Positions 1-64,000 of a DNA stretch of 64,000 nt are shown piece by piece. A program made the translations under genes and the position numbers. Origin of the DNA: Blastococcus sp. DSM 46786 (lineage in GTDB: Bacteria; Actinomycetota; Actinomycetes; Mycobacteriales; Geodermatophilaceae); the NCBI RefSeq assembly GCF_900109665.1, contig NZ_FOAO01000019.1, positions 1-64,000 on the forward strand. The letters run 5' to 3'. The notes below the pieces were generated by a model. That model was not told the DNA's origin. It searched no databases and saw only the letters and a list, made by a program, of their open reading frames with translations. Every line of letters begins with the position of its first letter. The stretch's first letter is position 1.

Positions 1-300
1 AAGGCCTACTCCTCACGCGCGATCCGCACCCAGCTGCGCGAGCGTGGCATCGGCGCCTGCATCCCCGAACGGGATGACCAGAAGGGCCACCGCATACGTC
101 GGGGCAGCCGCGGAGGACGACCACCGGCCTTCGACGCAGAGCGCTACCGCGGACGCAACGTCGTCGAACGCGCCTTCAACGAGGACAAGCAGTGGCGCTC
201 CCTGGCCACCCGCTACGACAAGCTCGCCGTCGTCTACCGGGCCGCAGCAGTCCTGCGCGCGGTCACCCTCTGGCTCAAGCGGTTAGGAGACATGCCCTAG
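1..300 (+). CDS. IS5-family transposase, C-terminal part (cut by window edge)
   Basis: The frame is open from base 1 to a TAG at 298-300, giving about 99 residues with no start inside the window. It matches the C-terminal part of an IS5-family DDE transposase: a basic segment (IRRGSRGGRPPAFD), then RYRGRNVVERAFNEDKQWR, which contains the conserved Y-R-R-N-V-V-E-R-x-F block with the last catalytic glutamate, then a hydrophobic tail (VVYRAAAVLRAVTLWL). The protein moves the insertion sequence by DNA cleavage and strand transfer. The N-terminal two thirds must lie upstream of the window, so I cannot say whether the element is intact. The stop codon seems to lie in flanking DNA rather than in the element (see the element end at 281-300). 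Family call is good; the group within IS5 is less sure. Confidence 0.85.
   Translation, partial: KAYSSRAIRTQLRERGIGACIPERDDQKGHRIRRGSRGGRPPAFDAERYRGRNVVERAFNEDKQWRSLATRYDKLAVVYRAAAVLRAVTLWLKRLGDMP
281..300 (+). mobile_element. Probable right end of the IS5-family element: terminal inverted repeat plus CTAG target duplication
   Basis: The reverse complement of 281-296 reads GGCATGTCTCCTAACC, the style of terminus seen in actinobacterial IS5-family (IS427-like) elements. It is followed by CTAG (297-300), which fits the YTAR 4-bp target duplication known for IS5 elements. If so, the transposase stop TAG (298-300) is supplied by the duplicated target, and the same palindrome supplies the stop of the convergent minus-strand gene (297-299). 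The left end and the other CTAG copy lie outside the window, so the assignment is inferred from one end only. Confidence 0.5.
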
Positions 301-626
301 GAGCCGCCGCCGAACGAGGCGGCCAGCTGCCGCGCGCGGTCGGCGTCCTCCGGGAAGACCAGCACCTCGGCGCGGTGGGCGGCCGGGAAGCGCAGGGTGG
401 AGCGGATCCCCGCGTCGGAGAGCACCGCCCGGAACGCCAGGGCCGACTCGCGGCGGCTCAGCGTCGCCACGTGGGTGAGCAGCCCGTCATCGACGAGCCC
501 GCGGTGCCGGCGGTCGCGGGAAAGGTCGCTGCCGAAGGCCCACCGGGTGAACAGCGCCACCAGCGCGAACGCCGCCACGGCGATGACCGGCCCCCCGGCG
601 TGCAGCAGGCTGTCCGCGACCGCCAC
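297..626 (-). CDS. Small membrane protein with a DUF2007-like C-terminal domain
   Basis: A protein of 109 residues with one N-terminal membrane segment (VIAVAAFALVALF, about residues 13-28) and a soluble C-terminal half of about 60 residues. The soluble half (LLTHVATLSRRESALAFRAV, then AGIRSTLRFP and VLVFPEDADRARQLAAS) has the alternating pattern of the DUF2007 'putative signal transducing' domain, often fused to or near membrane anchors. I chose the GTG at 626 because GGAGGGAGGA lies 5-6 nt upstream; a GTG at 668 is also in frame but would place that Shine-Dalgarno inside the gene. The stop codon lies in the CTAG where the IS5 element ends, so the insertion sits exactly at the 3' end and leaves the protein whole. 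The function is unknown. Confidence 0.65.
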   Translation of the reverse strand: MAVADSLLHAGGPVIAVAAFALVALFTRWAFGSDLSRDRRHRGLVDDGLLTHVATLSRRESALAFRAVLSDAGIRSTLRFPAAHRAEVLVFPEDADRARQLAASFGGGS

Positions 627-712
627 GGCCCTCCTCCCTCCGGGTTCACCCTTTCTCGAGTGTCCCACCGCACACTCTTCCCGGCGGGGCTGCTACCGGC
701 CGGTAACCGCCC

Positions 713-718
713 TACACT
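713..718 (+). promoter_or_regulatory. -10 box (TACACT) of leaderless ecm promoter
   Basis: TACACT ends 8 nt before the ATG at 727 and no Shine-Dalgarno precedes that ATG, so transcription probably starts at or within a few bases of the start codon. No clear -35 box is visible. Confidence 0.55.
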
Positions 719-726
719 CCGCCGGT

Positions 727-2757
727 ATGCCGTTCCCGCAGACGCCGGACGAGCGTGACCGCCCCTGGGTCATGCGCACCTACGCCGGCCACTCCTCGCC
801 GGCCGAGTCCAACGCCCTCTACCGCCGCAACCTGGCGAAGGGTCAGACCGGTCTCTCGGTCGCCTTCGACCTGCCGACGCAGACCGGCTACGACCCCGAC
901 GACGAGCTCGCCCGCGGGGAGGTCGGGAAGGTCGGCGTGCCCGTCACGCACATCGGGGACATGCGGGCGCTCTTCGACGGCATCCCGCTCGACGAGATGA
1001 ACACGTCGATGACGATCAACGCCACCGCCATGTGGCTGCTCGCGCTCTACCAGGCGGTCGCGGAGGAGCACGGGCACGACGTCTCGAAGCTGGCCGGGAC
1101 GACGCAGAACGACATCATCAAGGAGTACCTGTCGCGGGGGACCTACGTCTTCCCGCCGGCGCCCTCGATGCGGCTGATCACCGACATGGTCGCCTACACG
1201 GTGACGGCCATGCCGAAGTGGAACCCGACCAACATCTGCAGCTACCACCTGCAGGAGGCCGGGGCGACCCCGGTGCAGGAGATCGCCTACGCGATGAGCA
1301 CCGCGATCGCGGTCCTGGACTCGGTCCGCGACTCCGGCCAGGTGCCCCAGGAGCGCTTCGGCGAGGTGGTCGCGCGCATCTCCTTCTTCGTCAACGCGGG
1401 GGTCCGCTTCGTCGAGGAGATGTGCAAGATGCGGGCCTTCACCCAGCTCTGGGACGAGCTGACGAAGGAGCGCTACGGCGTCGAGGACCCCAAGCACCGC
1501 CGCTTCCGCTACGGCGTGCAGGTCAACTCGCTGGGCCTCACCGAGGCGCAGCCGGAGAACAACGTCCAGCGCATCGTGCTGGAGATGCTCGCCGTCACCC
1601 TCTCCAAGGACGCCCGCGCCCGCGCCGTCCAGCTGCCGGCGTGGAACGAGGCCCTCGGCCTGCCCCGGCCGTGGGACCAGCAGTGGTCGCTGCGCCTGCA
1701 GCAGGTGCTCGCCTACGAGACCGACCTGCTCGAGTACGACGACCTGTTCACCGGCTCGGTCGTCGTGGAGAAGAAGGTCGCCGAGCTCGTCGAGGGCGCC
1801 CGCGCCGAGATCGCCCGCGTGCAGGAGATGGGCGGCGCCGTGGCCGCGGTCGAGTCCGGCTACATGAAGGGCGAGCTGGTGGCCTCGCTGGCCGAGCGCC
1901 GGCGCCGGATGGAGAGCGGCGAGGACGTCGTCGTCGGGGTCAACAAGTTCGACACCACCGAGCCCAACCCGCTCACCGCCGACCTGGACACCGCGATCAT
2001 GGTGGTCGACCCGGCCGTCGAGGCCGCGGCCCAGGAGGCGGTGCGGACGTGGCGGGCCGAGCGAGACCAGGCGGCCGCCGACCGCGCGCTCGACGCCCTC
2101 CGGGAAGCCGCGGGCAGCGACGTGAACCTCATGCCCGCCACCCTCGAGTGCGCGCGCGCCGGGGTGACGACGGGCGAGTGGTCCGGCGTGCTGCGGGAGG
2201 TCTTCGGCGAGTACCGGGCCCCCACGGGCGTCGCCGCCGCCACCGGTGGCGGAGAGGCCGACGAGACGCTCACCGAGGTCCGCGAGCGCGTGCGGGCCAC
2301 CGGGGAGGAGCTGGGCGGACGGCTGCGCTTCCTGGTCGGCAAGCCGGGGCTCGACGGCCACTCCAACGGCGCCGAGCAGATCGCGGTGCGCGCCCGCGAC
2401 GCCGGGTTCGAGGTGATCTACCAGGGCATCCGGCTGACCCCGGCCCAGATCGTGAGCGCCGCCGTCGAGGAGGACGTGCACGTGGTCGGCCTGTCGGTGC
2501 TCTCCGGCTCGCACCTGCAGGTGGTGCCGGCGGTCCTGCAGGGGCTCCGGGAGGCCGGGATGGACGACGTCCCGGTCGTGGTCGGCGGGATCATCCCCGA
2601 CAGCGACGCGCGGCGGCTGCGCGAGCAGGGCGTCGCCCGGGTGTTCACGCCCAAGGACTTCGGGCTGAACGACATCATGGGCCAGGTGGTCGACGTGGTC
2701 CGCGAGGCCAACGGCCTCCCCGCCCACCCGCGGGAGCAGGTCCCCGCCCCGGCGTGA
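727..2757 (+). CDS. ecm: Ethylmalonyl-CoA mutase (coenzyme B12-dependent)
   Basis: A single 676-residue chain with an acyl-CoA mutase TIM barrel (about 1-510) and a C-terminal B12-binding domain (about 535-665) carrying the DxHxxG cobalt-ligand motif (D543-G-H545). It interconverts (2R)-ethylmalonyl-CoA and methylsuccinyl-CoA in the ethylmalonyl-CoA pathway. The one-chain layout, the length and stretches such as TYAGHSSPAESNALYRRNLA and QLPAWNEALGLPRPWDQQWS match Ecm (also called MeaA) rather than two-subunit methylmalonyl-CoA mutase. The arginine that holds the substrate carboxylate is kept (EYLSRGTY), as expected for a dicarboxylic acyl-CoA. It is transcribed alone from a leaderless promoter and followed by a perfect 15-bp hairpin. 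MeaB (16815) is the likely repair chaperone. The call is firm; a MeaA-like role in antibiotic-precursor metabolism is the only alternative. Confidence 0.93.
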   Translation: MPFPQTPDERDRPWVMRTYAGHSSPAESNALYRRNLAKGQTGLSVAFDLPTQTGYDPDDELARGEVGKVGVPVTHIGDMRALFDGIPLDEMNTSMTINATAMWLLALYQAVAEEHGHDVSKLAGTTQNDIIKEYLSRGTYVFPPAPSMRLITDMVAYTVTAMPKWNPTNICSYHLQEAGATPVQEIAYAMSTAIAVLDSVRDSGQVPQERFGEVVARISFFVNAGVRFVEEMCKMRAFTQLWDELTKERYGVEDPKHRRFRYGVQVNSLGLTEAQPENNVQRIVLEMLAVTLSKDARARAVQLPAWNEALGLPRPWDQQWSLRLQQVLAYETDLLEYDDLFTGSVVVEKKVAELVEGARAEIARVQEMGGAVAAVESGYMKGELVASLAERRRRMESGEDVVVGVNKFDTTEPNPLTADLDTAIMVVDPAVEAAAQEAVRTWRAERDQAAADRALDALREAAGSDVNLMPATLECARAGVTTGEWSGVLREVFGEYRAPTGVAAATGGGEADETLTEVRERVRATGEELGGRLRFLVGKPGLDGHSNGAEQIAVRARDAGFEVIYQGIRLTPAQIVSAAVEEDVHVVGLSVLSGSHLQVVPAVLQGLREAGMDDVPVVVGGIIPDSDARRLREQGVARVFTPKDFGLNDIMGQVVDVVREANGLPAHPREQVPAPA

Positions 2758-2760
2758 CCG

Positions 2761-2797
2761 GAGGAGATCCGCGGGTGTCCCGCCCGCGGATCTCCTC
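2761..2797. terminator. Perfect 15-bp hairpin after ecm
   Basis: Arms 2761-2775 and 2783-2797 are exact reverse complements (GAGGAGATCCGCGGG), with a 7-nt loop TGTCCCG. It begins 4 nt after the ecm stop, so it can act as a GC-rich terminator. It also ends one base before the -10 box of the next gene, so it fills that gene's -35 region (see findings). Confidence 0.75.
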
Positions 2798-2803
2798 TAG
2801 CGT
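2798..2803 (+). promoter_or_regulatory. -10 box (TAGCGT) for the crotonase-family gene
   Basis: TAGCGT ends 6 nt before the ATG at 2810 and there is no Shine-Dalgarno, so the transcript is probably leaderless. Confidence 0.55.
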
Positions 2804-2809
2804 CGGGGC

Positions 2810-3580
2810 ATGGCTGACGGAGCACCCCGGGTCGAGCGCGACGGCGACGTCGTCCGCATCACGATGACGCGCGCGGCGAAGCGCAACGCGCTCTCCCGCG
2901 AACACCTGACGCAGCTGCTCGCCGCCGTCACCGAGGCGGGGGAGAGCGACGCCGCCGGCATCGTGCTGGGCGCGGAGGGGCCGGTGTTCAGCGCCGGTCA
3001 CGACTTCGCCGACGTCGCCGGGGCCTCGCTGCCCGAGGTGCGCAGCCTGCTGCAGCTGTGCACCGAGCTGATGCAGACCGTCCAGGACGTGCCGCAGGTC
3101 GTCGTGGCACGCGTGCACGCCCTGGCCACGGCCGCCGGCTGCCAGCTGGTGGCCTCGTGCGACCTGGCCGTCGCGGCGGAGTCCGCGGGGTTCGCCGCAC
3201 CCGGCGGGAAGGGCGGCTGGTTCTGCCACACGCCCATGGTGGCCATCGCCCGCAACGTCGGCCGCAAGCGGGCGATGGAGCTCGCGCTGACCGGCGACGT
3301 CATCGACGCGGCGACGGCGCTGGACTGGGGGCTGGTCAACCGCGTGGCGCCCGACGCCGAGCTCGACGCCGCCGTCGACGGGCTCGTGGAGCGGGCCACG
3401 CGGGGCTCGCGGGCCAGCAAGGGGTGGGGCAAGCAGACGATGTACGCGCAGCTGGACCGGCCCGAGCGCGACGCCTACACCACCGCGATCGAGGTCATGG
3501 CCGCGGCCAGCCAGTTGCCGGGAGCGCGCGAGGGCATGGCTTCCTTCCTGGAGAAGCGGAAGCCGGTCTGGACGGACTGA
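2810..3580 (+). CDS. Crotonase-superfamily protein, ECHDC3-like, lacking the catalytic glutamates
   Basis: A 256-residue crotonase fold with the two oxyanion-hole segments (FSAGHDF near residue 66 and ATAAGCQL near 107) and the usual C-terminal helices (SQLPGAREGMASFLEKRKP). The loop that normally carries the second hydratase glutamate reads FAAPGGKGGWFCHTP, with no glutamate, and the first is also absent, so simple enoyl-CoA hydration is unlikely. This resembles ECHDC3-type proteins of unknown reaction. It follows ecm, which suggests an acyl-CoA role, but it has its own promoter. It ends in a convergent junction with the fic gene. The superfamily is certain; substrate and reaction are not known. 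Confidence 0.8.
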   Translation: MADGAPRVERDGDVVRITMTRAAKRNALSREHLTQLLAAVTEAGESDAAGIVLGAEGPVFSAGHDFADVAGASLPEVRSLLQLCTELMQTVQDVPQVVVARVHALATAAGCQLVASCDLAVAAESAGFAAPGGKGGWFCHTPMVAIARNVGRKRAMELALTGDVIDAATALDWGLVNRVAPDAELDAAVDGLVERATRGSRASKGWGKQTMYAQLDRPERDAYTTAIEVMAAASQLPGAREGMASFLEKRKPVWTD

Positions 3581-3591
3581 GGGGCCGGTGT

Positions 3592-3610
3592 CCCGTCGTC
3601 CGCCGACGGG
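3592..3610. terminator. Hairpin between convergent crotonase-family and fic genes
   Basis: CCCGTCG (3592-3598) pairs with CGACGGG (3604-3610) across a 5-nt loop. It lies between two stop codons facing each other and could serve both strands. Confidence 0.5.
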
Positions 3611-3623
3611 CATTGCGGCCGGG

Positions 3624-4829
3624 TCAGCTACCCGGGCGACGACGGCCGGCCCGGGCCGCGAAGGCGTCCACGGCAGCCAGCACCTCGCGGGCCTGCCACA
3701 GCCGGTTGCGCGCCCGGCCGGAGAACTCGGTGACCACGCCAGCGGCGAGCAGCGGTTCTAGAGCACGAAGCGCGTTGCTCGGTGCGACGCCCACGTCCCG
3801 GGCGATGGTGGCGGCGTCGATCACCGGATGGCGGAGGAGGAGATCGGCGACCCGCCAGGCGGCGGCGTCGCGGCGGGCGACCACGACGTCGTCCCACCGG
3901 GCGCGCACCTGGTGCAGGTCGGCCACCAGCTGCCGGGCATTGACGATGGCCTCCAGTGCGCCGTTGGCCAGCGCCGCGACGATGCCGGTCGGATCGCCCT
4001 CCCGGTAAGCGGTGAGCGCTGCGAAGTAGCCGTCCACGTCGGTGAGCAGCCCGGCGGACACCGGGACGGTGACCGCCCGAGTCAACTCGTACCGGCGAAG
4101 CAGGGCGTGGATCAGCGCCCGACCCGTCCGCCCGTTGCCGTCGGGAAAGGGGTGGATGGTCTCGAACTGGGCATGGACGAGGGCAGCGAGCACCAGCGGG
4201 GGGATGTCGTCCCGCCGGGCGAAGGCGATCAGATCGTCGATGAGGTCGGGAACGTCGTCGGCGACCGGCGGGACGAATGCCGCGCCGTGGGGTCCGTAGG
4301 AGCTCCCGCCGATCCACACCTGCTCGGTGCGCCACCGGCCGGCGATGGCGGGTTCGACCTCCTCGAGCAGGGCCGCATGCATGGCCAGGATGGAAGTCGG
4401 GTCCAGCTCGCCGGCCAGGTCGAGTGCGGCTCTCATCGCCCTGACGTTGCCGACGACCGAGACTGCGTTACGGGTCGTGCCGTTGCCCAGCTCGGCCACA
4501 GCGATGGCCTTGGCGCCGGCGGTGAGCTGCTCGATCTGCGATGAGGAAGCCGATTCGCTGCGCAGTAGTACCGACGCGAACGGGGCGACCTCACCGCCCA
4601 GTTGCGCATCGAAGCGGGTGACCTCGCGAGATGCCTCGTCCGCCAGCGCGGCGGTTGCACCGTCGACCGTCAGTGTCGACGTCGCGATCCGCGGGACGAT
4701 CGCCGCACGGTAGGGGCCGGAGTGCCGTTGCCGAACCGACCGCGGAACGGCGTCGGGTGGCACGCTCGGCCGCCAGGTCACGTCGCGCCACGTGACGGTA
4801 GGCCAGGAGGGCGTGGGAGGCGAGAACAC
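3624..4829 (-). CDS. Fic-domain protein, probable AMP transferase with N-terminal inhibitory helix and winged-helix tail
   Basis: A 401-residue protein. The Fic core motif HPFPDGNGRTGR is complete (H226-R237), so it can in principle transfer AMP or another nucleotide part to a target hydroxyl. Upstream, SSSQIE (95-100) resembles the (S/T)xxxE inhibitory helix of class II Fic proteins; the residue after E100 is Q instead of G or N. A Fic N-terminal segment covers about 20-130, and the tail (about 320-390) looks like a winged helix (VIDAATIARDVGVAPSNALR), which suggests DNA binding and self-control. The GTG start follows a TAAGGT box by 6 nt. The upstream DNA is AT-rich for this genome and carries an inverted repeat. 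A decayed DUF499 ATPase lies beside it, so this may be an acquired patch. The cellular target is unknown. Confidence 0.88.
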   Translation of the reverse strand: MFSPPTPSWPTVTWRDVTWRPSVPPDAVPRSVRQRHSGPYRAAIVPRIATSTLTVDGATAALADEASREVTRFDAQLGGEVAPFASVLLRSESASSSQIEQLTAGAKAIAVAELGNGTTRNAVSVVGNVRAMRAALDLAGELDPTSILAMHAALLEEVEPAIAGRWRTEQVWIGGSSYGPHGAAFVPPVADDVPDLIDDLIAFARRDDIPPLVLAALVHAQFETIHPFPDGNGRTGRALIHALLRRYELTRAVTVPVSAGLLTDVDGYFAALTAYREGDPTGIVAALANGALEAIVNARQLVADLHQVRARWDDVVVARRDAAAWRVADLLLRHPVIDAATIARDVGVAPSNALRALEPLLAAGVVTEFSGRARNRLWQAREVLAAVDAFAARAGRRRPGS

Positions 4830-4835
4830 GAGCCG

Positions 4836-4841
4836 ACCTTA
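4836..4841 (-). promoter_or_regulatory. -10 box (TAAGGT on minus strand) of the fic gene
   Basis: On the minus strand TAAGGT ends 6 nt before the GTG at 4829 with no Shine-Dalgarno, as for other leaderless starts in this window. Confidence 0.5.
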
Positions 4842-4867
4842 TTCTCACTTAGAAGAAGATGTGAGAA
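4842..4867. promoter_or_regulatory. Inverted repeat TTCTCAC-N12-GTGAGAA upstream of fic, possible operator
   Basis: Arms 4842-4848 and 4861-4867 are exact reverse complements, placed immediately upstream of the fic -10 box where a repressor would block RNA polymerase. The fic product has a winged-helix-like tail, so self-control is possible. The surrounding 40 bases are AT-rich compared with the rest of the window. Confidence 0.4.
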
Positions 4868-4906
4868 CTAGTTTTTCTCCGTTTTCCCTACTTCGGTGGA
4901 CGTCGA

Positions 4907-5230
4907 TCAGTCGGTCTCGAAGCCGGACTGCTCGAAGCGGAGGGTGCCGGCGTTCTCCGAGACGGTGCGGACGACGTCGTCGCCGAAGCCATCGGCCGTG
5001 GTCGCCGAGATCTCCAGCTCCACCTCCAGCTGCGCGTCGGTGGCCGACAGCCGCTGCAGCACCCCTTCCACGACGACGGCGAAGTCCTTGCCGTACGTCT
5101 GCGGGTCCAGGGTTCGCACTCCGAGGCCAGTGCGACGTCCGGCCGCACGAGCAGGGTCGTGCCGGTGACGGGCAGTGGCGCCGACCCGGTCCAGGAGCGC
5201 GCCGGCGTCGCCACCGACCTGCGAGGCCCG
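4907..5230 (-). pseudogene. Decayed C-terminal remnant of a DUF499-type AAA+ ATPase
   Basis: The minus-strand frame ending at 4907 encodes RTLDPQTYGKDFAVVVEGVL, then EISATTADGFGDD, VVRTVSENAGTLRFEQSGFE and a stop. This is how I recall DUF499 (COG1483) ATPases ending. The frame has no plausible start: upstream, a related stretch (GTTLLVRPDVALA, about 5130-5170) is in another frame, and the rest of the more than 1000-residue protein is missing. DUF499 proteins occur with DUF1156 methylases and helicases in anti-phage gene sets, so this may be a relic of such a set. The family call rests on memory of the C-terminal signature. Confidence 0.5.
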
Positions 5231-5251
5231 CCACCGCGTAGGCGGCCGGCC

Positions 5252-5291
5252 GCGACGGGCCCGGACCTCGCAGGAGGTCCGGGCCCGTCGC
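5252..5291 (-). terminator. Perfect 18-bp hairpin after the lipoprotein gene
   Basis: Arms 5252-5269 and 5274-5291 are exact reverse complements with a 4-nt loop (GCAG). The hairpin starts at the base after the minus-strand stop codon (5292-5294). It is the longest uninterrupted stem seen here and is palindromic enough to work in both directions. Confidence 0.8.
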
Positions 5292-6197
5292 TCATCCCTC
5301 GGTCAGGTCGGCGCAGCCGGACTCGTGCGGCAGCAGCGGCCGGAGCACCACCGACCACCGCGCCCCGTCGTCGCCGACCCACGGGGTGGCCGCGTTGCCC
5401 TCGGCGGCGGCCTCGAGCACCGCCTGGGCCTGCTCCCCGGTGGCCGTGACGCACGTCGTCCCCGGTGCGATGGGCTCACCCGGCAGCTCCGGCCCCGGCC
5501 ACGGCAGCTCCGGCTGGGCGGGGTCCACCTCGACGTAGGGGCCCACCACCGCGGCGACCGCCTCGGGCTCGTACGGCTCGGGCCCGGACACCCGGTCGGC
5601 ACCCAGGGCGGCGACCGGATCGCGCAGCGCCTCGGCCAGCTCCGCCAGCCGGGCGCGCGCGGCCGCCTGCTCCTCGGTGATCCCGGTGTCGACCCCGGTG
5701 GGGAGACCGCCGTCCTGCTCCCGCTCGGGCGCCGGGCCCATGCCGAGGGCGTACACCTCGCGGGTCACCGTCTCGCCGCCGGTTCGGACGGTGAAGCGGG
5801 TGCTGGTCACGTCGGCGACCGGCGGGGTGCCCAGGTCGCCGGTCTCCGTCACGCCGGCGGCGACCGCGCGCTCGACGAGGTCGCGCACCCCGCCGTCACC
5901 CAGCCGGTACACCTGCAGGTTCGGCAGGGCGGGGGCCGGCCAGATGGCGATCACCGGACCGTCGGTGATGAGCCGGCCGTCGGCGTAGAGCGTCGCGGAG
6001 GGCACTCGTCCGGCGAGCAGGGCCGGCGTGGTGAAGCCGCCGACCTCGCTGACCTGGAGCACGACGGTGGCGTCCTCCGCGGCCGGGGGCGACGGGTCTG
6101 CAGCGGGCGTGCCGCCGCCACCGGCCGCGTCGGCGCAGGCGGCGAGCAGCAGGGCCAGGACCAGGAGGGTGGCGGCGCGCAGGGGACGGGTGCTCAT
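5292..6197 (-). CDS. Lipoprotein of unknown function
   Basis: A 301-residue protein with a lipoprotein signal: basic start, hydrophobic run (TLLVLALLLAA) and lipobox LLAAC with the acylated cysteine at about residue 21. The mature part starts with a low-complexity GGGG/PA linker. It then has a beta-rich domain (VVLQVSEVGGF, ATLYADGRLITDG) and a C-terminal part with two cysteines (TTCVTATG and SGCADL) that could form a disulfide outside the membrane. Many actinobacteria encode lipoproteins of this design. I do not recognise a function. It is followed directly by a very strong hairpin and has no operon partner. The ATG at 6197 is used; the upstream Shine-Dalgarno is weak. Confidence 0.75.
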   Translation of the reverse strand: MSTRPLRAATLLVLALLLAACADAAGGGGTPAADPSPPAAEDATVVLQVSEVGGFTTPALLAGRVPSATLYADGRLITDGPVIAIWPAPALPNLQVYRLGDGGVRDLVERAVAAGVTETGDLGTPPVADVTSTRFTVRTGGETVTREVYALGMGPAPEREQDGGLPTGVDTGITEEQAAARARLAELAEALRDPVAALGADRVSGPEPYEPEAVAAVVGPYVEVDPAQPELPWPGPELPGEPIAPGTTCVTATGEQAQAVLEAAAEGNAATPWVGDDGARWSVVLRPLLPHESGCADLTEG

Positions 6198-6229
6198 ACC
6201 CTTGACGACGGGTCGGGGTGGCCGGGAGG

Positions 6230-6420
6230 TTCCCCGGGGCCGAGGTCATGGCCTGGCAGGCCGGGTCGGTGTGCAGCCCCATGGCCAGCCCGATGTCGAG
6301 CTCGATGACGTCGGGGTCCAGCCGCAGGACGTGCCGGAGGCTGGCGTAGCCAGCGCCCGCGTCGTCCACGCTCACGGCGATCCCCGCCCGGCCAGCCGGT
6401 CCGCGTGCGGGGTGCCGGTC
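6230..6420 (-). pseudogene. Remnant of an EAL (cyclic-di-GMP phosphodiesterase) domain
   Basis: On the minus strand, [20 protein letters not shown], then [18 protein letters not shown] and LHTDPACQAM, is a clear central piece of an EAL domain, including the DDxGxGY and the L-D-(I/L)-x-L motifs. Nothing before it (catalytic EAL motif) or after it (C-terminal helices) can be found in frame; the frame runs on into unrelated bases and the neighbouring lipoprotein start. It is about 45-60 codons of a gene that would need over 240 for the domain alone, so I call it a decay remnant. Confidence 0.65.
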
Positions 6421-6534
6421 GCCGCCGTTGCGCTCACCCGCCCGTTCTGGGGCGCCGGCGGCCCGGACGACCCCGTTTCCGCACCGGCACCTTTCCGGAA
6501 CACGGTGCCGGCCCGGCCTCCGGTCGCGGCGCGG

Positions 6535-6540
6535 TAGCGT
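6535..6540 (+). promoter_or_regulatory. -10 box (TAGCGT) of leaderless nucS promoter
   Basis: TAGCGT ends 8 nt before the GTG at 6549; no Shine-Dalgarno is present. Confidence 0.55.
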
Positions 6541-6548
6541 CGGCGCCC

Positions 6549-7220
6549 GTGCGTCTGGTCATCGCCCGCTGCTCCGTCGACTACGTCGGTCGGCTCACCG
6601 CCCACCTGCCGATGGCGACCCGTCTCCTGCTGGTCAAGGCCGACGGCTCGGTGTCGGTGCACGCCGACGACCGCGCCTACAAGCCGCTGAACTGGATGAG
6701 CCCGCCGTGCCGTCTCGACGAGGCGCTCACCGACGGTTCGGGCACGTGGACGGTGACGAACAAGGCCGGCGAGCAGCTGATCATCAGCATCGAGGAGGTG
6801 CTGCACGACCACGCCCACGACCTCGGGGTCGACCCCGGGTTGCAGAAGGACGGCGTCGAGGCCGAGCTGCAGCGCCTGCTGGCCCTGCACGTGGAGACCT
6901 TCGGGGAGGGCTGGTCGCTGGTACGGCGGGAGTACCCGACGGCCATCGGCCCGGTGGACCTGCTCTGCCGGGACGCCGACGGGGGAGTCGTGGCGGTGGA
7001 GATCAAGCGCCGGGGCGAGATCGACGGGGTCGAGCAGCTGACGCGGTACCTCGAGCTGCTCAACCGCGACCCGCTGCTGGCCCCGGTCAAGGGCGTGTTC
7101 GCAGCCCAGGAGATCAAGCCGCAGGCGCGCGTGCTGGCCCAGGACCGCGGCATCGACTGCGTGACCGTCGACTACGCCGTGCTCAAGGGCACGGACGACC
7201 CGACCCAGCGTCTCTTCTGA
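6549..7220 (+). CDS. nucS: Mismatch-specific endonuclease NucS (EndoMS)
   Basis: A 223-residue protein of the expected actinobacterial NucS length. The N-terminal beta domain (about 1-95; [20 protein letters not shown]) precedes a RecB-like nuclease domain (about 105-223) with the catalytic residues in place: D137 (GPVDLLCRD), E151 and K153 (VAVEIKRRG), and IKPQAR near 193. NucS cuts both strands at G-T, G-G and T-T mismatches and replaces MutS/MutL repair in actinobacteria, so it keeps mutation rates low. It acts with the beta clamp, but the C-terminal tail (TDDPTQRLF) is only loosely clamp-motif-like. The GTG start was chosen from the family length and the upstream -10 box. It is a single-gene unit. 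High confidence. Confidence 0.95.
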
Positions 7221-7277
7221 GCGGACGCCGTCCCTCCACCCTCCGCTCGCCCGGGGCGGGCCTCCGGACGGTGCCGT

Positions 7278-7295
7278 GGCTACCTGCCGGTAGCC
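7278..7295. terminator. Short hairpin after nucS
   Basis: GGCTACC (7278-7284) pairs with GGTAGCC (7289-7295) across a 4-nt loop, in the 140-bp gap between nucS and the dehydrogenase. It is plausible as a terminator but short. Nothing else is visible in this gap. Confidence 0.4.
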
Positions 7296-7360
7296 CCTGC
7301 GGCCCCGGGCGGCCGGGGTGAGAGACTTCCCCGCGATCACCGGCGATGGGAGATGGCAAC

Positions 7361-9142
7361 GTGGCCAGGGAACTGAACGAGGTCGGCGTCGTGGGGCTGG
7401 GCACCATGGGTGCCGGCATCACGGAGGTGCTCGCGCGGGCGGGGCTGTCGGTCACCGCCGTGGAGACCGGTGAGGACGCGCTGGCGCGCGGCCGGGGTCA
7501 CGTGGAGCAGTCGACCGACCGGGCGGTCGCCCGCGGCAAGCTCGACCCCGCCGACCGGGACGCGATCTTCGAGCGGATCCGCTTCTCCACCTCGCTGGAG
7601 GACCTGGCGAACGCGGAGCTGGTCATCGAGGCCATCCCCGAGCGCATGGAGCTGAAGGCCGACGTCTTCGCCAAGCTGGACAAGATCTGCCCGCCGGACA
7701 CGATCCTGGCGACCAACACCTCCAGCCTGTCGGTGACCGAGCTGTCGGTGGTCACCGGCCGGCCGAGCAAGGTCATCGGGATGCACTTCTTCAACCCCGC
7801 GCCGGTCATGAAGCTGGTCGAGGTGGTCCGCACCGTCGTCACCGAGCCCGAGGTCGTCGAGACCGTCGAGGCGCTCGCCGACCGCCTGGGCAAGGTCGAC
7901 GTGACCATCGGCGACAAGGCCGGCTTCATCGCCAACGCCCTGCTCTTCGGCTACCTCAACCACGCGGTCTCCATGTACGAGAACCGTTACGCCTCGCGCG
8001 AGGACATCGACGCCGCGATGCGTCTGGGCTGCGGGCTGCCCATGGGTCCGCTGTCGCTCATGGATCTCATCGGCATCGACACCGCCTACGAGATCCTCGA
8101 CACGATGTACAAGCAGTCGCGGAACCGGCTGCACGCGCCCAGCCCCGTGATCAAGCAGATGATGACCGCCGGGCTGCTGGGCCGGAAGTCCGGGCGCGGC
8201 TTCTACACCTACGCCGAACCGGGCTCGGCCGAGGTCGTCGCCGATGCGCAGACCCCCACCCCGGGCGGTGCCGCGGCCGGCGCCCGCGAGGTGCGGACCG
8301 TCGGCGTCGTCGGCTCGGGCACGATGGCCACCGGCATCATCGAGGTCGCCGCCAAGGGCGGCTACGACGTGCGCTTCGTCGCCCGCTCGCCCGAGAAGGT
8401 CGAGGGCGTCACCACGGCGCTCACCAAGTCCCTGGACAAGCAGGTCGTCCGCGGCCGTCTCGACGAAGCGGCCAAGGATGAGATCCTCGGCCGGGTCTCC
8501 GGCACCACGTCGCTGGACGACCTCGCCGACCGCGACCTGGTCATCGAGGCCGTCGTGGAGTCGCTCCCGGTCAAGGAGGCGCTGTTCGCCAACCTCGGCG
8601 AGATCGCCAAGCCGGGGGCGGTGCTCGCCACCACCACCTCGAGCCTGCCGGTCATCGAGTGCGCCAAGGCCAGCGGCCGCCCGGCCGACGTCGTGGGCAT
8701 GCACTTCTTCAACCCGGCGCAGGTCATGAAGCTCGTCGAGGTCGTCTCGACGATCTCGACCGCGCCCGACGTCGCCGCCACCGTCCACGCCGTGTCGGCG
8801 CAGCTGGGCAAGCACGCCGTCTCCTGCACCGACCGCGCCGGCTTCATCGTCAACGCGCTGCTCTTCCCGTACCTGAACGACGCGGTGAAGATGCTGGAGG
8901 CGCACTACGCCACCTCCGACGACATCGACGCCGCCATGAAGGTCGGCTGCGGCTACCCGATGGGGCCGTTCGAGCTGCTGGACGTCGTGGGCCTCGACGT
9001 CTCGCTGGCGATCGAGAAGGAGCTCTACACCGAGTTCCGCGAGCCGGGCTTCGCGCCGGCGCCCCTGCTGGAGCACCTGGTCACCGCCGGCTACCTGGGC
9101 CGCAAGACCGGCCGCGGGTTCCGGGACTACGCCGGCCGCTGA
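7361..9142 (+). CDS. 3-hydroxyacyl-CoA (3-hydroxybutyryl-CoA) dehydrogenase with two fused copies
   Basis: A protein of 593 residues made of two complete 3-hydroxyacyl-CoA dehydrogenase units in a row (about 1-290 and 300-593). Each has an NAD-binding glycine motif (VVGLGTMGAGI; VVGSGTMATGI), the serine loop (NTSSLSV; TTSSLPV), the histidine segment (GMHFFNPAPVMKLVE; GMHFFNPAQVMKLVE) and a C-terminal dimer domain, so both look active. The enzyme oxidises or reduces 3-hydroxyacyl-CoA with NAD(H). Next to ccr and a thiolase, a role at the acetoacetyl/3-hydroxybutyryl-CoA step is likely. The GTG at 7361 has GGGAGA 7 nt upstream; an ATG at 7346 is in frame but less well placed. Tandem forms of about 590 residues are common in actinobacteria. 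Chain-length preference cannot be read from sequence. Confidence 0.9.
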   Translation: MARELNEVGVVGLGTMGAGITEVLARAGLSVTAVETGEDALARGRGHVEQSTDRAVARGKLDPADRDAIFERIRFSTSLEDLANAELVIEAIPERMELKADVFAKLDKICPPDTILATNTSSLSVTELSVVTGRPSKVIGMHFFNPAPVMKLVEVVRTVVTEPEVVETVEALADRLGKVDVTIGDKAGFIANALLFGYLNHAVSMYENRYASREDIDAAMRLGCGLPMGPLSLMDLIGIDTAYEILDTMYKQSRNRLHAPSPVIKQMMTAGLLGRKSGRGFYTYAEPGSAEVVADAQTPTPGGAAAGAREVRTVGVVGSGTMATGIIEVAAKGGYDVRFVARSPEKVEGVTTALTKSLDKQVVRGRLDEAAKDEILGRVSGTTSLDDLADRDLVIEAVVESLPVKEALFANLGEIAKPGAVLATTTSSLPVIECAKASGRPADVVGMHFFNPAQVMKLVEVVSTISTAPDVAATVHAVSAQLGKHAVSCTDRAGFIVNALLFPYLNDAVKMLEAHYATSDDIDAAMKVGCGYPMGPFELLDVVGLDVSLAIEKELYTEFREPGFAPAPLLEHLVTAGYLGRKTGRGFRDYAGR

Positions 9143-9145
9143 CGC

Positions 9146-9451
9146 GTGCCCCGTCGCCGCCCCCGGGCCGGTTCCCGACCTGGTGGTCGGGAGCCGGTCC
9201 GGCGCGCCGACCCGGTCGAGGAGGCCGCCGACGGCGACTGGGTCGTGCGGCCGATCACCGGTGCCGCCACCGGCAAGACCTACCGCTGCCCGGGCTGCGA
9301 CCAGGAGATCCGCACCGGGACACCGCACGTGGTGGTCTGGCCCGCCTACGTGCGGGACTCCGGCCTGGACCCGTGGGACGTCGACTCGGCGGCCGACCGG
9401 CGGCGGCACTGGCACACGGCGTGCTGGCGTTCGCGCGAGCGCCGGCGTTGA
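9146..9451 (+). CDS. Conserved actinobacterial hypothetical with CxxC...HxxxC metal-site pattern
   Basis: A 101-residue basic protein. Its core (DWVVRPITGAATGKTYRCPG, then CDQEI, PHVVVWP and HWHTACW) holds CPGC and a later HWHTAC, a likely zinc site. Short proteins of this type are widespread in actinobacteria, sometimes labelled ATP/GTP-binding without evidence. It starts with GTG 3 nt after the dehydrogenase stop, so the two are probably co-transcribed. A nested-hairpin element follows at once. The function is unknown. Confidence 0.7.
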   Translation: MPRRRPRAGSRPGGREPVRRADPVEEAADGDWVVRPITGAATGKTYRCPGCDQEIRTGTPHVVVWPAYVRDSGLDPWDVDSAADRRRHWHTACWRSRERRR

Positions 9452-9452
9452 C

Positions 9453-9505
9453 GAAGCGCCTCCTGCCCCCACCGCTCGCACCGGGCCCCTGCAGGAGGCC
9501 GTTCC
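9453..9505 (+). terminator. Nested hairpin element, copy 1
   Basis: Outer stem GCCTCCTGC (9458-9466) pairs with GCAGGAGGC (9491-9499); the enclosed part contains CCCCACCGCTCGCACC. It starts one base after the stop of the upstream plus-strand gene and ends at the stop of the convergent sortase gene. It shares the trailing GGCCGTTCC and the CTCCTGC stem with copy 2. In this copy the inner stem is imperfect. Confidence 0.7.
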
Positions 9506-9506
9506 C

Positions 9507-10127
9507 TCACGTCGCGAGACGGGCCCAGACGACGACGTTGTCCCGGTAGCTGCCCGTCGCGGCATCGAACTCCCCGCCGCAGGTGATCAGCCGGAGCTCG
9601 GCCCGGGGTGTCGGGCCGTAGACCTCCCGGGTCGGGAACCGGTCCTTCGGGAACCGTTCGGCACCGGTCACGGTGAAGCGCACCGTCGTGCCGTCGGCCT
9701 GGTCCACCAGCACCTCGTCGCCGGCCACCAGTTCGTCCAACCGGAAGAACACGGCGGGCCCGTCCCGGGAGTCGACGTGCCCGGCGATCACGGACGGCCC
9801 GACGGCACCGGGGGCCGGCCCCCCGGCGAACCAGCCGGCGCGGGTGTGGTCCGCGGGCGGCTCCAGGGCGCCGACGCCGTCGACGCCGAGTTCGACCAGC
9901 GGGCTGTCCACGCCGATCGCCGGGAGTCGCACCCGGACCGGCGATGCCGCCGTGACCGCGGTGCCGTACCCGGCCACCAGGGGGGCCGGTGAGTCCGCGA
10001 TGACCTCCGCCGCCGGAGGGTCCGCGTCGGGGGACACCAGTGCGACCGTGCCAGCGACCAGCGCGGTGCCGGCGAGCAGCCGCAGCAGCGTCGGTACGGA
10101 CCGTCGCGGCCGGCGGTGGGAGCCCAC
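9507..10127 (-). CDS. Class F sortase
   Basis: A 206-residue exported transpeptidase with an N-terminal signal anchor (LLRLLAGTALVAGTVALV, about 14-32) and a sortase beta barrel. The catalytic parts are visible: histidine in VIAGHVDS (about 115), cysteine in LITCGGEF (about 184) and arginine in SYRDNVVVWA (about 197). Class F sortases are typical of actinobacteria; their substrates are poorly known. The gene directly follows a DUF4397 protein gene (10-nt gap), which itself follows another anchored protein gene, so the three form an operon and the DUF4397 protein is the likely substrate. GTG start; weak Shine-Dalgarno. Confidence 0.9.
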   Translation of the reverse strand: MGSHRRPRRSVPTLLRLLAGTALVAGTVALVSPDADPPAAEVIADSPAPLVAGYGTAVTAASPVRVRLPAIGVDSPLVELGVDGVGALEPPADHTRAGWFAGGPAPGAVGPSVIAGHVDSRDGPAVFFRLDELVAGDEVLVDQADGTTVRFTVTGAERFPKDRFPTREVYGPTPRAELRLITCGGEFDAATGSYRDNVVVWARLAT

Positions 10128-10137
10128 CGGACCCGCC

Positions 10138-10998
10138 TCAGGAACCGGCGGCGTGCCGGGACGGGTCGCGGCGCGACCACGCAGCCAGCAGCAGGCCGGT
10201 GAGGAGCGTCAGACCCGCGGCGCCGGCCACGAGGGCGGGGAGCGGACCTCCGGCCCCCGCCGCCCCGCCGGCTCCCGCCTCCACACCGCCGGTCGGGACC
10301 ACGCCCGGGCCTGCGGCGTCCAGGACCGGGCGCACGGTCAGCCCGCCCCCTGGCTCGTCGAGGACGAACAGGCTGTACACGGAGCCGGGTGCCAGCTCCA
10401 GCGGCAGTTCGGTGGGCTCGCCGTCCACCGTCAGCTGCAACGATCCGGCATCGCCGGCCACGGTGGCGTAGTCGCCGGCCTCGGCGAACGCCAGGTCGGT
10501 GGCGAGGTCCGTGCCGCCGACGGCGGCGTCCAGCGTCAGCGCCGAGGCGGCGGCGGAGATGATCCGCACGCGGGCCTGGCCGGACGGCGCGAGCGTGAGG
10601 TCGTCCTCGAGCACCTCCAGGCCCAGATCGGCGAAGGGCCCGACCCCGGCGACGGTGCGCACGTCGCCGTCGCCGATCTCCACGGTGGTCGACAGGACCG
10701 CCGGAGCGGACGGGTCGGCGCCGGCCTGCCGCATGCTCACCGTGTAGACACCCGCCGGCACGTCCTGGTAGTCGGAGATGGTTCCGTAACCGACACCGGG
10801 CACGGTGAGCAGCGCCGTCCCGTCCCCCGGGTCGGCGACCGAGTCGACGTAGACGTCGACCGCCGGGGTGTCCGGTGAGAGGTGCGCCAGGCGCAAGAGC
10901 CCGGCGTCCTCGACGGCGGCCCCCGCGCCGGTGGGGGCGACGAGGAGGAAACCGGCACCGAGCGCGGCGACGGACAGCAGACGGATCAACCGGTCCAC
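10138..10998 (-). CDS. DUF4397-domain surface protein with C-terminal membrane anchor, likely sortase substrate
   Basis: A 286-residue exported protein. The signal peptide (RLIRLLSVAALGAGFLLVAP, cut near GAGA-AVED) is followed by a DUF4397 beta-sandwich (LLRLAHLSPDTPAVDVYVD, then VPAGVYTV; about 35-150) and a second beta-rich half (about 150-225). A Gly/Ala linker with GVVPTGGVEAG leads to a membrane helix (LVAGAAGLTLLTGLLLAAW) and a basic tail (SRRDPSRH). There is no LPxTG, but the linker-helix-basic tail order is that of a sorting signal, and a class F sortase gene is next door. The GTG at 10998 has TGGAG 5 nt upstream; a much longer open frame upstream is not coding. DUF4397 proteins are often found beside sortase F genes. 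Confidence 0.85.
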   Translation of the reverse strand: MDRLIRLLSVAALGAGFLLVAPTGAGAAVEDAGLLRLAHLSPDTPAVDVYVDSVADPGDGTALLTVPGVGYGTISDYQDVPAGVYTVSMRQAGADPSAPAVLSTTVEIGDGDVRTVAGVGPFADLGLEVLEDDLTLAPSGQARVRIISAAASALTLDAAVGGTDLATDLAFAEAGDYATVAGDAGSLQLTVDGEPTELPLELAPGSVYSLFVLDEPGGGLTVRPVLDAAGPGVVPTGGVEAGAGGAAGAGGPLPALVAGAAGLTLLTGLLLAAWSRRDPSRHAAGS

Positions 10999-11083
10999 AG
11001 TGGCTCCAGGAGTTCGGGATCGGACCGGGAAGAGGCCCTCGGCTCCATTCGGCCACTCCACGCGTCTTCTGTCCAACCGGGCG

Positions 11084-11968
11084 TCACGGGGTCCCTTCGG
11101 CGACGAGCGCGTCAGGGTCGGACGCGTAGCGGTAGGAGAGCAGGACGCCCTCCTCCACCACTTCGACGCGGTCGGGTGCGAACGGCGGGAGCTGGGCCTC
11201 CAGCCAGGTGCGCAGTCTCGCGGTGGCTGCTTTCCCGGCGCCGACCGGTGCGCTGCCCACGGCATCGATCAGCACGGTGCGCGCCGGCCCCTCGGCCCCC
11301 TCGACGCGCGGGAACGACGCCACGCCGACGCCCTCCCGGGCGGTGAGCACCGCCAGGAGGGACAGCAGCCGCATGTCCACGTCGGCCGATCGCAGCACCG
11401 CGGCGGCCTGCTCCCCGGCCCGCGCCGTGGGGTTGGCCAGCACCGCCTCGGCCAGCGCCCGCCGCCGTTCGAGGTGCTCCTGCGTCGGGGTGCCGGGGGA
11501 GGGGTCGCCCAGGACGAGTTCGTCGAAGCGGGCGACCACCCGGCCGCCGGGCTCTGCGGAGCCGTCGGTCACCGTGAGGACGAGGTCGTCCGGGCCAGTG
11601 GACCGGCCGGTCGCCAGCAGCTCGTCGCCTGCACCGGCGGCGCTCAGGTCGTCGCGCACGTCCCCCTCGGCGCGCAGCTGCGTGCCGGGAGGCAGTTCGC
11701 GGTCGGCCCAGTCCAGCAGGGCCGCTGCGGCGGGCGGGGCGGTGGCGCCGGTCCGGGGCGCGCTGCCGGTTCCGGGGACGGTGGTCGCCGTCGGGGCGCT
11801 GGACGGGGCAGGCCGCTCCGGCCCCGTCACCAGGGTCGCTGCCGCCGCGACCAGCACCGCGACGAGCGCCCCCACGAGGACGAACGGCGCGCGGCGGTCG
11901 CCGAGAGCCGCGCGGAGCGGCCCCACGGCGCGGTGCCGGGGGCGGTGCCGCGCGCTGCGGGTCGGCAC
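11084..11968 (-). CDS. Membrane-anchored secreted protein of unknown function
   Basis: A 294-residue protein with a basic N-terminus, one membrane helix (FVLVGALVAVLVAAAATLV, about 29-48) and a Thr/Pro/Ala-rich linker. The extracytoplasmic part (about 75-294) has a helix with an RRRALAEAVLANPTA pattern, then a mixed alpha/beta part (RLLSLLAVLTAREGVGVASF). The GTG at 11968 has GGAGGAGG about 7 nt upstream. It heads a three-gene set with the DUF4397 protein and sortase F (85-nt gap), so it probably works at the cell surface with them. I do not recognise the family. Confidence 0.7.
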   Translation of the reverse strand: MPTRSARHRPRHRAVGPLRAALGDRRAPFVLVGALVAVLVAAAATLVTGPERPAPSSAPTATTVPGTGSAPRTGATAPPAAAALLDWADRELPPGTQLRAEGDVRDDLSAAGAGDELLATGRSTGPDDLVLTVTDGSAEPGGRVVARFDELVLGDPSPGTPTQEHLERRRALAEAVLANPTARAGEQAAAVLRSADVDMRLLSLLAVLTAREGVGVASFPRVEGAEGPARTVLIDAVGSAPVGAGKAATARLRTWLEAQLPPFAPDRVEVVEEGVLLSYRYASDPDALVAEGTP

Positions 11969-12035
11969 CGCACCTCCTCCCCGGCGTCCGTGGACGGCTC
12001 GGCCCGCGGCTAGCGAGGCCGGTGGGCCACGGGCC

Positions 12036-13313
12036 TCAGCCCTGGGCCCGGACCGGCTGGTCGACGGAGTCGGTGGCCGGGTTCCCGGTCGCAGCGACCG
12101 CGTGGTCGGGCTGCTCCGTCGAGGTCGCGCCGCTGCCCGTCGGGCGTGGCGGCAGGGGCAGCGCCCGGGTGGTCGGCTCGGCACGCTGGACCGCGGGGAA
12201 GGTGGCGGTCACCGGCTCGGCGCGGGTGGGCTGGCGGGCCGCGGCGGCCTCGCCCTCGCCCCGGGCGGCCTGCACGACCGGCTGCTGCCCCGTCTGCGGC
12301 CCGGCGACCGGGGCGGGAGCCTGACGGGTGGGTGCCGGCGCCTCCGCGCGCTCCGACTGCGCGGCCTGGGCCGGCTGCGGAGCGGTGGTCGGCTGCGCCC
12401 CCGGCGGCTGGGGTGCCGACTGCGGGGCCGTGGTCTGCTGCCGGGCCGACTCGGTGGTGCGGGCGGTGGGCTGCGGGCGCCGCCCGGCGTCGGCGTCCTC
12501 GCGGGGCTGCTGCGGGCGGTCGCCCAGGTCGGGCAGGTTGTCCAGCAGGCGCCGGGCCTGCACCAGCCGGCTGGTGAGCTCGTCGCGGACCTCCCGGATG
12601 GCCTCGGCGCGGGCCTCGGCCTCGGCGACGAGCCCTGCTGCGTGCTGCTCCGCGGCGGCGATGCGCTGGCGCGCGGCCTGGGTGGAGACGCGCTCGCGCT
12701 CCTCCTCGACCCGCGCCGCCTCGGCTCGGCGGGCGCGCTGCGCGATGTCGAAGTCCTCCTCGACCTTGGCGCGACGGGCCTGCGACTCGGCGTCGAGCCG
12801 GGCGACCCGCTCCTGGGCCTTGGCGACCAGCTCGTCGGCGCGCTGCTGGGCCTTCTGCGCGATCTGCTCGGCGCTCTGCCGCGCCTCGGCGATCATCCGC
12901 TCGACCTCCGCCTGCCCGGCGGCGTGGCGCTCCAGCAGCGCCCGCTCCTCGGCGGCGGTCTGCTCGCGCACGGCCATCGCGTCGGCCTCGGCGGCGCGGC
13001 GGATCTCCCCCGCCTCCTCCTCGGCCAGCTGCAGCATGTGCTGGATGCGCTCGCTGATGTTCTCGAACGTGGGTGCGGCGGCGGTCGCGGCCTTGCGGCG
13101 GAGCGACTCGATCTCGCCGTGGAGCGCCGACAGCTGGCTGGCCAGGTCGGAGGAGCGCGCGACGGCGGCGTCACGGTCGGCGAGGGCGATGCGGAAGTCA
13201 GCCTCGAGCCGCTCGATCGTGTCGGCGACCTGGCTGCGGTCGTACCCCCGCAGGACCACGTCGAACGAGTGCTGCGCCTCGTGCACCGGCATGTCACGGC
13301 GGGGGTCGCTCAT
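12036..13313 (-). CDS. DivIVA/FilP-like coiled-coil protein
   Basis: A 425-residue protein. The N-terminus (HSFDVVLRGYDRSQVADTIE, about 14-33) is a DivIVA-type lipid-binding and dimer segment. A long coiled coil follows (about 35-270) rich in A, E, R and Q heptads (AEVERMIAEARQSAEQIAQK, RRAEAARVEEERERVSTQAA), then a Pro/Gln/Ala-rich disordered tail (about 285-425). Proteins of this kind (Streptomyces FilP/Scy, mycobacterial Wag31) mark cell poles or form cytoskeletal filaments that guide wall growth. The start is set at the ATG at 13313, which has GAGG 9 nt upstream; an ATG at 13322 is in frame. It could also be a generic actinobacterial 'cellulose-binding' coiled-coil protein; DivIVA itself is usually elsewhere. 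Confidence 0.8.
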   Translation of the reverse strand: MSDPRRDMPVHEAQHSFDVVLRGYDRSQVADTIERLEADFRIALADRDAAVARSSDLASQLSALHGEIESLRRKAATAAAPTFENISERIQHMLQLAEEEAGEIRRAAEADAMAVREQTAAEERALLERHAAGQAEVERMIAEARQSAEQIAQKAQQRADELVAKAQERVARLDAESQARRAKVEEDFDIAQRARRAEAARVEEERERVSTQAARQRIAAAEQHAAGLVAEAEARAEAIREVRDELTSRLVQARRLLDNLPDLGDRPQQPREDADAGRRPQPTARTTESARQQTTAPQSAPQPPGAQPTTAPQPAQAAQSERAEAPAPTRQAPAPVAGPQTGQQPVVQAARGEGEAAAARQPTRAEPVTATFPAVQRAEPTTRALPLPPRPTGSGATSTEQPDHAVAATGNPATDSVDQPVRAQG

Positions 13314-13457
13314 GGGTTCCATCCTCGCAGAAGGGCTGGGGCCCGTCACCGTCCCGGGCGTGGTCCGCCCCAGATGCACCGGGCGTCCCAGACGACACGC
13401 CGGGCGACGCGCGCAGGGGCCGGACCGCAGCCGCGGCCCGGCCCCGGGCGCCGTGCT

Positions 13458-13519
13458 GGAACGGCCCTCCTGCAGGCCCCGCCGCGAGCGTGCGCGCGGT
13501 GGGGGGCAGGAGGGTCCTT
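13458..13519 (-). terminator. Nested hairpin element, copy 2, after ccr
   Basis: Outer stem CCCTCCTGC (13465-13473) pairs with GCAGGAGGG (13506-13514). The inner stem is CCCCGCCGCG with CGCGGTGGGG around an 8-nt loop. Read on the minus strand it begins directly after the ccr stop with AAGGACC and ends with GGCCGTTCC. This is the same plan as copy 3 with different stem bases. Confidence 0.75.
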
Positions 13520-14851
13520 CTACACGCCGCGGAACCGGTTGATCGCCTCGATGTGCTTCTCGCGCTTCTCGGCGTCCTTGACGCCGAGCCCCTCCTCGGG
13601 GGCGAGGGTCAGGACGCCGACCTTGCCCTGGTGGGCGTTGCGGTGGACGTCGAGGGCGGCCTGGCCGACCTCCTCCATCGGGTAGACCTTCGACAGCGTC
13701 GGGTGGATGAGGCCCTTGTCGATGAGCCGGTTGGCCTCCCACGCCTCCTTGTAGTTGGCGAAGTGCGAGCTCAGGATCTTCTTGAGGTTCATCCAGAGGT
13801 ACCGGTTGTCGTACTCGTGCAGGTAGCCAGTGGTCGAGGCGCAGGTGATGATCGTGCCGCCCTTCTTGGCCACGTAGACGCTGGCGCCGAAGGTCTCCCG
13901 GCCGGGGTGCTCGAAGACGATGTCGACGTCCTCGCCGCCGGTGAGCTCACGGATCTTCTTGCCGAGGCGCTGCCACTCCTTGGGGTCCTGGGTGTCGTCG
14001 TCCTTCCAGAACTGGTAGCCCTCGGCCGAGCGGTCGATGACCAGTTCGGCGCCCATCTTGCGGACGATCTCGGCCTTCTCGGGGCTGCTCACCACGCACA
14101 CCGGGATCGCGCCGCCGTTGAGCGCCATCTGGGTGGCGTACGAGCCCAGGCCGCCCGAGGCGCCCCAGATGAGCACGGTGTCGCCCTGCTTCATGTTGGC
14201 GCCGTTCTTGCTCACAAGCTGGCGGTAGGCGGTCGAGTTGACCAGGCCCGGGCTCGCGGCCTCCTCCCACGTGAGGTGGGCGGGCTTGGGCATGAGCTGG
14301 TTGCTCTTGACCAGCGCCAGCTCCGCGAGGCCGCCGAAGTTGGTCTCGAAGCCCCAGATGCGCTGCTGCGGGTCCATCATCGTGTCGTCGTGGCCGGCCG
14401 GGTCCTCGAGCTCCACCGAGAGGCAGTGCGCGACGACCTCGTCGCCCGGCTTCCACTTGTTGACCCCGGGGCCCACGCGCAGCACGACGCCGGCGAGGTC
14501 CGAGCCGACCACGTGGTAGGGCAGGTCGTGCCGCTTGGTGAGCTCGGAGACGCGGCCGTAGCGCTCGAGGAAGCCGAAGGTGGAGACCGGCTCGAAGATC
14601 GACGTCCAGACGGTGTTGTAGTTCACCGAGGAGGCCATGACGGCCACGATCGCCTCGCCCGGGCCGAGCTCCGGGGTCGGGACCTCCTCGACGTGGAGGG
14701 ACTTGCGCGGGTCCTTCTCCTTGGTGGGCAGGCCCACGAACATGTCCTGCTCGTCCTTGCGGACCAGCACGGCGCGGTAGGACTCCGGCACGGCCAGGCC
14801 GCCGAGGGCGTCCAGCTGGTCGGCGAGGATGGCGTCCCTGATCTCGTTCAC
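13520..14851 (-). CDS. ccr: Crotonyl-CoA carboxylase/reductase
   Basis: A 443-residue medium-chain dehydrogenase/reductase. It reductively carboxylates crotonyl-CoA with NADPH and CO2 to (2S)-ethylmalonyl-CoA, the committing step of the ethylmalonyl-CoA pathway and also the source of ethylmalonyl units for polyketides. The full-length match to Ccr includes the substrate entrance (SSVNYNTVWTSIFEPVSTFG), the CO2-site phenylalanine/asparagine region (NQLMPKPAHLTWEEAAS), the nucleotide motif IWGASGGLGSYATQ and the Ccr-specific HEYDNRYLWMNLKKILSSHF. The GTG start has AGGAG 5 nt upstream. It lies 102 nt downstream of an epimerase gene on the same strand; that pairing makes sense because Ccr makes the 2S and Ecm uses the 2R isomer. 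A nested hairpin follows the stop. Confidence 0.95.
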   Translation of the reverse strand: MNEIRDAILADQLDALGGLAVPESYRAVLVRKDEQDMFVGLPTKEKDPRKSLHVEEVPTPELGPGEAIVAVMASSVNYNTVWTSIFEPVSTFGFLERYGRVSELTKRHDLPYHVVGSDLAGVVLRVGPGVNKWKPGDEVVAHCLSVELEDPAGHDDTMMDPQQRIWGFETNFGGLAELALVKSNQLMPKPAHLTWEEAASPGLVNSTAYRQLVSKNGANMKQGDTVLIWGASGGLGSYATQMALNGGAIPVCVVSSPEKAEIVRKMGAELVIDRSAEGYQFWKDDDTQDPKEWQRLGKKIRELTGGEDVDIVFEHPGRETFGASVYVAKKGGTIITCASTTGYLHEYDNRYLWMNLKKILSSHFANYKEAWEANRLIDKGLIHPTLSKVYPMEEVGQAALDVHRNAHQGKVGVLTLAPEEGLGVKDAEKREKHIEAINRFRGV

Positions 14852-14953
14852 GCGAACTCCTGGGTCGTCGGTGGCCGTGTCGGCCGGCTCGGAGGGCGGT
14901 GCAGGTGCGGGTGCGGAGAGGTTACCGGTGGGTAACCGCGCGGGTCGGGGTGG

Positions 14954-15424
14954 TCAGTGCGCGGTGCCCGCGGCCGGCTCGACGAGCTCGACCAGGACGC
15001 CGCCGGCGTCTTTGGGGTGGACGAAGTTCACCCGGCTGTCCGACGTGCCGCGCCTGGGCGTGTCGTAGAGCAGCCGCAGGCCGCGCTCGCGCAGCGTCGC
15101 GCTGACCGCCTCGACGTCGTCGACCCGGAAGGCGAGCTGCTGCAGGCCGGGCCCCGAGCGGCCGATGAACTTGGCGATGGTGGACTCCGGGGTCAGCGGC
15201 GCGAGCAGCTGGATCCGGGTCTCACCGGTGCCGACGGCGAGCATCGCCTCGCGGACGCCCTGCTCCTCGTTGGTCTCCTCGTGCACCGAGTGCACCCCGA
15301 AGGCCCGGGCGTAGAAGGCGATCGCCTCGTCCAGGTCCGGGACGGCGATGCCCACGTGGTCGATGGTCGTCAGCAGGCCCTCGGGCAGCCCGGGGCGCTC
15401 GGCGTCGTTGCTCACGCCAGGCAT
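14954..15424 (-). CDS. mce: Ethylmalonyl-CoA/methylmalonyl-CoA epimerase
   Basis: A 156-residue vicinal-oxygen-chelate protein with two beta-alpha-beta modules. The metal ligands of the epimerase family are visible: H in TIDHVGIAVPD, Q in GLQQLAFRVDD (preceded by RIQLLAPL) and E in GGVLVELVEP. It swaps the 2S and 2R forms of methylmalonyl-CoA and, in organisms with Ccr and Ecm, ethylmalonyl-CoA. The adjacent ccr supports that dual role. I chose the ATG at 15424; a GTG at 15415 is equally possible, and a longer frame to 15478 is not supported. It is divergent from the acetyltransferase gene, with 203 nt between them; apart from possible promoters nothing else is seen in that gap. Confidence 0.9.
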   Translation of the reverse strand: MPGVSNDAERPGLPEGLLTTIDHVGIAVPDLDEAIAFYARAFGVHSVHEETNEEQGVREAMLAVGTGETRIQLLAPLTPESTIAKFIGRSGPGLQQLAFRVDDVEAVSATLRERGLRLLYDTPRRGTSDSRVNFVHPKDAGGVLVELVEPAAGTAH

Positions 15425-15627
15425 AGTGCCGTCAAGACGTCTGAGACGACAGGTCGGTGTGGCAGGCCTCACCCCCACGGCGTGACCTCGGCCACTCGTC
15501 CGGCCCTGCCGCGTGTCGGGCGACCGTCCTATCCTTCCCGGAAGGCCCGACGCCGCGCCGGTATCGCCGTCGCGGTGCGTCCCGACAACGTGGTCGCCAC
15601 CGGCGGCGGCCCGGCACTGGAGGCAGC

Positions 15628-16818
15628 ATGTCCCGCTCGGTCATCGTCAGCGGCGCCCGTACCCCGATGGGCCGGCTCCTCGGCTCGCTGAAGGACTTCT
15701 CCGCGGCCGACCTCGGGGGTGTCGCCATCAAGGCCGCGCTCGAGCGGGCCGGCATCTCCGGCGACCAGGTCGACTACGTGATCATGGGCCAGGTCATCCA
15801 GGCAGGGGCCGGCCAGAACCCCGCCCGCCCGGCCGCGGTGGCCGGCGGCATCCCGATGTCGGTCCCGTCGCTGACCATCAACAAGGTCTGCCTCTCCGGC
15901 ATGAACGCCATCGCGCTCGCCGACCAGCTCATCCGCGCGGGCGAGTACGACGTCGTCGTCGCCGGTGGCATGGAATCGATGACCCAGGCGCCGCACCTGC
16001 TGGCGGGCTCGCGCACCGGCACCAAGTACGGCGACACCGCGCTGATCGACTCGATGGCCCACGACGGGCTGTCGGACACCTTCGACCAGGTGGCGATGGG
16101 CGCGCTCACCGAGCAGGCCAACAGCCGCTACGACCTGACCCGCGAGGAGCAGGACGAGTTCGCCGCCGCGAGCCACCAGAAGGCCGCGCGCGCCGCCAAG
16201 GACGGGATCTTCGACGAGGAGATCACCCCCGTCCTCATCCCGCAGCGCAAGGGCGACCCGATCGAGTTCCGCGAGGACGAGGGCATCCGCCCCGACACCA
16301 CCGCCGAGAGCCTCTCGAAGCTGAAGCCCGCCTTCGCCAAGGACGGCACGATCACCGCCGGCACCGCCTCGCAGATCTCCGACGGCGCCTGCGCCGTCGT
16401 GGTGATGAGCGCCGAGAAGGCTGCCGAGCTGGGCTGCACGGTCATCGCCGAGATCGGTGCCCACGGCGTCGTCGCCGGCCCGGATGCCACGCTGCAGAGC
16501 CAGCCGTCGCGGGCGATCCAGAAGGCCTGCGAGCGCGAGGGCATCGACCCGAAGTCCCTCGACCTGGTCGAGCTGAACGAGGCCTTCGCCGCGGTCGGCA
16601 TCGTCTCCACCCGCGAGCTCGGCGTCGACCCGGAGAAGGTGAACCCCAACGGCGGCGCCATCGCCCTGGGGCACCCGATCGGCATGAGCGGCGCCCGGAT
16701 CGTCCTGGACCTCGCGCTCGAGCTGCGCCGCCGCGGTGGTGGCGTCGGTGCCGCGGCGCTCTGCGGCGGCGGCGGTCAGGGCGACGCGCTGATCCTGCAC
16801 GTGCCCGCGAAGGCGTGA
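15628..16818 (+). CDS. Acetyl-CoA acetyltransferase (thiolase)
   Basis: A 396-residue thiolase with all catalytic residues: nucleophile C88 ([12 protein letters not shown]), H349 ([11 protein letters not shown]) and C379 ([11 protein letters not shown]). It condenses two acetyl-CoA to acetoacetyl-CoA, the entry to the ethylmalonyl-CoA pathway and polyhydroxybutyrate synthesis, or cleaves acetoacetyl-CoA. GGAGG sits 4 nt before the ATG. Its stop overlaps the meaB start (GTGA), so it is translationally coupled to a B12-mutase chaperone, which ties it to the mutase pathway. The length and the short NKVCLSG loop fit a biosynthetic-type acetyltransferase, but long-chain activity cannot be excluded from sequence. 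Confidence 0.93.
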
Positions 16819-17852
16819 CGACAGAGGGGACCGCAGTCCGGTCGCCGGATTCGGGGCCCCCTCGGGGGCAAGCGCCCACCCGTCGCTCCCGGCGGTCCGC
16901 CGACGTCCCGGCGCTCGTCGCGGGCGCCCGCGAGGGTGACGCGCGGTCGGTGGCCCGGCTGATCTCGCTGGTGGAGGACGCCAGCCCGGCGCTGCGCGAG
17001 GTGGCGGCGGCGCTGGCGCCGCACACCGGCGGCGCCCAGGTCATCGGCCTCACCGGTTCACCGGGTGTCGGCAAGTCGACGTCGACGACCGCGCTGGTGC
17101 GCGCCCTGCGGCAGGCGGGCAAGCGGGTCGGGGTCCTGGCCGTCGACCCGTCCTCGCCCTTCTCCGGGGGTGCCCTGCTCGGCGACCGCGTGCGCATGCA
17201 GGACCACGCCGGGGACAGCGGCGTGTTCATCCGGTCGATGGCCTCCCGCGGTCACCTCGGTGGGCTCTCCTGGGCCACGCCCCAGGCGCTGCGGGTGCTC
17301 GACGCGGCCGGCTGCGACGTGGTGCTGATCGAGACGGTCGGCGTCGGGCAGTCGGAGCTCGAGATCGCCTCGCTCGCCGACACCACGCTCGTGCTGGTCG
17401 CCCCCGGCATGGGCGACGGCATCCAGGCGGCCAAGGCCGGGATCCTCGAGGTCGCCGACGTCTTCGTCGTGAACAAGGCCGACCGGGACGGCGCCGACCA
17501 GACGGTGCGCGATCTGCGCTACATGCTCTCCCTCGGTGGCCGGCACTCCGAGGCGGGTCACTGGCGCCCGCCGATCTGCCGCACGGTCGCCGCCCGCGAC
17601 ACGGACAACGGCGTCGACGAGGTGCTGGCGCGGATCGAGGAGCACCGGCAGTGGCTGGAGTCCTCGGGTGAGGGGCACCGCCGGCGCAGCGAGCGGGCCG
17701 CCCGCGAGATCGAGGCGATCGCGCTGGCCACGCTGCGGGAGCGGATGGGGGACGTGCGCGGCTCGGCGGCGCTGGGCACGCTGGCCGACGCGGTGGTGGG
17801 CGGCGGGACCGACCCCTACCGCGCCGCCGACGAGCTGCTCGGCCAGCTGTAG
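16815..17852 (+). CDS. meaB: MeaB-type G-protein chaperone of B12-dependent acyl-CoA mutases
   Basis: A 345-residue P-loop GTPase of the MeaB/ArgK family. It has Walker [10 protein letters not shown] (about 81-89), the DPSS ([10 protein letters not shown]) and ETVGVGQSE segments that signal the mutase state, and the NKAD guanine motif ([12 protein letters not shown]). It loads adenosylcobalamin and ejects damaged cofactor from acyl-CoA mutases. The GTG overlaps the thiolase stop by 3 nt. The window has two possible clients, Ecm and the IcmA-like mutase. The N-terminal 30 residues are a disordered extension ([20 protein letters not shown]). Confidence 0.93.
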
Positions 17853-17913
17853 CGCTGACCGCGCAGGTCGGGCGCCCACCGGCCAGGATGGGACGGGTGA
17901 ACGGACTACGGCA

Positions 17914-19383
17914 GTGAACGGCACGGCGGACGCCGTCGTCGTCGGAGCAGGGCCCAACGGGCTGGCCGCTGCCCTCCGCCTGGCCGCCGCCGGCCTGCGG
18001 GTGCAGGTGGTCGAGGCGGGCGAGCGGCCCGGTGGCGGGATGCGCACCGAGGAGCTCATGCGCCCCGGGTTCCACCACGACGTCTGCTCGACGGTGCAGC
18101 CGCTGGCCGCCGCTGCGCCCTTCTTCCGCGAGTTCGACCTGCCGGCGCGGGGCGTGCGCCTGGTGCACCCGGAGGTCAGCTTCGCGCACCCGCTGGACGG
18201 CGGCCGCGCGGCGGTCTCCCACCGCTCCCTGGAAGAAACCGCGGCCGGCCTCGGGGTGGACGCCGACGGGTACCGCCGGCTGTTCGAGCCGCTCGTGGAA
18301 CACGGCGCCGACATCGTCGACTTCTTCCTCACCAGCCGGCTGCGCAGCCTGCCGATGCGCAGCCCGGTGCAGATCGCCAAGTTCGGGCTCACCGGCCTGC
18401 CCAACGTCCGCTGGCTGGCGCACCGGTACTTCGGCACCCCGGAGGGGCGGGCGCTCATCGCCGGCGCCGCGGCCCACGGGATGCTCGACCTGCGCCAGCC
18501 GCTGACCTCGGCGCTCGGCATGCTGCTCGCGATGCTGTCCCACCACGTCGGGTGGCCGCTGGTCGAGGGCGGGTCGCAGAAACTCGCCGACGCCATGGTG
18601 AGCGCCCTGGAGGAGCAGGGCGGCGAGGTGGTGACCGGCCACCTGGTCACCGACCTGCGCGAGTTCGAGGGCGTGCCCGCCGTGCTGCTCGACACCTCGC
18701 CGGACGCGTTCGTGGCGATGGCCGGGGACCGGGTGCACGAGGGCTACCGCCGCTGGGTGCAGCGGTACCGGCACGGCGCCGGCGTCTTCAAGATCGACTG
18801 GATCCTCTCCGAGCCGGTGCCGTGGGCCAACGCCGACGTCCGCCGCGCCGGGACCGTCCACGTCGCCGGGACCCTGGAGGAGACGATCGCGGGGGAGCGG
18901 GCGCCCAACGAGGGGCGGGTCACCGACCGGCCCTACGTGCTCGCCGTCCAGCCCACCGTGCCCGACCCCAGCCGCGCCCCGGACGGCGGGCACATCTTCT
19001 GGGCCTACGTGCACGTGCCGCACGGCTCCGACGTCGACATGACCGATGCGATCGAGCAGCAGGTCGAGCGGTTCGCGCCCGGCTTCCGCGACACGATCGT
19101 CGACCGCCACACCAAGAACGCCGTCGCCATGGAGCAGTGGAACCCCACCTACCTGGGCGGCGACATCTCCAACGGCCAGACCACCCTCTGGCAGATGCTC
19201 GCCCGGCCGGTCCCGCGCTGGAACACCTACAAGACGCCGGCCCGCGGAGTCTACCTGGCGTCGTCGGCCACCCCGCCCGGCCCCGCCGTCCACGGTGCCT
19301 GCGGCGACCAGGCCGCACGCGTCGCCCTGGCCGAGGTGTTCGGTGTGCGGCACGTCCCGCCGCTTCGCCCGCCGCTGCGCTGA
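17914..19383 (+). CDS. Phytoene-dehydrogenase-like FAD-dependent oxidoreductase
   Basis: A 489-residue flavoprotein. An N-terminal Rossmann motif (VVVGAGPNGLAAALRLAAAG, 10-29) is followed by GERPGGGMRTEE, the NAD(P)/FAD-dependent oxidoreductase signature of the CrtI/phytoene-desaturase-like superfamily. The C-terminus (GVYLASSATPPGPAVHGACG) closes the FAD site. No carotenoid or terpenoid genes are nearby, so a role in carotenoid desaturation is not supported; actinobacterial members of this subfamily (COG1233) are mostly unassigned. The GTG at 17914 is the first start in frame after the meaB stop. It may be the third gene of the thiolase-meaB unit (61-nt gap). Confidence 0.82.
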   Translation: MNGTADAVVVGAGPNGLAAALRLAAAGLRVQVVEAGERPGGGMRTEELMRPGFHHDVCSTVQPLAAAAPFFREFDLPARGVRLVHPEVSFAHPLDGGRAAVSHRSLEETAAGLGVDADGYRRLFEPLVEHGADIVDFFLTSRLRSLPMRSPVQIAKFGLTGLPNVRWLAHRYFGTPEGRALIAGAAAHGMLDLRQPLTSALGMLLAMLSHHVGWPLVEGGSQKLADAMVSALEEQGGEVVTGHLVTDLREFEGVPAVLLDTSPDAFVAMAGDRVHEGYRRWVQRYRHGAGVFKIDWILSEPVPWANADVRRAGTVHVAGTLEETIAGERAPNEGRVTDRPYVLAVQPTVPDPSRAPDGGHIFWAYVHVPHGSDVDMTDAIEQQVERFAPGFRDTIVDRHTKNAVAMEQWNPTYLGGDISNGQTTLWQMLARPVPRWNTYKTPARGVYLASSATPPGPAVHGACGDQAARVALAEVFGVRHVPPLRPPLR

Positions 19384-19448
19384 TCGGGGCCGCCCGTTGT
19401 CGAGTGGACGTGGGGTCGGGCGGCCCGGATCCCACGCGTGGTCGGCAG

Positions 19449-20330
19449 TCAGTGGACAAGCCGCAGGGCTGCGGCGATGCGGGCGATCAACTGGACCGGT
19501 TCGGCGAGGTCCTCCGCGGTCACGAAGACGACGGTCCAGCCGGCTGCGGTGAGGCGGTTCAGGCGTCGTCGGTCCCGGGCCACGTTCTGCCGCTCGCCGT
19601 GCCAACGACCCTCGTACTCGACCGCGAGCCGGTGGTCCGGCCAGGCGAAGTCCACCCGTGCGACGAAGCCGTCGCCGTCGCGCACGGTGTGCTGCGCGAC
19701 CGGCCGAGGCAGCCGCGAGGAGTGCAGGAGGAGCCGCAGCCGTGTCTCCTGCGGCGAGCCGGCCAACCCGTCGGCGAGGTGCACCGCGACGCGGGCCCGG
19801 CGACAGCCCGGACCGGTCGCCGCGCCGGCCGCCGTCCGGACGGCTGCCAGGTCGACGACTCGGCGACCGGCCAGCTGGTCGATGTGCACGACCGCGTCCT
19901 CCCGGGGCAGGTGCCGTGCCAGGTCGAGGGCCGTCTGTACCGGCGTCGTGAGGCGGACGCCGGCCCGGACGGTGACGGCGTCGGCACCGAGGGAACGCCG
20001 CTGCACGCGTACACCGCGCACCGCGGTGACGTTGTGCCCGGGTGGCACGGTCAGCTCGACGTCCTCGTCGATGCCGGCGGCGTCCACGCCCCAGAGGACC
20101 GCGGCGCTGCGTCCCGTGACGACCGACCCCGGGAGCACCTTCCAGGACGCTGCGCTGGCGCGGACGCGGTGGGTGACCCGCACGCACGCGCACACGTACA
20201 CGTCTCGGAACAGGCGCTGCCACGCCCGGCTGCGCAGCTCGTTCTTCGTCAGCTGACCGGCGGCGACCATCTCGGAGCCGCGGAAAACCTTCCGGTGGAG
20301 CTCGGCAGGGCTGCGAGGGGTCGGCGGCAC
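19449..20330 (-). CDS. AbiEi-like N-terminal domain fused to a DUF559 (Vsr-like) endonuclease domain
   Basis: About 293 residues. The N-terminal half (FRGSEMVAAGQLTKNELRSR, RLFRDVYV, VVTGRSAAVLWG) resembles the AbiEi antitoxin family, with a helix-turn-helix and a sensing part. The C-terminal half (about 175-293) is a DUF559/Vsr-type PD-(D/E)xK fold (VARVDFAWPDHRLAVEYEGR, WHGERQNVARDRRR, NRLTAAGWTVVFVTAEDL), with the acidic residues D and E in place. Many actinobacteria carry several such lone genes. No AbiEii nucleotidyltransferase is next to it, so this is not a standard AbiE toxin-antitoxin pair. The start is uncertain: GTG at 20330 keeps the whole N-terminal domain; ATG at 20270 would cut it. 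The substrate is unknown. Confidence 0.75.
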   Translation of the reverse strand: MPPTPRSPAELHRKVFRGSEMVAAGQLTKNELRSRAWQRLFRDVYVCACVRVTHRVRASAASWKVLPGSVVTGRSAAVLWGVDAAGIDEDVELTVPPGHNVTAVRGVRVQRRSLGADAVTVRAGVRLTTPVQTALDLARHLPREDAVVHIDQLAGRRVVDLAAVRTAAGAATGPGCRRARVAVHLADGLAGSPQETRLRLLLHSSRLPRPVAQHTVRDGDGFVARVDFAWPDHRLAVEYEGRWHGERQNVARDRRRLNRLTAAGWTVVFVTAEDLAEPVQLIARIAAALRLVH

Positions 20331-20390
20331 CGCGGCAGCGTGCCGTGTCGCAGGAGAACGCCGCGGCCTCTTTCCACAGGTACCGGCCTG

Positions 20391-20440
20391 TGTCGACTTG
20401 TCGTGGTGTCGGTCGGGGTCGACACCACGGCATGTCGACA
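20391..20440. promoter_or_regulatory. Large imperfect inverted repeat in the divergent AbiEi-like / marR intergenic region
   Basis: Arms 20391-20411 and 20420-20440 match in 18 of 21 positions as reverse complements, with an 8-nt spacer. The repeat contains TGTCGAC at both ends and a perfect TGTCGACA (20433-20440). It sits between two divergent starts, 50 nt upstream of the marR start and 61 nt from the other, as expected of an operator for a dimeric regulator, most simply MarR itself. Confidence 0.55.
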
Positions 20441-20476
20441 CCGGGCAAGAGCGGCGGCGGTGCAACAGCGCCCCGG

Positions 20477-20482
20477 TAGCGT
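20477..20482 (+). promoter_or_regulatory. -10 box (TAGCGT) of leaderless marR promoter
   Basis: TAGCGT ends 7 nt before the ATG at 20490; no Shine-Dalgarno. Confidence 0.55.
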
Positions 20483-20489
20483 GCCGCGC

Positions 20490-21005
20490 ATGGTCCGACC
20501 GCTGGGGCTGCCGTTCGACCCGATCGAGCGCGCCGGGGAGAAGTGGGAGAAGCACTTCGGCCCGTCGTCGGCGATGCGGGCGGCGACGTCGGTCTTCCGC
20601 GTCCAGCAGATCCTGCTCGCCCGCTTCGACGAGGTGCTGCGCCCGCTGGAGCTGACGTTCGCCCGCTACGAGGTCCTCGTGCTGCTCACCTTCAGCCGGT
20701 CGGGGGAGCTGCCGCTGAAGGTGATCGGCAGCCGGCTCATGGTGCACCCGACCAGCGTCACCAACGCCATCGACCGGCTGGTGGCCGCGGGGTACGTCGA
20801 CCGCCGCCCCAACCCCGCCGACGGTCGCGGTGTCCTGGCCGCGATCACCGACCGCGGCCGCACCGTCGTCGAGGAGGGCACGCGGGCGCTGACCGCGCTC
20901 GACTTCGGGCTGGGGGAGCTCGCGGAGGAGGAGCACGAGGCGCTGTTCACGACGCTGCGCCGGGTGCGGCTGGGCGCCGGGGACGTGGCCGGCGACGCGC
21001 CATGA
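20490..21005 (+). CDS. MarR-family transcriptional regulator
   Basis: A 171-residue winged-helix regulator. The order is an N-terminal dimer helix (FGPSSAMRAATSVFRVQQIL), the DNA-recognition helices (LPLKVIGSRLMVHPTSVTNA, IDRLVAAGYVDRRP), the wing (NPADGRGVLAAITDRG) and a C-terminal dimer helix. The wing sequence D-x-R-x-x-x-x-x-T is typical of the family. It sits 40 nt upstream of the IcmA-like mutase gene on the same strand, although that gene has its own promoter, and downstream of a large inverted repeat. It likely controls itself and the mutase or the divergent gene. The effector is unknown; an acyl-CoA or fatty acid would fit the neighbour. Confidence 0.88.
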   Translation: MVRPLGLPFDPIERAGEKWEKHFGPSSAMRAATSVFRVQQILLARFDEVLRPLELTFARYEVLVLLTFSRSGELPLKVIGSRLMVHPTSVTNAIDRLVAAGYVDRRPNPADGRGVLAAITDRGRTVVEEGTRALTALDFGLGELAEEEHEALFTTLRRVRLGAGDVAGDAP

Positions 21006-21032
21006 CGCTCGACACACGATAGTTGGACGTCC

Positions 21033-21038
21033 TAGCAT
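21033..21038 (+). promoter_or_regulatory. -10 box (TAGCAT) of leaderless icmA-like promoter, overlapping palindrome GGACGTCC
   Basis: TAGCAT ends 7 nt before the ATG at 21046. Directly upstream is the 8-bp palindrome GGACGTCC (21025-21032) in the -10/-35 spacer, a possible repressor site. Confidence 0.5.
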
Positions 21039-21045
21039 CTTCGGC

Positions 21046-22725
21046 ATGAGCGACGACGCCCGGCAGCGGTGGCAGCAGCGGTACGACGCGGCGCTCGCCG
21101 CGGGGCGGGTGCGTGACGCGGACTTCACCACGCTCTCGGGCGTGGAGGTCGACCCGGTGTACGGCCCCGCCGACGAGAGCACCATCGAGGGCTTCGAGCG
21201 GATCGGCTACCCGGGCGAGTTCCCGTTCACCCGGGGCCTGCACGCCACGGGCTACCGCGGGCGGGCCTGGACCATCCGGCAGTTCGCCGGCTTCGGCAAC
21301 GCCAAGCAGACCAACGAGCGCTACAAGATGATCCTGGCCGAGGGCGGCGGCGGGCTCTCGGTCGCGTTCGACATGCCCACGCTCATGGGCCGCGACTCCG
21401 ATGACCCGCGCAGCCTCGGGGAGGTCGGGCACTGCGGCGTGGCCGTGGACACCGCCGTCGACATGGACGTGCTCTTCGACGGCATCGACCTCGAGGCCAC
21501 CACGACGTCGATGACCATCAGCGGCCCCGCCGTCCCGGTCTTCTGCATGTACCTCATCGCAGCCGAACGCCAGGGCGCCGACCTCGGCCGGCTCAACGGC
21601 ACGCTGCAGACCGACATCTTCAAGGAGTACATCGCGCAGAAGGAGTGGCTCTTCCCGCCGGAGCCGCACCTGCGCCTGATCGGCGACCTGATGGAGTACT
21701 GCGCGGCGGAGATCCCCGCGTACAAGCCGATCAGCGTCTCCGGCTACCACATCCGCGAGGCCGGTTCGACGGCCGCGCAGGAGCTCGCGTACACGCTGGC
21801 CGACGGCTTCGCCTACGTGGAGCTCGGGCTCTCCCGTGGCCTGGACATCGAGCAGTTCGCCCCCGGGCTGTCGTTCTTCTTCGACGCGCACGTCGACTTC
21901 TTCGAGGAGATCGCCAAGTTCCGCGCCGCCCGCCGCATCTGGGCGCGCTGGCTGCGCGACGTCTACGGCGCCCGGACCGAGAAGGCGCAGCAACTGCGCT
22001 TCCACACCCAGACCGCCGGCGTCAGCCTCACCGCCCAGCAGCCGGACAACAACATCACCCGGACGGCGGTGGAGGCGCTGGCCGCGGTCCTCGGCGGCAC
22101 CCAGTCGCTGCACACCAACGCCCTCGACGAGGTGCTGGCGCTGCCCAGCGCCAAGGCCGCGCAGATCGCGCTGCGCACCCAGCAGGTGATCGCCGAGGAG
22201 ACCGGCGTCATGAACGTCGCCGACCCGCTCGGCGGCTCGTGGTACGTCGAGGCGCTCACCGACGAGCTCGAGCGCCAGGCGGAGGAGATCTTCGCCCGCA
22301 TCCGCGACATGGGCACCGACGGCACGATGACCTCGGGCATCCTGCGGGGCATCGAGGACGGCTGGTTCACCGGCGAGATCGCCGAGGCCGCGTTCGTCTA
22401 CCAGCGGGCCCTGGAGAAGGGCGACAAGAAGGTCGTCGGCGTCAACACGCTGGTCGGCTCGGTGGACGCCCACGACAAGCTGGACATCCTGCGGGTCAGC
22501 CACCAGGTGGAGGTCGAGCAGAAGGCCGAGCTGGCCGGCCGCCGGCAGCAGCGGGACGACGACGCCGCACGTGCGGCCGTCGCGCGCATGGTCGAGGTGG
22601 CGCGCACCGAGGCGAACATGGTCCCCGCGATGCTCGACGCCGTGCGCGCCGAGGCCTCCCTCGGCGAGATCTGCGACGCCCTCCGCGCGGAGTGGGGCGG
22701 CTACACCGAGCCCGCCCGCTTCTGA
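21046..22725 (+). CDS. icmA: Isobutyryl-CoA-mutase-type large subunit (B12-dependent acyl-CoA mutase)
   Basis: A 559-residue mutase TIM-barrel chain without a B12-binding domain. It is usually annotated methylmalonyl-CoA mutase, but two residues argue otherwise. At the positions reported to separate isobutyryl-CoA mutase from methylmalonyl-CoA mutase it has F80 (TIRQF) and Q198 (EYIAQKEW), where methylmalonyl-CoA mutase has Tyr89 and the carboxylate-binding Arg207. The numbering matches Streptomyces IcmA. Isobutyryl-CoA mutase interconverts isobutyryl- and n-butyryl-CoA and links valine breakdown to butyryl/crotonyl-CoA, the substrate side of Ccr. The separate B12-binding small subunit (IcmB, about 140 residues) is not in the window and must lie elsewhere. 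It is preceded by marR and a leaderless promoter. Activity on pivalyl- or 2-hydroxyisobutyryl-CoA is possible. Confidence 0.85.
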   Translation: MSDDARQRWQQRYDAALAAGRVRDADFTTLSGVEVDPVYGPADESTIEGFERIGYPGEFPFTRGLHATGYRGRAWTIRQFAGFGNAKQTNERYKMILAEGGGGLSVAFDMPTLMGRDSDDPRSLGEVGHCGVAVDTAVDMDVLFDGIDLEATTTSMTISGPAVPVFCMYLIAAERQGADLGRLNGTLQTDIFKEYIAQKEWLFPPEPHLRLIGDLMEYCAAEIPAYKPISVSGYHIREAGSTAAQELAYTLADGFAYVELGLSRGLDIEQFAPGLSFFFDAHVDFFEEIAKFRAARRIWARWLRDVYGARTEKAQQLRFHTQTAGVSLTAQQPDNNITRTAVEALAAVLGGTQSLHTNALDEVLALPSAKAAQIALRTQQVIAEETGVMNVADPLGGSWYVEALTDELERQAEEIFARIRDMGTDGTMTSGILRGIEDGWFTGEIAEAAFVYQRALEKGDKKVVGVNTLVGSVDAHDKLDILRVSHQVEVEQKAELAGRRQQRDDDAARAAVARMVEVARTEANMVPAMLDAVRAEASLGEICDALRAEWGGYTEPARF

Positions 22726-22796
22726 GCTGTGGCATCGCGGTCCTCCGGACCGCACCGCGGCCACGTGCCGTCCCCGACGGGCGCTGAGCCACTCCT

Positions 22797-22985
22797 CGGC
22801 ACACCTCGGGGAGCCTCCGGGCCCCGCTCGTGCTGCTGTTCTCCGCGGACCTCGACGCGAGCGTCGCCGCGGTGGAGGCCGCCGGTGGGCGCGTGGCCGA
22901 GGGCCCGTACGAGTTCCCGGGCGGGCGCCGGTTCCACTTCGAGGATCCCAGCGGCAACCAGCGGGGCGTCTGGGCGGAGCGCTGA
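22797..22985 (+). pseudogene. Remnant of a VOC (glyoxalase-like) protein
   Basis: LVLLFSADLDASVAAVEAAG, then GRVAEGPYEFPGGRRFHFED and PSGNQRGVWAER, is the second module of a VOC-domain protein and ends at TGA 22983-22985. The first module is missing, and the preceding bases (about 22797-22829) encode the expected junction GASGP only in another frame, so there is at least a frameshift and a deletion. A GTG at 22830 could give a 51-residue peptide, but half a VOC module pair is unlikely to work alone. Confidence 0.6.
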
Positions 22986-23031
22986 GCCCCGGCCCGGACG
23001 CACCCGGACCCGCGGTGGGATGATCGAGGTC

Positions 23032-23994
23032 ATGCAGCCCACCCGCCCCGGACGTCCCGACCCGCGCGCGCAGGCGCAGCAGGCCCAGATGGCCGCCACC
23101 ATGGCCGGCGCCGTCGACCTCGCCGCCGTCAAGGCGCGCTCGGAGGCCGCAGCACGCGCCCAGGCCGCCCCGCCGCCGAGCGCCACCGCGCCGGCGGGTG
23201 CCCCGGGGGGTGCGGTCGTCGACGTCACCGAGGCGACGTTCCAGGCCGAGGTGCTGGACCGGTCGTTCCAGGTGCCGGTCGTGCTCGACCTGTGGGCCGA
23301 GTGGTGCGGGCCGTGCAAGCAGCTCTCCCCGGTGCTCGAGGGGCTGGCCGCCGAGGGCGGCGGCTCCTGGGTGCTGGCGAAGGTCGACGTCGAGGCCAAC
23401 CCCGCGCTGGCCCAGGGGTTGCGCGTCCAGGGCATCCCCGCCGTCAAGGCGGTGTGGCAGGGCCAGCTGGTCGCCGAGTTCACCGGGGCGATCCCCGAGG
23501 AGCAGGCCCGCCAGTTCGTCACCGAGCTGGTGCAGGCCACCACCGGTGGGGCGGTCCCGGGCGCCGAGCCGCAGGAGGAGGCGGAGGACCCCCGGCTGGA
23601 CGCCGCCGAGGCCGCCCTGGAGCGCGGCGATCTGGCCGCGGCCGAGGCCGCCTACCAGGCGATCCTCGCCGAGGAGCCCGACCACCCCGACGCCGGCATC
23701 GCGCTGCGCCAGGTGCAGCTGTTCCGCCGGGCCGAGGAGGCGGGGCCCGATGCGCTCGCCGCCGCGGACGCCGCGCCCGACGACGTCGCCGCGCAGACCC
23801 GCGCCGCCGACTTCCTGCTGGGCACCGGCAACATCGAGGCGGCCTTCGACCGGCTGCTCGACGTGGTCCGCCGCACCGGGGGAGAGGACCGGGACGAGGC
23901 GCGCAAGCACCTGGTGGAGCTCTTCGCGGTCGTCGGCGACGCCGACCCCCGCGTCGCGACGGCCCGCCGCCAGCTCACCGCCGCGCTCTTCTAG
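23032..23994 (+). CDS. Thioredoxin-like protein with TPR tail (YbbN/CnoX type)
   Basis: A protein of 320 residues. After a low-complexity Ala/Gln/Pro N-terminus (about 1-60) comes a thioredoxin fold with the active site WAEWCGPC (about 93-100) and cis-proline segment VQGIPAVKA. A C-terminal domain of about 120 residues has TPR-like helices (AEAALERGDLAAAEAAYQAI). Proteins of this plan act as co-chaperones or redox-linked holdases in E. coli (YbbN/CnoX) and are common in actinobacteria. The ATG at 23032 is used; an ATG at 23020 is in frame. It is convergent with the metallopeptidase gene, whose stop is 11 nt away. Confidence 0.87.
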   Translation: MQPTRPGRPDPRAQAQQAQMAATMAGAVDLAAVKARSEAAARAQAAPPPSATAPAGAPGGAVVDVTEATFQAEVLDRSFQVPVVLDLWAEWCGPCKQLSPVLEGLAAEGGGSWVLAKVDVEANPALAQGLRVQGIPAVKAVWQGQLVAEFTGAIPEEQARQFVTELVQATTGGAVPGAEPQEEAEDPRLDAAEAALERGDLAAAEAAYQAILAEEPDHPDAGIALRQVQLFRRAEEAGPDALAAADAAPDDVAAQTRAADFLLGTGNIEAAFDRLLDVVRRTGGEDRDEARKHLVELFAVVGDADPRVATARRQLTAALF

Positions 23995-24005
23995 ACGGCG
24001 GGGGG

Positions 24006-25397
24006 TCAGACCCCGATCCCGCAGGCCGCTCCGCCGTCCAGGAAACCGTTCCGGAAGGCGCCGACCAGCTCGAAGCCCGAGGCGTCGGTGCCGGGGAAGA
24101 CCTCGTCCTCGACGCCGTACCGCAGCAGGAACTGGACGGCCTCGTCGAGGTCGCCGGGGCTGATCTCGGCGCCGACGACGTCGGAGAACTCGGCGTTGTA
24201 CCACTGCGCCTGGTACCAGCCGGTGAGGCAGACCGCCGACCGGGTGGCCTCGCCGTCGTCGACCGGGAGACCGGCCTGATCCCGCACCGCCAGGGCGTAG
24301 GGGAGGGCCATGGCGGTGGCGAGGGCGAAGTCGCCGATCTCGTCGTAGGCGGGCACCGCCAGGTCGGTCTCGTCGATGTAGACGGTCCGGTCGTCGGCGC
24401 AGTAGCCCAGGTCCCGGCCGTCGAGCCCGTCGCAGCCCGGCGCGCTGCCGACGAAGCCGGCGATCTCGGGCTCCTCGAACTCCCCGCCGAACGCCGCCGG
24501 GAAGACCTCGCCCCAGAAGACGGGCAGGGTGGCGCCGACCCAGTCCACGATGTCGGCGAAGTCGGCGTTCCCCTGGTCGAGGTCGGTGGGCGTGAAGGCC
24601 GCGGCGGTGAACAGCCGGTCCTCGCCGAATGCATCGCGGCAGGTGCCCAGGCCGCGCTCGAAGCCGTCGTAGAACGCGGAGACCCGGTCGAAGTAGGAGC
24701 CGTGGGCCTCGACGTCGTCCGGGTCGCTCCCCACGTCGTCGCGGAGCAGGAGGAACCCCCGGACGACGTCGTCGAGCTCGGGCTCGCGCAGCGAGAGGTG
24801 GGCGGCCCGGCCGTCGGCGACCCAGCGCGTCCACGCCCCGGCCAGGCAGTCGGCCTGGGTCTCGTCCTGGATGCTGCGGCCGGACTCGGCGAACCCGAAG
24901 CGCCCCTGCATCGCATGGCCGAACTCGTGCGCCATCACCACAGGCACCAGGAAGCGGCCGTAGTCGTCGGACAGCTCCTGCAGCAGGGCGCGGTCGTAGG
25001 CGATGACGTCGCAGACGGGGTCGTAGAACGCGTTGCCGGCGACGTCCTCGGGTGCGGTGTACGAGCCCTCGCAGCCGATCCCGGTGCCGGGGTAGGCGCT
25101 CTCGTCGAGGGCCTCGGAGTCGACCGAGAAGTAGCCGCCCGCCAGGGGCGTGTACTCCTCGCCGAAGTACTCGGGGTAGGCCTGCGCCCAGAAGGCGTCG
25201 AGGTCGGCCAGGGCGTTGCGGGCGAACTGGTCGATGGGCTCGTCGCCCGCCCCCGTGACGGGGAACTCGCCGGCGGTCACGTCGGTCGGCCCGTCGCCCG
25301 GCGGTGTCGCCTGCCCCCGCACGGTGCCGGTGGCGCAGCCGGTGAGCACCAGCGCCGCGACGACCACGGGGGCCACCCGGTGCAGCAGCTGTCTCAT
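24006..25397 (-). CDS. Secreted zinc metallopeptidase lipoprotein (YpfJ / neutral zinc metallopeptidase family)
   Basis: A 463-residue lipoprotein: signal (VAPVVVAALVLTGC, lipobox LTGC near residue 21) then a long exported domain. The zinc motif MAHEFGHAMQ (H-E-x-x-H) is followed by DETQADCLAGAW, which supplies the third ligand and the family signature. Six or more cysteines (IGCEGS, DPVCDV, GTCRD, PGCDGL, GYCADD, SAVCLTG, ACGIG) suggest disulfides. The second half is alpha-helical and may be a substrate-binding cap. The ATG at 25397 has GGAGGA about 8 nt upstream. Targets are unknown; related proteins are annotated as neutral zinc metallopeptidases without a known substrate. Confidence 0.85.
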   Translation of the reverse strand: MRQLLHRVAPVVVAALVLTGCATGTVRGQATPPGDGPTDVTAGEFPVTGAGDEPIDQFARNALADLDAFWAQAYPEYFGEEYTPLAGGYFSVDSEALDESAYPGTGIGCEGSYTAPEDVAGNAFYDPVCDVIAYDRALLQELSDDYGRFLVPVVMAHEFGHAMQGRFGFAESGRSIQDETQADCLAGAWTRWVADGRAAHLSLREPELDDVVRGFLLLRDDVGSDPDDVEAHGSYFDRVSAFYDGFERGLGTCRDAFGEDRLFTAAAFTPTDLDQGNADFADIVDWVGATLPVFWGEVFPAAFGGEFEEPEIAGFVGSAPGCDGLDGRDLGYCADDRTVYIDETDLAVPAYDEIGDFALATAMALPYALAVRDQAGLPVDDGEATRSAVCLTGWYQAQWYNAEFSDVVGAEISPGDLDEAVQFLLRYGVEDEVFPGTDASGFELVGAFRNGFLDGGAACGIGV

Positions 25398-25455
25398 CGG
25401 GCGGTTCCTCCACGTGCGGCGCGGGCGTGCGCCGCACAGCATGCCACCGGTGACG

Positions 25456-25522
25456 TGCTGGAACGGCCACCCTTCAGGGCCCCACGCCGAGCGTGCGAGG
25501 CGTGGGGGGAAGGGTGGTCCTT
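25456..25522 (-). terminator. Nested hairpin element, copy 3, after glgB
   Basis: Outer stem CCACCCTTC (25467-25475) pairs with GAAGGGTGG (25509-25517). Inner stem CCCCACGCC (25480-25488) pairs with GGCGTGGGG (25499-25507) around a 10-nt loop that reads TCGCACGCTC on the minus strand. It starts right after the glgB stop with AAGGACC and ends with GGCCGTTCCAGCAC, as copy 2 does. Both stems are perfect. Confidence 0.8.
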
Positions 25523-28441
25523 CTACTCGTGCAGGAACCAGACGGTGCCCAGGGGAGGTGCGGAGATGGTCGCCGAGTACGGCTGGCCGTGCCAGGGCTC
25601 CGGCTCGGCCTCGATCCCGCCGTAGTTGCCGACGCCGGACCCGCCGTACCCCTCGCCGTCGGAGTTCAGCACCTCGCGCCACTGACCGGGGCGGGGCAGC
25701 CCGATGCGGTACTCGTGGTGGGGGGCGCCGGAGAAGTTGACGACGCAGGCCAGCGCCGAGCCCTGCGCGGCCTCCTCGGCGGCCCCGTCCTCGACGGGAG
25801 CGGCGGGGCCGGCGCCCTGCGGCGCGGCGCCGTAGCGGAGGAAGGAGAGCACGTTGCCCGAGGCGTCGTTGGCGTCGATCCACTGGAACCCGGCCGGGTC
25901 GACGTCCAGCGACCAGAGGGCGTCGAGCTCCTTGTAGCGGCCGTTGAGGTCGGTGACCAGCTGCAGGATGCCGCGGTGCGCGGGGTCCTCGAGGTGCCAC
26001 CAGTCCAGCGAGCGGCTCTCCGCCCACTCCGAGTCCTGGGCGAACTCCGACCCCATGAACAGCAGCTGCTTGCCCGGGTGGGCCCACATGTAGGCCAGGT
26101 AGGCCCGCAGGTTGGCCAGCTGCTGCCAGCGGTCCCCGGGCATCTTCCGCAGCATCGAGCCCTTGCCGTACACGACCTCGTCGTGGCTGATCGGCAGGAC
26201 GTAGTTCTCGCTGTACGCGTAGTGCATCGAGAACGTGAGCTGGCCGTGGTGGTAGCTGCGGTAGATCGGCTCGCGCTCGACGTAGGCGAGCGAGTCGTGC
26301 ATCCAGCCCATGTTCCACTTGAACCCGAAGCCCAGGCCGCCCAGGTGGGTGGGCCGGGTGACCCCCGGCCAGGCGGTGGACTCCTCGGCGATCGTCATGA
26401 CGCCGGGGACCTCGCGGTAGACGGTGGCGTTGAACTCCTGCAGGAAGGCCACCGCCTCCAGGTTCTCCCGGCCGCCGTACTTGTTGGGCAGCCACTCGCT
26501 GCGGGAGTAGTCCAGGTAGAGCATCGAGGCCACCGCGTCCACGCGGATGCCGTCGATGTGGAACTCCTTGCACCAGTACAGCGCGTTGGCGACCAGGAAG
26601 TTGCGGACCTCGGAGCGGCCGAAGTCGAAGACGTAGGTACCCCAGTCCAGCTGCTCGCCCCGGCGCGGGTCACCGTGCTCGTAGAGCGGCGTGCCGTCGA
26701 AGCGCGCCAGCGCCCACTCGTCCTTGGGGAAGTGGGCGGGCACCCAGTCGACGATGACGCCGATGCCGGCCTGGTGCGCCCGGTCGATCAGGTAGCGCAG
26801 GTCGTCCGGGGAGCCGTAGCGGGACGTCGGCGCGTAGTAGGAGGTGACCTGGTAGCCCCAGGAGCCGCCGAACGGGTGCTCGGCCAGCGGCATGAACTCG
26901 ATGTGGGTGAACCCGGCGTCGCGGACGTAGTCGACGAGTTCGTCGGCCATCTCGCGGTAGGACAGCCCCTGGCGCCAGGAGCCGGCGTGCACCTCGTAGA
27001 CGCTCATCGGCCGCTGGTGCCAGCCGGCCTCGGCCCGCTGCTCGAGCCAGCTGTCGTCGGCCCACTCGTAGGTGGACTCGGTGACGACGGAGGCGTTCAG
27101 CGGCGGCACCTCCGTGGCGAAGGCGAGCGGGTCGGCCTTCTCCCGCCAGGTGCCGTCGGCGCCCAGGACGTGGTAGCGGTACCGGGTGCCGACCTGCGCA
27201 CCCGGGATGAAGATCTCCCAGACGCCGGAGGACCCGAGCATCCGCATGGGGTAGGCGCGGGCCTCCCAGTAGTCGAAGTCGCCGGTGACCTTGACGCCCT
27301 GGGCGCTGGGCGCCCAGACGGCGAAGGAGACACCCTCGACGGTGCCGCGCGGGGTCTCGTAGCGCCGGACGTGCGCGCCGAGCACCTCCCACAGCCGCTC
27401 GTGGCGTCCTTCGCGGATGAGGTGCTCGTCGACCGGCCCGAGGGTGGGCAGCCAGCGGAAGGGGTCGTCGACCGTGTGCGTCGTGGTCCCGCCCTGGCCG
27501 TCGCCGTAGACGACCTCGATCCGGTAGTCCCCGGGCTGGCGCGGGAGCGACGCCTCGTAGACGCCGCCGCCATGCAGCTGCGCCGCCTCGTAGCGGCTCC
27601 CGTCCTCGTCGAGGACGGCGACGCTGACGGCGTCCGGGCGCAGCGTGCGCACCGCCCAGCCGTCGGCGGTGCGGTGCGCGCCGAGGATGCGGTGCGGGTC
27701 GCGCGACCAGCCCTCGACGATCGCCCGGAGGTCGTCCTCGCCGAACTCCTCGACGTCGGCGTCCCCGGCCGCGCCGGCGGTGGTGCCGCCCGCGGGGGAG
27801 CCGTCGCCGGTCGGGGCATCGGCGGTCGGGGTGCCGGCGGTCGGGATGCCGGCGGTCGGGGTGTCCGCGGTCGGGGCATCCCCGGTCGGGGTGCCGGCGG
27901 TGGACGGGGCGTCGGCCGGGAGGACCGGCGCCGCGGGCTCCGCGGACCCGTCGGAGGCCGCCCGGTCCTCGTCCGGGGCCTGCGGGGTGGGCGGCGTCGC
28001 CGGGTCGGGGTCGGGGGCCACCGGCTGGCCGGCCGGGGCGCCGGTGCCGTCACCGGGCTCGGCGATCGGTGCCGGTGCGACCACCGGGTTGGCGGTGACC
28101 TCGGTGTCCTCGCCGCCCTGCTCCGGGGTGGCCTCGGTGGCGGTGGGCGCGGCGGCGACCTTCTTGGCCGTCGACCGCTTCGCCGCCGTCGCCTTCGTGT
28201 CGGTGGCCGCCTCGGCCGGCGCGGCCTTCTTCGCCGGGGCCGCCTTCTTGGCGGCCGCGGTCTTCTTCGCGGGCGCCGCCTTCTTGGCCGCGGCCCGCTT
28301 GGTGCTCTTCCTGGCCGGCTCGGCGTTCACCGGCGGCTCGCTGCCCGCGGCCGCCTCCGCCTGCGCCACCTTCTCCTCCACGGCGCGCTGCAGATCGTCC
28401 TTGCCGGCCACGGGGCTCTCGCCTCGGTCGTCGGTCGTCAT
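25523..28441 (-). CDS. glgB: 1,4-alpha-glucan branching enzyme with an extended, lysine/alanine-rich N-terminus
   Basis: A 972-residue protein. GlgB is usually about 730 residues; here the first 235 or so are extra. Residues about 20-115 are a Lys/Ala/Pro histone-H1-like stretch ([20 protein letters not shown]). Then comes an acidic Pro/Thr linker with a pentapeptide repeat ([15 protein letters not shown]). The core follows: an N1 carbohydrate module, CBM48 ([20 protein letters not shown]), and the GH13 barrel with nucleophile D in GIRVDAVAS, acid E in TIAEESTAW and D in [10 protein letters not shown]. It makes alpha-1,6 branches in the glucan built by GlgE. It is last in the treS-mak-glgB run, 53 nt after mak. 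AAGGA sits about 10 nt before the ATG. The enzyme call is firm; the extension has no known role. Confidence 0.93.
27806..27895. repeat. Six 15-nt tandem units inside the glgB 5' extension
   Basis: Units read GGCGGTCGGGGTGCC with small changes and keep the frame, encoding (A/G)-(D/G)-x-P-T pentapeptides. The copy number may vary between strains by slippage. Confidence 0.75.
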
Positions 28442-28494
28442 CGTCTCGCCGTCCTTCGTCCGTTCTCGGTGCTCTGGTCCGTCGGTTCGGGAGC

Positions 28495-29862
28495 TCAGTC
28501 GCGACCGGCGAGCCGGGCGATCGACTGGAGCGGGATCATCAGCCAGTGCGGACGGTTCCTCGCCTCGTAGACGCATTCGTAAACCGCCTTGTCGGCCTCG
28601 AACGCCCGAAGGAGTGGTGACTCCCCGCACGGGTCCATCCCGCTGGCCTCGGAGTAGCCGGCGCAGAACGCGGCCCGGTTGCGGGCCGCCCACTCCTGGG
28701 CGCGGTACTCGCGCTGGCTGTCCTCGGGCTGCTCGACGAGCAGGTGCCGGGCGGCGTAGTCGAAGCTGCGGAGCATCCCGGCGACGTCGCGCAGCGGGCT
28801 GTCGAGCTCGCGGCGGGCGGCCAGCGCGCGGGCCGGCTCGCCCTCGAAGTCGAGGATGATCCAGCCCGTGGCCGTGCGCAGCACCTGACCCAGGTGGAGG
28901 TCGCCGTGCACCCGCTGCCGCACGACCGGCTCCTCGCTGCCGGCGACGGCGGCGTACACCTGCCGCAGCGCCTCGGCGTGCTCCTGCAGCTGCGGCACGA
29001 TCTCGACCGCGGCGTCGAGGCGGTCCGACATCTGCTGGGCGACGGTGCCCAGCCAGCCGGCCGCGGCCTCCTCGGTGGGCAGGACCCGCGCCAGGTCGGC
29101 GTGCACCGAGGCGGTCGCAGCGCCCAGCCGCTCGCTGTCGGCGGCGAAGTCGCCGCCGACCTCGTCGGCGTGCAGGTCGCCCTCGGCGTAGAGGTCGCGG
29201 ACGCTCGCGGTGGCCAGCCGCCACCCGTCGCTGGCATTGGGGACGAAGGTCTGCAGCATCGCGACCGTGGCCGGGTCCCCGCCCTGCGGGTCGTCGATCT
29301 CGATGTGGCCCAGCAGCGCGGCGATGTGCGGGTTGTCCGCCCGGCGCAGCGCGTCGTGGATCTCGACGTCGGGGTTCAGCCCCGGCTCCAGCCGGCGGAA
29401 GAGCTTGAGGATCGCCTCCTGGCCGTAGACCAGCGAGGTGTTGCTCTGCTCGGTGGAGACGATGTCGCCCGGCAGGCCCTCGGGGATGTCGCCCTCGCCG
29501 GCGGGGGAGAAGCGCATCGGCCCGATGGCCGAGCCCTGGGCCAGGTGGATCAGCCAGGGCGCGGTGGACTCCCGGTCGCGCATCGCGTCGTAGGCGTAGG
29601 TCTCGGTGCCCTCGTTCGCGACCGCGCCGACGAGCGCCTGCTCGAGGTCCTCGGCCGGGTGGTCGCGCCAGGACAGCGGTACCAGGTAGGTCTCCACGGC
29701 GTCGTCGGTGTACCGGATGCGGACCCGGTGCACCGAGAGGACCGGGTTCCCCCGGTCGAGGAAGAACCCGTCCTCGGTGACCTCGGCCCACTCGCGGCCC
29801 TTGCCGCCGAACCACCGCTGCTGCGGGATCCAGTCGCGGAACAGGTCGGTCAGCGCGCTCAT
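28495..29862 (-). CDS. mak: Maltokinase (ATP: maltose 1-phosphotransferase)
   Basis: A 455-residue kinase with an aminoglycoside-kinase-like fold. The N-terminal cap ([20 protein letters not shown]) is the trademark of Mak/Pep2, and the catalytic loop is [10 protein letters not shown], followed by metal-site DFEGEPA. It phosphorylates maltose, made by TreS from trehalose, to maltose-1-phosphate for GlgE. Its ATG overlaps the treS stop by 4 nt (ATGA), so the two are translationally coupled; the proteins form a complex in mycobacteria. Older databases call it 'trehalose synthase-fused' or Pep2. Confidence 0.93.
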
Positions 29863-31676
29863 CGGACATCTCCGGACTCGTCGGACGGCTCGTCGGCGGC
29901 GCTGACCACGCCCGCGGCCAGCAGGGTGTCGGCCACCGCGCTGGACGTCGCGTTGGCCCAGTCCTCGTGCTCGTCGGGAGCGGGCTCGATCGGCTTGGCG
30001 AGCTCGAACCAGTAGAAGCCGTGCCCGGCGAGGGTCAGCATGTACGGCAGGACGCCGATCTGCGGGAATTCCACCCGCCCGGTGAGCTCGATCGGCGTGT
30101 AGCCCTCGAACTCGCGCAGGTCCAGCTCCACCGGCTGCGGGAAGCGCGAGAGGTTGTTGACGCACAGCACGATGTCGTCGCCGAACCGGCGGACGAACGA
30201 GAGCACCGTCGGGTTGCGGGAGCCGACCTCCTCGAAGGTGCCCAGCCCGAAGGTGGGGTGCTGCCCGCGGACCTGGATCATCCGCCGGACCCACTGGAGC
30301 AGCGAGTTGCTGTTGCGCAGCTGCGACTCCACGTTGGTGACCTGGTAGCCGTACACCGGGTCCTGGTTCAGCGGCAGGTTCATGCGCTGCGGGTCGGCGG
30401 TGGAGAAGCCGCCGTTGCGGTCCGGCGTCCACTGCATCGGTGTGCGGACGCCGTCGCGGTCGCCGAGCCAGATGTTGTCGCCCATCCCGATCTCGTCGCC
30501 GTAGTACAGGACCGGTGAGCCCGGCAGCGAGAGCAGCAGCGCATTGAACAGCTCGAGGGTGTTGACGTCGTTGTCCAGCAGCGGGGCCAGCCGCCGGCGG
30601 ATGCCGATGTTGGCCTTCATGCGGGGGTCCTTGGCGTACTCGGCCCACATGTAGTCGCGTTCCTCGTCGGTGACCATCTCGAGCGTCAGCTCGTCGTGGT
30701 TGCGGAGGAAGACGCCCCAGGTGCAGTTCTCGGGGATGTCCGGCGTCTGGGCCATGATCTCCGAGATCGGGAAGCGCTGCTCGCGCCGGACGGCCATGAA
30801 CAGGCGCGGCATCACCGGGAAGTGGAAGGCCATCTGGCACTCGTCGCCGTCCTCGCCGAAGTACTCGACGACGTCGGCCGGCCACTGGTTGGCCTCGCAG
30901 AGCAGCACGGTGTCGGGGTAGTCGGCGTCGACGACCTTGCGCACCTGCTTGAGGAACTCGTGGGTGCGCGGCAGGTTCTCGCAGTTGGTGCCCTCCTCCT
31001 CGAAGAGGTAGGGCACGGCGTCGAGGCGGAAGCCGTCGATCCCGAGGTCCAGCCAGAAGCGCAGCGCGTCGATGATCGCCTCGCGCACCTTCGGGTTCTC
31101 GAAGTTGAGGTCCGGCTGGTGGGAGAAGAACCGGTGCCAGAAGTACTGCTTGCGCACCGGGTCGAAGGTCCAGTTCGAGCTCTCGGTGTCGACGAAGATG
31201 ATGCGGGCGTCGGCGTAGCCGCTGTCGTCGTCGGCCCAGACGTAGAAGTCGCCGTAGGGGCCCTCGGGGTCGCTGCGGCTGGCCTGGAACCAGGGGTGCT
31301 GGTCCGAGGTGTGGTTCATGACGAAGTCGATGATCACGCGCATGCCGCGGGCGTGGGCCTCGTCGAGGAACTCCTTGAAGTCCTCGATCGTGCCGAACTC
31401 CTGCAGCACCGCGGTGTAGTCGCTGACGTCGTAGCCGCCGTCCCGCAGCGGGGAGGCGAAGAACGGCGGCAGCCAGAGGCAGTCGACGCCGAGCCACTGC
31501 AGGTAGTCCAGCTTGTCGCGCATGCCGCGCAGATCACCGACGCCGTCGGCGTTGCTGTCGGCGAAGCCGCGGACGAGCACCTCGTAGAAGACCGCGCGCT
31601 TGTACCACTCGGGGTCGGTGCCCGGCGGCGGCAGCGCGGAGCGGTTCGCGGGTGCGTCGGGGACGGGAACGGTCAT
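29859..31676 (-). CDS. treS: Trehalose synthase (maltose alpha-D-glucosyltransferase)
   Basis: A 605-residue GH13 enzyme that interconverts trehalose and maltose. The barrel motifs are complete: [14 protein letters not shown], nucleophile D in [16 protein letters not shown], acid E in LLCEANQWP, and [12 protein letters not shown]. The TreS-type sequence [20 protein letters not shown] at the N-terminus and the beta-sandwich end ([14 protein letters not shown]) fit. A tail of about 45 residues after the last strand is acidic and disordered. The ATG at 31676 has a purine-rich stretch (GAGAGGGG) about 12 nt upstream. It heads treS-mak-glgB. The length excludes a TreS-Mak fusion, which some actinobacteria have. 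Confidence 0.94.
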
Positions 31677-31701
31677 CGGGAGCGGGTTCCCCTCTCGGGA
31701 G

Positions 31702-31753
31702 AAGGACCCCGTCCTCCCCACCCTTCGCAGGCTCAGGGCGGGACCCGGGACGG
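31702..31753. terminator. Nested hairpin element, copy 5, between glgE and treS
   Basis: Outer stem CCGTCC (31709-31714) with GGACGG (31748-31753); inner stem CCCACCCT (31717-31724) with AGGGCGGG (31735-31742, one G-U); loop TCGCAGGCTC. On the plus strand it starts with AAGGACC, so its orientation is opposite to the flanking genes, unlike the other copies. It could reduce read-through from glgE into treS. Confidence 0.65.
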
Positions 31754-31771
31754 AGCCGGAGATCGATCTCT

Positions 31772-33805
31772 TCAGGAGACGGGTGTGGGGAACTGGACGG
31801 GTCGCGGGAAGCTGAGCGAGAAGACGTGCGCCGGCTCCCGGTAGGGGTCGAGCTCCACGTAGTTGAACTGGCCCCAGTCGTAGCGGGCACCGGTCAGCTC
31901 GTCGGTGACGCCGAAGCGCTCGTGCCAGTCCAGGCCGAGCGCCGGGAGGTCCAGCGCCGTCGTCCCGATCTGCGTGTCCCGGCTGGACAGGTTCACGATG
32001 ACCAGGACGGCGTCGTCGGACGCCGGGTCGGTCTTGGAGAAGCAGAGCAGGTTCGGGTTGTCGACCTGGTGGAACCGCAGCGTGCGCAGCTGCTGCAGCG
32101 CCGGGTGGGCACGCCGCACCTCGTTGAGCCGCCGCAGGTAGGGGGCGAGGCTCCGCCCCGACGCCTCGGCGCCGGCCCAGTCGCGGGGGCGCAACCGGTA
32201 CTTCTCGCTGTCCAGGTACTCCTCGCTGCCCGGCTTCACCGCCACGTGCTCGAACAGCTCGAAGCCGGAGTAGACGCCCCAGGTCGGGCTCATCATCGAC
32301 GCGAGCACGGCGCGGATCTTGAACATCGGCGGGCCGCCGAACTGCAGCGACTCGTGCAGGATGTCCGGGGTGTTCACGAAGAAGTTCGGCCGCATGTAGT
32401 GGCTGTTGGCGGCCAGCTCCCGGCCGTACTCCTCCAGCTCTTCGCGCCCGGTCCGCCAGGTGAAATAGGTGTAGGACTGCGTGAAGCCGAGCCGGGCGAG
32501 CTGGTGCATCATCGCCGGCCGGGTGAACGCCTCGGCGAGGAAGAGCACGTCGGGGTGGCTCTGCTTGACGTCCCAGATCAGCCAGTGCCAGAAGTTCAGC
32601 GGCTTGGTGTGCGGGTTGTCGACGCGGAAGATCGTCACGCCGGCGTCGATCCACACCTGGAGCACCCGGCGGCACTCGGCGTAGATGCCCTCGGGGTCGT
32701 TGTCGAAGTTGACCGGGTAGATGTCCTGGTACTTCTTCGGCGGGTTCTCCGCGTAGGCGATCGTGCCGTCGGGCTTGGTGGTGAACCACTCCGGGTGCTC
32801 GGCCACCCAGGGGTGGTCCGGGGCCGCCTGGAGCGCGAAGTCCAGGGCCACCTCCATGCCCAGCTCGCGGGTGCGGGCGACGAAGGCCGTGAAGTCGTCC
32901 ATCGTGCCCAGCTGCGGGTGGACGGCGTCGTGCCCGCCCTCGGCGCTGCCGATCGCCCACGGCGAGCCGACGTCGTCCGGACCGATCTCGTGCGGGTTGC
33001 CGCCGGGGAACTGGCTGGAGTTCGGCCCCTTGCGGTTCACCGTGCCGATCGGGTGGATCGGCGGCAGGTACACGACGTCGAAGCCCATGTCGGCGACGGC
33101 GGGCAGCCGGTCGGCGGCCGTGGTGAAGGTGCCGTGGGTGGGCACCCCGGCCACCACCGGGCCCTCCGACCGCGGGAAGAACTCGTACCAGGAGCCGAAG
33201 AGGGCCTCCTCGCGGTCCACCCACACCTCGTAGCGCGGCGACCGGGTGACCAGCTCGCGCACCGGGTGCTCGTGCAGGTAGCGCTGCAGGCCGGCGGCGA
33301 GCGCCGGGGCGATCCGGACGGTGAGCTCCTGCGAGGTGTCCCGCAGCGCGGCGGCCGCGGCCTCGACGCGGCCCCGCCACTCGTCGTCGGCCTCCGCGGC
33401 CACGCGGTCGAGCAGCCGGGCGCCCTCCTCGAGGTCGTTGGCCAGCTCGTCCGGGCCCTGGCCGGCCTCGACCTTCACCTCGACGGCGTGCCGCCAGGTG
33501 GCCAGCGGGTCGCTCCACGCCTCGACGCGGAAGGTCCACCGCCCCTCGCGGTCGGGCACGACCGTGGTGAGCCACCGGTCCGGTTCGGGGGGCAGCTTCG
33601 CCATGCGCAGGAAGGGCCCGCTCGCCTCGTCGCCGCCCGGCGGCGTCCAGACGACGTTGGCCGCGACGGCGTCGTGGCCCTCGCGGAAGACGGTGGCGGT
33701 GATCGGGACGTGCTCGCCGATCACGGCGCGGGCGGAGAAGGACCCGCAGGACACGACGGGGGCGACATCGGTGATGCCGAGGCGGAGATCAGGGCGGCCA
33801 GTCAT
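31772..33805 (-). CDS. glgE: Alpha-1,4-glucan: maltose-1-phosphate maltosyltransferase
   Basis: A 677-residue GH13_3 enzyme that adds maltosyl units from maltose-1-phosphate to an alpha-1,4-glucan. Domain N (about 1-125; beta sandwich), the helical insert S (about 130-190) and the barrel with GlgE-specific [15 protein letters not shown] and nucleophile D in [16 protein letters not shown], then acid E in [10 protein letters not shown], are all present. It is the third enzyme after TreS and Mak, and GlgB then branches the product. It is first in its strand's glgE-treS-mak-glgB order, with a leaderless promoter (TAGCGT) and a hairpin before treS, so it may be partly a separate unit. In M. tuberculosis GlgE loss poisons cells by maltose-1-phosphate build-up. 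Confidence 0.95.
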
Positions 33806-33813
33806 CGCCGACC

Positions 33814-33819
33814 ACGCTA
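33814..33819 (-). promoter_or_regulatory. -10 box (TAGCGT on minus strand) of leaderless glgE promoter
   Basis: On the minus strand TAGCGT ends 8 nt before the ATG at 33805; no Shine-Dalgarno. Confidence 0.55.
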
Positions 33820-33940
33820 CTGAGCTGCCGCCTCACCAGCATCTCGGCAGCCGTTCCGGTCCCTGCGCCTCACCCGTCCGGGCTGCGGCGTGCCGTTCCG
33901 GACGGTGCCCGACGCCCCTGCCGGTGGGCCCGGATCTCGC
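33820..33940. promoter_or_regulatory. Shared glgE/glgP divergent control region with repeated CCGTTCCGG
   Basis: Between the two divergent -10 boxes lie two direct copies of GCCGTTCCGG-like sequence (about 33851-33860 and 33892-33901), about 41 nt apart. They may be activator or repressor sites that coordinate glucan building and breakdown. This is only a pattern; no known operator matches. Confidence 0.3.
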
Positions 33941-33946
33941 TAGGCT
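33941..33946 (+). promoter_or_regulatory. -10 box (TAGGCT) of leaderless glgP promoter
   Basis: TAGGCT ends 6 nt before the GTG at 33953; no Shine-Dalgarno. Confidence 0.55.
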
Positions 33947-33952
33947 CGCCCG

Positions 33953-36502
33953 GTGCGAGCACTCCGTCGGTTCACCGTCCGCGCGGCTCTGCCGGAGCCG
34001 CTCCTGCCCCTGTCCCAGCTGGTGATGAACCTCCGCTGGTCCTGGCACGCCGAGTCCCGCGACCTCTTCGAGGCGCTGGACCCCGACCTCTGGCGCCGCT
34101 GCGGCGGCGACCCGGTCAAGGCGCTCGGCGAGGTGTCGGCCGAGCGGCTGGCCACCCTCGCCAAGGACCGGCGCTTCGTCCGCCGGCTGACCGACGCCGT
34201 CGACGACCTGGAGGAGTACCTCGCCACGCCGCGCTGGTACCAGTCGCTGGGGAACGAGGCGCCGCGCAGCATCGCCTACTTCTCCGCCGAGTTCGGCATC
34301 ACCGAGGTGCTGCCGCAGTACTCCGGAGGGCTGGGCATCCTCGCCGGCGACCACCTCAAGGCCGCCTCCGACCTCGGCGTCCCGCTGATCGGCGTGGGCC
34401 TGCTCTACCGGGCCGGCTACTTCAGCCAGGGGCTGTCGGCCGACGGCTGGCAGCTCGAGCACTACCCGTCGCTGGACCCGCACGGCCTGCCCATCAAGCT
34501 GCTGCGCCAGGCGGACGGCTCGGCCGTGGTCATCACCGTGCCGTTGCCCGAGGGGCGCACGCTGCACGCCCACGTCTGGCGCGCGCAGGTGGGCCGGGTG
34601 TCGCTGCTGCTGCTCGACAGCGACATCGAGGAGAACTCGCCCGCCGAGCGGCTGGTGACCGACCGGCTCTACGGCGGCGACGAGGACCACCGCCTCCGCC
34701 AGGAGATGCTGCTGGGCATCGGCGGGGTGCGGGCGGTGCGCGCCCACTGCTCGCTGACCGGCACCCCGCAGCCGGAGGTCTTCCACGCCAATGAGGGCCA
34801 CGCCGGCTTCCAGGGCGTCGAGCGCATCCGCGAGCTCAGCGAGGCGCACGGCCTGGGCTTCGCCGAGGCGCTGCAGGCCGTCCGCGCGGGCACCGTGTTC
34901 ACCACCCACACACCGGTCCCGGCGGGCATCGACCGGTTTCCCAAGGCGCTCATCGAGCGCTACTTCACCGGGTTCGGCGTGCCGATGGACCAGCTGCTGC
35001 CGCTGGGCGCCGAGGACGACCCGGCGAAGTTCAACATGGCGCACATGGGCCTGCGGCTGGGCCAGCGGGCCAACGGCGTCAGCCAGCTGCACGGGCACGT
35101 CAGCCGCGGCATGTTCAACGACCTGTGGCCCGGCTTCGACGAGGGCGACGTGCCGATCGGCTCGATCACCAACGGGGTGCACGCCCCCACCTGGACCGCC
35201 CGCGAGCTGGTTGAGATGGGTACCCAGACCTCCAGCCAGGGCGACCCGGTGGAGGTCGACGGCGAGGTGCACTTCGACGGGGTCGACCGCATCCCGGCCG
35301 CCGAGCTGTGGGGCACCCGGCGCATGCTGCGCGCCCGCCTGGTCGAGGAGGTGCGCCGGCGCGTCCGGGAGACCGCGCTCTCGCGCGGGGCGACCGAGGC
35401 CGAGGTCGGCTGGACCGACAACGTCTTCGACCCCGACGTGCTCACCATCGGCTTCGCCCGCCGGGTGCCCTCCTACAAGCGCCTGACCCTGATGCTGCGC
35501 GACCCCGAGCGGCTCAAGGCGCTGCTGCTGGACCCCGAGCGCCCGGTGCAGCTGGTCATCGCCGGCAAGAGCCACCCGGCCGACGACGGCGGCAAGAAGC
35601 TGATCCAGCAGATGGTCGCGTTCGCCGACGACCCGGAGATCCGGCACCGCATCGCGTTCCTGCCCGGCTACGACATCGGCATGGCCCGCTACCTCTACTG
35701 GGGCTGCGACGTCTGGCTGAACAACCCGCTGCGCCCGCTCGAGGCCTGCGGGACCTCGGGCATGAAGGCGGCGCTCAACGGCGGGCTCAACCTCTCCATC
35801 CGCGACGGGTGGTGGGACGAGTGGTTCGACGGCCAGAACGGCTGGGCGATCCCGACCGCCGACGGCGTCGCCGACCCCGACCGTCGCGACGAGGTGGAGG
35901 CCCGGGCGATCTACGACCTGCTCGAGACCCAGGTGCTGCCGCGGTTCTACGAGACCGACCACGACGGGATCCCCGCCCGGTGGGTCGAGATGGTGCGGCA
36001 CACGCTGCGGGAGACCGGCCCCCGCGTGCTGGCCACCCGCATGGTGCGCGACTACGTCCGCGACCTGTACGTGCCGGCCGCGGGCTCGGCCCGGACGATG
36101 GCCGCCGAGGGGTACGCCCCCGCCCGCACCGAGGCGTCGTGGCGGGCGCACCTGCTGGCCAACTGGAACGACGTCCGCGTGGCCCACGTGGAGGCGACCG
36201 GCGCCGGCGACACCCCGGAGATCGGCTCGACGCTGGCGCTGCGCGCCGAGGTGGAGCTCCCCGGGCTGCAGCCCGACGACGTCGAGGTGCAGGCCGCCTA
36301 CGGCCGGGTCGACGACGCCGACGGGCTGCACGAGGTGACCACCGTGCCGATGAGCCACGAGCACACCGACGGCTCGCGGCACTGGTTCACCGCGACCCTC
36401 CCGCTGGAGCGGACGGGGGCCTTCGGGTACACCGTGCGGGTGCTCCCGCACTCCGAGCACCTGGCCGACCCGGCGGAGCTCGGCGTGGTCAGCACCGCCT
36501 GA
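33953..36502 (+). CDS. glgP: Alpha-glucan (glycogen) phosphorylase
   Basis: A 849-residue GT35 enzyme of the shorter bacterial/archaeal type. It releases glucose-1-phosphate from alpha-1,4-glucan ends. The pyridoxal-phosphate lysine is K605 in EACGTSGMKAALNGG; the phosphate site (GFARRVPSYKR) and the glucan-binding N-terminal part (SIAYFSAEFGITEVLPQYSG) are present. The N-terminus begins with a DUF3417-like segment (LPEPLLPLSQLVMNLRWSWH), normal for this subtype. It faces glgE across 147 bp, so synthesis and breakdown share a control region. GTG start from a leaderless promoter. Confidence 0.95.
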   Translation: MRALRRFTVRAALPEPLLPLSQLVMNLRWSWHAESRDLFEALDPDLWRRCGGDPVKALGEVSAERLATLAKDRRFVRRLTDAVDDLEEYLATPRWYQSLGNEAPRSIAYFSAEFGITEVLPQYSGGLGILAGDHLKAASDLGVPLIGVGLLYRAGYFSQGLSADGWQLEHYPSLDPHGLPIKLLRQADGSAVVITVPLPEGRTLHAHVWRAQVGRVSLLLLDSDIEENSPAERLVTDRLYGGDEDHRLRQEMLLGIGGVRAVRAHCSLTGTPQPEVFHANEGHAGFQGVERIRELSEAHGLGFAEALQAVRAGTVFTTHTPVPAGIDRFPKALIERYFTGFGVPMDQLLPLGAEDDPAKFNMAHMGLRLGQRANGVSQLHGHVSRGMFNDLWPGFDEGDVPIGSITNGVHAPTWTARELVEMGTQTSSQGDPVEVDGEVHFDGVDRIPAAELWGTRRMLRARLVEEVRRRVRETALSRGATEAEVGWTDNVFDPDVLTIGFARRVPSYKRLTLMLRDPERLKALLLDPERPVQLVIAGKSHPADDGGKKLIQQMVAFADDPEIRHRIAFLPGYDIGMARYLYWGCDVWLNNPLRPLEACGTSGMKAALNGGLNLSIRDGWWDEWFDGQNGWAIPTADGVADPDRRDEVEARAIYDLLETQVLPRFYETDHDGIPARWVEMVRHTLRETGPRVLATRMVRDYVRDLYVPAAGSARTMAAEGYAPARTEASWRAHLLANWNDVRVAHVEATGAGDTPEIGSTLALRAEVELPGLQPDDVEVQAAYGRVDDADGLHEVTTVPMSHEHTDGSRHWFTATLPLERTGAFGYTVRVLPHSEHLADPAELGVVSTA

Positions 36503-36611
36503 CGGAGAACCAGCGGGCACTCGGGCCACGCCGGTCACAGTGACCTCGTGTGACGTCGTCGCGCCCCGGCGTGGCGGTGGCCCGCGGCCAGCCAGAACGC
36601 TCGCGCATCAC

Positions 36612-36617
36612 TAGGCT
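36612..36617 (+). promoter_or_regulatory. -10 box (TAGGCT) for the FHA gene
   Basis: TAGGCT ends 7 nt before the ATG at 36625; no Shine-Dalgarno. Confidence 0.55.
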
Positions 36618-36624
36618 GGACGCC

Positions 36625-37581
36625 ATGCCCGACCGCTGTGAAGTCCTCCCCGGAGATGCCGTCGTCGCGCGCCGTGGCGGCGGCCTGCTGTGGGTCGACG
36701 CTCCCGGCTCGCCCGCCCTCGTGTCGGCCCTGCACGCCTGCCTGGGTGTGTCGGGTCCCGGGGCCGACCGCGTGCTGGCCGCCGTGGCCGGCGAGGTGAG
36801 CTCGCTGGCCTCCGGTGGCGCCTCGTTCGCCCTCGTCCTCACGACCGACGCCGGTACCGGCGTCGCGCTCTGGGCGGGCAAGGGTCAGCCGGCCGTCGAC
36901 GGCGTCCCGGTCTCCGGCTCGTCGATCGACGGGGGCAGCCTCGCCACCGGCATCTCGCTGGGGCAGTCGCTGTACGTCGGCCCCGGCCAGTCCGCGCCGC
37001 GCACCCCGCCGGGTGTGAGCTACGACCTGGTCGAGGGCACCGTGCCCGGCGGCGGCGCCACGCTGCACCTGGCCGGGGCGGCACCCGCCGCCGCGGCCGC
37101 GGCCCCGGCGGCGGCGCAGTCGTTCTCGGCGGGCACCGACTCCGGCTTCGGGTCGGGTGGCGCCTCGGCGTCCGCGGCCGCGGCCCGCCCCGAGTCGGGC
37201 GAGCAGACGGCCTTCTGGCGGCCCGAGTCGGCCGAAGCCACGCCGATCCTGCGCTTCGACGACGGCATGGTCGTCACCATCGACGAGGACCTGGTGCTCG
37301 GCCGGCGTCCCGACAACCACGAGATGGTGTCCAGCGGCTCGGCCCGCGCCGTCCCGATCGCCGACACCCAGAACGTGCTCTCCTCGGCCCACGCCGCGCT
37401 GACCCGCAGCGGCCGCGAGGTCTCGCTGGTCGACCTGGGCTCGCTCAACGGCACCCACGTCGCCGGCCCCGAGGCCACCGAGTGGACCCAGCTCGAGCCC
37501 GGAGTGGCCCACCCGCTCTCCGACGGCGACCGCCTGCTGCTGGGCTGGACCGTCATCACCTTCGAGCAGCCCCAGGAGTAG
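36625..37581 (+). CDS. FHA-domain protein
   Basis: A 318-residue protein. The C-terminal third (about 205-315) is a forkhead-associated domain that binds phosphothreonine: LVLGRRPDNHE, SSAHAALTRSGREVSLVDLG and SLNGTHVAG carry the conserved GR, S-x-x-H and NGT residues. The N-terminal 120 residues are a beta-rich part with repeated glycine turns (VVARRGGGLLWVDAPGSPAL, ASFALVLTTD), followed by an Ala/Gly/Ser linker. No kinase or secretion genes are next to it, so the partner is unknown; it could serve Ser/Thr kinase signalling. It is followed by a strong 21-bp hairpin. ATG chosen from the upstream -10 box; an earlier GTG frame start is not needed. Confidence 0.85.
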   Translation: MPDRCEVLPGDAVVARRGGGLLWVDAPGSPALVSALHACLGVSGPGADRVLAAVAGEVSSLASGGASFALVLTTDAGTGVALWAGKGQPAVDGVPVSGSSIDGGSLATGISLGQSLYVGPGQSAPRTPPGVSYDLVEGTVPGGGATLHLAGAAPAAAAAAPAAAQSFSAGTDSGFGSGGASASAAAARPESGEQTAFWRPESAEATPILRFDDGMVVTIDEDLVLGRRPDNHEMVSSGSARAVPIADTQNVLSSAHAALTRSGREVSLVDLGSLNGTHVAGPEATEWTQLEPGVAHPLSDGDRLLLGWTVITFEQPQE

Positions 37582-37592
37582 GCCCAAGCGTT

Positions 37593-37639
37593 GAACGCCG
37601 GTGGCCCAGAACCTCTGAGGTTCTGGGCCGCCGGCGTTC
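37593..37639. terminator. 21-bp hairpin after the FHA gene
   Basis: GAACGCCGGTGGCCCAGAACC (37593-37613) pairs with 37619-37639 around a TCTGA loop, with a single G-U pair. It starts 11 nt after the stop codon and is among the strongest hairpins in the window. Confidence 0.8.
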
Positions 37640-37695
37640 TACGACGTCTCCCGGCTCTCTCGACGGCTCCGGCCGGCGTGAGGTGGGATGCGCCC

Positions 37696-38217
37696 GTGCA
37701 CATCGAAGCCTTCGCCGACGACCTCGCCCTCAGCTCGCCGACCCGGCTCCCGGTGACAGCCCGCCGGTCGTCGCAGAAGGTGCTGCTGGTCCTCCTGTCG
37801 GGCCGCATGTGGGTGCGCGACGCCGACGGGCGGCGCCGGGAGATCACGGGACCGACGTGGGTGGTCTGGTACCCCGGCGAGACGCTGGAGTACGGCGCCC
37901 ACGGCGCCACGGTGCACTGGGTGTTCGCCGCGCCGACCGGGCCGGTGCCGACCGGGTCGCCGCGACCGGGCTCGCTGGTGCGCCTGCGGGACGTCCGGGA
38001 TGACGACGGGGTCGAGGACGCGCTCCTGGTCGACTACCTGGACGACTCGCCGGACGGGTCCGGGCCCCTGTCGGTGGTCGCGGACGGCGCCGGCAGCGGC
38101 ATCGGGGTTAACGCGCTCACCGACGTCCTGCAGGTCGTGGACGAGGCGGACGAGGACCTGCGCGGCTGGTCGTACGGGCCCGGGCACGACCACCCGCTGC
38201 GTCTCGACCGGAGCTGA
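37696..38217 (+). CDS. Hypothetical protein with a cupin-like N-terminal half
   Basis: A 173-residue soluble protein. The segment SSQKVLLVLLSGRMWVRDAD followed by EITGPTWVVWYPGETLEYGA has the spacing of a small beta barrel such as a cupin. A second part (LVRLRDVRDDDGVEDALLVD, then LTDVLQVVDEADEDLRGW) is acidic and of unknown fold. I cannot see metal ligands, so an enzyme role is not supported. The GTG at 37696 gives the natural start; a longer open frame would run through the terminator hairpin. Convergent with glgX, the stop codons being 3 nt apart. Confidence 0.6.
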   Translation: MHIEAFADDLALSSPTRLPVTARRSSQKVLLVLLSGRMWVRDADGRRREITGPTWVVWYPGETLEYGAHGATVHWVFAAPTGPVPTGSPRPGSLVRLRDVRDDDGVEDALLVDYLDDSPDGSGPLSVVADGAGSGIGVNALTDVLQVVDEADEDLRGWSYGPGHDHPLRLDRS

Positions 38218-38220
38218 CCG

Positions 38221-40371
<2,151 letters not shown>

Positions 40372-40441
40372 CGGGCGATCGTGCCTGGTCCCCGCCCGCA
40401 GCGGGCGCACCGACCGGCGCGAGGGTTGGTTGGATGGGGGC

Positions 40442-41248
40442 GTGCCGAATGCTGACGCCCTCGCGGGGGCGGTCGTACGGATGACCGGGGTCGACGTCGT
40501 GCGGGGCGAGAACCACCTGCTCCGCGGCGTCGACTGGGTGGTGGAGGAGGACCACCGCTGGGTCGTCCTCGGCCCCAACGGGGCGGGGAAGACCACGCTC
40601 CTGCAGTTGGCCGCCGCGCAGCTGCACCCGACGCGGGGCGAGGTGCGGCTGCTGGGCGAGACGCTCGGCGCCGTCGACGTCTTCGAGCTGCGGCCCCGCA
40701 TCGGGCTGACCAGCGCCTCGCTCGCCCAGCGGATCGCGCCGTCGGAGAAGACCGGCGACATCGTCGTCTCGGCCGGCTACGCCGTCGTCGGCCGGTGGCG
40801 GGAGCGCTACGACGTCCACGACCTGACCCGGGCCGGGCTGCTCATGGCGCAGTGGGGCGTGGCCCAGTACGCGCACCGGCCGTTCGGCACGCTCAGCGAG
40901 GGGGAGCGCAAGCGCACCCAGATCGCCCGTGCGCTGATGCCCGATCCCGAGCTGCTGCTGCTCGACGAGCCCGGTGCGGGCCTCGACCTCGGGGGGCGCG
41001 AGGACCTCGTGGCCCGGCTGTCGGACCTGGCGCGGTACCACTACGCGCCCGCGCAGGTACTGGTCACCCACCACGTCGAGGAGATCCCGCCGGGCTACAC
41101 CCACGCGCTGCTGCTGCGGGAGGGGGAGGTCGTGGCCTCCGGCGCGGCCGACGACGTCCTCACCGCCGGGCACCTCTCCGACACCTTCGGGCTCCCGCTC
41201 GAGCTCAGCCGCACCGATGGCCGCTTCACCGCTCGCCGGGCTCGCTAG
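40442..41248 (+). CDS. ABC-transporter ATP-binding protein (ModF/YlmA-like, stand-alone)
   Basis: A 268-residue ABC ATPase with Walker A (GPNGAGKT, about residues 47-54), signature FGTLSEGERKRTQIARALM, Walker B (ELLLLDEPGAGLDL) and switch histidine (VLVTHHVEEIP). No permease or binding protein is next to it. The inserted VGRWRERYDVHDLTRAGLLM segment and the single domain match the actinobacterial YlmA/ModF-like group, whose role is unclear. GTG start at 40442; start assignment moderate. Its TAG stop doubles as the first bases of the next gene's -10 box. Confidence 0.85.
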   Translation: MPNADALAGAVVRMTGVDVVRGENHLLRGVDWVVEEDHRWVVLGPNGAGKTTLLQLAAAQLHPTRGEVRLLGETLGAVDVFELRPRIGLTSASLAQRIAPSEKTGDIVVSAGYAVVGRWRERYDVHDLTRAGLLMAQWGVAQYAHRPFGTLSEGERKRTQIARALMPDPELLLLDEPGAGLDLGGREDLVARLSDLARYHYAPAQVLVTHHVEEIPPGYTHALLLREGEVVASGAADDVLTAGHLSDTFGLPLELSRTDGRFTARRAR

Positions 41249-41251
41249 GGT
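41246..41251 (+). promoter_or_regulatory. -10 box (TAGGGT) for the enoyl-CoA hydratase gene, overlapping the upstream stop codon
   Basis: TAGGGT ends 7 nt before the ATG at 41259. Its first three bases are the stop codon of the upstream ABC gene. Confidence 0.5.
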
Positions 41252-41258
41252 GCCGTCC

Positions 41259-42047
41259 ATGGCATCGACGCCCGAGTTCGTGACCCTGCAGGTGGCCGAC
41301 GCGGTGGGCACCATCCGCCTCGACCGGCCGAAGATGAACGCGATCGACGAGCAGCTGCACAGGGAGGTCAGGGCCGCGGCGCTCGAAGCCGGGGAGCGGG
41401 CCGACGTGCGCGCCGTCGTGCTCTACGGCGGCGAGCGGGTCTTCGCCGCGGGCGCCGACATCAAGACGATGTCGCAGCTGGACGGGCGGTCGATGGAGGC
41501 CTGGGGCCGCGAGCTGCAGAACTCCTTTCGCGCGGTGGCGCAGATCCCGAAGCCGGTCATCGCCGCGGTCACCGGCTACGCGCTGGGCGGTGGCTACGAG
41601 CTGGCGCTGTGCGCGGACTTCCGGGTGCTCGGCGCGGGCGCGAAGGTCGGCCAGCCCGAGATCCTGCTCGGCATCATCCCGGGCGCCGGCGGCACCCAGC
41701 GGCTGGCCCGGCTGGTCGGCCCGGCCCGGGCCAAGGACCTGGTCTTCACCGGCCGGCACGTCGGCGCGGAGGAGGCCCTGGAGATGGGGCTGGCCGACGC
41801 CGTCGTCCCCGACGCCGAGGTCTACGACACCGCGCTGGCCATGGCGCGCAAGCTCGCCGCCGGCCCGCCGCTGGCCCTGGCCGCCGCGAAGCGGGCGATC
41901 GACGAGGGGCTGGACCTGCCCCTGGACCAGGGGCTGGACCTGGAGAGCCGGCTGTTCACCGAGCTGTTCGACACCGAGGACCAGCAGTCCGGGATGCGCT
42001 CGTTCCTGGAGAGCGGCCCGGGCAAGGCCGAGTTCAGCGGCCGCTGA
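41259..42047 (+). CDS. Enoyl-CoA hydratase (crotonase)
   Basis: A 262-residue crotonase with both catalytic glutamates in place: E114 (GGGYELALCADFR) and E134 (GQPEILLGIIPGAGGTQRL), spaced as in rat enoyl-CoA hydratase, plus oxyanion-hole motifs (FAAGADIKTM; ALGGGYE). It adds water to 2-enoyl-CoA, such as crotonyl-CoA or longer. It could supply or drain crotonyl-CoA for the ccr pathway 26 kb away, but the co-transcribed partner is a cysteine-degrading type enzyme, so the link is open. A Cds1-like gene starts 6 nt after its stop. Confidence 0.92.
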   Translation: MASTPEFVTLQVADAVGTIRLDRPKMNAIDEQLHREVRAAALEAGERADVRAVVLYGGERVFAAGADIKTMSQLDGRSMEAWGRELQNSFRAVAQIPKPVIAAVTGYALGGGYELALCADFRVLGAGAKVGQPEILLGIIPGAGGTQRLARLVGPARAKDLVFTGRHVGAEEALEMGLADAVVPDAEVYDTALAMARKLAAGPPLALAAAKRAIDEGLDLPLDQGLDLESRLFTELFDTEDQQSGMRSFLESGPGKAEFSGR

Positions 42048-42053
42048 ACCGGC

Positions 42054-43166
42054 GTGGACGACGTCGTCGACCGGTCCGACCCCGGCGGCCGGGCCTGGGT
42101 CGACCGGGCGGTCGCCGTCGTCGAGGCCGACGCGCGGCGGAGCGCTGACACGCACCTGCTGGTCTACCCGCTGCCGCCCGAGTGGGGCGTCGACCTCTAC
42201 CTGAAGGACGAGTCGACCCACCCCACCGGCAGCCTCAAGCACCGGCTGGCCCGGTCGCTGTTCCTGTACGGGCTCTGCTCCGGGCAGATCACCGAGGGCA
42301 GCACGGTCGTCGAGGCCTCCAGCGGGTCGACGGCGGTGAGCGAGGCCTACTTCGCCCGCATGCTCGGCCTGCCCTTCGTCGCGGTGATGCCGCGCTCCAC
42401 CAGCCCGGAGAAGATCGCGCTCATCGAGTTCCACGGCGGCCGGTGCCACTTCGTCGACCGGGCGCCCGACATCTACGAGGAGGCCCGCCGGCTGGCCGCC
42501 GACTGCGGGGGCCACTACCTCGACCAGTTCACCTACGCGGAGCGGGCCACCGACTGGCGCGGCAACAACAACATCGCCGAGTCGATCTTCGAGCAGCTCG
42601 CCGCCGAGCGGCACCCGGTCCCCGAATGGGTCGTCGTGGGCGCCGGCACGGGAGGCACGAGCGCCACCATCGGCCGGTACATCCGCTACCGCCGCCACCC
42701 CACCCGGCTGGCCGTCGTCGACCCGGAGAACTCCGCCTTCCTGCCCGGTTACGCGGCCGGCGACCCCGCGTGGACCACCGGGACCCCGTCGCGGATCGAG
42801 GGCATCGGCCGGCCGCGGGTCGAGCCCTCGTTCGTCCCGACGATCGTCGACCGGATGATCGGCGTGCCGGACGCCGCCTCGCTGGCGGCCATGCGGCACC
42901 TGGAGCGGGTGACCGGGCGCCGGGCGGGCGGGTCCACGGGCACCAACCTGTGGGGGGCCTTCGGCTTGGTCGCCGAGATGGTCGCCGCGGGCCGCCGCGG
43001 GAGCGTCGTGACGCTGCTGTGCGACGGCGGCGAGCGGTACGCGCGCACGTACTACTCCGACGACTGGGTGGCGGCCCAGGGGCTGGACCTGGCGCCGCAC
43101 GAGGAGACGCTCGAGCGGTTCGCCGCGGCGGGGGAGTGGGCGACCCCACCGGTCACTCCGGCGTGA
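42054..43166 (+). CDS. PLP-dependent L-cysteine desulfhydrase-like protein (Cds1 type)
   Basis: A 370-residue fold-type II PLP enzyme. The PLP lysine lies in [20 protein letters not shown] (about residue 60), and the phosphate-binding loop is [19 protein letters not shown]. Full-length similarity to the M. tuberculosis Rv3684/Cds1 family suggests hydrogen sulfide release from cysteine, though many members are annotated as cysteine synthase. Arguments against a synthase: no serine acetyltransferase nearby, and the family's long C-terminus ([11 protein letters not shown]). It starts with GTG 6 nt after the crotonase stop, so the two are co-transcribed. Confidence 0.8.
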
Positions 43167-43210
43167 TGTGCCTCACCCGCCCCTCGTGCCGCGGCGGCGT
43201 TACCCCGCAG

Positions 43211-43216
43211 TAGCCT
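43211..43216 (+). promoter_or_regulatory. Candidate -10 box (TAGCCT) for etfBA with a 5' leader
   Basis: TAGCCT lies 66 nt before the etfB ATG; here the gene has a Shine-Dalgarno, so a leader RNA of about 60 nt is likely. In it CTGAAC (43253-43258) can pair with GTTCAG (43273-43278), placing the Shine-Dalgarno in the loop. Confidence 0.4.
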
Positions 43217-43282
43217 CCATCATCAGAGCCAGGCGGGCCTCGTGCCCGCATCCTGAACGCGTCCTGAGGAAGGTTCAGCGCG

Positions 43283-44062
43283 ATGAACATCGTCGTTCTT
43301 GTCAAGCAGGTCCCGGACTCGGGAAGTGAGCGGAAGCTGGACCCGGCCGACAACACCGTCGACCGGGCGGCTGCCGACAACGTGATCAACGAGATGGACG
43401 AGTACGCCATCGAGGAGGCGCTCACCCTCAAGGAGGCGCAGGGCGGCGAGGTCACCGTGCTGACCGTCGGCCCCGAGTCCGCCACCGACGCCATCCGCAA
43501 GGCGCTGTCCATGGGCGCCGACAAGGCCGTGCACGTCATCGACGACGCGATCCACGGCTCGTGCGCGGTGCAGACCTCCGCGGTTCTCGCCGCGGCGCTG
43601 GGCCAGATGGAGTACGACCTGGTCATGTGCGGCGCGGAGGCCACCGACGCGCAGCTGTCGGTCATGCCCGCCCTGCTCGCCGAGCGCCTCGGCCTCCCGC
43701 AGCTCTCCGGGGCCCGCAAGGTCACCATCGAGGGCGGCACCGCGAAGGTGGAGCGGCAGACCGACGGCGGCTTCTGGGCTCTCGAGGCCCCGCTCCCGGC
43801 GATCATCTCGACCTGGGACACGATCAACGAGCCGCGCTACCCCTCGTTCAAGGGGATCATGGCCGCGAAGAAGAAGCCGGTGGAGACCAAGACCCTGGCC
43901 GACCTGGGCGTCGACGCCGGCAGCGTCGGCCTGGCCAGCGCCACCAGCAAGGTGCTCGACTTCGCCGGCCGCCCGCCGAAGGGCGAGGGCGTCAAGGTGA
44001 CCGACGAGGGCGACGGCGCGCAGAAGTTCGTCGACTACCTCGCCGGCCAGAAGATCGTCTGA
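43283..44062 (+). CDS. etfB: Electron transfer flavoprotein beta subunit
   Basis: A 259-residue ETF beta chain. Typical features: MNIVVLVKQVPDSGSERKL start, the DEYAIEEALTLKE segment, AMP-binding region (GADKAVHVIDD, LVMCGAEATDAQ) and the recognition-loop-like region with IISTWDTINEPRYPSFKGIM. With EtfA it carries electrons from acyl-CoA dehydrogenases to the membrane quinone pool. That fits the acyl-CoA genes in the first third of the window. AGGAAGG lies 8-9 nt before the ATG. etfA starts 34 nt downstream. Confidence 0.96.
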   Translation: MNIVVLVKQVPDSGSERKLDPADNTVDRAAADNVINEMDEYAIEEALTLKEAQGGEVTVLTVGPESATDAIRKALSMGADKAVHVIDDAIHGSCAVQTSAVLAAALGQMEYDLVMCGAEATDAQLSVMPALLAERLGLPQLSGARKVTIEGGTAKVERQTDGGFWALEAPLPAIISTWDTINEPRYPSFKGIMAAKKKPVETKTLADLGVDAGSVGLASATSKVLDFAGRPPKGEGVKVTDEGDGAQKFVDYLAGQKIV

Positions 44063-44096
44063 CCCCGCCCGGATCGAAGGAAGAGGAGAACACCCC

Positions 44097-45059
44097 ATGG
44101 CAGAGGTCCTGGTCCTTGCCGAGCTCAACCCGGCCGGTGGCGGCGTCCGCAAGACCACCCTGGAAGCCCTGACCGCGGCGCGCGCGCTCGGTGAGCCGTC
44201 GGCCGTCGTCCTCGGTGCGCCGGGCACGGCCGCCGGCGTGAAGGACGTCCTCGCGGAGTACGGCGCCGCGACCGTCTACGTCGCCGAGTCCGAGGACGTC
44301 GAGGCCTACCTGGTGGCCCCCAAGGCCGAGGTGCTGGCGCAGCTGGTGAGCGAGAAGTCGCCCGCCGCCGTCGTCATCCCCTCCTCGCCGGAGGGCAAGG
44401 AGATCGCCGCCCGCCTGGCCATCAAGACCGGCAGCGGCTTCCTCACCGACGTCACCGAGATCGCCTCCGACGGCACCGCCACCCAGGCGGCGTTCGCCGG
44501 GGCGACCATCGTGCACTCGCAGGTGACGGTCGGCACCCCGATCTACACGCTCCGCGGCAACTCGGTCACCCCCGAGCCGGCCCCGGCCGCCGGTGCCGAG
44601 CAGACCGTGGACGTCGCGGTGAGCGACGCGGCCAAGCAGGTCCGCGTCGTCGAGCGCGTCGTCGAGCAGAAGAGCAACCGTCCCGAGCTCACCGAGGCCT
44701 CGATCGTCGTCTCCGGTGGCCGCGGTGTGGCCAGCGCCGAGAACTTCTCGATCATCGAGGGCCTGGCCGACTCGCTCGGTGCGGCCGTCGGTGCCTCGCG
44801 CGCCGCGGTCGACTCCGGCTTCTACCCGCACAGCTTCCAGGTGGGGCAGACCGGCAAGACCGTCTCCCCGCAGCTGTACGTGGCCGTCGGCATCTCCGGT
44901 GCCATCCAGCACCGCGCCGGCATGCAGACCAGCAAGACGATCGTCGCCATCAACAAGGACCCCGAGGCGCCGATCTTCGAGCTGGCCGACTTCGGGGTCA
45001 TCGGTGACCTGAACACGGTCGTGCCGGCCGCCACCGAGCAGATCAACGCCCGCAAATAA
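44097..45059 (+). CDS. etfA: Electron transfer flavoprotein alpha subunit
   Basis: A 320-residue ETF alpha chain with the FAD-binding C-terminal domain: [60 protein letters not shown], then [20 protein letters not shown]. It holds the FAD that takes electrons from the dehydrogenase. The Shine-Dalgarno is AAGAGGAG, about 8 nt before the ATG. It ends with TAA, rare here, followed at once by a nested hairpin (copy 4). Confidence 0.96.
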
Positions 45060-45063
45060 AACA

Positions 45064-45113
45064 CCCCGTCCCCCTCACGCCTCGCTCCGCTCGGCGTGAG
45101 CCTCTGGACGGGG
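45064..45113 (+). terminator. Nested hairpin element, copy 4, after etfA
   Basis: Outer stem CCCCGTCC (45064-45071) with GGACGGGG (45106-45113); inner stem CTCACGCC (45074-45081) with GGCGTGAG (45093-45100); loop TCGCTCCGCTC. Both stems are perfect, and it begins 4 nt after the etfA stop. Further palindromic GC-rich sequence follows up to about 45170. Confidence 0.8.
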
Positions 45114-45173
45114 CGGCCGGTCCAGCACGTTGCCCTCGAGGGCCGGTTCCCGTGAGGGGCCGGCCCTCGACGC

Positions 45174-46622
45174 ATGTCCGGTGACGGGAAGCAGCCGGGG
45201 GCACGGGTGGTTGGGCACGGCGTGGACACCGGAGCGCCCCCGGCGCTGTTCGACCGGGCGCACCGGCTCACCACCGCCGGGCTGCTGATGCTGGTCACCT
45301 TCGTCGCCTTCGAGGCGATGGCGGTGGCGACGGCGATGCCGACCGCGGTCGCCGAGCTGGACGGGCTGGCCTGGTACGCGTGGCCGTTCAGCGCGTTCCT
45401 CGTCGCCTCGGTGGTCGGGATGGTGCTCGGCGGCGACCTCGGTGACCGCCGCGGGTCCCGGGTGGCGCTGCTGACCGGTGTGGCGGTGTTCGCGGCGGGA
45501 CTGCTCGCCGCCGGCGTCTCGGGGCACATGGCCGTGTTCGTCGCGGCCCGGGCGCTGCAGGGTGTCGGCGGCGGCGTCATCGCCGTCTCGCTGTACGTGG
45601 TGGCCGGGCAGGCGTTCGCGCCGGGGCTGCGGCCGCGGCTGTTCGGCGCGTTCGCCGCCGCGTGGGTGCTGCCGGCGCTGGTCGGCCCGGTCGTCGCCGG
45701 GCTGCTCACTACCCACCTCACCTGGCGGCTGGTCTTCCTCGGCCTGCTGCCGCTGATCCTCCTGGGCCTCGGCCTGGTGCTTCCCGCCGTCCGCGTGCTG
45801 CCCCGGCCCGCCGGAGCCGCGGCGCCCGCCTCCGCCCGCCGCTGGTGGGCGCTGCTGGCCGGAGTGGGCATCAGCGCCCTGCAGTACGCGGGCCAGCGCC
45901 TGGACCTCCTGGCGGCCGGGATCGCCGTCGCCGGGTTGCTGGCCCTGGTCGCCGGCCTGCGCCCGCTGCTGCCGCCCGGGACCGCCGTCGCCCGCCCGGG
46001 GCTGCCCGCGGTGGTCGCCGGCCGCGGGCTGCTGGCCGGCGCCTTCTTCGGCATGGACGCCCTGCTGCCGCTGGCGCTCACCGAGCTGCACGGCTACTCG
46101 GCCACCGCGGCGGGGATCCCCCTCACCGCCGGGGCCCTGGGCTGGGCCACCGCCTCGCAGCTGCAGGGCCGCAACCCGCACTGGTCGCGGGTGCGGCTGC
46201 TGCGGCTCGGGTTCGGGGTGCTCACCGCCGGGCTGCTGGCCACCGCCGCCATCGCCGTCCCCGGGGTCGGCGGGTGGCCGGCCTACGCAAGCTGGGCCGT
46301 CGCCGGGCTCGGCATGGGCCTGGGGATGCCGAGCCTCAGCGTGCTGCTGCTCGAACGCTCGTCGGACGCGACCCGCGGCGAGGACTCCGCGGCCTTCCAG
46401 ATCGCCGACGTCACCGGCGCCGCCGCCTGCATCGGCGTGGTCGGGGTGCTCGTCGCCGCGGCCGCGGCCGGCACGCTCTCGCTCCCGGCGGCCGTGCTGG
46501 CCGGTGTGGTGCTGCTCTCGGCCGTGGCGGTCGCGGGTGCGGTGCTCGCCCCGCGGGCGGATGGTCCTCCGGCGGCGACGGCCGGCCCGGCCGTGCCCGC
46601 GACTACATTGAGCGCGTCATGA
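45174..46622 (+). CDS. Major facilitator superfamily transporter
   Basis: A 482-residue membrane protein with about 12-14 hydrophobic segments. The N-terminal MFS signature is present: [19 protein letters not shown] in the first helix, then the loop motif [14 protein letters not shown], and the antiporter-like [19 protein letters not shown], typical of drug/proton antiporters of the DHA2-like type. The substrate is unknown. The stop overlaps the ATG of the cysteine desulfurase gene (ATGA), but a leaderless promoter sits in its last codons, so that gene need not depend on it. The N-terminal 20 residues before the first helix are not conserved, so the start is moderately sure. Confidence 0.85.
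46604..46609 (+). promoter_or_regulatory. -10 box (TACATT) of leaderless iscS-like promoter inside the MFS gene end
   Basis: TACATT ends 9 nt before the ATG at 46619, inside the last codons of the upstream gene; no Shine-Dalgarno. Confidence 0.5.
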
Positions 46623-47824
46623 CCTACTCGGAACCGGTCTACCTCGACCACGCGGCGACCACGCCGATGCTGCCCGAGGTGCTGGCCGCGATGACCGGCC
46701 AGCTCGGTCGCGTGGGCAACGCCTCGTCGCTGCACGCCAGCGGCCGGGCGGCGCGCCGCGCCGCGGAGCAGGCCCGCGAGCGGCTGGCCGAGGCGCTGGG
46801 CGCCCGGCCGTCGGAGGTGCTGTTCACCGGCGGCGGCACCGAGAGCGACAACCTCGCGGTCAAGGGGCTGTTCTGGGCCCGGCGCGAGGCGGACTCCCGC
46901 CGTCGCCGGATCGTCGTCAGCCCGGCCGAGCACCACGCCGTCCTGGACAGCGTCGAGTGGCTGGCCAAGCACGAGGGCGCCGAGGTCACCTGGCTGCCCG
47001 TGGAGCCCTCGGGCCGGGTGACCCCGCGCGCGCTGGCCGAGGCGCTCGGCGACGGCAGCGACGTCGCCGTCGCCAGCGTCATGTGGGCCAACAACGAGAT
47101 CGGCGCGGTGAGCGACGTCGCCGCCCTCGCGGCCACCGCGCACGACGTCGGCGTGCCGTTCCACACCGACGCGGTGCAGGCGGTCGGGCAGGTGCTGGTC
47201 GACTTCGGCGCCAGCGGGGTCGACGCCCTCACCATGACCGGGCACAAGCTGGGCGGCCCGATGGGCGCCGGCGCGCTCCTGCTGCGCCGCGACGCCGAGT
47301 GCACCCCCCTGCTGCACGGCGGCGGCCAGGAGCGCGACGTCCGCTCCGGCACGCTCGACGTCGCCGCCATCGTCGGGCTGGCGGTGGCGGCGGACGCGGC
47401 GGTGCACGGCCGCGTCGAGCGGGCCGCCGAGCTGGCGAGGCTGCGCGACCGGCTGGTGGCCGGCGTCGCCGAGCAGGTGCCCGACGCGCAGCTCAACGGC
47501 CCGGCGCTCGACGACGTCGTGCGCTCCGGGCCCGGCCGGCTGCCCGGCAACGCCCACCTGTCGTTCCCCGGCGCCGAGGGTGACGCGCTGCTCATGCTGC
47601 TGGACGCCCGGGGCATCGAGTGCTCGACCGGCTCGGCGTGCAGCGCCGGGGTGGCCCGGCCCAGCCACGTGCTGCTGGCCGTCGGCGCCGACCCCGACCG
47701 GGCCCGCAGCTCGCTGCGGTTCAGCCTCGGGCACACCAGCACCGACGCCGACGTCGACGCTCTCCTCGACGTCGTCGCACCGGTGGTCGAGCGGGCCCGG
47801 CGGGCCGGGACGGGGCGCCGGTGA
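46619..47824 (+). CDS. iscS: Cysteine desulfurase (IscS/NifS type) for tRNA thiolation
   Basis: A 401-residue class V PLP enzyme. The PLP lysine is K210 ([14 protein letters not shown]), the PLP-stacking histidine is in [14 protein letters not shown], and the active cysteine loop is [19 protein letters not shown]. It takes sulfur from L-cysteine as a persulfide. It sits directly before mnmA (GTGA overlap), so MnmA is the likely sulfur acceptor; Fe-S cluster supply is also possible, although actinobacteria usually use SufS for that. The order iscS-mnmA is conserved in actinobacteria (Rv3025c-Rv3024c). Confidence 0.93.
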
Positions 47825-48930
47825 GGGTCCTCGCCGCGATGAGTGGCGGTGTGGACTCCGCCGTGGCCGCGGCCCTCGCCGTCGACGCCGGGCACGACGT
47901 CACCGGCGTGCACCTGGCGCTCTCCCCGGACCGGCAGACGTTGCGCAGCGGCGCCCGCGGGTGCTGCAGCGTCGAGGACGCGCACGACGCCCGCCGGGTG
48001 GCGGACGAGCTCGGCATCCCCTTCTACGTGTGGGATCTGGCCGAGCGGTTCACCGAGGACGTCGTCGACGACTTCGTCGCCGAGTACGCCGCCGGGCGCA
48101 CCCCCAACCCCTGCCTGCGCTGCAACGAGAAGATCAAGTTCTCCGCGGTGCTCGACCGGGCGCGGGCGCTGGGCTTCGACGCCGTCGTCACCGGGCACCA
48201 CGCCCGGCTGGCCGACGGCGAGCTGCGGCGGTCGGTCGACGCCGCCAAGGACCAGTCCTACGTGCTCGGGGTGCTCACCGCCGAGCAGCTGGCGGCGGCG
48301 GTGTTCCCGCTCGGCGGGATGACCAAGGACCGGGTGCGGGAGATCGCCGCCGAACGCGGTTTCGCGGTGGCCACCAAGGCCGACTCGCACGACATCTGCT
48401 TCATCCCCGACGGCGACACCCGCGGCTTCCTGGCCCGCCGGCTGGGCGAGCAGCCGGGCCCGGTGGTCGACGCCGCCACCGGCGCGACGGTGGGGGAGCA
48501 CGCGGGCGCCTACGGGTTCACCGTCGGCCAGCGGCGCGGGCTCGGGGTCACCGCCGGCGACTCGCGGCCGCGCTACGTGCTGGGCATCGAGCCGGTGACC
48601 CGCACGGTGACCATCGGCACCGCCGACCTCGCCGGGGTGGGCCGCATCGTCACCGCCGCCCCCACGTGGACCGGGGCGCCGCCGGAGCTGCCGTTCCGGG
48701 CGGAGGTGCAGCTGCGCGCGCACGGCACCCCCGTCCCGTGCGAGGTGACCGGCGACGAGGCCGGTGGGCTGCGGATCCTGCTCGACGAGCAGCAGCGCGG
48801 GGTGGCCGCCGGGCAGTCCGCGGTGCTCTACGCCCCCGACCCCGAGCGCGGTGATCTGGTCCTCGGGCAGGCCGCGATCCGGACCACCGGTGACCGTGCC
48901 GCGACGGCCGGCCGGGAGCCGTCGGCGTGA
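47821..48930 (+). CDS. mnmA: tRNA-specific 2-thiouridylase MnmA
   Basis: A 369-residue ATP-pyrophosphatase. It adds sulfur to U34 of tRNA-Lys, -Glu and -Gln. Motifs: PP-loop [17 protein letters not shown]; first catalytic cysteine in [14 protein letters not shown]; second in [13 protein letters not shown]; tRNA-binding middle part [16 protein letters not shown]-terminal beta barrel. It replaces MnmA/TrmU of other bacteria without change. GTG overlaps the iscS stop (GTGA), and the next gene overlaps its own stop the same way. Confidence 0.95.
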
Positions 48931-49937
48931 GCGCCCCCGTCGAGGAGCCGGAGCCGGCCGGGGTGCCGTGGGGTCCGGCCTGCGGGGTGGGCTCGCTGCC
49001 GGGCAGCGACCCGGCCGAGGCGGTGCGCACCGTGGTGGGCGAGCTGCCGGGCTTCGCGCACCTCCCCGAGCTGCCCGGTCGGGGTGCCGGCGCCGACATG
49101 CTCGGGCGCACCGCCGCCCTGCTCGTCGACCTCGCCGTCGACCTGACCCCGGCGGGCTGGCGGCTCGTCCCGCGGCCCGGCATCGACCAGCAGCGGGCCG
49201 AGGAGTTCCTCGCCCGCGACCTCGACGCCCTGCACGACGTCGCCGGGGACTGGACCGGGCCGTTCAAGCTGCAGGCCGCCGGGCCGTGGACCCTCGCCGC
49301 GGGGCTCGAGCGCACGCGGGGCGACCGCGCGGTCGTGGACCCGGGCGCCCGCCGCGACCTGGGCCAGTCGCTGGCCGAGGGGCTCGTCGCGCACGTAACG
49401 GCCGTGCAGGCCCGGGTGCCCGGTGCGCGGATCGTGGTGCAGCTCGACGAGCCGTCGGTGCCCGCCGTCCTCCAGGGCGCGCTGCCGACCGCCAGCGGGT
49501 TCGGGAAGCTGCCGGCGGTCGCCGAGGACATCCTGGAGCAGGAGCTGGCCGCCGTCGTGCGGGCGCTGCCCGGCCCCGTGGTCGTGCACTGCTGCGCGCC
49601 GCGGATGCCGCTGGGGCTGTTCCGCGCCGCCGGTGCGGCCGGGCTCTCGTTCGACCTGGGCCTGGTGCAGGACCTCGACGCGGTGGGGGAGGCGGTGGAC
49701 GCGGGCGTGCACCTGCTGCCCGGCGTCGTCCCCGGCACCGACGCCGCGCTGCCGGCGCCGAAGGCGACGGCGACGCGCGTGCAGGCGTGGTGGCGCGAGC
49801 TCGGTTTCGCCGCCGACCGGCTGCCGGACGCGGTGACCCTGACCCCGGCGTGCGGCCTGGCCGGGGCCTCGCCGTCCTACGCCCGCGCCGCGATGCGCCA
49901 GGTGCGCGAGGCGGCGAAGTACCTGCTCCCCGGCTGA
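48927..49937 (+). CDS. MetE-like (cobalamin-independent methionine synthase fold) protein
   Basis: A 336-residue protein with the C-terminal-domain fold of MetE/UroD-type enzymes. Motifs: [46 protein letters not shown] and [14 protein letters not shown], with a cysteine late in the chain ([15 protein letters not shown]). The order H-C-C and the late cysteine could form the zinc site of MetE. It lacks MetE's first half, as does M. tuberculosis Rv3015c, found in the same place next to ligA. The reaction is unknown; methyl transfer from another donor is possible. Overlap with mnmA (GTGA) couples their translation. Confidence 0.82.
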
Positions 49938-52142
<2,205 letters not shown>

Positions 52143-52203
52143 CCCTCGGCGACCGTGCCCGCATCGTGGCGCCCTGCCGTCGGCCGCGCCAGCGGTCGAC
52201 CGG

Positions 52204-54456
52204 TCAGAACGGCGGGGGAGTGGTCGTCGCGGTCAGGCCGGTCGGGGTGGTGACGGTCAGCCGCCCGTCGGGTGCCAACTCGTACCGCCACCCCGGCGCC
52301 TGGTGCTTGCCCCGGTGGTGGCCGGTGCAGAAACCGGTGAGGTTCTCCGCACTGGTCGGCCCCTCGGGCCAGGGGCGGTCGTGGTCGAGCTCCCCGCCGA
52401 GCGGCACGCGCCGGCGGCAGCCGGGGAAGCGGCAGCGGCGGTCGCGGGTACGGAGATACCGGTCGAGCGCGGCGCCGGGGCGGTACCCGTCGGTCGGGCC
52501 GGGTGGTCCGAGCCCCGGACGGCCGGTGAGGTCGTGCATGCACCGGGCCGGCGCGCGGCGGCAGGCGGCGTCGTCGCAGTGGGCCAGGCGGCGCAGCTCA
52601 CGGCTGTCGGTGAGTGCGAGCAGCGCGCCGGTGAGCTCGTCGATCACCGCGATCCGTGGCCGGTCGACGAGCGTCCCGCCGCCGCTGGCGTCGAGCAGCG
52701 CGGCCAGGGCTGCCCGGCAGGTCTCCTCGGCCGCGGCGCACGCCTCCAGGTCGCTCGGGGCACCGGTTACCCGGCCGGCGGCGCTGCGCAGCCAGGTGCT
52801 CTCGTCCTCGCGGTCGGCGCGCTGGGCGTCGTCCACCGTCCGGCGGGCGTGACCGATCGCCCGGTTCATGTAGAGCAGGGCATCCGCGGCAGCCTGCAGG
52901 GACCCGTGTGCGGTTGCCCAGCGAGCGGATGCGGCGCTGTCGTCGTCGTCGCCGCCGTCGCCGCCGTCGCCGTCGTTGCGGAGACCCGTCCTGGGAGCTG
53001 GGTCCGCTGCGGGCCGGTGATCGGGTGCTGTTTCGGGTTGGAAGCCGGAGTCGCCCGAACCCGGGCTGGAATCGGGGTCGCGTTCTGAGCCGGAGCTAGG
53101 ACCGGGGTCGCGTCCTGGTCCCGAGCCGGCATCGAGGTCAGCGGGCTGCGCCAGGTCGGCGAAGGCACCGGCGCGCTCGAACCAGGCCTCGAAGGGTGCC
53201 TCCTCGGCCCAGCGCCGGAGCAGCTCGTCCTCCGGGGTGTAGTCCGCGCCGCCCCATTCGCCCCGGAGCGCGCGGGTCTCGACCTCCGCCCACCACCGCT
53301 CGTTGGCCTCCCGCCATTCCGCAGGCCAGGTGCGGAGCGGCCAAGCTTCGGTGGGGCAGACGTCGTCCGGCCAGGCATCGGTGGGGCGGACGTCGTCCGG
53401 CCAGGCATCGACCGGGCGGTCATCCGTCGGCGGGGGAGCGGCAGTGGGCGCGCTCGTGGTGCTGGCCTCGCCGGGATCCGGCGCCGCCCCGGGCAGCAGG
53501 CCCAAGGCGCGGGCGAGGGCGCGGACGACCTCGGCCGGCACCGGCTCACCGCCGATCTCGCCGGGCTGGTCGCCACCGAGCAGGGCCCGCACCCCGGCCA
53601 CCACGGTCAGCTGCGCCTGCACGGCGGGGAGGTCGTTCTCCTCCGGCCGCAGCACCAGGTCGAGCAGGCAGTCGGCCATCTTCTGACCGCGGGTGCGGGA
53701 GTCATCCGGCTCGTCGAGCGCGTCGGCGTACCGGCCGAGCGCATCGAGCAGCGCCTGCGCCTCGGGCACCGTGAGGAGTGCGCCGAAGGCAGCCATGCCC
53801 TCGCGCCGATCGGACCGGACGGAGACCCCTCGCTCGCGCAGCGACGCCGCGAGCCGGGCGGCCACGTCGTGCGCATCGCGGGCCAGGCCGAGCCGGCGCG
53901 CCTTGGCGCCGAGCTGCGCCGGGGTGGTCACCCGGCCGGACATCCATGCGAGCAGTTCGCGCTCCACGGCGGCCCGCTTCGCCGCATCGGCGATGGGTGC
54001 CACCCGCTCCAGCATCGGCCAGAGGTGCCCCGGGTGGAGTTCCCCGCGCTCCAGTGCGGCCAACGTCGCCGGGAGTCGGTGCACCAGCGTGAGCGACCGG
54101 GTGAGCAGCTGCTCGGCGGCCTGGGCGGAGAGGGACAGCGCCACGACGAGCTCCTGCACCGCCCATTCGCTGACGTCGGCCAGCACCTCCGGCCGGGCGG
54201 CGCGGCGCGCCTCGCTCATCGCACCCGGCTGACCGGCCGGCCGGTCAGCCGACGCGGGACGGGCGGCGGCGAACTCGGCCACCGCCCGGGCGCGGATGGC
54301 GGTCTGACGGGCGATCTCGCGGTCGGCCGCCTGCACGGCCCCGAGCGGACCGGTGGCCCACCCGGCCGGCGGTGGGGAGACCGACGACGTGCCCGGCACC
54401 TCTCCGCCGGACGCGACTTCGGGCTCCGCCACCTCCTGTGCCGCCGCCTGCGCCAT
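52204..54456 (-). CDS. DUF222/HNH endonuclease-domain protein (13E12-repeat family), SOS-box controlled
   Basis: A 750-residue protein. The N-terminal DUF222 domain (about 60-330) is helical; a long acidic, repeat-bearing linker (about 335-490) follows. The C-terminal HNH part ends with [33 protein letters not shown] and TSAENLTGFCTGHHRGKH, the HNH nuclease motif with a CxxC-like pair. Related 13E12 proteins are numerous in actinobacteria and several are LexA-controlled. I start it at the ATG at 54456, 7 nt after a TATGAT -10 that lies within an SOS-box palindrome; the ATG at 54468 would sit inside it. It is inserted between ligA and the ACT gene relative to M. tuberculosis. The function is probably DNA-damage linked, unproven. 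Confidence 0.88.
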   Translation of the reverse strand: MAQAAAQEVAEPEVASGGEVPGTSSVSPPPAGWATGPLGAVQAADREIARQTAIRARAVAEFAAARPASADRPAGQPGAMSEARRAARPEVLADVSEWAVQELVVALSLSAQAAEQLLTRSLTLVHRLPATLAALERGELHPGHLWPMLERVAPIADAAKRAAVERELLAWMSGRVTTPAQLGAKARRLGLARDAHDVAARLAASLRERGVSVRSDRREGMAAFGALLTVPEAQALLDALGRYADALDEPDDSRTRGQKMADCLLDLVLRPEENDLPAVQAQLTVVAGVRALLGGDQPGEIGGEPVPAEVVRALARALGLLPGAAPDPGEASTTSAPTAAPPPTDDRPVDAWPDDVRPTDAWPDDVCPTEAWPLRTWPAEWREANERWWAEVETRALRGEWGGADYTPEDELLRRWAEEAPFEAWFERAGAFADLAQPADLDAGSGPGRDPGPSSGSERDPDSSPGSGDSGFQPETAPDHRPAADPAPRTGLRNDGDGGDGGDDDDSAASARWATAHGSLQAAADALLYMNRAIGHARRTVDDAQRADREDESTWLRSAAGRVTGAPSDLEACAAAEETCRAALAALLDASGGGTLVDRPRIAVIDELTGALLALTDSRELRRLAHCDDAACRRAPARCMHDLTGRPGLGPPGPTDGYRPGAALDRYLRTRDRRCRFPGCRRRVPLGGELDHDRPWPEGPTSAENLTGFCTGHHRGKHQAPGWRYELAPDGRLTVTTPTGLTATTTPPPF
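53348..53407. repeat. Two 30-nt tandem units in the HNH gene linker
   Basis: The unit TCGGTGGGGC(A/G)GACGTCGTCC... is repeated with one change and encodes the decapeptide repeat DAWPDDV(R/C)PT. A degenerate third unit follows. In-frame expansion of a linker. Confidence 0.75.
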
Positions 54457-54460
54457 GTAT

Positions 54461-54476
54461 TCGATCATACGTTCGA
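54461..54476 (-). promoter_or_regulatory. SOS (LexA) box overlapping the -10 box of the DUF222-HNH gene
   Basis: TCGATCATACGTTCGA matches the actinobacterial LexA consensus TCGAAC-N4-GTTCGA at 11 of 12 fixed positions and is embedded in the longer palindrome ATTCGA-N8-TCGAAT (54459-54478). The minus-strand -10 box TATGAT (54464-54469) lies inside it, so LexA binding would block transcription. The ATG follows 7 nt after the -10. Confidence 0.7.
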
Positions 54477-54480
54477 ATGA

Positions 54481-54769
54481 TCACCACCGCAACGGTTGGG
54501 ACGTGCATGTGCCCAGGTCAGGGTCGGGGTGGCGGCGGTCGCGGTGAAGCCGCTCGCCGGAGGCGGGGGCGGGGGCGGCGACGTCAGGCGGGCGGCGCCA
54601 GACGGGCGAGGGCGTTCGGCTGGCGTGTGTACGGCACGTGAGAGGGACCTCCACCACCACGGATGTGCCGAAGGGGAGGTTCTGCTCGGCCATGACCCGG
54701 GTTGCGCGAACGCGCGGCGCCCTGAGCACCTGCGAAATGGACCCATGCCAGCACCCTCATCAGCCGTAC
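54481..54769. other. Intergenic stretch without a recognised gene
   Basis: 289 bases between the HNH gene start and the end of the ACT gene. Short open frames exist on both strands, but none has a recognisable product, promoter or Shine-Dalgarno. The G-rich run near 54556-54577 may reduce read-through. I see no RNA gene. Confidence 0.5.
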
Positions 54770-55444
54770 TCAGGCAGGGGGCAGGTGCGCCACCGTCGTC
54801 GCGATGCCGGTGACGTGCGCCAGCCGGAGCAGCTCCGACCGGCGGAAGGCCGGCCCGCCGGAACGACCCAGCACGATCGCGCGGCCGGCTCCGTAGGGCA
54901 CCGCCATCATCTCGATGGCCATCTCCTGCCACCGCTCGGGCAGCCACGGCTCGTCGCTGGGCAGCAGCCGCGGCCCCGTCAGCGGGAGCCACGGCAGGGT
55001 CAGGCCGGGGAAGGAGGGCGCGGCCTCCGACGCGGCGAGCACCGCACCCTCGTCCAGCGGGGCCGGCTGCCCCGCGTCGTCGAGGACCACCGCCCACCCG
55101 CTGTGGAAGACCCGCGGCAGCGAACTGGTCAGCAGCACGGTCGGCGGGCGGTCACCGCGGGCCAGGGCGTCCAGCAGGTCGAGCTCCCGGTGGGTGTCCA
55201 GCGGGCCGGCGAAAGGGCGCAGCGACTCCACCTGCACCCCGGGCACGGCCTGGGCGACGGTGATCAGGCTGTCGGGCAACCGGTCGCCGGGCAGGTCCAC
55301 GACGACGTCGTCCACCGCGATGCCGTTGCCGCGCTCGAGCACGTCCAGCGAGACGATGTCGATGCCCGCGGTGCCGAGCGCCGTGGCGACGGCGCCGAGG
55401 ATGCCCGGCCGGTCGGGCAGCACCAGGCGTAGGAGGTAGGACAC
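54770..55444 (-). CDS. ACT-domain protein (Rv3013 type)
   Basis: A 224-residue protein that begins with an ACT domain (YLLRLVLPDRPGILGAVATA, LGTAGIDIVSLDVLERGNGI; about 2-75). A second part (about 90-224) carries a GAF-like pattern with repeated LLxLAH and AIEMMAVPYGAGRAIVLGRS. ACT domains bind amino acids and often regulate enzymes. In M. tuberculosis the gene between ligA and gatC (Rv3013) also encodes an ACT protein on the opposite strand, so position and orientation are conserved. GTG start with GGAGGAACC directly before it. Ligand and partner are unknown. Confidence 0.82.
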   Translation of the reverse strand: MSYLLRLVLPDRPGILGAVATALGTAGIDIVSLDVLERGNGIAVDDVVVDLPGDRLPDSLITVAQAVPGVQVESLRPFAGPLDTHRELDLLDALARGDRPPTVLLTSSLPRVFHSGWAVVLDDAGQPAPLDEGAVLAASEAAPSFPGLTLPWLPLTGPRLLPSDEPWLPERWQEMAIEMMAVPYGAGRAIVLGRSGGPAFRRSELLRLAHVTGIATTVAHLPPA

Positions 55445-55541
55445 GGTTCCTCCGGGGGAGTGCTCGCCGGTTCGGGCCGATCTCCGTCGATCGCGATCGG
55501 GGCGAGCCTCTCACGCTGACCAGGGCCGGGAGGCCTCCACG

Positions 55542-55547
55542 TACAGT
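55542..55547 (+). promoter_or_regulatory. Candidate -10 box (TACAGT) for gatCAB
   Basis: TACAGT lies 66 nt before the gatC ATG and is the only TANNNT-type box in the 169-bp gap to the divergent ACT gene; gatC would have a leader of about 60 nt. Confidence 0.4.
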
Positions 55548-55613
55548 GACCCGGTCACGTCCCGGGCCGAGAGCGGGCCGCCGGGCACTGCCGAAGTGGA
55601 GTTCCACCGCAGC

Positions 55614-55931
55614 ATGAGCACCCCCTCCCCGAAGGGCCAACTGACCCGCGACGAGGTGGCCCACCTGGCGCACCTGTCCCGGCTCGCGGTGAGCGACGAG
55701 GAGCTGGACCTCTTCGCCGGCCAGCTCGCCGCCGTGCTGGACGCCGTCGCGCAGGTCGGCAAGGCCGACGTCGCCGACGTGCCGCCCACCACGCACGCGG
55801 TGCCGATGACCAACGTCATGCGTCCCGACGCCGTCCGGCCCAGCCTGCCCCGCGACGTCGTCCTCGACGGCGCGCCGGCGGCGGAGGACGACCGCTTCCG
55901 GGTGCCGCGGATCCTCGGGGAGGAGGCGTGA
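55614..55931 (+). CDS. gatC: Aspartyl/glutamyl-tRNA amidotransferase subunit C
   Basis: A 105-residue GatC. It wraps around GatA and GatB and stabilises the amidotransferase. The helix [20 protein letters not shown] and the segment [20 protein letters not shown], then a C-terminal [12 protein letters not shown], are the family hallmarks. The ATG at 55614 is used; an in-frame GTG at 55596 is possible but leaves less Shine-Dalgarno. The stop overlaps the gatA GTG (GTGA). The gatC-gatA-gatB order is typical, and the operon is needed because actinobacteria lack glutaminyl-tRNA synthetase. Confidence 0.94.
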
Positions 55932-57466
55932 GCGACGTGACCGCCACGGACATCACCACCACCAGCGCCGCCGCGCTCGGCGAGGCGCTGCGGGCCGGTG
56001 AGCTCAGCTCGGTCGAGGTGACCCGGGCCTACCTCGACCGCATCGCCGCGACCGACGAGACGATCGGCGCCTACCTGCACGTCGACGCCGAGGCCGCGGT
56101 GGAGTCTGCGGAGGCGATCGACGCCGCCCGTGCGCGGGGCGAGGAGCTGGGTCCGCTCGCCGGCGTCCCGCTCGCGCTCAAGGACGTCGTCGTCACCGAG
56201 GGCGTGCCCACGACCAGCGGCTCGAAGATCCTGGAGGGTTGGCGGCCGCCGTACGACGCCACCCTCGCCGCCCGGCTGAAGGCCGCCGGCACGGTGCTGC
56301 TCGGCAAGACCAACATGGACGAGTTCGCGATGGGCTCCTCCACCGAGAACTCCGCCTACCGGGTCACCCGCAACCCCTGGGACACCGACCGCATCCCGGG
56401 CGGTTCGTCGGGTGGCTCCTCGGCCGCGGTCGCCGCCGGGCTCGCCCCGTGGGCGATCGGCACGGACACCGGCGGGTCGATCCGCCAGCCCGCCGCCGTC
56501 ACCGGCCTGGTCGGCCACAAGCCCACCTACGGTTCGGTCTCCCGCTACGGGCTCATCGCGTTCTCCTCCAGCCTCGACCAGGCCGGCCCCATGACGCGCA
56601 CGGTGCTGGACGCCGCGCTGCTGCACGAGGCGATCGCCGGGCACGACCCGCTGGACTCGACGAGCATCGACGCGCCGGTGCCCGTGCTGGCCGAGGCCGC
56701 CCGCCGCGGCGCCGGGGGCGACCTGGCCGGCCTGCGGGTCGGCGTCGTCACCGAGCTGGGCGGGGAGGGCCACACCGACGGGTACGAGCCCGGGGTGCTG
56801 GCGCGCGTCGCCGAGGCGGTCGCGCTACTGGAGGGCATGGGCGCCGAGGTGCGGCAGGTCTCCTGCCCGGCGTTCGACCTGGCGCTGCCGGCCTACTACC
56901 TGATCGCGCCGAGCGAGGCGTCGTCCAACCTGGCCCGCTTCGACGGCGTCCGGTACGGCCTGCGGGTCGGCGACGACGGCAGCCGCGACCTCGACGAGGT
57001 CATGGCGCTGACGCGCGAGCAGGGCTTCGGCCCCGAGGTGAAGCGCCGCATCATCCTCGGCACCTACGCGCTGTCCAGCGGCTACTACGAGGCCTACTAC
57101 GGGCAGGCGCAGAAGGTCCGCACCCTGATCACGCGCAACTTCACCACCGCCTGGGACGACGTCGACGTGCTGGTCAGCCCGACCAGCCCGACGGTGGCCT
57201 GGTCGATCGGCGCCCGCGTGGACGACCCGATCGCCATGTACGCCGCCGACCTGTGCACGCTGCCGGCCAGCCTCGCGGGCATCCCGGCCATCTCGGTGCC
57301 GTGCGGGCTCTCCGAGGGTCTGCCCGTCGGCTTCCAGATCATGGCGCCGGCCCTGGCCGACGACCGCTGCTACCGGGTCGCGGCCGCGCTGGAGGCCGCG
57401 CAGGACGCGGCCCGCGGGCGCGCGCTGCTGACCGGGATCGGCTCGAAGGAGAACGCCCCCTCATGA
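55928..57466 (+). CDS. gatA: Aspartyl/glutamyl-tRNA amidotransferase subunit A
   Basis: A 512-residue amidase-signature enzyme that frees ammonia from glutamine for the tRNA amidation. The Ser-cisSer-Lys triad is complete: K85 (LALKDVVVT), S160 ([10 protein letters not shown]) and S184 ([11 protein letters not shown]), with the same spacing as in S. aureus GatA. The C-terminal region ([20 protein letters not shown]) is normal. GTG overlaps gatC; the stop overlaps gatB (ATGA). It feeds ammonia through the channel to GatB. Confidence 0.96.
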
Positions 57467-58962
57467 CCGACACCCTCGTGGACTACGACGAGGTCCTGAC
57501 CCGCTACGAGCCGCTCATCGGCCTGGAGACCCACGTCGAGCTGGGCACCGCGTCGAAGATGTTCTGCGGTTGCTCGACCACCTTCGGCGCCGAGCCCAAC
57601 ACCCAGACCTGCCCGGTCTGCCTGGGGTTGCCCGGGTCGCTGCCCGTGGTCAACGCCGTCGCCATCGAGTCGACCATCCGCATCGGCCTGGCGTTGGGCT
57701 GCCGGATCGCGTCGTGGTCGCGCTTCGCGCGGAAGAACTACTTCTACCCGGACATCCCCAAGGGCTTCCAGACCAGCCAGTACGACGAGCCGCTGTGCAC
57801 GGCCGGGCACCTGGACGTCGAGGTCGACGGCGAGACCTACCGCGTCGAGATCGAGCGGGTGCACATCGAGGAGGACACCGGCAAGAACCTGCACGTCGGT
57901 GGTGCCACCGGGCGCATCCACGGCGCCGACCACTCGCTGGTCGACTACAACCGCGCCGGCATCCCGCTGGTCGAGATCGTGACCCGCCCGATCCCGGGGA
58001 CCGGGGCCAAGGCGCCCGAGGTCGCGAAGGCCTACGTCACCGAGCTGCGGGAGATCCTGCTGGCGCTCGGCGTCTCCGAGGTCCGGATGGAGCAGGGCAA
58101 CCTGCGCTCGGACGTGAACACCTCGCTGGCGCCGATCGGCAGCCTGGAGTGGGGCACCCGCACCGAGACCAAGAACGTGAACTCGTTGCGCTCGGTGGAA
58201 CGCTCGGTGCGCTTCGAGATGCGCCGCCAGGCCGTCGTCCTGGACGCCGGTCAGCGCGTGGTGCAGGAGACCCGGCACTTCCACGAGGACACCGGCAGCA
58301 CGTCGGAGGGCCGCAGCAAGGAGGAGGCGACCGACTACCGGTACTTCCCCGAGCCCGACCTCGTGCCGCTCGCGCCGGACGAGGAGTGGATCGAGAAGCT
58401 CCGGGCCGCCCTGCCCGAGCTCCCGGCGGCCCGCCGCGCCCGGCTCCGCGACGAGTGGGGCATCTCGCCGACCGAGATGGCTTGGCTGGTCAACGCCGGC
58501 GCCGTCGAGCTGGTCAGCGACACCGTCGCCGCCGGCGCCGACCCGGCCGACGCGCGCAAGTGGTGGCTGGGCGAGCTGGCCCGTCGCGCCAACGACGCCA
58601 GCACCGACCTCGGCGAGCTGGCCGTCACCCCGGCGCAGGTCGCGGAGCTGATCGGCCTGGTCTCCGCCGGCACCATCAACGACCAGCTCGCCCGGCAGGC
58701 CCTGGACGGCGTGCTCGCCGGCGAGGGTGATCCGGCGGCGGTCGTCGAGTCCCGCGGCCTGGCCGTCATGGGCGAGTCCGACGAGCTCGTCGCCGCGGTC
58801 GATGCCGCCATCGAGGGCAACCCCGACGTCGCGGAGAAGGTGCGCGGCGGCAAGGTGCAGGCGATCGGCGCGCTGGTCGGCGCGGTCATGAAGACCACCC
58901 GCGGCAAGGCCGACGCTGCGACCGTGAAGCGGATGCTCGAGGAGCGGCTGATCGGCTCCTAG
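57463..58962 (+). CDS. gatB: Aspartyl/glutamyl-tRNA amidotransferase subunit B
   Basis: A 499-residue GatB that phosphorylates misacylated Glu-tRNA-Gln or Asp-tRNA-Asn and replaces the phosphate with ammonia. The kinase-like cradle contains [39 protein letters not shown] and [11 protein letters not shown]; the C-terminal YqeY-like tail (about 390-499) ends with [20 protein letters not shown] for tRNA binding. ATG overlaps gatA by 4 nt, with GAAGGAG upstream. Its TAG stop is also the first half of a TAGCAT box for the broken GNAT gene. Confidence 0.97.
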
Positions 58963-58965
58963 CAT
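58960..58965 (+). promoter_or_regulatory. -10 box (TAGCAT) retained upstream of the GNAT remnant
   Basis: TAGCAT overlaps the gatB stop and ends 10 nt before the GTG of the pseudogene. The promoter form outlived the gene. Confidence 0.45.
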
Positions 58966-58975
58966 CCTCGGCGGC

Positions 58976-59197
58976 GTGGAGCTGCCCGAGGTCGAGCTGC
59001 GGCCGCTGCGGCGCGCCGACCTGCCGCTGCTGGCGCGGTGGCTCGCCGAGCCGCTGGTCAGCCGGTGGTGGCGGCCGACGAGGCCTCCTGGCGGGCGCTG
59101 CGGCGGGCGGGCGCCACCTGGTACGCCGACGGCGAGCTGAGCCTCGGACAACCCGGTGGACTCCCGGCAGCACGTCGTCCACCGCTTCGTGCGCTGA
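58976..59197 (+). pseudogene. GNAT acetyltransferase remnant with internal deletion
   Basis: The start (VELPEVELRPLRRADLPLLA, then RWLAEPLVSRWW) is the N-terminus of an aminoglycoside-6'-acetyltransferase-like GNAT protein; the end (WYADGELS, then in another frame NPVDSRQHVVHRFVR and TGA) is its C-terminus. The acetyl-CoA-binding middle of about 100 codons is missing and the halves are out of frame. Short, clear evidence of a deleted gene between gatB and the sugar dehydrogenase. Confidence 0.7.
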
Positions 59198-59200
59198 TCC

Positions 59201-60331
59201 CTAGAGCGGGGAGTTCGGCTGACCGCCGGGCGGGCGGATCCGCAGCACCTTGTCGTCGTCCTCGGCGGGTGAGCCGAAGCCGTCGTGGTTGGACGTGGTC
59301 ACCCAGAGCGCGCCCTCGGCATCGAGGACGACGGTGCGCAGCCGGCCGTACCGGCCGCCGAGCACCTCGTCGACGGCGCCGTCGACCGGGACGCCGTTCT
59401 GGTCGAGGGTGATGACGTGCACCCGCTGCCCGTCCAGGGCGCCGAGGAACACCGTGCCGTTCGCCACCGCGCAGCCGCCCAGCCCGCCCTCTTCGGCGGG
59501 GACCGTCAGCAGGGCGACGCCCGGGCCGTCCTCCTGGACGATGTCCACCTCGTCGGGGCCCTCGCGCGCCTCGTCGGTCGCGTACAGCCGTTCCCCGTCC
59601 TGGCAGAGCGCCGTCACGTCGCGGTATCCCCAGCTGTACACCGGGCTGAGGCTCTGCACCGCGCGCCCGAAGACGTCGATGCGCAGCACCTTGCCGGCCA
59701 GCGACTCCGGGTCCGCCGCGAGCGCCGGGTCCCCGGTGTCGCCGGTGCCGACGTAGAGGTGCCCGTCGGCGCCGGTCATCAGCGCGCCGCCGTTGCCGGT
59801 CTCGCCGCGCGGGATGCCGGTGAGCACCGGGTTCGGCGTCCCCCCGATCGGGAAGCGCACCACCCGGTTGTCGGTCGCCGTGGTGATGTAGGCGAACAGC
59901 AGCCCGTCCTCGAGGAAGGTGGGGGAGAGCGCCAGCCCCAGGAGCCCGCCGTCGCCGCTGGTGTCCAGCCCCGGCACGGTCATGAGCTCCACGGCCGGCG
60001 ACCGGTCGGGGAAGACCTGCAGCAGCCGCCCGGTGTCCCGCTCGCCGACGACGGCCGAGCCGTCGGGCAGCAGCACCAGGCCGGTGGGCACGCTCAGCCC
60101 GCTGGCGACCACGTTGGGGTCGCCCTGCTCCTCGCCCGAGCCGGGCTGCGCGGGGTCCGCGGGCGGCGGCAGGGTCGCCGTGGGCGGGCCGACCTGCGGC
60201 GGAGGGCCCTCCGGCAGCGGGCGGAAGGGGCCGGCGGGTTCGTAGCCGCCACCGCCGCAGCCGGCCAGCAGCAGGCCGGCGAGCAGCGCGGCGGCCGCGC
60301 GCGGTGCGCTCCGCGCCCTCGTCCGCCTCAC
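59201..60331 (-). CDS. PQQ-dependent-type sugar dehydrogenase lipoprotein (GSDH family)
   Basis: A 376-residue lipoprotein: Arg-rich start, hydrophobic run (AAALLAGLLLAGC, lipobox LAGC at about 25), a Pro-rich linker (about 30-70) and a six-bladed propeller of the glucose/sorbosone dehydrogenase type (VVASGLSVPTGLVLLPDGSA, GGLLGLALSPTF, LYVGTGDTGDPALAADPESL). Members bind pyrroloquinoline quinone and oxidise aldoses outside the membrane, or have unknown substrates. The catalytic histidine of soluble glucose dehydrogenases is not obvious in the expected blade, so activity is uncertain. GTG start follows TACTCT by 7 nt. Confidence 0.82.
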   Translation of the reverse strand: MRRTRARSAPRAAAALLAGLLLAGCGGGGYEPAGPFRPLPEGPPPQVGPPTATLPPPADPAQPGSGEEQGDPNVVASGLSVPTGLVLLPDGSAVVGERDTGRLLQVFPDRSPAVELMTVPGLDTSGDGGLLGLALSPTFLEDGLLFAYITTATDNRVVRFPIGGTPNPVLTGIPRGETGNGGALMTGADGHLYVGTGDTGDPALAADPESLAGKVLRIDVFGRAVQSLSPVYSWGYRDVTALCQDGERLYATDEAREGPDEVDIVQEDGPGVALLTVPAEEGGLGGCAVANGTVFLGALDGQRVHVITLDQNGVPVDGAVDEVLGGRYGRLRTVVLDAEGALWVTTSNHDGFGSPAEDDDKVLRIRPPGGQPNSPL

Positions 60332-60338
60332 CCGGCCC

Positions 60339-60344
60339 AGAGTA
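60339..60344 (-). promoter_or_regulatory. -10 box (TACTCT on minus strand) for the sugar dehydrogenase gene
   Basis: On the minus strand TACTCT ends 7 nt before the GTG at 60331; no Shine-Dalgarno. It is back to back with the next gene's promoter. Confidence 0.5.
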
Positions 60345-60392
60345 CGTGCGGCGGACGCGCGGCCGGGGTGCGCACGCGGGCGCGCTGCTGGC

Positions 60393-60398
60393 TAGCGT
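60393..60398 (+). promoter_or_regulatory. -10 box (TAGCGT) for the 2-hydroxyacid dehydrogenase gene
   Basis: TAGCGT ends 6 nt before the GTG at 60405; no Shine-Dalgarno. Confidence 0.55.
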
Positions 60399-60404
60399 GA
60401 GGCG

Positions 60405-61343
60405 GTGACGACCCTGGAGCTGGCGGCGGACGAGACGCTGCACGTGCTGGTCCCCTCCCGCCGGCTGGCCGAGGCGGTGGAGGAGCTGTCCCCGCGGGTG
60501 CGGGCGCGCAGCTGGAAGCCGGAGGACGAACCACCCCACGGGGAGGCCGCGCAGGCCCAGGTCTGGGTCCCCTCGACACGGACCGCGCCGGAGGGTCTGC
60601 TCGAGGCGCTGCCCCATCTGCGGCTGGTGCAGCTGACCAGTGCCGGCGCCGAGGGGTTCGCGGGGCGGATGCCCGAGGGCGTCGTGCTGTGCAACGCCCG
60701 CGGCGCGCACACCCCGGCCACCGCGGAGTGGGTCATGGCGGCGACGCTCGCCGCCCAGCGCGGGCTCCCCTTCTTCGTCCGCGAGCACGAGGCCCGCCGG
60801 TGGTCGTTCACCACGCACCGGTCGCTGGTCGGCGCCCGGGTGCTGGTGATCGGCGCCGGTGACATCGCGACCACGGTGGGCCGCATGCTCGCCGGGTTCG
60901 ACGCGCGGCTCACCTACGTCGCGCGCCGCCCGCGGGAGGGGGTGCGCACCATGTCGGAGCTGCCCCAGCTGCTGCCCGAGGCCGACGTCGTCGTGCTGCT
61001 CGTGCCCCTGACGCCCGAGACCACCGGGATGGTCGACGCGCGGTTCCTGGCCGCCCTGCCCGACGGCGCGCTGCTGGTCAACGCCGCCCGCGGTCCGGTC
61101 GTCGACACCGCGGCGCTGCTGGCCGAGCTCACCTCGGGCCGGCTGCGCGCCGCGGTCGACGTCACCGATCCCGAGCCGCTCCCGGACGGCCACCCGCTGT
61201 GGCGCGCGCCGAACCTGCTGCTCACCCCGCACATCGGCGGTGAGGTGCCCGAGACGCGGGAGCGGGCGACGGCGGCGGTCACCGAGCAGATCGGCCGCAT
61301 CCTCGCGGGGCAGCCGCTGGCGAACGTCGTCGGCGACTACTGA
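60405..61343 (+). CDS. D-isomer-specific 2-hydroxyacid dehydrogenase
   Basis: A 312-residue NAD-dependent dehydrogenase. The NAD-binding domain starts at [20 protein letters not shown]; the catalytic set is visible: arginine in [20 protein letters not shown], glutamate in [16 protein letters not shown], and histidine in [12 protein letters not shown]. The IGAGDIA form and the short N-terminal domain match members annotated as glyoxylate/hydroxypyruvate- or phosphoglycerate-like dehydrogenases. Substrate cannot be told. It converges with the PH-domain gene, the stops overlapping by 7 nt. Confidence 0.87.
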
Positions 61344-61723
61344 TCCGCCGGGCGGGCGGAGGGGTCGGCGAGGCGCCCGCCCGAGGCGGCGGCCAGGCGG
61401 GGCAGGTCGCGCACCCGGAGCACCGGCAGCCGCACCTCGGTCCCGCCCGTCGTTCCCAGCCACACGTCGCCGCGCCCGCCCAGCCGGAGGCGGGAGAGCT
61501 CCGACCAGGCCACGGTGCGGGAACCCAGCAGCGAGCGGGCGGTGATCCCGCCCTCGCCGACGTCGACCCCGGTCCGCAGCACCCACGCGGCCACCACGGC
61601 CGGGATCAGCAGCAGCAGGAGGGTCCACGGGCTGACCAGGGCGGTGGGGAGGACGCAGAGGGCCAGGATGATCACGGGCAGCAGCGCGCTCCGGTTCATC
61701 CGGAAGCGGGCGGGAGGCGTCAC
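61337..61723 (-). CDS. PH-domain-containing membrane protein
   Basis: A 128-residue protein: short N-terminus, two close hydrophobic segments forming a hairpin anchor ([20 protein letters not shown] and [16 protein letters not shown]) and a C-terminal bacterial PH (DUF2581-like) domain (about 55-115; [31 protein letters not shown]). I use the GTG at 61723 because GGAGGA lies 9 nt upstream; a GTG at 61741 would include the Shine-Dalgarno in the coding part. Such proteins are common in actinobacteria near amino-acid biosynthesis genes; the role is unknown. Confidence 0.78.
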
Positions 61724-61772
61724 GGAGGGCGATCCTCCCACCCGCGCCCCGCAGCCCGTCGGGGGACGGGCC

Positions 61773-61778
61773 TACCAT
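61773..61778 (+). promoter_or_regulatory. -10 box (TACCAT) of leaderless ilvD promoter
   Basis: TACCAT ends 8 nt before the GTG at 61787; no Shine-Dalgarno. No leader peptide or attenuator is visible. Confidence 0.55.
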
Positions 61779-61786
61779 CCCCGCTC

Positions 61787-63511
61787 GTGACGATCGGCGA
61801 GGACCTCATCCCCGGAAACGAGCCCGCGGGCGCGACCCACAGCCCGCTCAAGCCCCGCAGCCACGAGGTGACCGACGGGCTGGCGAAGGCCCCGGCGCGC
61901 GCGATGCTGCGGGCGGTCGGCATGGGGGACGAGGACTTCGCCAAGCCGCAGATCGGCGTTGCGTCCTCGTGGAACGAGATCACCCCGTGCAACCTGTCGC
62001 TGGACCGGCTGGCCAAGCGGGCCAAGGAGGGCGTGCACGCCGCCGGCGGGTTCCCGCTGGAGTTCGGCACGATCTCGGTGTCCGACGGCATCTCCATGGG
62101 CCACGAGGGCATGCGCGCCTCGCTGGTCTCCCGCGAGGTGATCGCCGACTCGGTCGAGACCGTCATGTTCGCCGAGCGGCTGGACGGCTCGGTCCTGCTC
62201 GCGGGCTGCGACAAGTCGCTGCCCGGCATGCTCATGGCCGCCGCGCGCCTGGACCTGGCCAGCGTCTTCCTGTACTCGGGTTCCACGCTGCCGGGCAAGC
62301 TCGGCGACCGGGACCTGACGATCATCGACGTCTTCGAGGGCGTCGGCGCGTGCGCCCGCGGGCTGATCACCCAGGACGAGCTCGACGCGATCGAGAAGGC
62401 CGCCTGCCCGGGCATGGGCTCCTGCGGCGGCATGTACACCGCCAACACGATGGCCAGCGTCGCCGAGGCGATCGGCATGGCCCTGCCCGGCAGCGCCGCG
62501 CCGCCCGCCCCCGACAGCCGGCGCGACGCGTACGCGGTCGCCTCCGGCGAGGCGGTGGTCAACCTGCTGCGCAAGGGGATCACCGCGCGGCAGATCATGA
62601 CCCGCGAGGCCTTCGAGAACGCCATCACCGTCGTCATGGCGCTGGGCGGCTCGACCAACGCGGTGCTGCACCTGCTCGCCATGGCGCACGAGGCCCAGGT
62701 CGAGCTGACCCTCGACGACTTCAACCGCATCGGCGACCGGACGCCGCACCTCGCGGACGTGAAGCCCTTCGGCAAGTACGTCATGACCGACGTCGACCGG
62801 GTCGGTGGCGTGCCGGTCGTCCTGCGCGCGCTGCTCGACGCCGGGCTCCTGCACGGGGACGCGCTCACCGTGACCGGGAAGACGATGGCCGAGAACCTGG
62901 CCGAGATCGCCCCGCCGGACCTCGACGGCACGATCGTGCACGCCATGAACGACCCGATCCACCGCACCGGGGGGCTGAGCATCCTGCGCGGTTCGCTGGC
63001 ACCCGAGGGCGCCGTGGTGAAGTCGGCCGGCTTCGACGCCGACGTCTTCGAGGGCACCGCCCGGGTCTTCGACGGCGAGCAGGGGGCCATGGACGCGGTC
63101 ACCGACGGCACGCTGCAGCCCGGTGACGTCGTCGTCATCCGCTACGAGGGCCCGCGGGGCGGTCCGGGGATGCGCGAGATGCTCGCGGTCACCGGCGCCA
63201 TCAAGGGCGCCGGCCTCGGCAAGGACGTCCTGCTGCTCACCGACGGCCGGTTCTCCGGCGGCACCACGGGCCTGTGCATCGGGCACGTCGCCCCCGAGGC
63301 CACCGACGGCGGCCCGATCGCCTTCGTGCGCGACGGCGACCGGATCCGGCTGGACCTGACCACCCGCACCCTCGACCTGCTGGTCGACGCCGACGAGCTG
63401 GCCCGCCGGGCCGAGGGCTGGGCGCCGCTCCCGCCGCGCTACACCACCGGCGTGCTCGGCAAGTACGCCAAGCTGGTCGGGTCGGCGGCGCAGGGTGCCA
63501 TCTGCGGCTGA
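61787..63511 (+). CDS. ilvD: Dihydroxy-acid dehydratase
   Basis: A 574-residue IlvD that dehydrates dihydroxy acids to the oxo-acid precursors of valine and isoleucine (and leucine). The iron-sulfur cluster cysteines are in [22 protein letters not shown] and [15 protein letters not shown]. The C-terminal region has [16 protein letters not shown] and the catalytic base serine region (LTDGRFSGG). With short cysteine spacing it is of the usual [2Fe-2S] or [4Fe-4S] type; sequence alone does not settle it. It is transcribed alone and closed by an 11-bp hairpin. Confidence 0.96.
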
Positions 63512-63527
63512 CCCCCCGACGGGGTGA

Positions 63528-63565
63528 CACCGGGGCGGCACCGGCTCAGCGGGACCGCCCCGGTG
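63528..63565 (+). terminator. 11-bp hairpin after ilvD
   Basis: CACCGGGGCGG (63528-63538) pairs with CCGCCCCGGTG (63555-63565) around a 16-nt loop, 17 nt after the ilvD stop. Confidence 0.65.
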
Positions 63566-63579
63566 CCGATCCGGTGGTC

Positions 63580-64000
63580 GTGAGCAGGTGGCCCGAGCAA
63601 CCCGGTGGCGGGCACGTCCTCGTGCCGTCGCACCCGTGGCTCCGCCCTGCCCCGCGGCTGCCGGTCGCGGTGCAGGTCCCGGCCGCACGCGAGGACGCCC
63701 GGTGCCGGCGGGAGTCGGCCACGGCGTTCGCGGTCCTCGGGCTGCTGGCCGCGCTGACCGTGGCGGTCCAGCTGCTGGCCGGCCCCCTCGCGCACCGGAC
63801 CACCCCACTGCTGCTGGCGCTCTCGTCCGCGGTCGCGGCGGGGGTCGTCGTCCGGCACGGCAACCGGCTCGACCGCCGGTCGCGCCGGCCCTGGCGCGCC
63901 CTCGCCCTCGTCGCTGCCCTGCTGGTCTGCGGGCAGCTCGTGTCGGTCATCGACCCCGGTGGCGCGCACGCGCAGAGCATCTGGGCCCACGTGCCGCAGG
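63580..64000 (+). CDS. N-terminal part of a multi-pass membrane protein (cut by window edge)
   Basis: 140 codons are open from a GTG at 63580 to the end of the window. The hydrophobic stretches are ATAFAVLGLLAALTVAVQLL, LLLALSSAVAAGVVV and ALALVAALLVCGQLVSVI, linked by short basic loops (RHGNRLDRRSRRPWR). This layout is like the membrane domain that precedes GGDEF/EAL or sensor domains in related bacteria, but no such domain is reached. Coding strength is supported by the long open frame and codon pattern. No Shine-Dalgarno or -10 box is clear; a GTG at 63574 is in the same frame. Confidence 0.55.
   Translation, partial: MSRWPEQPGGGHVLVPSHPWLRPAPRLPVAVQVPAAREDARCRRESATAFAVLGLLAALTVAVQLLAGPLAHRTTPLLLALSSAVAAGVVVRHGNRLDRRSRRPWRALALVAALLVCGQLVSVIDPGGAHAQSIWAHVPQ

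Follow-up and report, generated by a model that had tools for sequence, protein, structure and literature searches.

Hairpin repeats against stop codons in Geodermatophilaceae: a probable family of small mobile palindromes

Integron attC sites are imperfect hairpins located after stop codons, of which one strand is preferred and the structure is kept while the sequence varies. They offer a works-like analogy to the repeat analysed here, whose copies are dispersed, and the likeness may extend to the general mode only. Intrinsic terminators resemble the repeat in having a G+C-rich hairpin after the stop codon and a T-rich stretch after the stem, here in the antisense direction. In contrast to a terminator, the repeat shares sequence outside the stems, is probably mobile and has few sense T residues after the stem. 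Among described repeats, REPs are presented in parts of PMC3733652 (Di Nocera 2013) as high-copy palindromes mostly 3' of genes, with alternative complementary stems and GT pairs and an unpaired end that can supply a stop codon; the same parts report CGTC REP families without a dedicated transposase, and the word Actinobacteria is absent from the main text of that paper. Like the GTAG and CGTC REPs, the present repeat is high-copy and lies mostly downstream of genes (at least 138 matches; 86 of 131 copies at a coding-ORF stop). It differs in its size of ~57-80 nt with nested stems, compared to the 20-40 bp palindrome given in those parts of PMC3733652, in lacking a conserved unpaired end (GTAG in 19 and CGTC in 28 of 131 copies) and in the absence of a Y1 gene from all 112 genomes of the family. 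Mycobacterial MIRUs are described in passages of PMC12548453 as short, apparently mobile Actinomycetota repeats at gene junctions, which insert at start codons and carry a coupled ORF. By that description the repeat is set apart from MIRUs, as its junction is the stop codon. As in a non-autonomous small mobile element, both empty and filled orthologous sites are found.

The starting point is a set of five intergenic hairpins in a window of 64,000 nucleotides, the whole stretch of DNA analysed, to which the initial annotation had ascribed one shared design. All five match a single covariance model with 41.1-99.4 bits. Its training set, 57 copies from this genome and its relatives, includes the sites 25448-25527 and 13446-13524, so that the matches of these two are by construction. 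The copies are:

9449-9517, plus strand in the direction of the initial annotation (model match on the minus strand): copy 1, 41.1 bits, inner stem degenerate; TGA at 9449 on its left, a gene end that the gene calls do not confirm; its right end contains the stop (9507) of a convergent sortase gene; a different copy in its place in genome G021.
13446-13524, minus strand: copy 2, 84.7 bits, tail present; begins right after the TAG of a zinc-type dehydrogenase gene (13520-14851), presumably ccr; a different copy in its place in the sister G018 and a remnant in G019.
25448-25527, minus strand: copy 3, 99.4 bits, tail present; begins right after the TAG of glgB (25523-28441); replaces the last codon, the stop and a hairpin-bearing stretch that are present in G006, G008, G018, G019, G020 and G021.
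31697-31777, plus strand: copy 4, 50.5 bits; orientation opposite to glgE (stop codon at 31772); the sister G019 has a similar copy in its place.
45056-45135, plus strand: copy 5, 52.2 bits, after the TAA of etfA (44097-45059); tail degenerate, with TGTTTTAT after the stem in the antisense reading; this stop lacks a copy in G006, G008, G019 and G020 and has a different one in G021.

Very probably these five hairpins represent a family of short, mobile DNA repeats specific to the lineage, with copies placed at gene ends against the stop codon. Four of them indeed have a TGA, TAG or TAA 0-4 nt before their start in the fitting direction, as had been noted, although the TGA at 9449 is an unconfirmed gene end; the copy at 31702 lies opposite to glgE.

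The unit comprises ~57 nt, or ~75-80 nt with the tail. In the direction in which it was first read (F) it consists of a lead (TAG, TGA or TGAnG), AAGGACC, the outer stem, the inner stem, a loop, a CCCTG bulge, the outer stem again and GGCCG, with or without the tail TTCCAGCACGTCACC. The loop that had been called near-constant is so in its flanks only: it reads TCGC-NN-GCTC with a free middle, and a 3-nt form also occurs. On the opposite strand (R), which is antisense to the stop-codon gene, the alignment contains 20 three-letter loops, namely GGA (12), GAA (6), GCA (1) and TTC (1). Both GNA triloops and tandem G.A pairs are motifs of unusual stability. The common end GGCCGTTCC is clear at 9453, 13458 and 25456; 31702 and 45064 have a degenerate end or none. 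Among the 131 copies the left end reads GTAG in 19, CTAG in 11, nTGA in 16, nTAA in 5 and TGAnG in 23, while CGTC occupies tail positions 13-16 in 28. A search for the tail gave at least 80 places, and tail repeats are present in 13 of 138 matches by a strict count that excludes unrelated CCGTTCC.

Scoring of the 150 best candidates in the 4.59 Mb genome yields at least 138 covariance-model matches, all five window sites included, of which 131 could be anchored as copies and 7 with unclear anchors were dropped. The extension to relatives suggested by the initial annotation gives matches in 101 of 112 family genomes, named Geodermatophilaceae among them (best 41 candidates per genome scored), and in 0 of 245 other sampled genomes of the class (best 19 candidates scored, E 1e-5). 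Within the family some species are poor in scored copies, with none in G001 and G028, 2 in G016 and 5 in G006, in contrast to rich sisters. Independently of the model, the pattern AAGGACC-N20-50-GGCCGTTCC occurs 41 times in the genome and its reversed form once, an excess showing that the window hairpin sites are not due to chance; 40 of the 41 adopt the nested-hairpin fold, the exception being one locus (C6, L004). Exact pattern matches outside Geodermatophilaceae were taken as chance, their outer stems being at most 4 bp among the matches listed (116 stretches) apart from one Coriobacteriales record with a 5-bp outer stem and a weak fold, which was judged likewise. Rfam 15 has no match above the gathering score in the window with its five copies, and none of the open-licence articles searched by title and start of abstract describes this stop-codon hairpin repeat.

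Structure is kept while the sequence varies, as had been proposed. In 123 distinct rows of an alignment fitted to the model, which covers the window and 98 of the 117 loci fetched from its own genome and includes a few overlapping or opposite-strand matches, 95.2% of cells are paired, 364 cells are doubly changed compared to 99.6 +/- 7.1 in shuffles, and 17 of 24 pairs are changed on both sides. Since the outer stems of sister species are often clearly different at shared stops, much of this covariation lies between alternative family members exchanged as blocks, and it supports selection at the single locus less strongly than had been assumed. This calls for caution more generally: covariation among dispersed copies is not necessarily a sign of stepwise selection per locus, as it can arise when mobile palindromes are exchanged as complete units.

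With regard to position, 86 of the 131 anchored copies have a coding-ORF stop within the scanned stretch (-30 to +6); 80 of these stops lie at -2 to +3 nt, with 34 at 0 and 30 at 2. Genes were called with a home-made finder based on codon usage, by which small genes are missed; some of the 45 copies counted as having no stop may therefore follow real stops. Further hairpins downstream of the stop-adjacent copies are enriched, with 20 of 86 compared to 1/85, 1/85 and 1/86 in shuffled controls for loops of up to 18 nt, and 8 of 86 compared to 0-1 of 85-86 for loops of up to 9 nt.

Related species carry empty, filled and scarred versions of the same sites. At tsf-pyrH, 5 of 23 same-genus genomes (G000, G004, G010, G011, G013) have a forward copy by the stop, 2 (G007, G019) a reverse-type copy and 16 no copy, three of the latter (G003, G005, G017) giving a weak model score of 21-23 bits nearby. 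On the tree this corresponds to 5 changes for the five forward copies and 7 for all seven, where 8 of 20 inner branches are well supported and the direction of change follows from parsimony. Scar-like remnants from which the hairpin has gone were recognized by eye at the ccr-like gene in G007, at C12:134653 in G019 and at C12:127992 in G018. For the 40 best-scoring of 75 stop-adjacent copies, a copy in the same direction occupies the same stop in 23 (G018) and 20 (G019) cases and is absent in 15 and 16; the rest are reverse or other (1 and 3) or without a match (1 and 1). Where shared copies could be paired, the outer stem is clearly different, i.e. with at least 3 edits by edit distance in both arms, in 7 of 22 between G000 and G018 (10 same, 5 between), 6 of 14 between G000 and G019 (5 same, 3 between) and 3 of 11 between G018 and G019 (7 same, 1 between), at a sister divergence of 2.4-3.7% in two genes. 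Some of these exchanges could be due to short tracts recombined from other species, and in about half of the shared copies the stem is the same, which counts against the mobile-repeat explanation. The junctions are ragged, the native sequence replaced amounting to between ~0 and 80-110 nt, and target duplication was not seen by eye in those inspected; 'insertion' is thus deduced from outcomes.

The two strands of the repeat are not equivalent. With RNA parameters the R fold is more stable in 129 of 131 copies and the F fold in 1, and with DNA parameters R prevails by 114 to 11. The consensus energy of the same 57 sequences is -42.7 for R compared to -27.6 for F. G.U cells on R outnumber A.C cells by 293 to 36, while the outer variable stem alone is without strand bias (12 G.U, 9 A.C). 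The model was built on R and may favour R in later alignments, but the folding behind the consensus energies and single folds makes no use of it.

Overall, these data partly support the initial interpretation, in which the repeat was either a small repeat or a conserved terminator. An intrinsic terminator of the upstream gene, acting as a hairpin in the sense mRNA after the stop, would agree with the placement after stop codons, with the strong sense-RNA hairpin (mean -30.8 kcal/mol) and with the native hairpin replaced by the glgB copy. We nevertheless regard it as unlikely: only 2 of 131 copies have at least 4 T in the 8 nt after the sense stem, the next gene follows within 60 nt in 37 of 68 codirectional stop-adjacent copies (e.g. 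a gene that we take to be hisG-like), an additional perfect hairpin lies downstream in 19 of 38 stop-adjacent loci with a more distant next gene, and conservation is contradicted by gain, loss and exchange between sister species, with the copy missing at 15 and 16 of the 40 orthologous stops. If the copies terminate at all, the sequence suggests that the affected transcripts are likely those running into the gene, the antisense direction being the better one. A terminator that faces the gene, halts antisense or convergent transcripts before its 3' end and is kept for that purpose, however it originated, has somewhat less than an even chance of being correct and is compatible with the mobile-repeat explanation. 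The higher stability of R, its excess of G.U pairs, at least 4 T in the 8 nt after the R stem in 95 of 131 copies, TGTTTTAT after the stem at 45056 and the T/A letters of the stop codon extending the T tract all point this way, and RNA of the antisense strand would then end at the GGTCCTTC side. Turnover is fast, however, with many orthologous stops free of a copy, convergent pairs account for only 17 of 86 stop-adjacent copies, and a TTTT run within 15 nt on R is found in only 3 of 131.

As to how the copies move, a SINE-like element copied from R-strand RNA, whose 3' end would pair with the stop codon for target-primed reverse transcription, is consistent with the fixed left end on F (its sharpness exaggerated by its use as anchor) and the two forms of right end, the G.U bias on R and the complementarity of the RNA 3' letters CUA/UCA to TAG/TGA. 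It is nonetheless very improbable, as reverse transcriptase PF00078 occurs in only 4 of 23 genomes (G000, G006, G018, G022) and does not track copy number, and G019 has its own tsf copy without it. A classical REP moved by a RAYT, the IS200/IS605-like Y1 transposase, would account for an unpaired TAG-like end able to supply a stop, as the GTAG REPs do in the parts of PMC3733652 cited above. With GTAG at the left end of only 19 of 131 copies and Y1_Tnp PF01797 in none of 23 and none of 112 genomes searched (positive in 5 of 14 control genomes), it is the least credible of these readings and was rejected, with the proviso that a highly divergent Y1 could escape the Pfam model. IS91-type Y2 was found in 0 of 23 genomes, the control genomes being equally silent.

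Most probably the family consists of small non-autonomous mobile palindromes of Geodermatophilaceae, REP- or MITE-like in kind. The target of new copies would be a short T/A-bearing sequence, with integration on its 3' side; in DNA of 74% G+C such sequences would mostly be stop codons, where a copy would do no harm. Copies at occupied sites may be swapped by recombination or re-insertion, and copy loss would correspond to deletion of the hairpin. The selected structure would be that of the R strand, as RNA or single-stranded DNA, with an intrinsic-terminator-like stop for transcripts entering the gene's 3' end as a likely side effect and, as a likely second one, a hairpin that the sense mRNA would carry in its 3' UTR. 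More tentatively, the repeat may represent an as yet undescribed kind of hairpin element that seeks out stop codons. It would move as a single-stranded R hairpin, to which tandem G.A pairs and GNA triloops lend stability, would depend on machinery other than a Y1 transposase or a reverse transcriptase, and would trade entire stems among occupied sites. The case is a tractable one, with the same stop codons showing gains, losses, scars and stem exchange across three sister species, and in a lineage without a detected REP transposase family both the mover and the effect at gene ends can be sought directly. The stop codon itself is sometimes supplied or altered by the element, as at glgB and at tsf in G004.

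The element is a lineage-limited variant of small mobile palindromes, undescribed as far as our searches show, and is distinguished by its unusual attachment to stop codons, by structure on the antisense strand and by frequent exchange of stems. A covariance model based on 57 copies from the own and related genomes recovers all five window sites (the window is contig C42 of the genome; G+C 74%), demonstrating that the hairpins noticed in the initial annotation are real and form one family. Extending the model to the genome and its relatives, as had been proposed there, yields at least 138 matches in the own genome (4.59 Mb, 47 contigs) at E ≤0.1, 136 of them below 0.001. These come from the 150 best of 12,370 candidates, so that the true number may be higher, and include some overlapping pieces of tandem arrays. 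By exact pattern search, AAGGACC-N20-50-GGCCGTTCC matches the genome 41 times, with the nested-hairpin fold in 40 copies and without it in one; the reversed pattern matches once.

Among 112 genomes of the family 101 contain a match, and the carriers named among the matches listed are Geodermatophilus, Blastococcus, Modestobacter, Klenkia and Goekera. In a class-wide sample of 246 genomes (E 1e-5, best 19 candidates per genome) the own genome is the sole match. Within the 23 genomes of the genus (G000, the own genome, to G022), G001 has no copies, G016 two, G006 five, G020 13 and G022 25, and most others have at least about 41 scored matches each.

Read in the sense of the gene whose stop codon it adjoins (forward), the unit comprises, in order, a lead containing T/A, AAGGACC, the outer and inner stems, the loop, an unpaired CCCTG, the outer stem again and GGCCG, to which the long form adds the tail TTCCAGCACGTCACC. 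Both ends can be anchored in 131 of the 138 copies. Across these the AAGGACC letters are 83-96% kept, under an anchoring rule that itself allowed up to two mismatches to AAGGACC, and two kinds of right end occur, one agreeing with the tail in at least 11 of its 16 positions (54/131) and one that does not (77/131). The tail is present at least twice downstream in 13/138 copies, and at some of these sites the 3′ half of the hairpin is repeated as well. Locus L184 (G000:C23:373,900-374,280) holds about four like tandem units of this 3′ half (C23:374199), and locus L176 (G000:C24:50,880-51,100) also carries tandem copies of it; both may represent variable-number repeats.

We then analysed covariation in 123 distinct rows from the own genome (127 matches, drawn from the window and 98 of the 117 loci fetched). 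Paired cells amount to 95.2%, and pairing falls to 44-54% when the strands are slid by 1-3 columns. Relative to the commonest pair, 364 cells are changed on both sides compared to 99.6 ± 7.1 in shuffles, with such changes found in 17 of 24 pairs. The family thus preserves matched stems; how the stems changed is not told by covariation, because paralogous copies are not independent.

A coding-ORF stop lies at -30 to +6 nt of AAGGACC in 86 of 131 copies, in 80 of them at -2 to +3 nt (34 at 0, 30 at 2). The neighbour past this stop is codirectional in 68 cases, convergent in 17 and absent from the stretch in one. For the remaining 45 copies the gene finder calls no such stop. Even so, TAG precedes 11 of them, suggesting a role for a target or end sequence besides the stop function. 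Both neighbouring genes are called opposite to the forward direction in 20/138 copies.

While the reading as hairpins or a small repeat holds, the conserved terminator suggested in the initial annotation probably does not: the element is unlikely to be an ordinary sense terminator. A further perfect hairpin (at least 10 pairs) follows within about 130 nt in 19 of 38 stop-adjacent copies whose next gene is more than 60 nt away (controls 1/38 and 1/37; shuffled 2), compared to 1/47 where the next gene is nearer, and the next gene lies within 60 nt for 37 of the 68 codirectional copies. Passages of one report (PMC12306157) describe ribosome stalling in E. coli by REPs that lie no more than 15 nt from a stop codon; by analogy, the element might do the same.

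The structure favours the reverse, antisense strand. For the same 57 sequences the consensus fold is -27.6 kcal/mol forward versus -42.7 in reverse, and reverse is the more stable strand in 129/131 copies with RNA parameters (forward in 1) and in 114/131 with DNA parameters (forward in 11). Pairing cells on the reverse strand include 293 G.U versus 36 A.C, or 103 versus 35 minus the two richest pairs; the outer variable stem alone has no strand bias (12 versus 9, summed). Reverse loop flanks read C-GA...GA-G in 95/123 rows, and GNA accounts for 19 of the 20 three-letter loops. At least four T within 8 nt past the stem occur in 95/131 reverse versus 2/131 forward cases, and a TTTT run near the stem end is rare both ways (reverse 3/131, forward 0/131).

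The element appears to move. At tsf-pyrH, 16 of the 23 genus genomes show the tsf stop and, after a short spacer, native sequence that includes a hairpin; the model gives three of these 16 a weak score (21-23 bits). Five other genomes have a forward element at the tsf stop, and among them the own genome retains the native hairpin downstream of it. A reverse-type copy is present in two, sister G019 (L265) and G007 (L276); both loci are of mixed structure, combining a forward-like lead with the reverse-type copy in place of the hairpin native elsewhere. On a two-gene tree, with good support for 8 of 20 inner branches, the five forward copies need 5 changes and all seven copies 7. In the own genome's glgB the element occupies the place of the last codon, stop and hairpin-bearing stretch present in six relatives, and some remnants look like two element ends minus the hairpin. 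The best-scoring 40 of 75 stop-adjacent loci were compared with the two sisters. At the same stop, G018 has a same-way copy for 23 loci, no copy for 15 and another arrangement for 1, with no match found for 1; the corresponding counts in G019 are 20, 16, 3 and 1. The Y1 transposase family, which includes RAYTs, has no match in 112 family genomes (5/14 control genomes match). Reverse transcriptase occurs in 4/23 genus genomes, not tracking copy number; one such domain lies in the own genome (L364, G000:C21:24804-25460).

Where a paired outer stem is present at the same stop in both species, both arms are at least three edits apart in 7/22 G000-G018, 6/14 G000-G019 and 3/11 G018-G019 comparisons; the stems agree within one edit in 10/22, 5/14 and 7/11, and lie in between in 5/22, 3/14 and 1/11. 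Divergence of two genes is 2.4-3.7%. As matched changes so large are hard to reach by single substitutions in that time, the simplest reading is that another family member replaced the element, or that it was lost and re-inserted. Short recombination tracts from other species are a possible source of the differing stems.

Just downstream of two elements there is a further long palindrome, which has a different middle and the ends GGCATAGGAAGCT / AGCTTCCTATGCC, possibly representing a second repeat family:

L262, palindrome downstream of the element at G000:C4:143698-143778
L213, palindrome downstream of the element at G000:C2:47579-47656

The short palindrome GAGATCGATCTC, also found in G019, adjoins the fourth window copy and lies between it (from about 31753) and the glgE stop at 31772.
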